Positions 1-32,657 of a stretch of 32,657 nucleotides of DNA are shown here, one piece after another. Under the pieces are notes generated by a model. It was not told the origin of the DNA. It saw only the letters and a list, made by a program, of their open reading frames with translations, and did no database searches. The stretch's first letter is position 1. Each line of letters begins with the position of its first letter. The stretch is from NCBI GenBank assembly GCA_017432285.1, contig JAFRJM010000002.1:1-32657 (forward strand), given 5' to 3'. Made by a program: the position numbers and the translations under genes. This DNA comes from Oscillospiraceae bacterium (lineage in GTDB: Bacteria > Bacillota > Clostridia > Oscillospirales > Ruminococcaceae).

Positions 1-140
1 AGTTTTTTAAGCACTGTGTACGTAGTGGATTTCTTCCATTCCAGCTGTTCCCAGCACAGTTGTACCAGTTCTCTTGAAGAAAGCGGTTCGTTCTCCCATA
101 TGATATCCGCAAATTTGGACTCAATATTACCAAGCTTCAT
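1..140 (-). CDS. BlaI/MecI-family repressor, N-terminal part (cut by window edge)
   Basis: The first 46 residues of a winged-helix repressor run off the left edge. The residues MKLGNIESKFADIIWENEPL, then an ELVQLCWE stretch and the KKSTTYTVLKK recognition helix, match the two complete BlaI-like proteins in this window (5701-6060 and 24543-24902). The ATG at 138-140 (minus) is preceded by GGAGG at a normal distance. BlaI/MecI proteins bind inverted repeats as dimers and are inactivated when a partner M56 membrane protease is triggered. In both complete pairs here the protease gene follows directly, so a third M56 protein probably lies outside the window. That last point is inference. Confidence 0.85.
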   Translation of the reverse strand, partial: MKLGNIESKFADIIWENEPLSSRELVQLCWEQLEWKKSTTYTVLKK

Positions 141-153
141 AGTTTTCCTCCTT

Positions 154-207
154 GGTCTACTTCCAATAGACTAAAGTTAGTCTATCACTTATAGACCGTG
201 AATGCAA
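154..207 (-). promoter_or_regulatory. Promoter and BlaI-type operator of the partial repressor gene
   Basis: On the minus strand there is a TTGCAT -35 box (202-207), a 17-bp spacer, and a TAGACT -10 box (179-184). Over the -10 sits an inverted repeat, TAGACTAAAGTTAGTCTA (167-184), with 8-bp arms. A second pair, GTCTAT/ATAGAC, is centred near 188, and an outer pair GGTCTA/TAGACC brackets the set. The layout matches the promoters at 5626-5685 and 24913-24965. Autorepression is inferred from family behaviour. Confidence 0.75.
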
Positions 208-312
208 GCATTGATTTCAAAGAATGACTATATCAAACTGCCATTTCACTCCATTTTTGTGAGCCGGTAATTCTTCTAATGTTAGAATAAAAGATAATAC
301 GTGTTTTATGAA

Positions 313-344
313 AAAGATCTGGCGGCAATTCTCCAGATCTTTTT
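313..344. terminator. Bidirectional hairpin terminator
   Basis: AAAGATCTGG and CCAGATCTTT form a 10-bp stem with a 10-nt loop. Both sides are flanked by A/T runs, so it can serve either strand. It lies in the gene-free stretch 141-603, between the partial repressor gene and the lipoprotein gene. That stretch otherwise holds one more hairpin (454-496) and a repeat (499-555). Confidence 0.65.
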
Positions 345-453
345 GTTTATAACGCTTTCCTTTTGTACGGAACCTGATGGATTCCTAAAAGAGCATAAAA
401 ACGATTGATTTTGAAGGAATGGGGTACATTTTCAGAAAATCACTATGTATAGC

Positions 454-496
454 AAAAATGCCTATGTTACAGAAAGTGCTGTAATATAGGCGTTTT
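454..496 (-). terminator. Terminator downstream of the lipoprotein gene
   Basis: GCCTATGTTACAG (460-472) pairs with CTGTAATATAGGC (479-491), 12 of 13 positions, around a 6-nt loop. On the minus strand a T5 run follows (454-458), as expected for the end of the 604-2571 transcript. A shorter T run on the plus side would allow bidirectional use. Confidence 0.75.
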
Positions 497-498
497 CT

Positions 499-555
499 TA
501 TGGTCCGAGGGAGAATAAAGGACATGAGGTCTTAATGCAGACAGTTGCTGTACAT
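499..555. repeat. 57-bp repeat, copy 1 (second copy at 21149-21206)
   Basis: The segment beginning TATGGTCCGAGGGAGAATAA and ending TTGCTGTACAT recurs with a few substitutions and one 1-base indel at 21149-21206. Each copy lies about 50 to 110 bp past the stop of a minus-strand gene for a propeller-like surface protein. No stable hairpin or plausible gene was seen in it. Confidence 0.8.
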
Positions 556-603
556 TTTTTGATTTATTGCCTTATCACAATCAAATCTTGCTTTGCTCTA
601 TAG

Positions 604-2571
604 TTATTCGTACTGAACAAATGAAAGATCAGAAAGCAGGAAACATCCTCCCAAGTCTTTCTTAATCTGTCCATTAATTAGGGTTTCTCTTCCATCCATG
701 ATGTTAATGCAATAACTTTTCACCCCGGAAGAACTTTTTGTTCGTACACAGAACCAGGGATAAACCGCGTAATACCATATCTCATCAGCAGCTTTAAAAT
801 CAGATAAACTCGTATCGCTAAATGTATAGCTGTCAGATTCTTCACCGCTAAATACATCGATAGCAATATATCTGTTGTCTTCCTTCTGGATAATCATTGA
901 ATCTCCGATGAATACCAGAGGCACATTATCTGCTAGGGTCTTTTTTTCTATATTGTCTGATTCAAAATCATAATAGTAAATACACTTATGTCGGTAGTTA
1001 TAGAAAGCTGCTATTCGGTTTCTTTCAGAAATGTATTTATAATATGGGAATATTGCAGAAGATATAGTTCTTATTTCTTTACTTGAAAGGTCAACCGAGA
1101 TTAGCCCTCTGTTAGAAACAAAGTAAACGGTATTACCATCCATGAAAGGAATACTGTCGCCGCTGATTGCGACTGAATCCAGTGTTATCTTTTCAGCTGT
1201 CCTATTAGGCACATCTATTGCTACAAACTGATCATGAGGAGCACCATTTAAAGTGCATATAGCTATCAGCGTATCACCGAACCGGTATAGCTCCCACCAA
1301 TCTGGATTAGACAAAGAAAGACTATTTTCCCCACCAACGAGATCCAGCTGAAATTCCTTCCTATCACAGTAATAATGGACGCTCGCATGCTTATTATCTA
1401 TTGGAACTAACCAAAACGTTCCTTCATTATTACGGTCTAGATTGTTTTTGGTGAAGTTTTGTGCCTTTGATTCTGAAATCATAAAGTCTTTTTCGTCTAT
1501 GATTCCAATATCATCCGGCGAATGCGGTACACCGTTTCTTATCGCCTCTGGGACAGCAACGATGAGTTTCGTTCCATATTGGTCGACCGGCATTCGGCTT
1601 TCGCCCATATCTTTTGCTCTCTGCAGGATTTTTCCACTGTTGAGATCATAGGAAAAGATCATCGGTGATTCTAGAGTGTTGCTTACACCATAATAATATG
1701 CTGTATTTTTTAATACCCGGAAGCCTCCAGAATATGGATTATAGTAGTCATTTGGATAGCAGTCTTCAATGAGCAGAGAATAATCTCCTGAAGAAGCGGT
1801 TTCTTTTCGATACAATGCCTGGGCATCTATGTTATCAGATCCTCTATAGCCATAGGTGAAACCATCTGAGTCTTGCCAATACATGTCGAAGGGCAATCCA
1901 TTTACAGGCTTCTTTCGCTCGGTGTCTTTGTACACACCCAAGTCTTCAACTGTCCCGTTTGAGATGTCCACTCTCAAGAGAAGAGTATCCTGATTCTGGC
2001 CTTTGCTTCCTGTAATGAGAATATGAGTCACATCACCCGGGATACCCCAGATTGGAGATCCAAAGAGGTAGTATTGTTGGTCTGTTTCGACAACTTTTGT
2101 GTTTCCAGTTTGTAAATCGATAATGAATAGTTTGCTTGGAGCATCATCGATAAACTGCTCATATGAATTGTTTCTCAGAGCTCTGCACTCAACAGTTAGG
2201 ATTTTACTATTCCAGAGAACTGGGGCTGAAGGATTGATGCCTGAATAATACTTATAATCAGGCAAATCGATTTTTGAATAGGTTTCTGTGCGGTAATCGA
2301 AAAGAAGAAGAGAAGAAAAGTTTTCCTTTGTGTACAAACCGACATCAGAGGTAGTGCTGCGCTCAAACACACACAACTGTTCTCCGTTATAAGGGAATAG
2401 CCGTTGTTCGCCGCTTTGATTGTCTATCTCCGATGGCGGATCTGCTGTGGTGATTTCCTGTTCGAGCGGAGTGGTAATCTGTTCTGGTTTAGAGTTATTA
2501 GTCTCGCAAGCTACAAGGATAGCAGCAAATATTATCATGACAAATATGAAAGCGGTCTTTTTCCATTTCAT
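604..2571 (-). CDS. Surface lipoprotein with propeller-like repeats, unknown function
   Basis: This is a 655-residue protein. The reading frame is open to an ATG at 2592, but the GGAG ribosome site lies inside that longer version, so the ATG at 2571 (MKWKKTAF) is the better start. A basic N-terminus, a hydrophobic stretch and the lipobox ILVAC give a classic lipoprotein signal, so the product should be anchored outside the membrane. The rest alternates short beta-type segments such as LFIIDLQTGNTKVVE, LISVDLSSKEIRTI and YIAIDVFSGEESD, each resembling one blade of a beta-propeller (DUF5050/TolB-like). No catalytic motif was seen. It resembles in style, but not closely in sequence, the outer domains at 6065-8359 and 21317-24538. 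The role is unknown; ligand binding or sensing is a guess. Confidence 0.8.
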   Translation of the reverse strand: MKWKKTAFIFVMIIFAAILVACETNNSKPEQITTPLEQEITTADPPSEIDNQSGEQRLFPYNGEQLCVFERSTTSDVGLYTKENFSSLLLFDYRTETYSKIDLPDYKYYSGINPSAPVLWNSKILTVECRALRNNSYEQFIDDAPSKLFIIDLQTGNTKVVETDQQYYLFGSPIWGIPGDVTHILITGSKGQNQDTLLLRVDISNGTVEDLGVYKDTERKKPVNGLPFDMYWQDSDGFTYGYRGSDNIDAQALYRKETASSGDYSLLIEDCYPNDYYNPYSGGFRVLKNTAYYYGVSNTLESPMIFSYDLNSGKILQRAKDMGESRMPVDQYGTKLIVAVPEAIRNGVPHSPDDIGIIDEKDFMISESKAQNFTKNNLDRNNEGTFWLVPIDNKHASVHYYCDRKEFQLDLVGGENSLSLSNPDWWELYRFGDTLIAICTLNGAPHDQFVAIDVPNRTAEKITLDSVAISGDSIPFMDGNTVYFVSNRGLISVDLSSKEIRTISSAIFPYYKYISERNRIAAFYNYRHKCIYYYDFESDNIEKKTLADNVPLVFIGDSMIIQKEDNRYIAIDVFSGEESDSYTFSDTSLSDFKAADEIWYYAVYPWFCVRTKSSSGVKSYCINIMDGRETLINGQIKKDLGGCFLLSDLSFVQYE

Positions 2572-2733
2572 GATGTATATACTCCTTCGCATTCTAGTTC
2601 ACCAAGAAATAGTTTCCATTATCCATGTTAGCACAAAGCGACATATGGTTTTTTATGGTTTTGTAAAATAAAGAGCCGTATAGCGTAATAGATGGACAAA
2701 AGATGGATATTTTACTGAAACGAGGAAAAAGAA

Positions 2734-2771
2734 AATCGCCTAAACTCGGGAAGTCCTTTGTTTAAGCGATT
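2734..2771 (-). terminator. Possible terminator of a minus-strand transcript
   Basis: AATCGC-C-TAAAC and GTTTA-A-GCGATT form a stem around a 14-nt loop. On the minus strand a T-rich tract follows (complement of GAAAAAGAAAA). It could end transcription coming from the kinase and leucine-rich remnant side. No gene was recognised between 2593 and 2959. Confidence 0.45.
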
Positions 2772-2845
2772 ATTCAGTGGTACGAGAATTATTATGGGAC
2801 TTATATACGATTAATAGCGATGAAGGCAAAGCGTTGTTTGAAATG

Positions 2846-2879
2846 ACAGTGGGTCAGCAAAATGGACCCACTGTTTTTG
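2846..2879 (+). terminator. Strong plus-strand terminator without an obvious gene
   Basis: ACAGTGGGTC and GACCCACTGT form a perfect 10-bp stem with a 9-nt loop, followed by TTTTTG. No convincing plus-strand gene lies upstream of it between 2593 and 2845, so it may end a short unannotated transcript or be left over from a lost gene. Confidence 0.65.
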
Positions 2880-2959
2880 TGTCTAAAGTTTAAGGAAGGA
2901 TGTAAGAAGTGAAGAATATCTAGCCTTTAACGGAAAAAACGTTAATGATTCCACCAGCC

Positions 2960-3220
2960 CTAATAATAATCACGCATATCCTCATAAAAACCGGAAAACT
3001 GCAGATAGTACTCACAGATTGACTTAAGTTCTTCTTCAGAAATGTGATCTATAAATTTTTGGGCTTGGATAGATGAATTAACATATAAAGTCAACTCTTG
3101 AAGATTTTTTATCTGATTGATAGAACTAAAATCTACCACGTCATTCGAATAAGCTCGCAAAGAAAGATGGGATAATTTTTCTGCTCCGATTAGTTGCGAT
3201 ACAGTTTTATAGAGTTTTAA
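2960..3220 (-). pseudogene. Leucine-rich-repeat protein remnant
   Basis: The minus-strand frame reads LIGAEKLSHLSLRAYSNDVV and then INQIKNLQELTLYV, which has the spacing of leucine-rich repeats, and ends in EDMRDYY before a stop at 2960. The frame stays open upstream to about 3265, where a TAA stands. There is no ATG and no ribosome site, and the only possible start (TTG at 3160) falls within the repeat. It looks like the 3' end of a lost gene joined to the hairpin repeat at 3227-3286. A related repeat style occurs in the N-terminal half of the protein at 9273-11594. Confidence 0.5.
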
Positions 3221-3226
3221 AAAAAC

Positions 3227-3286
3227 AGATGCTATTTGTAACGCAGGCAGCAGTTTTGCCGGAAGTTACCAGATAGCATCTTTTTT
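3227..3286. repeat. Hairpin repeat, copy 1 (degraded copy at 12163-12205)
   Basis: AGATGCTAT (3227-3235) pairs perfectly with ATAGCATCT (3273-3281). Inside, GTAAC pairs with GTTAC, and a T6 run follows on the plus strand. The left arm and centre, including GTAACGCAGGCAGCAGTTT, recur at 12163-12205. It could act as a terminator, but the sharing of loop sequence between copies suggests a small dispersed repeat. Confidence 0.7.
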
Positions 3287-3345
3287 ATGAATATAACGGA
3301 GAGAGACAACTCTTTACGAAACAGGTGTGCAGATATGATGCGCTT

Positions 3346-4710
3346 TTATTCGGTGAGCATATCACTTCTCCAGTTGAATACTACACAGCTGTCAAGTGCA
3401 TCTGCTGATTCGGTATGAACGGGAAGGGCGATGCGCGCTGTAAATGAGCCTTCCTTAGGCAGAAAATCACAGACGCCGTGATACTGATCCGTAAGTTTCT
3501 GTATGGATTTCAGTCCTACTCCGTGGCCGGATCCTGTTTTTGAAGAATGGAGATCTGTATATGGCGAAGTCGTGGAAGTGTTTGTGAGATCCAGGATAAA
3601 GTGATTTGCGTTTACGTAGGTCTGAAAAGTGATTGAAGGATCGGATATCCCTTGCTGCTGTGCCCTCTGACATCCTTCAAGTGCGTTTTCCCACATATTC
3701 CCGATGATGCTGCACAGATCTGCGGGATCCATAAAATCAAGTGATGGAACAACAAGATCCAGTGTGATTCTGATGCCGCAGTTTTTTCCTCTGTTGCAGT
3801 ATATGCTGAGCAAATTGTCGAACATCGGATTGCCGGTGTGTATAAAAGTCGGTGTCTGTTCCAGACCCTGTTCGATCTGGGAGACATAAGCTGAAAGCTC
3901 TTTGCTGTTATCAGAGGAACCTGTCATGGACAGCAGAGCCTGAAGGTGTTTTTTCATATCGTGCTTCCATATGGACAGCTCTTCATAATACTGATTCATC
4001 GTATCAAAGTGTTTCTTGTCACTTTCAAGACGCTGTATGACAAGTGAGTTTTCGCGGATAGTCTCGTTCCGGTCGACAAGAGAGAGAAAGAGCGCAGTGT
4101 ACACGATATTGCTCAGGCATACCAGTGATGTGCTGACAAGCATATAAGCGCTGGATACGCTGTATATATTGTAAAGCCGTAAGAGAAGAAACAATGAAAT
4201 AAAAGACAGGATCAGACAGATGATCAGCAGCAGAGAGTGCTGAAAGGATGTCCTGGAGAAAACTGCTTTTTTCCTGATCAGCACAACGATGATCGTTAAA
4301 AGCGTTGCCCGGACGATCATATTGAACAGACGGTACGGACCGGGATTCATCATTTCTTCGATCGGTACGTCGGACATTATGCGGAAGAATATGCTGGTGT
4401 ACAGCATGTCTACACCGAAGAAGATCACTTGCGTAAGAAGGGACCAGATCAGTTTGAGTTTCAGTGACCCTTCCGTAAACAGCAGCAGGAATGCGAACAG
4501 GAATATCCACAGGACCACGAGCATCTGGGAAAGAGAAGTGCAGTACATGTTCGCAAGTGTGCATATGATGCTAAGAATGGTTATGGACGCCAGATAAAAC
4601 CACTTGCTTTGGAGGAGAAGCTTCAAAACAGAGGATGCCAGCAGGATTATAAGTGCTGAGTCAACAACATTGCTTGCGATCTCAGCGACGGTCCACAAAT
4701 TGAATTCCAT
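3346..4710 (-). CDS. GHKL-type sensor histidine kinase (AgrC/NatK-like)
   Basis: This 454-residue membrane kinase has about six hydrophobic segments in residues 10-215, a short coiled linker, and a phospho-acceptor region around H250-D251 (IWKHDMKKHLQALL). The ATPase domain has an N-box with N338 and N342 (GNMWENALE) and a glycine loop GHGVGL at 395-400. This layout is that of GHKL kinases that sense peptides or membrane stress and signal to LytTR regulators. The start at 4710 has an AAGGAG site and lies 4 bp after the stop of the regulator gene, so the two are co-transcribed, regulator first. The input signal cannot be read from sequence. Peptide sensing is typical of relatives but unproven here. 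Confidence 0.9.
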   Translation of the reverse strand: MEFNLWTVAEIASNVVDSALIILLASSVLKLLLQSKWFYLASITILSIICTLANMYCTSLSQMLVVLWIFLFAFLLLFTEGSLKLKLIWSLLTQVIFFGVDMLYTSIFFRIMSDVPIEEMMNPGPYRLFNMIVRATLLTIIVVLIRKKAVFSRTSFQHSLLLIICLILSFISLFLLLRLYNIYSVSSAYMLVSTSLVCLSNIVYTALFLSLVDRNETIRENSLVIQRLESDKKHFDTMNQYYEELSIWKHDMKKHLQALLSMTGSSDNSKELSAYVSQIEQGLEQTPTFIHTGNPMFDNLLSIYCNRGKNCGIRITLDLVVPSLDFMDPADLCSIIGNMWENALEGCQRAQQQGISDPSITFQTYVNANHFILDLTNTSTTSPYTDLHSSKTGSGHGVGLKSIQKLTDQYHGVCDFLPKEGSFTARIALPVHTESADALDSCVVFNWRSDMLTE

Positions 4711-4714
4711 TGCG

Positions 4715-5425
4715 TCACAAGCTCCTTTTCTGGAACAGTTGCGCTTTTACAGAAGGCAGATATGATCTGCCGATCGGGATCTTTGGATCAACCTGATACA
4801 GCGATATGTAATTTGAACCGATCTCCTGTATATACTCCAAATTGATTATATAGCTCCGGTGACAGCGGACAAGCGTGGTTCCTGCCAGCTGCGGTTCCAG
4901 ACCGGATATCGTGGTATAGAATGACTCTTCCTTATCGGTAAGATGGAACGTAACTTTCTTATTGAAGACCTCGATATAGAGAATAGAGCGGGTGGAAATA
5001 AACCTGTACCGGCCGTTCTGGGATATACGGATGCTGTTTGAAGAAATGTCCCCGGTCCTTGTGGCGGCTTCATCGAGAAGAGTTTCGACAGCATCTTTTT
5101 TCAAAGGCTTAAGAAGGTATGAGACAGCATGTACGGAATAGCCTTCAATAGCATACCGTTCAAAGTTGCTTATGAAAGCTATAGTGGCATCGCTTCCAAG
5201 ATCTCTCAGCGATCTGGCAAACTCAATGCCGTTTTCTTCACCGATCTCGATATCAAGCATAACAAGATCAAATGCAGAGACCAGTGTGGGAGTGACTTCG
5301 CTGAGATCGTTCTTTGTCACGATGTTGACATTCATGTTGCGGTGCGCAGCCCAGTTGCGCACGAGGCAGGGCAGCTGCTCGGTGACAGAATGATCATCGT
5401 CAATAATAAATACATTAAGTTCCAT
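4715..5425 (-). CDS. LytTR-family response regulator
   Basis: This 236-residue protein has a receiver domain with the acidic pocket D9-D11, phospho-acceptor D58 (VMLDIEIGEENG) and K106 (YLLKPL). A C-terminal LytTR DNA-binding domain follows from about residue 133, with the typical FHLTDKEESFYTT and LVRCHRSYIINLEYI segments. LytTR proteins bind pairs of short direct repeats, often controlling secreted peptides or surface proteins. It is the first gene of the regulator-kinase pair and is divergent from the BlaI-M56 pair at 5701. No strong ribosome site precedes the ATG. Its targets are unknown; a direct-repeat pair at 25457-25501 is one place to look. Confidence 0.93.
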   Translation of the reverse strand: MELNVFIIDDDHSVTEQLPCLVRNWAAHRNMNVNIVTKNDLSEVTPTLVSAFDLVMLDIEIGEENGIEFARSLRDLGSDATIAFISNFERYAIEGYSVHAVSYLLKPLKKDAVETLLDEAATRTGDISSNSIRISQNGRYRFISTRSILYIEVFNKKVTFHLTDKEESFYTTISGLEPQLAGTTLVRCHRSYIINLEYIQEIGSNYISLYQVDPKIPIGRSYLPSVKAQLFQKRSL

Positions 5426-5625
5426 GTATATATTCTAGCATGATTCCAAGGCGGGAACTTATGTTGTTTGCGCCGCTAAAAGTGCCGTTCACACCTTCGG
5501 ACTGTGATTGAATTCTGCTGGAAAGTAAGATGAAATCGGAAAAGTGTTTATAAGAAAGAAATAAGTTTTGTAGATAACAAGATCATCCGTGAAAAGACAG
5601 CAAAAAAATTTTTTTAAAAAAGATG

Positions 5626-5685
5626 TTGACATTGTTGGTCTAACGATGTAGACTGCATACAAGGACTAATGCATTAGACCAACAA
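5626..5685 (+). promoter_or_regulatory. Promoter and operator of the 5701 BlaI-M56 operon
   Basis: There is a TTGACA -35 box (5626-5631), a 17-bp spacer, and a TAGACT -10 box (5649-5654). A perfect 12-bp inverted repeat, TTGTTGGTCTAA (5632-5643) and TTAGACCAACAA (5674-5685), brackets the -10 and the start site. The palindrome CTAATGCATTAG (5666-5677) overlaps the right arm. A repressor dimer bound here would block transcription. A GGAGG ribosome site follows at 5688-5692. Confidence 0.8.
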
Positions 5686-5700
5686 TCGGAGGATCATGTT

Positions 5701-6060
5701 ATGGAACTATATCGGTTAGGAGCTATGGAATACCGCTTCCTTTCAATCATCTGGGAGAATGAACCTGTAAGTTCTACGAAGCTTGTTGCTTTATGCAATG
5801 AGGCATTTGGCTGGAAGAAATCCACGACGTATACGATGCTAAAGAGGCTTCAGGAAAAAGGATATGTCAAAAACGTGGATGCTATGGTCACCTCTTTAAT
5901 AGAGAGATCGGAAGTCCTGTCAAACGAAAGCGAAGCTTTTGTTTCCGAGACGTTTTCCGGTTCATTGCCTGGTTTCTTAACTGCCTTCTTCGGAGGCAGG
6001 AAGATTACAGAAGAGGAAGCAAAGGAACTTAAAGACCTGATCGATTCATACAAGGAATAA
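5701..6060 (+). CDS. BlaI/MecI-family transcriptional repressor
   Basis: This 119-residue protein is the usual size for BlaI. The winged-helix half (residues 1-75) carries ERLGAMEYR-type and KKSTTYTMLKRLQEKG motifs, the second being the recognition helix. The C-terminal half (ETFSGSLPGFLTAFFG, then an acidic helix) is the dimerisation region and contains the site that partner proteases cut in characterised relatives. It is very similar to the protein at 24543-24902. The gene sits 4 bp before the M56 gene, and its promoter is covered by inverted repeats, so autorepression relieved by the membrane protease is the likely mechanism. Confidence 0.93.
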   Translation: MELYRLGAMEYRFLSIIWENEPVSSTKLVALCNEAFGWKKSTTYTMLKRLQEKGYVKNVDAMVTSLIERSEVLSNESEAFVSETFSGSLPGFLTAFFGGRKITEEEAKELKDLIDSYKE

Positions 6061-6064
6061 GAAG

Positions 6065-8359
6065 ATGGTTAGATTGTTTCAATCCGTGTTACAGATGAGC
6101 ATTTCTGCGTGCTATGTGATCGCGGCGGTCATGGTGCTGCGGTTCATACTGAGAAAATGCCCGAAGAAGTATTCATATGTTCTTTGGAGCGCAGTTGGCT
6201 TCAGGCTCTGCTGTCCTTATTCTCTGCCTTCAGTGATCAGCTTATTCAATCTGTCTTTCAACAGAAACGGAAGCACAGTAGTAGATCTTTCTGAAGTTAC
6301 TGAGATCATCGGAAGTTCCGGTTCCGGCTCTGTAAAAGTCGGGATGCCTGCAGTCAGCGAAAGCCTGGATCAGATGCTGATAGGATCTTCAGGGACCCTG
6401 TCACCTGTTGAAGGCGATCTCGTACCGTTTGTGCCTGCGGAAGCTCCTGTGCCAGCTGTATCACAAAGCCTTTCCATCGATCCTATGGCAGTACTTGCTG
6501 TTGTTTGGGCGATAGGGGTCTCGATTTTGCTTATTTACAGTTTCATAGCATACTTCAGGGTAAAAAGAGAGGTCAGCCTGTCACTGCCGGTCCGCGGCAA
6601 CATACGTAAGGCTGAGATACGTACACCTTTCATTTTAGGTTTTATCCGACCCGTGATATACATACCGTTCGGGCTTGAGCCTGCTGTGGAGAATATTGCT
6701 GTTTCTCATGAACGGCATCATATAAAGCGTGGAGATCACTTTGTAAAGGCTTTTGCTTTCGTTCTTCTTTGCCTGCACTGGATGAACCCGCTAGTCTGGG
6801 TAGCCTACTTTGAAATGGTGAAAGACATGGAGATGAGCTGCGATGAATATGTCCTTGCTCATTACCGTGATATCACCAAAAGCTACAGCATGGCGCTGCT
6901 GTCATTCTCCGTAGGAAGACAGTTTTCTTTGTCCAGCCCCCTGGCTTTTGGCGAGTGCAGTGTCAAAGAAAGGATCAAAAACGCTATGAAATACAAGATC
7001 GCAAGAAATTCTGTTTCGGTTTTGGCTGCAATATTATGTATCGTTGCATTGGTCTCCTGCGCGACTAACGGGAGCAAAGAAGAGATACCAGGCGGCCCGA
7101 GCGGTGAAACAGATAACAATATTCCGCAGGAGAACACTCCGCAGGAAGAAATAATAGAGTATACAACTCCCACAGTTGTTTATATGAGCAGCATTCTCAG
7201 CAATAAAGGCAGTGACGGATGTGTATATACAGAAATGCATCCTTATGCGGGGCTGGAGAATGTTCTGGAAGACAGGCTTCCCGGAGAAAACTTTGTTTAT
7301 CTTATCAAGATTGATCCGTCAGCAAAGTCTATGAAGGTCAATTGCGATATTCCCGGCTGCAAGCATAACGATGCATCGTGTCCCGGAATAATTAGATACG
7401 CGAATTCCAGCATGATGTTTACAGCTCCTGACGGCAGCAGCATCTATGTGATCTCCTGCGGTGCGCCGGATGGAGAAGCGACAGAAGATTCGCAGTGCGG
7501 AACAATTACAAAAATGGACCTTGACGGGAAAAACAGGGAAGTCATCGTCAGGCTGGGCAGGAATGAACGGTTTGAAAACAATGACCGGGTATATATGGAT
7601 GATGAGCATCTGTATGCATCTGTTATTACATATGACGAAACGACCGGGAAACGTATGAAAACGCTGAACAGTTTTGGCCTGTCAAGCGGATCCGGTGAGG
7701 TTCTGTATGAATATGGATATCTTGGCGAGACAGAAGAGTATCTCAGATGTATGGTATCGTCCAATGAGCTGATAACTGAGGATTATTCTACAAATACTTA
7801 TTATAGGGTAACGTTATCCAGCGGTGAGAAAGAACAGTTCATGCAGTCAATTAACCCAGTACTATTTACGAATACTGATATGATTGTTCTTCATGCACAG
7901 GGTGAAGGAGCGGGGCTTACTGTTTCCGATTACCGCACAGGAGAAACGAAGGAAATACCAGTACCGCAGATACCGAGGAACGGTGACGCCGCAAATAACC
8001 TCTATTCTATCAGGGAACTTCCGGACTGCTGGATACTGATCAATGAGAACATAGATGCAGAAGCAGAGAATTATCTGGTCAATACAGAAACCGGTGAAGT
8101 CATGGTAGCTGCTCTGCGGGCAAACATGGGTATCAGCGGACCTAACGGGATCCCCGGGATCATCGCTTCTCTTGAAGATGAGTATCTCATCGGGAGAAAA
8201 GTGTGGGGCGATCAGTATAAGTGGCATTTCTATGACAAAAACGGAAATGTAGTATATCCGGATTCTGAAACTGAAGGTCCGGGATATTCTTTGATCAGGA
8301 AAGAGGACTATATTCAGGGGAATCCTGATATAACAGGGATCGAGTATATTCTGGACTGA
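6065..8359 (+). CDS. M56 (BlaR1-like) membrane metalloprotease fused to a propeller-like outer domain
   Basis: This protein has 764 residues. Residues 1-335 form a BlaR1/MecR1-type unit: hydrophobic segments near 8-30, 38-60 and 145-170, then the zinc motif HERHH (H215, E216, H219) and a MSCDEYVL segment (C259) typical of M56, then a last hydrophobic segment at about 318-335 ending in VALVSC. In BlaR1 the outer domain is a penicillin-binding sensor. Here there is no SxxK or KTG site. Instead about 430 residues of repeated beta segments follow, including a Cys/His cluster (C427, C432, H434, C439) and a C-terminal IRKEDY signature. It is coupled to the repressor gene 4 bp upstream. Its probable role is to sense an outside signal and destroy the repressor. 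The signal is unknown, and beta-lactam sensing looks unlikely. Confidence 0.88.
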   Translation: MVRLFQSVLQMSISACYVIAAVMVLRFILRKCPKKYSYVLWSAVGFRLCCPYSLPSVISLFNLSFNRNGSTVVDLSEVTEIIGSSGSGSVKVGMPAVSESLDQMLIGSSGTLSPVEGDLVPFVPAEAPVPAVSQSLSIDPMAVLAVVWAIGVSILLIYSFIAYFRVKREVSLSLPVRGNIRKAEIRTPFILGFIRPVIYIPFGLEPAVENIAVSHERHHIKRGDHFVKAFAFVLLCLHWMNPLVWVAYFEMVKDMEMSCDEYVLAHYRDITKSYSMALLSFSVGRQFSLSSPLAFGECSVKERIKNAMKYKIARNSVSVLAAILCIVALVSCATNGSKEEIPGGPSGETDNNIPQENTPQEEIIEYTTPTVVYMSSILSNKGSDGCVYTEMHPYAGLENVLEDRLPGENFVYLIKIDPSAKSMKVNCDIPGCKHNDASCPGIIRYANSSMMFTAPDGSSIYVISCGAPDGEATEDSQCGTITKMDLDGKNREVIVRLGRNERFENNDRVYMDDEHLYASVITYDETTGKRMKTLNSFGLSSGSGEVLYEYGYLGETEEYLRCMVSSNELITEDYSTNTYYRVTLSSGEKEQFMQSINPVLFTNTDMIVLHAQGEGAGLTVSDYRTGETKEIPVPQIPRNGDAANNLYSIRELPDCWILINENIDAEAENYLVNTETGEVMVAALRANMGISGPNGIPGIIASLEDEYLIGRKVWGDQYKWHFYDKNGNVVYPDSETEGPGYSLIRKEDYIQGNPDITGIEYILD

Positions 8360-8393
8360 TGATCCGGGAAATATTGATTAAATCAGTTATAAG

Positions 8394-8427
8394 AAAAACA
8401 CCATCCATTAATTTGAATGGTGTTTTT
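8394..8427 (+). terminator. Terminator of the 5701-8359 operon
   Basis: AAAAACACCAT pairs with ATGGTGTTTTT (11 bp) around a 12-nt loop, with the T run at the end. It lies 34 bp after the M56 stop codon and separates this operon from the gene at 8513. Confidence 0.8.
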
Positions 8428-8512
8428 CACAATAAACAGATTTGTTTCTTAAACGACTGAGATACGAAAAGAAAACAATGCAACAGATAGTATGTGCGGA
8501 GGTGGTGGAATA

Positions 8513-9202
8513 ATGGGCGGTGGGAAAAGAAAAAAGGCAGTTTCTGCCATTGTTGTAATCGCCGTTTCATTGGCGATGGTCATCAGCATTGAAGCACTGT
8601 CCTTCCAGACAGATGTGAGTTTTTCCGGGATGGAGAAAACTATACAGGATCATATTCATATACAGGCAGATGTGTTTGAGACAGAAACTAAAAATGACAT
8701 GATCTTTGCTGTTTACGGACATACCGGGCATCCGGATGCAGGAGGTCTGGCATGTTTCCAGAAAGGGTTTTTGGGTAAATGCCGTTTTGTCTTTGCCCAT
8801 CACTATAATGCGCCTCTGATATTTGCTGAAAGAGCACAGTACCATGAGGAGGCCTATCTTGTTGGCTTTGCTTTTGACTCTTTTGGTGAGTCACCTGTTC
8901 TTGGCTGTATGGTTGGAGAAACAGACGCAGATACCAGAACTTATTATTTCAGTCATCCCGGGAAGCCGTTTATACAGATAGAGCCAATAGAGAAAAATGA
9001 AAAACTAATGCAAAAAACATATTTTGATACAAATCTGAACGAAACAGAAATTGATCAGGAATGGCTGGAAGCGCATTCTGATCAGGATACACCATTTGTC
9101 AGCTGTGATGCAGTTGATTTATATGTCGTACGCTTCATACAATTAGCGATCTTATTTCTTGGATTAGTCAGATTATGGGTGATCTACAGAAAAAACAAAT
9201 AA
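8513..9202 (+). CDS. Membrane protein with a helix at each end, unknown function
   Basis: This 229-residue product is not recognised. The frame is open from 8492, but that version would include the GGAGG ribosome site, so the ATG at 8513 is preferred. A basic start (MGGGKRKK) precedes a hydrophobic helix at about 10-27. A polar domain of about 180 residues follows, and a second hydrophobic helix near residues 205-222 ends in basic YRKNK. This suggests an outer domain held by two membrane anchors. It is the first gene after the terminator of the M56 operon and is followed by related-context surface protein genes. No motif suggests an enzyme. Confidence 0.7.
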   Translation: MGGGKRKKAVSAIVVIAVSLAMVISIEALSFQTDVSFSGMEKTIQDHIHIQADVFETETKNDMIFAVYGHTGHPDAGGLACFQKGFLGKCRFVFAHHYNAPLIFAERAQYHEEAYLVGFAFDSFGESPVLGCMVGETDADTRTYYFSHPGKPFIQIEPIEKNEKLMQKTYFDTNLNETEIDQEWLEAHSDQDTPFVSCDAVDLYVVRFIQLAILFLGLVRLWVIYRKNK

Positions 9203-9272
9203 TTGTATCTTGTAGGATCATATATATGACAGAAAAAGTTATACTGACGATACAAGTAATTAGGAGATAATC

Positions 9273-11594
9273 ATGATTTGCAAAAAGAGAAAAAAACAGT
9301 TTTTTCTGATTTTTGTTTTATTATGTCTTGCTGTTGTTATAGCTATAACTGTTCTGGCAGATACGAATCTTGCAGATAAGTATACAGTAACGATCAATGA
9401 AGAAGAATATACGATATTGTCGTCAAATGAAGTTGAGGCCTCATATCAAACATTTGTGGTCAATGCGGACGAGGGTATTGCGAGAGACGGGTTGGTATTA
9501 ACTGTAAATGATACAGGAAATACCACACTTGATCTTAGCGGATTATTGTCTTGCTTAGAGCTGCAATACATTAGGATCGTATCGAATGGCAATCTTAAGC
9601 GTGTTGTACTTCCCTATAAAAATACACTGACCTGTTATATATCTGCACCCGCTATAGGAGAGATAGACGGCCGAGGATGTTTACAGTTGAATCTTGTTTT
9701 ATCATCGGATCCCAAAAGTATTAATACTTCAGATGATACTGAGATCTATGTTGCGGTTAATGAGCCTAAAAACCTGGATTTTCTTAAGAAGGGAAACTAT
9801 TCCGGTGCTGATATATTCAGTTCAGAAGGTATAGTCCCTTCCTCGCAGTGTGATATTAAAGTTTTGAGACTAACAGGTTCCGATAAATGGGATCTTTTGT
9901 CGTTGGTTGGTAATGAGAGCATCAGATATATGACAATAGTTGGCGGAACAAAAGATCTGTCACCTTTGCAGTCAACGAATATTACGGAACTGTTTCTTGC
10001 CGGAGAGTTTGATTTTTCACAGTTAAAAGATATGCCGAATCTTGATGTCTTAAACATTTTCCTCACAGAAGATCACCAGCCGGATCTTCGCACTGTGGCA
10101 GACCTTGGTGAGATGCGGCCTAAATGTCTGAGAATAGGTTATCTGATCAGCACAGGGATCAATTTAGGTGCAGTTAAAGATGTTTCTGAAGTTGAGGCTT
10201 TTTGTAAAAAGTATCCGTATTTGGCCGATTACACTGAAGCTTTGACTGATTTTGTAAATAATGGCGGAGAGATCCAGACGTTCTTAATGGAGGAAGATCC
10301 ATTTACTGGATCCTCTCCTTACGAAAAAGACATATCTCCTATAACGTTCCAGCATGTGAGAATTGCCTGGAGTAATGATTATTCAGGAACAGAACGAGGA
10401 CATTACGGATTTCTCCCCTGGCAACGTAATTCATACGAAGAGATCAGTCCATGGATTTTTCGCGCCAATTTAACTTTTTTCGATATTTCTTCCCGTAGTT
10501 TTTCATATCTGTGTACTGATGAAGGGTGTATGCATAATAATGAAAAGTGTACAAGTTATATCAGAGCCTCCTGTGATTTGAGTGTTTTTTCTTCATATAA
10601 TGAGGCAAAAATGTACATTATTTCCAAAGGAGCAGATCATTGTGAAGTGTATTCCACTGATGATCCGGGCATGATCGTTGAGGCAAATCCGGACGGGTCT
10701 TCCAGAAGGATACTGTACCGGTTAGCTTATAATGAGAGTTTCAAGGCGGATACACCTATTGCAATAAGTGAGGACTATATTTATACCCCGTTATTGATAT
10801 ATGGCAATAATGATGAAGATGTGAAGGCTTATCTGTACAGATTCAGTACTTCAGAGAGCAAAAAGGAACAATTATTACAGCTTGGTGCAGATGATTTTAT
10901 CTTCGCTGCTTATGGAGAAAACTTAATAATCACGCGCTGCGATCCTCCGGACGAGAACTCGCTTCAGCCTGGAGATCCTATCATTCCGATAACAAGCCAA
11001 TTCATCTACAATGTAAATACAGGAGAGGTTAGTGAATTAACTGGTCCGGATATGACATATACTTTATGTCAAGATGAGAAATTAATAAGGGCAGAGACAG
11101 CAGAAGGGATTGATATAGATGATTTATTTCGGAATATACCAGTAGCGTTTAATATATATCAATACTCTCTTGATGATACTGAAGAAAGTAAAATTGGAAC
11201 GATACACCTGCCATCTGAACCTGCTGGGTATAGTTCTTTGTCATGTTTTTCTCACTATATTATTGTGACTTATATTGAAAGAGAAAGCGATACCGAGCGA
11301 AGAATCGCATTTGATCTTGATGTGGGGGAGCAGAAAGAACTGACTTTGAGCATTAAGAGTGACTCAGCGAAAAAGATCAGAATACTTCAGGAGACTGAAG
11401 AATATTTCGTAGTTGCAATGGACCGCAATAATGCCACTATCACCCAAACAGATGGAAATGGAGTCTGCCATACCTATAATATGCTTAATGCGCCTGTATA
11501 TGCACTGATGAAGAAAGATGACTTTTTCAATGATGTTCCTGTATATCTGTATGTTGAAAACTCTTGCTGGGATTTTAATTCTTTATTTCTATAA
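9273..11594 (+). CDS. Secreted or anchored protein: leucine-rich half plus propeller-like half
   Basis: This 773-residue protein starts at an ATG with an AGGAG site. A basic N-terminus and a hydrophobic segment (residues 11-29) form a signal or anchor without a lipobox Cys. Residues about 80-310 have leucine-rich character, for example LDLSGLLSCLELQYIRI, ITELFLAGEFDFSQLKD and NLDVLNIFL. The C-terminal part (about 370-773) resembles the outer domain of the M56 protein at 6065-8359: it has the same Cys/His cluster (CTDEGCMHNNEKC) and ends near a MKKDDFF signature. It may bind or compete for the same ligand as that sensor; this is inference. A beta-propeller of the DUF5050 type is the closest description. 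Confidence 0.75.
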   Translation: MICKKRKKQFFLIFVLLCLAVVIAITVLADTNLADKYTVTINEEEYTILSSNEVEASYQTFVVNADEGIARDGLVLTVNDTGNTTLDLSGLLSCLELQYIRIVSNGNLKRVVLPYKNTLTCYISAPAIGEIDGRGCLQLNLVLSSDPKSINTSDDTEIYVAVNEPKNLDFLKKGNYSGADIFSSEGIVPSSQCDIKVLRLTGSDKWDLLSLVGNESIRYMTIVGGTKDLSPLQSTNITELFLAGEFDFSQLKDMPNLDVLNIFLTEDHQPDLRTVADLGEMRPKCLRIGYLISTGINLGAVKDVSEVEAFCKKYPYLADYTEALTDFVNNGGEIQTFLMEEDPFTGSSPYEKDISPITFQHVRIAWSNDYSGTERGHYGFLPWQRNSYEEISPWIFRANLTFFDISSRSFSYLCTDEGCMHNNEKCTSYIRASCDLSVFSSYNEAKMYIISKGADHCEVYSTDDPGMIVEANPDGSSRRILYRLAYNESFKADTPIAISEDYIYTPLLIYGNNDEDVKAYLYRFSTSESKKEQLLQLGADDFIFAAYGENLIITRCDPPDENSLQPGDPIIPITSQFIYNVNTGEVSELTGPDMTYTLCQDEKLIRAETAEGIDIDDLFRNIPVAFNIYQYSLDDTEESKIGTIHLPSEPAGYSSLSCFSHYIIVTYIERESDTERRIAFDLDVGEQKELTLSIKSDSAKKIRILQETEEYFVVAMDRNNATITQTDGNGVCHTYNMLNAPVYALMKKDDFFNDVPVYLYVENSCWDFNSLFL

Positions 11595-11682
11595 CTGATA
11601 TGACATATTTTAGTTGTTTATAAGCGTTTGTGCAGGTATTGCTGATTTGCTTTTTTGTATAAAAGAGAGGAGAGACTCAGCT

Positions 11683-12126
11683 ATGGACAAAAAACAGGTA
11701 GGTATGATTTTGTTCATCTTTATTATTTTATACTGTTGTTATCACGTACCATATAGAATAGAATGCCCGGGTGACTGCCAGATTGAAATCGACATACCTG
11801 GCGAACAGCATTTGATACTGAGTGATGAAGAGCGTGATGAGGCAATACTGCTTTTAAACCAATTGATGATAAGAAGGCGTTTCACATTCAGTCATAGTAA
11901 TTATGCAGGTGAACCGCTGTATGATGACAATCATACATATGTTCATGTCTATGTGGACGGTGATCTGCATCGAATGAAATATCAGCTGTTGGTCATGTTC
12001 AATCAGAACAGAGTCATAGTTCAGGAGTTTTTCAGAGAACCAACGAACTACAAGGAAGTGATCGGAAACGAAGCTGTTATAAAAGAATTCGTATCAACGA
12101 TACAAGAGAAGGCAGGGATAGAATAA
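11683..12126 (+). CDS. Small membrane-anchored protein, unknown function
   Basis: This 147-residue protein starts at the ATG at 11683, preceded by GAGGAG. An in-frame TTG at 11614 is less likely because the ribosome site lies inside it. One hydrophobic segment (residues 7-22) ends in YCCYHVPYRIEC, and a polar, mostly alpha/beta outer domain of about 120 residues follows. No known motif was found. It lies within the same-strand series of surface protein genes, 88 bp after the leucine-rich protein. Confidence 0.65.
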   Translation: MDKKQVGMILFIFIILYCCYHVPYRIECPGDCQIEIDIPGEQHLILSDEERDEAILLLNQLMIRRRFTFSHSNYAGEPLYDDNHTYVHVYVDGDLHRMKYQLLVMFNQNRVIVQEFFREPTNYKEVIGNEAVIKEFVSTIQEKAGIE

Positions 12127-12162
12127 AAACATTACTACATATTTATAGAGTTTCAAGAAAAT

Positions 12163-12205
12163 AGATGCTATTTGTAACGCAGGCAGCAGTTTGCCAGAAG
12201 CTACG
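12163..12205. repeat. Hairpin repeat, copy 2 (degraded)
   Basis: AGATGCTATTTGTAACGCAG and the following GCAGCAGTTT match the repeat at 3227-3286. The right arm has decayed to GAAGCTACGGGATA, so only the inner part can still fold. The flanking TATAGAGTTT before it is also shared. It lies between the genes ending at 12126 and starting at 12227, close to the ribosome site of the latter. Confidence 0.7.
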
Positions 12206-12226
12206 GGATAAAGGAGCATTGCGCTG

Positions 12227-13432
12227 ATGAAACGAATTATTTTGATCGCTGTATTAATGATTGTTATCATTTGCAGTCTCTCCGGATGCAAAAATAACGA
12301 TGCGATTCCTTCAGTGCCTGATCAGCCGCCGGCAGAGGAAGAAATATCGGAGCCGGAAGTTGCGCTTCTAAACTCATTTACCGACAAGGGACGTGTCAGT
12401 TATACGAAAACGGAATCTGAAGACGGGTTACTGTCTGTATCCGTTCATTGCTTTGATTTTGAAAACCGCACCGTATCAACGTTTGACTGTATTCCTTGCG
12501 GGTATGTTATTAATCCCATTCTTTTTGTTTTGGATGATAAGGTCTGGTTGTTCTCCGACTGTGTCTATATTGGGGCAGGAAACTTCGAAAACTATGGATA
12601 TGAGCATCTTTGTTATGTCATTGACCTGAATACAAAAACGATGAGTCAAATGACATATGATGGTTCTGTGGATGTGGGCCACGGGTTTGGAATTCTGACA
12701 GTCGGTGACAAAAAATATCTTATCGCAGACGGAGTAGACCACGGAACTGAAGAATACCCATCCTATGGAACCAGGGATATGCCTCATTGGATCCTGGATC
12801 TGGATTCACTGACTTTTGAACCGTACGACGGAACTGTTCCGGTAAATGAATATAAGGCTGGCTATTCATTAAAAGCAGACGCAAACGCAAAGTATATCGG
12901 CTCAAATTCCAGAGGGAAGTATTTTTACAGTTATAGCAAGACTTCTGCAGGTGAAAACTATCTGGTTGACGGAGTATGGGCTTTATGGTGCCAGTCATCA
13001 TACGGAGAAGAGTATATAGTTGCTGAGGATATGTTCCCGAAGGAACACAGCAAGCCTCTGATGGGTTTTCAGTCTTATGCATCTGTAACAGAAGATTATG
13101 TTTTATACCCCAGTTCTGATTGGGAAGGATCAGGTGAAGAATGGAATCTTTTGGGAACCAGCTATTTCGCTGTTGATCTGAAGGACAATACTGTAAGAAT
13201 AATCTATGAAGCCACCAGTGAAGAAGCATTTTTGCTGTGGTTTCAATGTGAATACGGAGATTTCTATGTGTTCTCTCTTAGCAAGAACCCGATGTCATCT
13301 GATATAATAGGACCTTCAGATCTGATAATGATCAGAAAAGACGATTTTCTGAATGGCGATCTGGATTGGCCGTATTTCAAAAAGTTTGATATCAATGAAA
13401 TGAGTGTAGATAATAGTATTTATGGTTCATAA
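12227..13432 (+). CDS. Lipoprotein related to the C-terminal half of the 1073-residue M56 sensor
   Basis: This 401-residue lipoprotein has a clear signal (MKRIILIAVLMIVIICSLSGC). The body aligns along its length with residues about 715-1073 of the M56 protein at 21317-24538. Shared stretches include LLGTSYFAVDLK versus LLGSSYYVANLK, VAEDMFP versus AVEDLYP, and the C-terminal IRKDDFLNGDLDW versus VKKDDFLSGEFSW. It therefore looks like a free-standing copy of the sensor's outer domain, without the protease. A decoy, co-receptor or ligand carrier are all possible; none can be shown here. It is followed after 27 bp by another lipoprotein gene. Confidence 0.82.
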   Translation: MKRIILIAVLMIVIICSLSGCKNNDAIPSVPDQPPAEEEISEPEVALLNSFTDKGRVSYTKTESEDGLLSVSVHCFDFENRTVSTFDCIPCGYVINPILFVLDDKVWLFSDCVYIGAGNFENYGYEHLCYVIDLNTKTMSQMTYDGSVDVGHGFGILTVGDKKYLIADGVDHGTEEYPSYGTRDMPHWILDLDSLTFEPYDGTVPVNEYKAGYSLKADANAKYIGSNSRGKYFYSYSKTSAGENYLVDGVWALWCQSSYGEEYIVAEDMFPKEHSKPLMGFQSYASVTEDYVLYPSSDWEGSGEEWNLLGTSYFAVDLKDNTVRIIYEATSEEAFLLWFQCEYGDFYVFSLSKNPMSSDIIGPSDLIMIRKDDFLNGDLDWPYFKKFDINEMSVDNSIYGS

Positions 13433-13459
13433 TTATACTGCATTCGGGGAGATATAACC

Positions 13460-14638
13460 GTGTCAGCAAAATCGGCAAAAACTGTTACAGACATATATTC
13501 GTTAGCCTGTTTTTTATTAATTGTGCTGATCATGACTTCATGCGCCAGTGGAACAAGTATAGGTTCCGGCCTGACATCGGATGACTTTTTAAAAGGTACT
13601 GATTCAAAAGAAGGAGTTTACACTGTTTCTTCATTAGTATATCAACTGCCTGAACTGACTCCATCCATTGCAAAGTATGATTACTACGGTGTGTTGGACG
13701 GTAAGCTGTATGGATTCGATTTTCGCGCAGGTGCTTGGGATCTAATAGGCGGGATCGAGGAACATACTCTTACTGCGGAAGATATTGCAGAGCGGCTTGA
13801 TGAGTCTTATATCAACAAAGACCGTGTCGATGATCCGCGTGTAATGCTCCTGAAGGCAGATGCCTCAGTAACCTCTGAGAATGGAACAGTGTATTATTGT
13901 CATTTTACTAAGGGTATATATACAGAAGGCGTCATGGCAGAGGAAAAGAACGGCAAGATCCGAGCTGTCTTTATGATGGGGCAAATGGATCAGTTTCCTG
14001 AAAACATCCTCAGGTGTCTGAAAGGAGAGAAATCTGCCGTGCCGACACGTCTGACAATGTGCCGTGAGGCAAGAACATTTACGTTATCTGTACCGGCTGT
14101 CGATCTTAATGTGGAGGGAACATTTCACTATACTGATGACAGGACAGTTAAGTTTCAGAAAAAGAATGGTACGGTTCTCATGATTCTTCAGGAGACTGAT
14201 GAACCAAGTCCTTATGGTATATCCTATGAATACGTTGAAGGTAAGATCCCGGGAGATTATTTCCAGAGTGGAATGACTTTTCAGACTCCCAGTGCCAGTG
14301 TAGTATTCCTTGATTTGTGGGGAACTGAGGAAATAGATCTGAACGGAGACGGAAAAAAAGAGACTGTATTCTTTGGGGATAAAGGTTTTTCCGGTCCGGG
14401 TTCTTTGACGATATCTGTGGATTCAAAGGGCAACGACGCCTATGTTTGGTACTATGCCACTTTCCGCGCCATATCATTTCGAAAAGAAGGAAAACGCCTG
14501 TACGTGGACACAATATATCAGCCATTCCATCAGGAAGAGACACTTTCTTCATTTGAAGTCCGCTACGATGGTAATTCTGTGTGGCTGGAAGACGAAAACG
14601 GTATTCCGTTAGATGAAGGGGACTGGATCAATAGGTGA
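13460..14638 (+). CDS. Lipoprotein with an EF-hand-like calcium loop, unknown function
   Basis: This 392-residue protein starts at a GTG with a GGGGAG site. The hydrophobic segment (residues 13-27) ends in a LIMTSC lipobox, so it is probably membrane-anchored outside the cell. Residues near 291-303 read EIDLNGDGKKETV, with the D-x-N-x-D-G spacing of calcium loops in VCBS/FG-GAP and dockerin-like repeats. The rest is mixed beta structure. It does not share the RKDD-type ending of its neighbours. It is probably co-transcribed with the gene 27 bp upstream. Confidence 0.7.
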   Translation: MSAKSAKTVTDIYSLACFLLIVLIMTSCASGTSIGSGLTSDDFLKGTDSKEGVYTVSSLVYQLPELTPSIAKYDYYGVLDGKLYGFDFRAGAWDLIGGIEEHTLTAEDIAERLDESYINKDRVDDPRVMLLKADASVTSENGTVYYCHFTKGIYTEGVMAEEKNGKIRAVFMMGQMDQFPENILRCLKGEKSAVPTRLTMCREARTFTLSVPAVDLNVEGTFHYTDDRTVKFQKKNGTVLMILQETDEPSPYGISYEYVEGKIPGDYFQSGMTFQTPSASVVFLDLWGTEEIDLNGDGKKETVFFGDKGFSGPGSLTISVDSKGNDAYVWYYATFRAISFRKEGKRLYVDTIYQPFHQEETLSSFEVRYDGNSVWLEDENGIPLDEGDWINR

Positions 14639-14659
14639 AAATAACATTTTGAGGGTAAG

Positions 14660-15274
14660 ATGGACAATATAAAATGGCTGTTCTTTGATATCGGCTCTAC
14701 TTTAGCAGATGAAAGCAAAGTATATGAAGATATATTCCGCAAAATAGCTGAAGCGGCCTGTGTTTCTGAAGAATACGTCAATCAAAAAGCAATAGAGTTT
14801 TATAAACAGAACAAAAGGGGCGACAAAGAAGTAGCGCGTTTGCTTGGGGCTGAGTTCCCGGAGTGGAATCCAAAACTTGAGACTCTATATAACGACACTA
14901 TAGAATGTCTGAAGATACTTAGCAGAACATACAAAATAGGCATTATCGCAAATCAGATTCCGGGTACAGAAAAAAGACTGGAAGCCTTCGGCATCAGAGA
15001 TTACATCAGTGTCATCGCAGCATCGTCAGACGAAGGAGCTGCAAAACCAGACACGAGATTGTTTGAGATCGCTCTTAAAAAAGCAGGGTGTACTGCTGAG
15101 GAGGCCGTCATGATCGGTGACCGTATAGACAATGACATAGTACCGGCTAAAGAGATCGGCATGAAAACTATATGGATCAAACAGGGCCCCGGAAAATACT
15201 GGAAGGTAACAAAAGAGAATGAGATCCCTGATCGAGAAGTCAGCTGTTTGTTTGATCTTCTGGAATTCCTTTAA
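14660..15274 (+). CDS. HAD-superfamily hydrolase with atypical motif I
   Basis: This 204-residue protein has the HAD core: motif I FFDIGST (D10 to T14), motif II near IIANQIPG, the conserved Lys in AAKPDTRLF, and motif IV IGDRIDNDI. Motif I has Gly where most phosphatases have the second Asp (DxDxT), and motif II has Ala before Asn where Ser or Thr is usual. That second Asp is the general acid/base, so activity may be altered or lost. Relatives with DIGST exist in clostridia as a distinct subfamily of unknown substrate (from memory). The ATG has a GAGG site and lies 21 bp after the lipoprotein gene, so the two may share a transcript. Confidence 0.85.
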   Translation: MDNIKWLFFDIGSTLADESKVYEDIFRKIAEAACVSEEYVNQKAIEFYKQNKRGDKEVARLLGAEFPEWNPKLETLYNDTIECLKILSRTYKIGIIANQIPGTEKRLEAFGIRDYISVIAASSDEGAAKPDTRLFEIALKKAGCTAEEAVMIGDRIDNDIVPAKEIGMKTIWIKQGPGKYWKVTKENEIPDREVSCLFDLLEFL

Positions 15275-15468
15275 TCTCGCTTGATGTTATAGATAGTTTT
15301 CTGTCATTGGGTTCTCGGTGTATTGTTTTTTTTCCCTATCATTGGATAGCAGAGGTAATAGTCAAAAAGAGCATAAAAAAGAAGGTTTTTTAAATCGTGA
15401 GTTCTTACAGGGCAATGAAGTTCGCACAGGCATTCTGAAGCAACTTCGTTATTCATCTTTGATCTCTA

Positions 15469-15496
15469 AGCAGAGCCATTATGGTTCTGCTTTTTT
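15469..15496 (+). terminator. Terminator after the surface-protein and HAD gene cluster
   Basis: AGCAGAGCC pairs with GGTTCTGCT around ATTAT, with T5 after the stem. It lies about 195 bp past the HAD stop. The stretch 15275-15560 contains no other feature I can support. Confidence 0.75.
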
Positions 15497-15613
15497 ATGT
15501 GCCGAAATATAAATCTGCCAGTAAAAAAGACGAATGCTGTCTGCAAAGTCCGACAATTGGACCAACTTTTCAATCTGGGACAGAAAAACCTTTCAAAATG
15601 GTCTCTCTCATTT

Positions 15614-15909
15614 CATATATAGTAGAGGGACTTTTGCTCAGGGATCTGAATCTGCTAGGAATCGACGAAAAAGTCACATTCTGTCAGCATAACGCGACAG
15701 AAAGCAAATTTTCTTAAATTTTTGAAAAGAGGGGGGCATTTTTTGGCCTCTCCCATTGCATATATAGTAGAGGGATCTTTTTCCTATGATTGCCTATACC
15801 GCATGGAAAATGGCTTTGTTGTCACTGTTTGACGACAACTAAAAATTTTCTTTGAGAAGGGCACAACAGGCTTAATTTTTTGCCCTTCTCTGTTCATATA
15901 TAGTAGAGG
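15614..15909 (+). repeat. Three hairpin plus CATATATAGTAGAGG units at the element's left side
   Basis: The exact 15-mer CATATATAGTAGAGG occurs at 15614, 15759 and 15895, spaced 145 and 136 bp apart, and a fourth time at 31724. Each copy is preceded within a few bases by an inverted repeat of different sequence. The clearest is GAGAAGGGCA/TGCCCTTCTC (15854-15890); the one before the second copy is GC-rich with wobble pairs. Between copies lie further inverted repeats with TGTC/GACA cores. The spacing and variable stems suggest protein-binding or recombination sites, or RNA processing elements. I do not recognise the family. Confidence 0.75.
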
Positions 15910-16387
15910 AATCTTTTTTAAGTTTCCTCATGAACCTTGAAAACTGAATATGCAAGCACTGAGACATCAGTCCTGGTGATAGCCACTTGTGAGGTACGCG
16001 TTGACCCTTCTGAAATAGGGGAGGCTGAGCGAGAATCCCGTCACAGACCATGAGACAGCTTCTCATGTAGGCGAAGACAGCCAGGATGATAATGGTACTC
16101 CCGGAAACGGCTCGGAGAGATCCTCGGAGGGGTGAGATTCCCGTGATGCGGATACGCTGTCCGCTACTCAGTGACTTCCCGGTTGCAGGGGCGAGGAGGA
16201 TAAATACTGCATAACTGATCAGTTATACCAAACGAAAGAAACAAGGATCAGATGATGACACCACAGGATCGTAGAAAACGACGGAACCACACCAAGGGAG
16301 CAGAGTTTCTATCTGTAATGATCGCCCAAGTGTTTGTAGCTCCCGTTATTCATGTACTTAGGAGCACATCGCCAGATGTGTTTTTTT
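15910..16387 (+). ncRNA. Candidate large structured RNA of the mobile element, copy A
   Basis: About 480 nt without a gene lead to a terminator at 16365-16387, and the second copy at 31739-32217 has the same plan. Stems are conserved while loops vary: CATGAGA/TCTCATG, GCGGA/TCCGC and GGGAGC/GCTCCC. One stem shows a paired change: C16010-G16020 here is U31838-A31848 in copy B, and U16009-G16021 is C31837-G31849 there. That argues for a functional RNA rather than spacer DNA. It lies just upstream of the small Cys-rich protein and the ATPase, so roles in copy control, attenuation or transfer are possible. No known family was recognised. Confidence 0.55.
16365..16387 (+). terminator. Terminator at the end of structured RNA copy A
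   Basis: CACATC-GCCA-GATGTG followed by T7. In copy B the loop is GACA and the stem is identical. It separates the structured RNA from the genes at 16557 onward. Confidence 0.8.
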
Positions 16388-16556
16388 AGTGTTCAAAATC
16401 AGGTGTCATTTTTGAGGTTTTTATCTCATGTAAGACGATAAATGCTGAAAAGGTACAGACATATTACCCAGTTATAAAAAACAGTTTTCAGGGCAAATAA
16501 ATGCAGATTTTGCACCCGGAAAGCACACTTTTTAGGAGAGTCCAAATTTGTCGAGA

Positions 16557-16712
16557 ATGAGTAAGAAAAAGAAAGAGGAATATGCGCTCTTTCTTAATAA
16601 AAAAAGCCGAATAACATATAACCCTGTTTGCTTAAGATGTCAGAAAGATTGCAAACAGAGCTTCAGGGCGGTCTTGTTGGCTTGCAATAAATATCAGAAA
16701 AAGGAGAGATGA
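16557..16712 (+). CDS. 51-residue Cys-rich small protein, element copy A
   Basis: A short gene runs from ATG 16557 to TGA 16710-16712. It has a very basic start (MSKKKKEEYALFLNK) and a CLRCQKDC motif (CxxC-x3-C) with one more Cys near the end (LLACNKYQKK), which could bind zinc. The product is nearly identical to that of the gene at 32387-32542 although the flanking DNA differs more, which supports it as a real gene. Its last codons contain the AAGGAG site of the ATPase gene, whose TTG start follows the stop by one base, so translation is probably coupled. A DNA- or RNA-binding accessory of replication is plausible but not shown. Confidence 0.7.
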   Translation: MSKKKKEEYALFLNKKSRITYNPVCLRCQKDCKQSFRAVLLACNKYQKKER

Positions 16713-16713
16713 A

Positions 16714-17709
16714 TTGAACTATTTGGAAATGCAAGAAAAAACAGAATTGATTCTTCGGAACTACGACGATATTAAAGCAGAAGAGATTCAGTGGCTATGG
16801 TATCCCTATATACCGTTTGGTAAACTGACAATCCTTCAGGGTGATCCAGGCTGTGGCAAGACGATGGTTGCATTGGATCTTGCAGCGCGGTTATCTTCAG
16901 GAACTCCGCTGCCATTTACTGATAAGATCTGCAAACCAATCAATATCATCTATCAGACGGCAGAGGACGGTCCGGAAGATACTATCAAACCACGGCTTAT
17001 AGCAGCAGGTGCAGATTGTTCTAAGATCATGTTGATCGAAGAAAAAGAATCTCCAGTATCGTTTGGTGACACCAGGCTGGAAGAAGCTATAAAGGCTTCT
17101 GATGCTAAAATGCTGATTCTTGATCCGTTATCTGCTTTTATCGGCAACGATGTAAATCTGAATCATGCGATCGATGTCAGGAAAGCATTCCGACCGCTTT
17201 ATGAGATGGCAGATCGAACGAAATGTGCAGTACTGATTATTTCGCACACGAACAAAATGAAGGGAATTTCTTCCCTTCATAGGACAAATGGATCGATCGA
17301 TGTCGCCGGCGCTGTCAGGTCAATTCTTGCAGTCGGAAAGAGAAAAAATGAAAAGACGGAACGTATTCTGGTCCAGGTAAAGAACAATCTGGAACAGGTC
17401 GGTCCGTCTTTAGTTTATGAACTGACAGATCATATTGAGTGGAAAGAGCAGTCAGAGATTAGTGCAGATGATCTGTTCATGGAGTTTATCACACCTGCCG
17501 AAAAAGCAACTAAGAAAGAGAGAGCCAAGGAAGAACTGATTGAATTGTTGATGGAAAAGGATCAGCCTCAGACATATATCAAAGATTATTTTGAGAAGAT
17601 GAATATCAGTTTTCGAACAGTACAGGAGGCTCAGAAAGAGCTTGGTATCAAGCCGTACCGGCTTCACAACCAAAGCTATTGGCCGTATCCCGCAACAACG
17701 CAACAATGA
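16714..17709 (+). CDS. RepA-like AAA/RecA-fold ATPase of the mobilizable element
   Basis: This 331-residue protein begins at TTG 16714, 8 bp after AAGGAG. It has a Walker A loop GDPGCGKT (residues 43-50), a TAEDGPEDT segment, a Walker B strand MLILDPLSAFIG with D137, and a third motif LIISHTNK. This order is that of RSF1010 RepA-type hexameric helicases, common in integrative mobilizable elements (AAA_25). The last 70 residues form a helical region with a possible winged-helix for DNA binding. The likely role is to unwind the element's DNA during replication or transfer. It lies just upstream of the probable transfer origin and the relaxase. Confidence 0.88.
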   Translation: MNYLEMQEKTELILRNYDDIKAEEIQWLWYPYIPFGKLTILQGDPGCGKTMVALDLAARLSSGTPLPFTDKICKPINIIYQTAEDGPEDTIKPRLIAAGADCSKIMLIEEKESPVSFGDTRLEEAIKASDAKMLILDPLSAFIGNDVNLNHAIDVRKAFRPLYEMADRTKCAVLIISHTNKMKGISSLHRTNGSIDVAGAVRSILAVGKRKNEKTERILVQVKNNLEQVGPSLVYELTDHIEWKEQSEISADDLFMEFITPAEKATKKERAKEELIELLMEKDQPQTYIKDYFEKMNISFRTVQEAQKELGIKPYRLHNQSYWPYPATTQQ

Positions 17710-17771
17710 AATGTATATCAGAGGACTGCGCAGTGACATGGGATCTTCCCGATACAAACTGCGTTGTTGCG
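17691..17771 (+). repeat. Inverted repeat around the ATPase stop codon
   Basis: CGCAACAACGC (17691-17701) has its exact complement GCGTTGTTGCG at 17761-17771, with 59 bp between. The left arm lies in the last codons of the ATPase gene and the stop codon is in the loop. It could end transcription loosely (GTAGTTGTTTT follows), or act as a binding site next to the transfer origin. Confidence 0.6.
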
Positions 17772-17799
17772 TAGTTGTTTTCGGCAGGTAAAGGGAGTC

Positions 17800-18089
17800 C
17801 AGAGGGAACGGCTGGCCCACGACCTTGTGTGCAAGGTGTAGTGGGTTACACAACATATGCGCCGGAAGAAAAACCAAGGGGTTTTCTTCTTCACAGGCAG
17901 TTGTGATGCGAGCCATGGGATCGAGCGGAACAACTGTCTGGGAGAGGACGGCAATCATAAGAGCGGATGAAGCGATTATGACTGCCGGACTGACAAAAAG
18001 GCGCAATGTTGGGTTTGTAACAAGCAGGAAGATTGGATGAAGCTATGGGACACGTTGACTTCTTACATCCTTCCTTGAATATAAGTTGA
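17800..18089 (+). other. Probable origin of transfer (oriT) region upstream of the relaxase
   Basis: This gene-free stretch holds two adjacent inverted repeats: CCTTG-TGTG-CAAGG (17823-17836) and GTGTA-GTGGGT-TACAC (17836-17851). The MOBV relaxase gene starts at 18090. MOBV enzymes usually nick a short site in or beside an inverted repeat just upstream of their own gene, so position and structure fit. The exact nick cannot be read. The rest of the stretch shows nothing further that I can support. Confidence 0.5.
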
Positions 18090-19072
18090 ATGGAGGGAAT
18101 CATGGCAAACTACGCAATCATGAGAATAGAAAAAAGAAAGCTCGGCGCGGTCGGCAGGATCTGCCGTCACAACGAGCGTCTGAAAACAGAGTATAAGAGC
18201 AATCCGGACATTGATCTGGAACGGACAAAGGATAACTACCACATTATAGGACCGTGCCGCAATTACAGAAAAGCAGTACTTGATAAGATCGAGGCATCTG
18301 GGGCCAGGATGAGAAAAGACAGCGTTGTGCTGCAGGACTGTTTCATCGGAGCGACTCCGGAATGGATCCGAAGTAAACCATCCGAAGAACAAAGACAGTA
18401 CTTCGAGCATGCTGTCCGATTCTTCGAACAGAAATACGGAAAAGAGAATATCATCTCTGCAGTGGTGCATATGGATGAGGCGACTCCCCACATGCACCTT
18501 TGTTTTGTCCCTCTGACAAAAGATGGAAGGCTGTCATCCAAAGAACTGATAGGCGGACCAAAAGGCTTGAGCACATTGCAGGATCAGTTCTATGTCCATA
18601 TGCACAACAAGTATTTGGATCTGACCCGAGGCCTTCCTTCCAGAATATCAAAGAGAACACATATACCGGTCTACATGTTCAAGAATGCCGGCATGCTCTA
18701 TGACCACTATGAGGAGATCTTGAAGGCAATCAATGATATCGGTGTCTTCAACTCCGGGAAGAAAAAGGAGGAGGCAGTTGCTTTGTTGGGACGGTATGCG
18801 CCGGAGATGGCAAAGCTCAAGGACCAGCTGAAAACAACAGATGAACACATCAAATATCTGGAAACTACCCTCTCCGATGAGAGTGATCGTGTCCGTTATT
18901 ACAGAAGCGATAACTATGAAAAAGAGTTAACGATAAAGGAGCAAAACCAAAAGTTATATGAGCTGAATGAAAAACAGAAGCAATTGGAAAAGCTGGTATC
19001 AAAGATACCACCGGAGTTCTTGGAGCAGATCCGACAGCAGGAATTGAAGGATAGAAAGAAAAGGAGTAGAGG

Positions 19073-19085
<13 letters not shown>
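18090..19085 (+). CDS. MOBV-type relaxase (Pre/Mob; TnpZ-like)
   Basis: This 331-residue protein has an N-terminal relaxase domain with an RHNER segment (residues 22-26) and the histidine triad motif VVHMDEATPHMHL (H123, D125, E126, H130, H132) that holds the metal. A helical, charged C-terminal region from about 245 to 331 is probably coiled coil. MOBV enzymes nick the transfer origin and carry the strand during mobilization by a helper conjugative system. The start has GGAGGG 7 bp upstream. The length is somewhat short for the family (often over 400), mostly in the C-terminal part. The end overlaps the TnpW-like gene by 13 bp. Confidence 0.93.
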
Positions 19086-21036
<1,951 letters not shown>

Positions 21037-21049
21037 TCGTATCTTTTGA

Positions 21050-21090
21050 AATAAAAAAGGAAGAAGAGTACTAGCACTACTCTTCTTCCT
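21050..21090. terminator. Strong convergent terminator between the element and the second M56 gene
   Basis: AGGAAGAAGAGTA and TACTCTTCTTCCT form a perfect 13-bp stem with a 7-nt loop (21058-21090). On the minus strand T6 follows (complement of AAAAAA at 21053-21058), so it best fits the end of the minus-strand M56 operon. It may also stop plus-strand reading from the recombinase. Apart from this and the repeat at 21149-21206, the stretch 21037-21316 holds nothing else I can support. Confidence 0.8.
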
Positions 21091-21148
21091 ATCGAAAGAT
21101 TAATAACTATCCGTCTTTTCGAACTCTCAAGTACTTTATCTTTCTCAC

Positions 21149-21206
21149 TATGGTCCGAAGGAGAATAAAGGACATGAAGTCTTTGATGCAGACAATTGCT
21201 GTACAT
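21149..21206. repeat. 57-bp repeat, copy 2
   Basis: Starts TATGGTCCGAAGGAGAATAA and ends TTGCTGTACAT. It matches 499-555 with a few changes, and lies 111 bp past the stop of the 21317-24538 gene. Both copies follow genes for propeller-like surface proteins in the same orientation. Confidence 0.8.
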
Positions 21207-21316
21207 CATTAAAATGGACTATTTGGTAATATTCTAGGGTACTGTTAACCATTTGACCAAAAGCTTTCCAAGGAAGGAAGCAAGAAGCCAAAGTGTCTTA
21301 TCAATCCGGTATTCTC

Positions 21317-24300
21317 TTATGCGCTAAAGTGCTCCCAGGAAAACTCACCGCTCAGGAAATCATCCTTTTTGACCATAACAATGCCGTCTTCTTCAATGAC
21401 CAGACCGTGCGTGATAAGCGGCCGCGCGAAAATAAGATAGTCTCCATACTCACCGATCATTCGATTGTATCCTGATTTGTCGGAAACACTTCCGTATATC
21501 TTCTTGACCTCTCCGGTTTTCAAATTGGCGACATAATAACTGCTTCCCAAGAGGCGCCATTCATCGTCTTGATTGATGTCCGTGCTAGCATAATAGGCAT
21601 AATCATCCGAAATGTAGATATAGTTGATCTTTTCGAACACAGGCGGCCCGCTGTAAGGAGTCGGGTAAAGATCTTCTACAGCCAAAGTCTCATTCCCATC
21701 GCGGTCTCTGCGCCAGAGAGACCACACCCAATGAAGCCTTTCCGGCTTTTCTTCACCTCTGACCATATAGTAGTCTCCATACGAGTTGGTGCCTGCGTAT
21801 TCCGCAGTTTCAGATGCACTGAGATGAAATACAGGATCATTGTAACGAAGCTCATACTGTTTTTGAACCGATGTCAAGGAACTGATCTTTGCGGAAGTCA
21901 GATCCATAATCCAGTACTCAAAAGGACCGTACAATTCTTCCGAATCGCTTGGAACCCCTTTGACCATCAGTATTGTTCCGTCCTTTGAGACCATCATGTC
22001 CTTGGAAAAACATAAGTCAACATCAGAACTGTATTCTCGCTGTTCGATCCCTCCTGATAAGATATCGAGCGTATAGACCAGATGATCATAGTCGAACCGT
22101 TCGGCATAAAGCCCTTGTCCGGAAACACTTGTGGAAACCGCATAGATCTTCTCTCCTGTACAGATCAGGATCGGAAGTCCCGTGTATTCAAAGGGAACCA
22201 GTTCAAAGGAACGCTTTTTCTTGCTTTGGAAGTCAAAGTAGCGAACAACGATACCATTTTTACCGCTCCTTTCAACTTTAGAAAAGCCAACAACTGCGTC
22301 TTCATAGACATTCGTCCATGGGTATAGAACAGTTTGTGGTGACCTGCTGTCGATTCGGACAATATCAAATGATTCCTTCCAGTAATCGTCTTTTCTCACA
22401 AAGACGTATTCCCTGTCTCTTGGATCCGAGTTGCTTCCGGTTTCAGCCAGACAATACCAGTTTCCTTCAGTTCCGGAGAAACCTCTGTACAGCACATTCA
22501 GTTTATAACCTTCTCTCAGAGAAGAGCTTTCAGGAGAAGGGGTATCGATCCACTCTCCTGAGACCGTGTTATACCAGACGGTCTTGAACTCGCCATCAAC
22601 GGAAGTGTACCCCGGAACATAAAATATTCCGTCTTCGATAAACTGTGAACTCGTCTTCCGTCCATCCGGTATAGGACAGATCGCTCCGGTTTCTTTTGTT
22701 TTGTACTTATACGTCTTCAGATATCCGTCAGCCGCATAGTAGACTTCATTTTCGCTGAAAACATAACCGCTGTACGGGTCCCTGTCCTCAATCTTCAGTT
22801 CTTCGCCGACATAATCAGGCTCCGTTTCGTATCTGCTGAGATCAAACAGAAGCGTATACGCTTCGCCGTGTTGCTGTTCATTGCTGCTTCTTCCTCCCAT
22901 GAGTACGAGCATATCTGCAGAACAACTGCCGAACAACGATAGATGAGGATCTTTTTCTGCTCTCAGGATCAGTTCTGCTGATCCGGTTTTCAGATTGACG
23001 CAGGCAAGCCAGGCCGGTTTTTTCAGCACGCCGTCTTTTTCGCTCAGCGAACAATATATGGTGTCATTCGGCCGGTCATAAACGATAGCGCTCCGGTAAT
23101 AGATGTGCCATACCTTTCCGCTCCGGTCTTTGATCTGATAGGATTCAGTGACCTCATCATATGGCGGGGCAAGGATATTGATCCGGCTGTATTCTTCCGT
23201 GCATGCGACCAACCGGTCTCCAGCTGTGAACAAAGCATACTGCTCCATGTACGGCAGGAGCTGTTCTGTTCCCAGATCCTTTCTTGTCATGCTTTCCGGA
23301 TCATACCAGGTCGGGAAGATCCCTCTGTCATCTGTTGTCAGGCAAAAAAAACCTGTATCTGCCGACAAGACCCAGTTATTGGCTGTTGCGAACCCCCATT
23401 GTGACGAAACCATCTCCAACTCATGTCGGGGAGCGACGGTTGGATCTTCCTGAACAGGATCCCCATTTTCATTTGTAGCAGGAGAAGGTTCGGAAGGCTG
23501 TGTTCCGTTTGTACCGCATGCCGCCAACGCAACGATACACACGGCAGCAGCAAGTACGGTAACGATCCTTGAGGCTTTCCTGTACCGCATCACGTTTAGA
23601 ATCCGCTCTTTGATGCTGCTCTCTCCGAAAGCGAGCGGGCTGGCCAGGGAGAACCGGTGACCGGTGGAAAAGGAAAGCAGCGCTGTTCCGTAATCCTTTG
23701 CGATCTCCCGGTAATGGGACAGCACATACTCGTCGCAGCTCATCTCCATGTCTTTTCCCATTTCAAAGTAGGCGATCCAGCACAGCGGATTGAACCAGTG
23801 CAGGCAGAGGAGCAGATACGAGAACAGTTTGACGAGGTGATCCTTTCTGTGCAGGTGATGTCTCTCGTGGGAAACGGCAATGTTCTCCGTCATGGGATCC
23901 AAGCCGAACGGCAAATAGATCGTCGGGTGTACGAGTCCGAGGATGAACGGCGTCCTCGTTTCCATTCTGCGGATGTTATCCCGCAGTGGAAGTGAATAGT
24001 TGGCCTGTTTTTTCACGCGCAGATAGGAAACGATACTGTAGATCAGCATAGCCGCGATCCCGGCGATCCACAGAATGCACAGGATCTTTTCCAGATCTAC
24101 GGAGGAAACAGCAGACTGAACCTCCGCAACAGACGGAACAGAAGGCTGAATCTCCGTGATCTCCGGCGTCAGCGCAGGACCGGTTGGACCGGAAGGCAAA
24201 ACTTCCGGCACTGGCGCGGGACGCATCGTCTCCTGAAAGACCTCCGTTGCTGCCGGGACACCCAGTTCCAGGATCTCCCGCTCAGCAGTCTCATAGGTCA

Positions 24301-24538
24301 CAGGGACCTCGGTCAGATCGATGACCGTCTGTCCTTTCCGTTTCAGCGTCAGGTTGAAGATGCTCAGGACAGATGAGACGGAAAACGGAAAACATAGCCT
24401 GAATCCGACCACGCTCCAGAGAAGGTACGAATACTTCTTCGGTGCGTGTTTCAGCAAGAGACGACAAAGAAGTACCGCAAGGATCACATAGCTTGCGGAG
24501 ATGCTCATCTGCAAGATCTGTCTGAAAAACGAAGTCAT
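21317..24538 (-). CDS. M56 (BlaR1-like) metalloprotease with two tandem propeller-like outer halves
   Basis: This protein has 1073 residues. Residues 1-340 are a BlaR1-type unit closely matching the protein at 6065-8359: membrane segments, the zinc motif HERHH (H224, E225, H228), a MSCDEYVLSHY segment and a last membrane segment ending in VALAAC. Between the early membrane segments lies a Pro-rich loop (residues 105-145). The outer region is about 730 residues in two related halves, 370-700 and 715-1073, ending in VRKDDYW and VKKDDFL. The second half aligns with the free lipoprotein at 12227-13432. No penicillin-binding motif was seen. The gene starts 4 bp after the BlaI-like gene. Likely role: outside-signal sensor that triggers removal of its repressor. 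Confidence 0.87.
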   Translation of the reverse strand: MTSFFRQILQMSISASYVILAVLLCRLLLKHAPKKYSYLLWSVVGFRLCFPFSVSSVLSIFNLTLKRKGQTVIDLTEVPVTYETAEREILELGVPAATEVFQETMRPAPVPEVLPSGPTGPALTPEITEIQPSVPSVAEVQSAVSSVDLEKILCILWIAGIAAMLIYSIVSYLRVKKQANYSLPLRDNIRRMETRTPFILGLVHPTIYLPFGLDPMTENIAVSHERHHLHRKDHLVKLFSYLLLCLHWFNPLCWIAYFEMGKDMEMSCDEYVLSHYREIAKDYGTALLSFSTGHRFSLASPLAFGESSIKERILNVMRYRKASRIVTVLAAAVCIVALAACGTNGTQPSEPSPATNENGDPVQEDPTVAPRHELEMVSSQWGFATANNWVLSADTGFFCLTTDDRGIFPTWYDPESMTRKDLGTEQLLPYMEQYALFTAGDRLVACTEEYSRINILAPPYDEVTESYQIKDRSGKVWHIYYRSAIVYDRPNDTIYCSLSEKDGVLKKPAWLACVNLKTGSAELILRAEKDPHLSLFGSCSADMLVLMGGRSSNEQQHGEAYTLLFDLSRYETEPDYVGEELKIEDRDPYSGYVFSENEVYYAADGYLKTYKYKTKETGAICPIPDGRKTSSQFIEDGIFYVPGYTSVDGEFKTVWYNTVSGEWIDTPSPESSSLREGYKLNVLYRGFSGTEGNWYCLAETGSNSDPRDREYVFVRKDDYWKESFDIVRIDSRSPQTVLYPWTNVYEDAVVGFSKVERSGKNGIVVRYFDFQSKKKRSFELVPFEYTGLPILICTGEKIYAVSTSVSGQGLYAERFDYDHLVYTLDILSGGIEQREYSSDVDLCFSKDMMVSKDGTILMVKGVPSDSEELYGPFEYWIMDLTSAKISSLTSVQKQYELRYNDPVFHLSASETAEYAGTNSYGDYYMVRGEEKPERLHWVWSLWRRDRDGNETLAVEDLYPTPYSGPPVFEKINYIYISDDYAYYASTDINQDDEWRLLGSSYYVANLKTGEVKKIYGSVSDKSGYNRMIGEYGDYLIFARPLITHGLVIEEDGIVMVKKDDFLSGEFSWEHFSA

Positions 24539-24542
24539 TGTC

Positions 24543-24902
24543 TTAACCTCTGTATGAGTCGATCAGTTTTTTCAGTTCTTCTGCTTCCTCATCGGAAATC
24601 GTCTTTCCGTTGAAAAATGCCGTCAGAAATCCAGGAAGCGATCCGGAAAAGGTGTTCGCAACGAAGGTCTCGCTTTCAGATGACTGTACGGAATCCCTGT
24701 CGATCAGGGAAGTAACGACCGTCCGTTCGCTATGCACGAATCCCTTTTGCTGAAGACGTTTCAGCATGGTATACGTCGTGGATTTCTTCCAGTCGAACGC
24801 TTCGCCGCACAGCTGTACCAGCTGCATCGACGTCAGCGGTTCGTTTTCCCAGATCAGCGAAAGAAGGTGATATTCCATGATGCCGAGACTGCTTTTTTCC
24901 AT
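24543..24902 (-). CDS. BlaI/MecI-family transcriptional repressor (second pair)
   Basis: This 119-residue winged-helix repressor has the recognition helix KKSTTYTMLKRLQQKG and the C-terminal segment NTFSGSLPGFLTAFFNG, almost the same as in the protein at 5701-6060. The two differ mainly in the first ten residues and around residues 55-75. The gene precedes the 1073-residue M56 gene by 4 bp, and its promoter carries TAGACTA-type inverted repeats. The near-identical recognition helices mean that the two repressors may bind each other's operators, which would link the circuits. That cross-talk is inference. Confidence 0.93.
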   Translation of the reverse strand: MEKSSLGIMEYHLLSLIWENEPLTSMQLVQLCGEAFDWKKSTTYTMLKRLQQKGFVHSERTVVTSLIDRDSVQSSESETFVANTFSGSLPGFLTAFFNGKTISDEEAEELKKLIDSYRG

Positions 24903-24912
24903 GTTTTTCCCC

Positions 24913-24965
24913 AGTCTAATTTTGTAGTCTATAAGTAGACTAATACCTTAGACTGCACTTGTCAA
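24913..24965 (-). promoter_or_regulatory. Promoter and operator of the second BlaI-M56 operon
   Basis: On the minus strand there is a TTGACA -35 box (24960-24965), a 17-bp spacer, and a TAGTCT -10 box (24937-24942). TAGTCTATAAGTAGACTA (24925-24942) is a palindrome with 7-bp arms over the -10. An outer pair, AGTCTAA (24914-24920) and TTAGACT (24949-24955), brackets it. The layout matches the other two BlaI-type promoters in the window. Confidence 0.8.
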
Positions 24966-25039
24966 GAACAAAACTTTTTTTGCCGAACATCCCTTGTCTC
25001 CGTACAATAACATCATAATGAAAAAAGTCTGATACTTTA

Positions 25040-25083
25040 AACATGTACCGAGAATCCTGGACAAAGGATTCTGGGTACATGTT
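25040..25083. repeat. Long near-perfect hairpin
   Basis: AACATGTACC-G-AGAATCCT pairs with AGGATTCT-G-GGTACATGTT around a 6-nt loop, giving 18 pairs with one internal G-G mismatch. No T run follows on either strand, so it is not a standard terminator. It lies upstream of the BlaI promoter in the gene-free stretch 24966-25456. Confidence 0.65.
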
Positions 25084-25124
25084 ACTATCATACAGGTGGG
25101 TAACATGGAAAAATCAGCCGCAGA

Positions 25125-25173
25125 AAAACCCTTTATCTCCGTAAAGATCGGGCAATAAAGGGCTTTTGATTTT
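25125..25173 (+). terminator. Terminator-like hairpin
   Basis: AAAACCCTTTAT pairs with ATAAAGGG-C-TTTT around an 18-nt loop, followed by GATTTTT. It probably ends a plus-strand transcript of a lost gene. A 17-codon frame from ATG 25105 runs into the hairpin and its sequence (AEKPFISVKIGQ) vaguely resembles the start of TnpW proteins; it is too short to call. Confidence 0.45.
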
Positions 25174-25456
25174 TGCAAGTCAGAATAATGGACAAAAAAG
25201 AAGAATATCGCAGGACTAAGTCCTTTTGCGATACTCACAGTGTACACTAGGGCGATGCTTTTTTATCTAAAATATAGAGTATTTTTGCAGTAAAAACTTA
25301 ATGAAATAATTCGCTTATACATTATTGAAACGGAATTTTTACTACAAAAAAAGCGGTGTATACTACATTATTATGTGTTCAAACTTATATTGATATTACA
25401 ATATAAAATGGAATAATTGTAGAAAGAGGTAAAGCATACTGCTAGAGTGTGCCACA

Positions 25457-25501
25457 AACACTAATAGCCTATAAAAGTTAACACAATCAACACTAATAGC
25501 C
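25457..25501 (+). promoter_or_regulatory. Direct repeat AACACTAATAGCC, period 32 bp
   Basis: The 13-mer occurs exactly at 25457-25469 and 25489-25501. The 32-bp period is close to three helical turns, so two proteins would bind on the same face. A possible promoter follows at 25512-25541 and the small peptide gene at 25565. This arrangement is usual for activator sites, including those of LytTR regulators, though the repeat is not a known consensus. Confidence 0.6.
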
Positions 25502-25511
25502 AACAATGTGG

Positions 25512-25541
25512 TTGCCTGCTAGATGGTAGGATTTATATAGA
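25512..25541 (+). promoter_or_regulatory. Possible promoter of the peptide and four-helix protein genes
   Basis: TTGCCT (25512-25517) is followed after 16 to 18 bp by TATATA or TATAGA (25534-25541). The -35 is weak, which fits a promoter needing an activator bound at the direct repeats just upstream. It is a visual match only. Confidence 0.4.
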
Positions 25542-25564
25542 ATATAAAAGCAGGAGTCATTATA

Positions 25565-25675
25565 ATGAGAACTGAAACTGATTACTCATTAGGTTATTAT
25601 CTTACCACTAAAGTTGATACTCTTGGATTAAAAACATATAACATTACTTCAAGCGGATCAGCGACTCCGTTTTAA
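25565..25675 (+). CDS. 36-residue peptide, unknown; possible secreted or modified peptide
   Basis: A short frame runs from ATG 25565 to TAA 25673-25675, preceded by GCAGGAG at 8 bp. The N-terminal half is mixed and charged (MRTETDYSLGYYL). The C-terminal part is polar and small-residue rich, ending SSGSATPF, with no Cys. It has no membrane helix or standard signal. A leader-plus-core layout as in ribosomally made modified peptides is possible, but no modifying enzyme gene was seen nearby. The gene for a four-helix membrane protein starts 19 bp downstream with its own AGGAGG site, so the pair is probably one transcript, with export or immunity as possible roles. Confidence 0.5.
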   Translation: MRTETDYSLGYYLTTKVDTLGLKTYNITSSGSATPF

Positions 25676-25694
25676 TCAATTAGGAGGCTATATC

Positions 25695-26099
25695 ATGGAG
25701 AAGGTTGTTCTACAATACATCATCACTTGGTTGGGCGATTTTTCTTATCTTATTGGGGTGACGCTTTATACCTTAGCACTTACAATAATAGTGCAGGATA
25801 TTGATTCTAAAAAGCTGCTGGAACAACATACATGTTGGCATTATGTCTTCTTTTGTATCACTGTGGAACTTATGATTTTGCTCTCCATATGGGCTACCCC
25901 GGCAGAAAACTCAATTATTCCACATAATACAAAAATAATGATTCTCATCGTTTTATATGGTTCTCTTCTTTGGTTGCTTGGAGTAGTATATACGTTTTTT
26001 TTAGCTATAAAGTATGCGAAAAATGATGATATCCGTATATTGATGTGTGCAGCAAATGCTATTTTTCTATTTTTGTTATTCTTGAGTCTGCATATATAG
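25695..26099 (+). CDS. Four-helix membrane protein, unknown function
   Basis: This 134-residue protein has an ideal ribosome site (TTAGGAGGC). Four hydrophobic helices can be seen at about 9-32, 47-67, 79-103 and 113-134, joined by short polar loops (one with NDDIR). There is no enzymatic motif. Size and topology are like immunity or sensor proteins encoded next to small peptides, but also like many orphan membrane proteins. It follows the 36-residue peptide gene and is more AT-rich than the M56 genes, which suggests separate origin. Confidence 0.7.
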   Translation: MEKVVLQYIITWLGDFSYLIGVTLYTLALTIIVQDIDSKKLLEQHTCWHYVFFCITVELMILLSIWATPAENSIIPHNTKIMILIVLYGSLLWLLGVVYTFFLAIKYAKNDDIRILMCAANAIFLFLLFLSLHI

Positions 26100-26115
26100 G
26101 CCGATAGTATAAATA

Positions 26116-26490
26116 ATGTTTTTGAGTAAAACTATCGAGCAGTTCGGAAGCGGTTTTAAGCGGATCGACAGCCTGTGTAAGGATGCCGGAATCAAATATA
26201 CGTATGAAAGAAGTGACAACGGCTTCAAATTCATCATTTACAGACCAAAACTCATAAGTGACACTCCCGATGTCACTTATGATGTCACTTATGAAAAAGC
26301 ACTGAATATCACTGAACAGACGGTGCTGATGGTTTTGAAGCAGAATCCCGAGATTTCCCGTGAAGAAATAGCGGAAAGGGTTTCTAAAACAGTGAGAACG
26401 GTGCAGAGAGCTTTGGTTTCATTAACAGAGAAGGGCTATATCAGACGTGTCGGCGCGAAGAAAAACTCCACATGGGAAGTGCTTCGGTGA
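26116..26490 (+). pseudogene. C-terminal fragment of an AlbA/RecG-like transcriptional regulator
   Basis: 124 residues match only the end of ATP-binding AlbA_2 (Schlafen-like) or RecG-related regulators: EQFGSGFKRIDSLCKDAG is the conserved start of the last HATPase_c_4-type segment, and a winged-helix follows (PEISREEIAERVSKTVRTVQ). The N-terminal 300 or so residues usual for the family are missing, and no ribosome site precedes the ATG at 26116. A short tandem DVTYDVTYE lies in the linker. It is probably a remnant left by deletion or insertion near 26100. A free winged-helix regulator is the alternative. Confidence 0.75.
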
Positions 26491-26527
26491 AAAAAATGGC
26501 GTGGGTTTTGGGGGACACGATAAAAAC

Positions 26528-27037
26528 ATGATTAACATTGTACGGCCACATACAAAGAAAGAACTTGAGGGCGTAGCAAAGCTCAATTATCTTGTGGATA
26601 TTGATACCATGTCGCATTTTTGGACTGAAAGTTATACAAGGTATTATATAGAGCACGGCCTGCAGGATGCTGAGAAAGCGGCATTCTCTTTTTCGGATCA
26701 TATTTTAGCTGCCGAAGATGACGAAACGGTTGTAGGAATGGTTGTCTTTTGCGAAGCTTATGCCAATTTCGACGGGGAACGCTTAGTTCCAAACAGCGGT
26801 ATGATCAATAACGTTTACGTGTTGCCAGAGTATCGTAGCAAAGGAATTGGCAGTAAACTTTTGGATAGAGCTCTGAATTGCCTAAAGCAATATGAAGCAA
26901 TAACTCTTTATGTGTATGAAGAAAATATGGCGGCGATTGAGTTTTATCTGCATTATGGATTCCGATTTGACGGTGTTTCATATATTGATGGAGCAGCCTA
27001 TAAGGGACAGTTCCTACGAATGGTGATATATCCCTGA
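26528..27037 (+). CDS. GNAT-family N-acetyltransferase
   Basis: This 169-residue protein starts at MINIVRPHTKKE, the usual start position for the fold. The frame is open further upstream but overlaps the preceding fragment. The acetyl-CoA binding motif A is clear: NNVYVLPEYRSKGIGSKLLD, with RSKGIG as the pyrophosphate loop. Motif B follows as YVYEENMAAIEFYLHYGF. The fold is certain; the substrate is not. The ribosome site is weak (GGGGGA). It has no obvious functional link to the neighbours. Confidence 0.9.
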   Translation: MINIVRPHTKKELEGVAKLNYLVDIDTMSHFWTESYTRYYIEHGLQDAEKAAFSFSDHILAAEDDETVVGMVVFCEAYANFDGERLVPNSGMINNVYVLPEYRSKGIGSKLLDRALNCLKQYEAITLYVYEENMAAIEFYLHYGFRFDGVSYIDGAAYKGQFLRMVIYP

Positions 27038-27144
27038 TGTTATACTAAATCATAGGTATGGGAATCAGGACTAGGTTAACAATATAATGCAATAGGTGTA
27101 TTTTGGGTTCTCAGGAAGAGAAAGAGGCTCTGAACATGTCTCAC

Positions 27145-27172
27145 GGGAGGGAGAAAACAGAATCTCCCTCCC
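27145..27172 (+). repeat. Perfect 10-bp inverted repeat upstream of the nucleosidase gene
   Basis: GGGAGGGAGA pairs with TCTCCCTCCC around an 8-nt loop. No T run follows. It lies 55 bp before the ATG at 27227 and could be an attenuator or a transcript-stabilising hairpin. Confidence 0.6.
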
Positions 27173-27226
27173 ACCGCTTGTGGTAGTATGGTCTCAATTA
27201 CAAATCGGAGCTTAGCGAGGTAAAAA

Positions 27227-27961
27227 ATGACTGCAGACAGACCCATTGCGGTAATGGGAGCGATGGATAGCGAAATCGGTCTCATCATCGGCAGAATTGA
27301 TAATAAGAGCACACGGCGCATCGGCGGCTGGGATTTTATCAGTGGCACAATCGAAGAGAAACCAGTCACAGCCGTGCGCTGCTTTATCGGTATGGCAAAT
27401 TCCGCCGCTGCAACAGCTCTTCTTATTGAGAATTACAATCCTCAATGCGTAATAATACAGGGCACCTGTGGTGGTCACAATCCGCTTCTTCACAGAGGCG
27501 ATATCATTATAGGCGAAAGAGTGATTGAAAACTGCCGGCGAGAGACCTCACCTCTTGGCGAAGGCGAAGGCAGTCGGTTCGAAAGTAGCAGACCAATCAA
27601 AGCCCAGATTCCATGCGGGAACACATGCGAAAGAGCAAGTGAGATTTTCTGTGACAGTGCACTTATGGAAAAGGCAAAGACTGTCCCATATTCAAAGGGC
27701 AGATTAATCACCGGTTGCATAAGCTGCGGAGATGTATTTAACCGTGAGCGTGATGTTCTGAAATATTTGCACTCTGTGCGCGGATCGGACTGCGAGGAGA
27801 TGGAAGGCTTTGCCGTAGGCCAGGTCTGTAAGGCATTCGGCGTGCCGTTTATCGATATAAGAGTTTTGAGCAACAGCGAGCTTTATCCTGAGGAGGAATT
27901 TGACGAAAGCTATGCCTCGCAGTGCCAGGAATTCTGCCTCGATTTTATTGAAAAGTTGTAA
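27227..27961 (+). CDS. MTA/SAH nucleosidase-family protein
   Basis: This 244-residue protein of the phosphorylase superfamily has IAVMGAMDSEI at the N-terminus, the GTCGG loop in IIQGTCGGHNP, and CEEMEGFAVGQVCK, which holds the ribose-binding Met-Glu pair. Characterised MTA/SAH nucleosidases cut methylthioadenosine and S-adenosylhomocysteine to adenine plus a thio-ribose. The catalytic Asp expected after the VRAIS-type strand is Asn here (DIRVLSNSE), as in related phosphorylases, so the substrate may differ or the reaction may be phosphorolysis. The ribosome site is GAGG. The gene stands alone and ends before a strong terminator. Confidence 0.85.
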   Translation: MTADRPIAVMGAMDSEIGLIIGRIDNKSTRRIGGWDFISGTIEEKPVTAVRCFIGMANSAAATALLIENYNPQCVIIQGTCGGHNPLLHRGDIIIGERVIENCRRETSPLGEGEGSRFESSRPIKAQIPCGNTCERASEIFCDSALMEKAKTVPYSKGRLITGCISCGDVFNRERDVLKYLHSVRGSDCEEMEGFAVGQVCKAFGVPFIDIRVLSNSELYPEEEFDESYASQCQEFCLDFIEKL

Positions 27962-28050
27962 TAAGACAAATTCCAGTTTGTCTATCCGAATCTCTGAAAC
28001 CCATTGATTTTCCTGCATTTCCCTCAGCCTGCTACCATAAAAAGCTCCGT

Positions 28051-28095
28051 TTTCCCTTGTTTTTGCCCTTGTGGGGCAAAACAAGGGAAACTTTT
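28051..28095 (+). terminator. Very strong terminator after the nucleosidase gene
   Basis: TTTCCCTTGTTTT plus GCCC pairs with GGGC plus AAAACAAGGGAAA (17 pairs and one bulged T), followed by CTTTTT. It lies 90 bp after the stop. The A and T flanks would also allow minus-strand use. Confidence 0.85.
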
Positions 28096-28106
28096 TATCA
28101 GTTGCC

Positions 28107-28253
28107 GCCTACTTCCTTATCCAGCAGGCACCGCCTGAAAAAGAGAGCATCCGAAAGAAACTCCGGGATATGGAGACGGAGGCCAAGCGCCGGGACGACG
28201 CAAGGCGGCAGCAGCCCCGCCCTCGCAGCCACGATTATGACAGAGGACGCTAA
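28107..28253 (+). pseudogene. C-terminal remnant of a mobile-element protein
   Basis: The frame to TAA at 28251-28253 reads QQAPPEKESIRKKLRDMETE and then an Arg-rich tail ending SHDYDRGR. It resembles the C-terminal tails of relaxase-type proteins from clostridial elements, from memory. Upstream it joins directly to the terminator hairpin, so only the end of the gene remains. With the TnpV pseudogene at 30260 it brackets the sigma-factor operon. Confidence 0.4.
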
Positions 28254-28302
28254 GATAGAAAAATACACCGCAGGAGCCCCTGAGGTGCATACAGAGAAAC
28301 GC

Positions 28303-28325
28303 CCTGCAAGTTTGCGGCTTGCAGG
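28303..28325. terminator. Hairpin between convergent genes
   Basis: CCTGCAAG pairs with CTTGCAGG around a 7-nt loop, 12 bp from the stop of the minus-strand gene at 28338. The T tract is poor on both sides, so it is a weak terminator at best. Confidence 0.4.
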
Positions 28326-28337
28326 ACAAATCTTTGT

Positions 28338-29540
28338 TTAGTTAAAATATCCGTTATAGGTTGATAGGTTAGAGATATAATCGTCTTGGATTGCTGGAAC
28401 ATAATAGGCGCCATAAGTTTTTAGACCATTGCTTTGCGTCATCTGCCATCCGTCTGCATCCTGCAACTCAACATAGAACCGATAGTACGGGAGTAATGTT
28501 TCTTCTCTCGGCCCGGAACGATATACCAGTTCCACCTTTGCAATATACTTTTCTCCGGGCATGGCAACAGGAACACTCGTCTGATATTGACCATCCAGCA
28601 GCTTTTCTTTCGCTTCTGCAGCGGAAATCAATGGATAATCCCCGATCTTTTCCGCCATGCGAAGGCCGTCGCTCATCCGGATCAGCATCAAACAGCCATC
28701 ATCATCCGGCGCAAATTGTGCAGCACGGAAGTGATAATTCAGAATTCTTTCTGTTATATCCGTTCCGGCATCATAGACCAAGTAACGGCGTATATAGTCC
28801 CCACTGAACGTATAATCACCCTGCAGCACGATCTCAGGATGGTCATAATTCAAAAAAGAGGCGTACGCTTCCGTCAAATAGGCCATGACTTCTTTCGCTT
28901 CCGAATCTGAAGTGTCATCATAGGTGAAATGATACTCTTCAGGAAGTTCATAGCCGCTGGGTAGATTATATACCAGTGAGCCATTGGCATAAACTATTAA
29001 GTTCCCACTTCCCGTAATCGCACGAATACTGTAAATAGCATCACCGGGAATAATTGTGCCATCCTCGCTCTTCGTATCATTTGCTTCAGTTTTAGTTTCC
29101 TGAATCTCCAGGCCCAACACTTTTGCAGCGTTTTCCAGTTCTGCAATCATCTCTGCTTCGCTTAAGCCGATCGGCACGCCAGCGCCGGATGGATCATAGC
29201 TGCCGTTCCTGAAAACAGGTAGTGTGTCCAACGCCATGTCCTCGCGCCAAGGATTCCCGTTTTCCAATTCCTCAGCGCTGTAGTACATCAACCCCTCGAA
29301 TCCCATACCGTTGCTTTCATATTTTGGAATCGCAATTTGAGGTAGTCCTCCAGAAATGTCTGGGGTCGTTCCACTGGGGCGGGTTATCGCAAAAAGTCCT
29401 CCCGTGACTAGACAAAGGCATGCGGCAACCGCTGCCCACTTTGTCCATCTCGATATCACAGGCTTTTTTCTTTTCTTAGCTTCTTCAATTATACTATCAT
29501 CGGTGTTCCCAATCATATCGAGCAGATCATTTGCTTTCAT
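28338..29540 (-). CDS. Membrane-anchored anti-sigma-like protein of the ECF operon
   Basis: This 400-residue protein starts at ATG 29540 with AAAGGAGGGG upstream; the longer frame lies inside the sigma gene. Residues 1-30 are cytoplasmic (MKANDLLDMIGNTDDSIIEE, then a KKRKK patch), residues 34-52 are one membrane helix, and the remaining 340 form an outer domain with no recognised motif, including DYTFSGDYIRRYLVYDAG and LPYYRFYVELQDADGW stretches. The start follows the sigma stop by one base, so translation is coupled. The layout is that of a sigma partner which holds the factor at the membrane until the outer domain senses stress; the usual zinc anti-sigma motif is not present, so the call is by context. 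Confidence 0.72.
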   Translation of the reverse strand: MKANDLLDMIGNTDDSIIEEAKKRKKPVISRWTKWAAVAACLCLVTGGLFAITRPSGTTPDISGGLPQIAIPKYESNGMGFEGLMYYSAEELENGNPWREDMALDTLPVFRNGSYDPSGAGVPIGLSEAEMIAELENAAKVLGLEIQETKTEANDTKSEDGTIIPGDAIYSIRAITGSGNLIVYANGSLVYNLPSGYELPEEYHFTYDDTSDSEAKEVMAYLTEAYASFLNYDHPEIVLQGDYTFSGDYIRRYLVYDAGTDITERILNYHFRAAQFAPDDDGCLMLIRMSDGLRMAEKIGDYPLISAAEAKEKLLDGQYQTSVPVAMPGEKYIAKVELVYRSGPREETLLPYYRFYVELQDADGWQMTQSNGLKTYGAYYVPAIQDDYISNLSTYNGYFN

Positions 29541-29541
29541 T

Positions 29542-30096
29542 TTAATACCCCTCCTTTTCGAGCATCGCCCGGAGCTTATTTCTCGTCCGGTACAACATAG
29601 ATTTGACCTTGCTCTCAGAACAGGTAAACTGTTTCGCAATATCAGAAATAGAATCCATATACCAGTACCTGCACATGAATACCTGACGATCAACCTGAGG
29701 AAGCGCCAGCAGAAAATCATTCAGCTTTTTCTGTAATTCTTGCCCCTCAATCTCAGTTTCAACATCTTCTGTCCCTGACACACATTCTTCCAGTTCATCA
29801 AGAGCAAGGGCCATTACACCGCAGCCACGCTTTTCTGCGCTGTATTTTCTCCATAGATCAATGGATATCCGGCGCGTGATCTTCCCTAAAAAGGTTGAAA
29901 GAATGGAAGGGCGGTGAGGTGGCATAGACTGCCAAGCATCATTGTATGTATCGTTTACGCATTCTTCTGCGTCCTCGGCATTCAAGAGAATCTGATATGA
30001 GATACTGTTTAGATACTTTCCGTACTTTACAGCCGTTTCAGAGATCGCGCTCTCATCGCGCTGCCAATACAAATCAACAATACGATTATCCTCCAT
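29542..30096 (-). CDS. ECF-type RNA polymerase sigma factor
   Basis: This 184-residue sigma-70 family member has region 2 at about residues 20-85 (DAEECVNDTYNDAW and RRISIDLWRKY) and region 4 at about 130-178 (LPQVDRQVFMCRYW, then a helix-turn-helix SISDIAKQFTCSESKVKSML). There are no regions 1 or 3, as in ECF factors. The ribosome site is ideal (AGAGGAGGTGA). Its last codons hold the ribosome site of the downstream membrane protein gene. ECF factors usually switch on their own operon, so a matching promoter should lie just upstream, in the area of the palindrome at 30121-30145. Confidence 0.93.
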   Translation of the reverse strand: MEDNRIVDLYWQRDESAISETAVKYGKYLNSISYQILLNAEDAEECVNDTYNDAWQSMPPHRPSILSTFLGKITRRISIDLWRKYSAEKRGCGVMALALDELEECVSGTEDVETEIEGQELQKKLNDFLLALPQVDRQVFMCRYWYMDSISDIAKQFTCSESKVKSMLYRTRNKLRAMLEKEGY

Positions 30097-30120
30097 TCGA
30101 TCACCTCCTCTCAGAAAGAT

Positions 30121-30145
30121 ATAGTATGAAGGGCCCTTCGACTAT
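30121..30145. promoter_or_regulatory. Palindrome upstream of the sigma operon
   Basis: The perfect 12-bp palindrome GAAGGGCCCTTC (30128-30139) is flanked by ATAGT and ACTAT arms, offset by one base. It lies 25 bp before the sigma start codon. It may be an operator or an mRNA hairpin in the leader. No T run. Confidence 0.5.
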
Positions 30146-30228
30146 CTACTCGTAGAAAATCTGATTTGGTTGCATTGAAATATGAGAATATTATAGGACA
30201 TGATGCAATAGTCCCCTTTAGACAACAG

Positions 30229-30250
30229 CGGCGAGGATCGATCCCCGCCG
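30229..30250. terminator. GC-rich hairpin after the TnpV pseudogene
   Basis: CGGCG-A-GGATCGATCC-C-CGCCG is a compact hairpin 10 bp past the TnpV stop (minus strand). No clear T run follows, so termination is uncertain. Confidence 0.4.
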
Positions 30251-30259
30251 CCCGATACC

Positions 30260-30637
30260 TTATGCGTATATCAGATTATGATTCACGATCTCTGTTGCCC
30301 TGTCCCGGATGTTGTTCATTTGCTGCACCCACAGCATTTGATCCTGCGCCTTGAGCTGTTCAGTGACACCCTCACGCTCGGCCATTTGCGTTATCAGCAG
30401 GCGCATTTGCGCCGTTGCCTATTCGTTGATGTCGGCAAGGTATGTATTCAGCCTGCCGCTGGTCAGCAGTTCCGTGTACAGAGTTTTGCGCTCCGTCTTG
30501 ATGTACCGTAGGTGCCGCTGCCCCCAAATGCCGATAGGCCTTTCTTCCTGAGCCGGTACTGTCAGGCAGGGGATGTAATAGTCGCCCCGCAGTTCATGCC
30601 ACAAACCGTTGCTTTCGTCATAAATGGTCTTTTCCAT
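30260..30637 (-). pseudogene. TnpV-family gene with an in-frame amber codon
   Basis: The ATG at 30637 (MEKTIYDESNGLWHELRGDY) has AGGAGG upstream. The first 72 codons match TnpV proteins of Tn4451-type elements (IGIWGQRHLRYIK, LLTSGRLNTYLADINE). A TAG at 30419-30421 follows, where relatives commonly have Gln. The same frame then continues without break for 52 codons with the rest of the family sequence (MAEREGVTEQLKAQ, MNNIRDRATEIVNH) to TAA at 30260. One base change (CAG to TAG) explains it. TnpV may act as an excision-type accessory. It is a mobile-element relic unless the amber is read through. Confidence 0.85.
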
Positions 30638-30726
30638 TGTAAAATCCTCCTGTATAATAGCTCCGTTGATGTATTCGCACATATGTCACAGGCTCCCGAT
30701 TACCACACCTTGTTATATCCTGTTAT

Positions 30727-30855
30727 GACAATAATTTGATATGGAGCATAACAACGGAGCTAAAGAATTTGGACTATGCGAATTCAGCCTATGATCCTTA
30801 TAAAGATGAAGCTGTCTCAATGAAGCTTGACGAATATGGGATTCATTTGATCTGA
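30727..30855 (+). pseudogene. Possible 3' remnant of an unknown gene
   Basis: A frame ending in TGA at 30853-30855 reads TELKNLDYANSAYDPYKDEA and ends LDEYGIHLI, with protein-like composition, but no start codon or ribosome site. It could be the tail of a lost gene. The stretch 30638-30930 shows nothing else. Confidence 0.25.
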
Positions 30856-30930
30856 CTGGATAATTCTTCTTTGATATTATCAATAAGGCTAGGGCTCGTA
30901 ATGATTAGTGTAAATGGGGCAACTTGCTAA

Positions 30931-31647
30931 ATGGAGTCAAACGACAAACGAGTTTATGCAGGATATTACAAACGATATGACGGTCAACTGATCTACGTCA
31001 TATCGACTGCAAAAGACGCTGATACAGGTGAAGACACTGTTATCTATATGCCGTACAGCTTAACAAAAAAGTACGGTTACTTTACTATGTCAAAGAGGTC
31101 CTTTTGCGAACCCGTTATCATAGACGGAAAAGAGGTCCCCAAGTACCGAAGACAGACACAGAAGACACCTTCAGCTGATGTTCTCAATACTGTAAAAGCT
31201 ACTGGATTCCGTGGGCCGATTCGAAGGCCATCTGATGATGACGATTATGATCTATATGTTAGGAGATACCAGAGTTCACCAACGTATTACGAGTACGCTA
31301 GAGATATCTGTAAAAACTACAAAAAAGATATTGAGGCAATCAACGAATGCATAAAGTTGAAACGGTATCTTAGTATCTCAAAAGAGGACTTCTACAAGGC
31401 ACATGAAGATGTCAAACTTTTAAAATCCTCTATAGCGACCCGACTCAAAGAATACAAGGAATTCTTCCATGAACACTTCGTCCAGGGAATATCTATCAGG
31501 AAATATGCGGAACGACATGGTATTAATCGCGGGAGCGTCGAACTGATTCAAAAAAAGCTGTTTAAGGAATTCGCTGCGATACTATATGAGCGAGATGTGT
31601 CAGAGGGAAAAACCCGCATAAAACCGAAGAAAAATAAGAACACATGA
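30931..31647 (+). CDS. Two-domain protein: DUF1653-like N-terminus and helix-turn-helix-like C-terminus
   Basis: This 238-residue protein is not recognised as a whole. The first 70 residues (VYAGYYKRYDGQLIYVISTA, then DTGEDTVIYMPY and FCEPV) follow the pattern of DUF1653 domains, which are small SH3-like folds. A middle helical region (110-185) precedes a likely helix-turn-helix, GISIRKYAERHGINRGSVELI, near residues 188-208, similar to sigma region 4. The tail is very basic (RIKPKKNKN). DNA binding is plausible. The ribosome site is poor (GGGGCAA). The gene lies between the TnpV relic and the second mobile element and has a strong terminator of its own. Confidence 0.6.
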   Translation: MESNDKRVYAGYYKRYDGQLIYVISTAKDADTGEDTVIYMPYSLTKKYGYFTMSKRSFCEPVIIDGKEVPKYRRQTQKTPSADVLNTVKATGFRGPIRRPSDDDDYDLYVRRYQSSPTYYEYARDICKNYKKDIEAINECIKLKRYLSISKEDFYKAHEDVKLLKSSIATRLKEYKEFFHEHFVQGISIRKYAERHGINRGSVELIQKKLFKEFAAILYERDVSEGKTRIKPKKNKNT

Positions 31648-31656
31648 AGAAAAGAG

Positions 31657-31691
31657 CCATCTGCTTTATTTGAGCAGATGGTTTCTGTTTT
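31657..31691 (+). terminator. Terminator of the 30931-31647 gene
   Basis: CCATCTGCT pairs with AGCAGATGG (9 bp) around a 7-nt loop, followed by TTTCTGTTTT. It starts 9 bp past the stop. Confidence 0.85.
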
Positions 31692-31693
31692 AT

Positions 31694-31738
31694 GACACTT
31701 TATGACAGCAGCGAGTGTCCGTTCATATATAGTAGAGG
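31694..31738 (+). repeat. Hairpin plus CATATATAGTAGAGG unit, fourth copy
   Basis: GACACT (31694-31699) pairs with AGTGTC (31714-31719), then CATATATAGTAGAGG follows at 31724-31738. The plan is that of the three units at 15614-15909, and again it directly precedes the structured RNA. Here there is only one unit. Confidence 0.75.
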
Positions 31739-32217
31739 CCTAAATTAGAGATCTCTGCTGAACCTTGAAAATTGAATATGCAAGCACTGAGACATCAGTC
31801 CTGGTGATAGCCACCTGTGAGGTACGCGGTGACCCTCTTGAAATAGGAGAGGCTGAGCGAGAATCCCGTCACTGACCATGAGATAGCTTCTCATGGTGGC
31901 CATGACAGCCAGGATGATAATGGTACTCCCGGAAACGGCTCGGAGAGATCCTCGGAGGGGTGAGATTCCCGTGATGCGGATAAGCTGTCCGCAACTCAGT
32001 GACTTCCCGGTTGCAGGGGCGAGGAGGAACAAACTGCAAAACTGATCATTTAAACCAAGCGAAGAAACAGAAACGTGGAACGAGTATTTTCCACAGAATT
32101 ATCAGAACGAGAAAACCACGCCAAGGGAGCAGTGTTTCTATCTGTAAATGATCAGCCAATTGTTTGTTGCTCCCGTTATTTCTGTACTTATCAGCACATC
32201 GACAGATGTGTTTTTTT
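31739..32217 (+). ncRNA. Candidate large structured RNA of the mobile element, copy B
   Basis: The start of a second related element. Long blocks match 15910-16387, broken by a divergent middle (about 32030-32110 here). Stems seen in copy A are kept, with a paired change at U31838-A31848, and a hairpin found only here, GTGGAA/TTCCAC, lies in the divergent middle. The GGGAGCA/TGCTCCC pair is one base pair longer than in copy A. The RNA ends at the terminator 32195-32217. About 170 bp of conserved leader follows before the small protein gene. Confidence 0.55.
32195..32217 (+). terminator. Terminator at the end of structured RNA copy B
   Basis: CACATC-GACA-GATGTG and T7. Same stem as at 16365-16387 with a one-base loop change. 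Confidence 0.8.
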
Positions 32218-32386
32218 GTGCTCAAAACCAGGTGTCATTTTTGAGGTTTTTATCTCACCTAAGACTATGAATGCAAAAAAGGTACAGACATATTACCCAG
32301 TTATAAAATACAGTTTTCAGGGCAAATAAATGCAGATTTTGCACCCGGAAAGCACACTTTTTTAGGAGAGTCCAAATTTGTCGAGA

Positions 32387-32542
32387 ATGAGTAAGAAAAA
32401 GAAAGAGGAATATGCGCTCTTTCTTAATAAAAATAGCCGAATAACATATAACCCTGTTTGCTTAAGATGTCAGAAAGATTGCAAACAGAGCTTCAGGGCT
32501 GTGTTGTTGGCTTGCAATAAATATCAGAAAAAGGAGGCATGA
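32387..32542 (+). CDS. 51-residue Cys-rich small protein, element copy B
   Basis: Runs from ATG 32387 to TGA 32540-32542. The product differs from that of 16557-16712 at two positions only (one Lys to Asn in the N-terminal part, and the last residue), and keeps the CLRCQKDC motif. An AAGGAGG site again lies in its last codons, but no ATPase start follows in the same way: the next 115 bp to the window end show no gene I can support. In copy A the ATPase gene begins one base after the stop, so the second element differs from here on. Confidence 0.7.
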   Translation: MSKKKKEEYALFLNKNSRITYNPVCLRCQKDCKQSFRAVLLACNKYQKKEA

Positions 32543-32657
32543 TAAAAAGTAAAACAGAGGCAATGCGAGTCTTGAACACCTGATAAAATGCAAATAAGGG
32601 TGCAGTGAGACAGAGTAGGTTTTAGTCCGTCAATTCGTGTGGTCTGCGAGATCGAGA

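Follow-up and report, generated by a model that had tools for sequence, protein, structure and literature searches.

Two copies of a conserved RNA in mobilisable-element DNA share the pemK core with canT, the antiterminator of Tn916

The stretch of DNA analysed here (the window; 32,657 nt of contig JAFRJM010000002.1 from an Oscillospiraceae bacterium) carries two copies of a conserved multi-branched RNA beside mobile-element genes. The pemK core (Rfam RF02913) at the centre of each copy is the same as the core of canT, the antiterminator of Tn916, and coincides there with the site of the inactivating S3 change. The widespread family of the window RNAs appears to be the same as canT. On the basis of these comparisons we infer, with high confidence, that each copy would act as a canT-type processive antiterminator RNA of its mobile element. 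The features of the window are listed in Table 1.

Table 1. Positions of the RNA domains, helices, flanking signals and genes in the window
Feature	Copy	Position	Strand	Remark
43-nt element, three copies	1	15595-15637, 15740-15782, 15876-15918 (span 15595..15918)	+	shared block CATATATAGTAGAGG; candidate promoter region
CATATATAGTAGAGG element	2	31724..31738	+	
Conserved RNA domain	1	15931..16211	+	
Conserved RNA domain	2	31759..32038	+	
boxA-like sequence	1	15937..15950	+	TTGAAAACTGAATA
boxA-like sequence	2	31765..31778	+	TTGAAAATTGAATA
P1	1	15957-15963/16167-16173	+	
P2	1	15971-15976/16081-16086	+	
P3	1	15982-15984/16070-16072	+	
P4 base	1	15997-15999/16029-16031	+	CGC/GCG
P4 hairpin	1	16006-16010/16020-16024	+	
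P5	1	16049-16055/16061-16067	+	
pemK core (RF02913)	1	16089..16146	+	68.4 bits; begins AUAAUGGUACU
pemK core (RF02913)	2	31917..31974	+	68.4 bits
P9	1	16148-16153/16159-16164	+	
3′ subdomain	1	16174..16211	+	contains stem P10
P10	1	16184-16188/16207-16211	+	TGCAG/CTGCA
Terminator-like hairpin + T run	1	16360..16387	+	intrinsic; ahead of mobilisation genes
Terminator-like hairpin + T run	2	32193..32217	+	intrinsic
51-aa ORF	1	16557..16712	+	unmatched in Pfam and NCBIfam; occurs again behind copy 2
AAA_25 ATPase gene of element	1	16714..17709	+	
Mob_Pre relaxase gene of element	1	18090..19085	+	
Serine recombinase	1	19258..20768	+	two overlapping frames; halves searched separately
Resolvase N-terminal part	1	19258-19686	+	
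Recombinase + zinc ribbon part	1	19647-20768	+	
ORF upstream of copy 2	2	30931..31647	+	DUF1653

Two RNA copies with a conserved fold

The conserved domains of the two copies were 94-95% alike and lay within mobilisable-element DNA, with 15931-16200 and 31759-32028 forming direct repeats of 95% identity. The initial annotation had described two element copies of a large structured RNA that show covariation, and this description is supported by the repeats in the window and by paired changes among relatives. The two window copies alone offered little proof, because they differed at 17 positions in 15931-16211 against 45 in the remaining aligned stretch up to 16390, and because single-sequence folding of the conserved part was not unusual (z -0.75 and -1.41). 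The corresponding folding-energy scores of the 481-nt stretches were -0.47 and -3.72. Folding energy was dropped as evidence, given the weak scores of the conserved part, and the covariation claim holds because of the relatives.

Further copies, for which the annotation had proposed a search, were aligned in two sets, A1 and A2 (40 and 43 of 185 unique loci; non-redundant and with the boxA pattern at a suitable distance). Comparison of 43 copies established that a boxA-like sequence precedes a conserved fold of approximately 240-290 nt, in which P1 encloses helices P2-P5 and P9. Double changes were observed in 43 of the 47 pairs and 80.2% of the cells were paired, two invariant pairs of helix 9 (core) being forced by the motif pattern used to find the loci. 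The covariation score was 0.516, compared with 0.197 after shuffling (0 of 500 shuffles reached it) and 0.10-0.15 when slid. With RNAalifold, a set of 30 sequences that excluded canT and the window copies yielded double changes in 22 of 30 pairs. Permutation tests gave 10.35 vs 7.04 (sd 0.17) for P1 and, for P10, which is present in part of the family only, a mean helix of 7.81 vs 4.37 (sd 0.40) in permuted data (36 rows, 14 non-redundant).

The annotated stem CCTTC/GGAGG proved to be real, corresponding to the P4 hairpin, and the substitutions in copy 2 (16009 T to C, 16010 C to T and 16020 G to A) replace U-G by C-G and C-G by U-A, as had been noted. In the window's own register, a 62-sequence alignment did not support this stem: 144 of its 257 cells were paired, against a mean of 139 and a maximum of 153 after shuffling. 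The family hairpin was offset by one column in that alignment, where the paired fraction was 0.88 when slid by +1, and in the 43-sequence count, in a relative's register, the same hairpin (helix 5) was 81.7% paired with double changes in all six pairs.

The pemK core

The annotation had not recognised the RNA family, and had set an Rfam search as a test against itself. That search returned a known family. Rfam RF02913, pemK, a 61-nt motif typed Cis-reg, matched the middle 58 nt of each copy over the whole model (positions 1-61) at the scores given in Table 1, against a threshold of 34.8. An unknown RNA family is thus excluded for the centre of the RNA. In the window, pemK was the only Rfam family to score above threshold, and when 15300-16720 was searched permissively all other matches were sub-threshold; approximately 220 conserved nt therefore lie outside every Rfam model, and to that extent the earlier claim stands. 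The Rfam model contains the core only, whereas boxA, P1-P5, P9 and P10 lie outside it.

Since loci L055-L212 were found by a pattern containing the core motif, their core identity is forced, and core conservation was taken from 33 other loci, 30 of which were obtained via the pemK model (whose score already favours the motif) and three via proteins. Core positions 3-11 were identical in all 33; position 1 was A in 32, and position 2 was T in 27 and C in five.

Comparison with canT

The FtsK gene of L213 led to a Tn916-type element on pCF10, which is taken to carry Tn925, a close counterpart of Tn916. The gene order of the pCF10 element matches Tn916, and its antisense ORF has 83 codons, the length given for Tn916 orf5 in the canT report (PMC11658703). 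The pemK model matched this element (L217, 2923-2823) with 55.0 bits (threshold 34.8; E 5.3e-9). Counted from the end of orf8 at 3206, base 2923 is nt 283 after the stop codon, and ATA stands there. According to the same report, canT(S3) is an inactivating change at ATA, nt 283 after orf8, and canT(delta162) removes nt 229-390 (PMC11658703). In start position and letters, the S3 site agrees with bases 1-3 of the pemK core, and the deletion takes out the core. The canT report describes canT as a cis-acting processive antiterminator, shown experimentally, with activity lost by S3 and by the 162-bp deletion (PMC11658703). A 400-bp fragment was still active with a small S3 effect, and shorter pieces gave mixed results (PMC11658703), so that the core may not matter in every context. 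Structure predictions for canT are described by its authors as complicated to interpret (PMC11658703).

Counterparts of the window helices, with different letters, were found in canT by eye for P2 (CGATAAGAA/TTCTTATCG), P4 (CTATCTT/AAGATAG), P5 (GCAATC/GATTGC) and P9 (AGCTTT/AAAGCT), and via the permutation test for P1. The unconstrained fold of canT alone has a different minimum-energy structure, which counts against a canT-type reading. The window RNA is further like canT in having the pemK core at the S3 site, a boxA-like sequence, the same reading direction and a position after a sigma-like gene and before recombination genes. It differs in its close terminator and in the P10 subdomain, which was not seen by eye in Tn916; moreover, copy 1 precedes the AAA ATPase and Mob_Pre relaxase genes of a small mobilisable element, whereas canT precedes xis-int of a conjugative element. 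No report of the pemK-canT link or of the larger fold was found in the literature searched.

We also used R1, a model of the 5′ domain from 40 loci that excludes the core, canT, and the window copies with their close relatives. RNAalifold on the 5′ domain alone (A1) gave zero base pairs, and R1 is therefore a sequence-only model. It detected canT (37.8 bits, E 1.3e-10) and the window copies (45.5 and 48.9 bits), the nearest training sequence being 71% identical to canT and 69-71% identical to the window copies. Homology to canT thus extends, at the level of sequence, beyond the core. In the 2.1-Mb genome of the window, R1 matched at the same four places as pemK, one of which (C9, L037) belonged to the training set. 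Also in the training set were L149, with 94% identity to L216, and sequences from six or more genomes that were searched again with R1, so the R1 matches are not all independent. Two observations count against the canT-type reading: of 69 R1 matches in 147 genomes, 23 had no pemK core behind them among the pemK matches listed, and two rRNA loci of one genome gave weak matches (E 7e-4). When 20 of the core-less matches were fetched, two reached the pemK threshold and others looked diverged or incomplete.

Genetic context and distribution

Copy 1 is carried by a mobile element with Mob_Pre relaxase and serine recombinase genes nearby; behind copy 2, the contig ends after the 51-aa ORF. Across the family, all 67 sigma-like cluster ORFs lay upstream of the RNA and all 104 serine recombinase ORFs lay downstream of it, in each case on the RNA's own strand. 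This order (sigma-like gene, RNA, recombinase) resembles orf7-orf8-canT-xis-int of the Tn916-type element. Two of four loci fetched for their sigma-like gene (L213 and L214) lacked a pemK match, which counts against the canT-type reading. At 182 loci, the first gene behind the RNA encoded a serine recombinase (35), ParA (27) or PemK (7), was missing (34) or was of mixed kinds. The family is reportedly named after PemK genes; given the seven loci of 182, control of the PemK toxin was rejected as a general role.

Among 295 genomes sampled from the order to which the window belongs, at least 94 had pemK matches. A genome scan with the motif pattern yielded at least 119 stretches, ranging, among the matches listed, from Streptococcus, Enterococcus and Listeria to Peptoniphilus and Lachnospiraceae species. 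All 20 scanned loci, 13 of them from the pattern scan, exceeded the pemK threshold. DNA similarity searches detected only short pieces, in two phage records and one plasmid.

Flanking signals

The boxA pattern was found 129-260 nt before the core at 112 of the 182 loci; its absence from the other 70, of which 64 had more than 300 nt of upstream sequence, counts against the canT-type reading. The window's boxA-like sequence resembles rRNA boxA of two relatives (CCTTGAAAATTAAACA and ACATTGAAAATTGAACA), located in the 16S leader in one and in the 16S-23S spacer in the other. In rRNA operons boxA is the NusB-S10 site (PMC10931766); the comparison with rRNA leaders concerns boxA only, and the site here is a candidate NusB-S10 site by its likeness.

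The block CATATATAGTAGAGG occurred 188-190 nt ahead of the core motif in L006, L008, L020, L023, L065 and L096, and also in L003 and L024 (distance not computed); it was not found in L005 or L007. No sigma-70 consensus match was detected at the block of either copy. A transcript that began close to the last 43-nt element (15876-15918) and stopped at the terminator would fit the predicted length of about 480 nt. Both copies do end in a hairpin and T run, as annotated. Of 145 loci, 18% had terminator-like hairpins 40-340 nt behind the core, compared with 10% for the opposite strand and 0-2% after shuffling; a close terminator as in the window is therefore not the rule, which counts against the canT-type reading. 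Terminators upstream of the RNA occurred at 38% of 130 loci on the + strand and at 6% on the other.

Proposed mode of action and alternatives

Transcription would start within the element, at a putative promoter upstream of 15937. The nascent RNA would present the boxA-like sequence, to which the NusB-S10 complex may bind as it does in rRNA, and would then form a multi-branched fold that P1 closes and that contains the pemK core. By a presumed contact, the folded RNA would remain with its own RNA polymerase and make it resistant to terminators, so that polymerase could pass the hairpin of copy 1 into the mobilisation genes and that of copy 2 into the genes behind. It is rather likely that the whole pemK family consists of Bacillota-wide RNA-only processive antiterminators, used by elements with different recombinases, in which a boxA site and a conserved fold of ~250 nt would modify RNA polymerase and turn on genes of integrative or mobilisable elements. 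The pemK/canT family probably helps many bacterial mobile elements to switch on genes. Such a role would provide a likely function for Rfam pemK, for which the literature searched yielded no stated function, and canT gains a covariation-supported structure. If the reading is true, horizontal gene transfer in Bacillota would commonly be controlled by RNA antitermination, and direct tests of the minimal active fold would become possible. Against the canT-type reading, we know of no pemK RNA except canT for which antitermination is known. Other RNA antiterminators named in PMC11658703, namely put (phage HK022), EAR (B. subtilis eps) and conAn2 (pLS20), are likened to the window RNA by mode of action only.

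A stand-alone regulatory RNA of ~480 nt, ending at the terminator and acting in trans on targets such as those of plasmids or phages, is improbable. The hairpin that ends both copies would suit it, and the frequent upstream terminator would permit an own transcription unit, but at 82% of the 145 loci the stretch 40-340 nt behind the core is free of terminator-like hairpins, the serine recombinase genes invariably follow in the same orientation, and canT is cis-acting, with no complementation from a copy placed elsewhere (PMC11658703). Equally, the Rfam type Cis-reg, the name pemK and the start of ParA-like genes at a median of ~205 nt from the core start would be consistent with a cis-regulator or riboswitch for the next gene only. 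A one-ligand switch would be expected beside one pathway, whereas the next gene varies over the 182 loci, and in a reporter the Tn916 member passes foreign terminators, three in a row (PMC11658703); we regard this alternative as quite improbable. Least probable by far is a DNA-level element, such as an origin or a recombination or transfer site, whose inverted repeats mimic RNA helices. Its location in mobile elements near recombinase and relaxase genes would be as expected; against it, the 482 double-change cells lie in nested multi-branched helices with G-U pairs read on one strand, and canT is reported to function in a reporter without the element and in one orientation only (PMC11658703).

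A pemK core within a larger repeated RNA

The two structured RNAs of the window (15931–16211, copy 1, and 31759–32038, copy 2, both on the forward strand) had initially been assigned to an unrecognised RNA family, which for their core proved wrong: the core belongs to a known Rfam family, pemK (see table), and no second family exceeded its threshold in the Rfam scan of the window. At loci of other genomes picked up by the pemK model, the flanks of the core were also conserved. Positions 15931–16200 and 31759–32028 form one repeated sequence block (95% identical), with more repeats after each. Alignment of the two copies showed 17 differences up to 16211 and 45 from there to 16390, indicating constraint over about 280 nt and a more variable tail up to the terminator. 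This comparison bore out the stem described in the initial annotation, including both pair-keeping changes, and the terminator claimed after each copy was found as terminator-like hairpins at 16360 and 32193. The genome (54.57% complete) contains four such RNAs, two in the window and one each on contigs C33 and C9. A 51-aa cysteine-containing ORF lies 3′ of both window RNAs (16557–16712 and 32387–32542, in a stretch 97% identical); ORF 16557–16712 had no Pfam or NCBIfam match.

Positions of the features in the window and at related loci
Feature	Position	Remark
pemK core	16089–16146 (copy 1); 31917–31974 (copy 2)	Rfam RF02913, 61 positions, 68.4 bits (threshold 34.8)
CATATATAGTAGAGG block	15595–15918 (copy 1); 31724–31738 (copy 2)	three times at copy 1
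Terminator-like hairpin, copy 1	16360–16387	first terminator that a copy 1 transcript would meet
Diverged cores	L232, L233, L236, L239, L243, L248	
Copies apparently cut short	L230, L237	

Conserved fold and upstream sequences

The enclosing helix, P1, pairs the stretch after a boxA-like sequence with the stretch after the core; across 67 non-redundant loci its mean best helix was 10.35, compared with 7.04 in 300 permutations (sd 0.17, maximum 7.62). When 62 sequences were aligned with plain MAFFT, pairing in helices P1, P2, P3, P5, P9 and the core was above all 200 permutations, and pairing in P4, in the register of the window, did not go beyond them. RNAalifold, applied to 30 sequences excluding the window copies and canT (the antiterminator RNA of Tn916), recovered P2, P3, P5, P9, two helices of the core and P4, the last with CGC/GCG at its base; 22 of the 30 pairs showed double changes. 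In a count of 43 sequences, 80.2% of cells were paired and 43 of 47 pairs had double changes. The covariation score was 0.516, against 0.197 for shuffled controls (sd 0.009; 0 of 500) and 0.104–0.149 for slid partners, part of the latter excess being expected because the structure string was taken from one relative, L035. P1 was the weakest main helix in this count (62.6% of cells), the alignment being loose at its 3′ strand.

Part of the family also carries a 3′ subdomain (16174–16211 in copy 1), containing TTCCC, a covarying stem (P10) and a conserved GGGGTGTCGAGGACAAATA-type loop; carriers include the window, L033, L035, L084 and L107. A P10 stem whose conserved loop ends in AAATA was matched at 36 loci, 14 of them non-redundant; its mean helix was 7.81, against 4.37 (sd 0.40) under permutation.

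At 112 of 182 unique loci, the boxA-like sequence, TTGAMAAYNGAATA, lies 129–260 nt 5′ of the core; among the 70 loci without the pattern, 64 had more than 300 nt of upstream sequence. Its likeness to the rRNA leader or spacer of two relatives suggests a putative boxA role. The CATATATAGTAGAGG block recurs about 190 nt 5′ of the core in near relatives (L006, L008, L020, L023, L065 and L096). A sigma-70 scan of both window copies gave no match at this block, which may act as a promoter read by a special sigma factor or else as an operator.

Correspondence with canT of Tn916

Read-through of terminators in Tn916 requires the RNA canT, located between orf8 and xis, which is cis-acting, orientation-specific and processive, and works on foreign terminators. 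Both a 162-bp deletion and S3, in which TGC replaces ATA from nucleotide 283 past the orf8 stop, abolish its activity; its authors saw no clear rule in its structure and suggest contact with polymerase (PMC11658703). The pCF10 plasmid carries a Tn916-type element, Tn925, which the pemK model matches at L217 2923–2823 (55.0 bits). In L217, orf8 stops at 3206, which makes base 2923 nucleotide 283 after the stop, and ATA begins there. The pemK core and S3 thus share their first base. The 162-bp deletion takes out the core and P5. Across 33 loci chosen without the motif pattern, the first S3 position was A at 32 loci, the second T or C at 32 and the third A at all 33, although 30 of these loci came from the pemK model, whose score favours the motif. 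The 3′ subdomain with P10 was not spotted by eye in the Tn916 RNA.

The word pemK is absent from the main text of PMC11658703. Elsewhere, pemK appears as a test set (PMC11507696), among families with improved structures (PMC11701678) and as a family whose Rfam version is unlike its ZWD version (PMC7657543). A literature search covering pemK RNA names or RF02913, canT and antitermination in integrative elements found no published link of pemK with canT or antitermination, which is weak evidence because most subscription papers and the pemK-defining paper lay outside its scope.

Homology outside the core was tested with R1, a sequence-only model trained on the 5′ domains of 40 loci; the training set excluded canT as well as both window copies and their near relatives, and included the diverged C9 copy of the window's genome (L037). 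R1 recovered both window copies, L216, L215 in part, and the pCF10 canT (37.8 bits, E 1.3e-10); the closest training sequence was 71% identical to canT, 69–71% to the window copies and 94% to L216. Six of eight control loci gave no match. The other two, rRNA loci of one genome, matched weakly (16.2 bits, model positions 3–54) downstream of the 16S gene, where a boxA is expected. All four matches in the window's genome lay at pemK cores, one being the training copy.

In 147 genomes of the same order, R1 gave 69 matches, of which 46 lay directly before one of the listed pemK cores and 23 did not. When 20 of the latter (L230–L249) were examined, the Rfam pemK model reached its threshold in two and fell slightly below it in two; the remainder had diverged cores, were truncated or had no visible core. 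The family probably reaches past the range of the Rfam model, or R1 yields some false matches. The L230–L249 type may be left over from decayed elements or form a sister subfamily.

Genomic context and proposed read-through

Neighbouring ORFs were clustered across 182 loci. The most widespread cluster, a small sigma-70-like protein (67 ORFs at 66 loci; labelled from two members with NCBIfam matches below cut-off), was upstream in every case and the second, a serine recombinase (104 ORFs at 62 loci; labelled from one member), downstream in every case, both on the strand of the RNA. ParA-like ATPases occurred at 30 loci and tyrosine integrases at 28, downstream on the same strand in 28 and 25, respectively. 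At least one such neighbour was in the expected place at 139 of 185 loci, three late-added loci without gene calls being scored as misses, and at 39 of the 44 loci that had 2 kb or more before the RNA and 3 kb or more behind it; both counts include three extra upstream sigma- or orf8-like clusters. The flanks of the RNAs are of the integrative-element type.

Of 130 loci, 38% had a terminator-like hairpin upstream on the same strand, against 6% on the opposite strand. Downstream, such hairpins were found at 18% of 145 loci, against 10% on the opposite strand and 2% of 134 at a greater distance. The commoner upstream and rarer downstream hairpin fits an RNA that has its own transcription start and requires read-through into the following DNA. 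In the mechanism we consider most likely, the transcript would begin within the element, with the CATATATAGTAGAGG block as candidate promoter, and the boxA-like sequence would leave the polymerase first and the fold second. By analogy with canT, the RNA would let the same polymerase get past terminators. At copy 1, polymerase would cross the hairpin into the genes found behind it, namely the 51-aa ORF, an AAA ATPase, a Mob_Pre relaxase and a serine recombinase.

The serine recombinase next to copy 1 (19258–20768) is broken into two overlapping frames, so this element may be unable to move by itself. A subfamily whose P1 strand reads AGTGCTGCGGA was seen in several contigs classed as viral (IMG/VR; L184, L185, L194 and L198) and in genomes (L040); these viral-classed contigs may be integrative elements mistaken for phage. 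In Streptococcus oralis (L063), the Rfam family Srn266 (Streptococcus RNA 266) was found at 6181–6291, about 0.9 kb upstream of a pemK RNA on the same strand.
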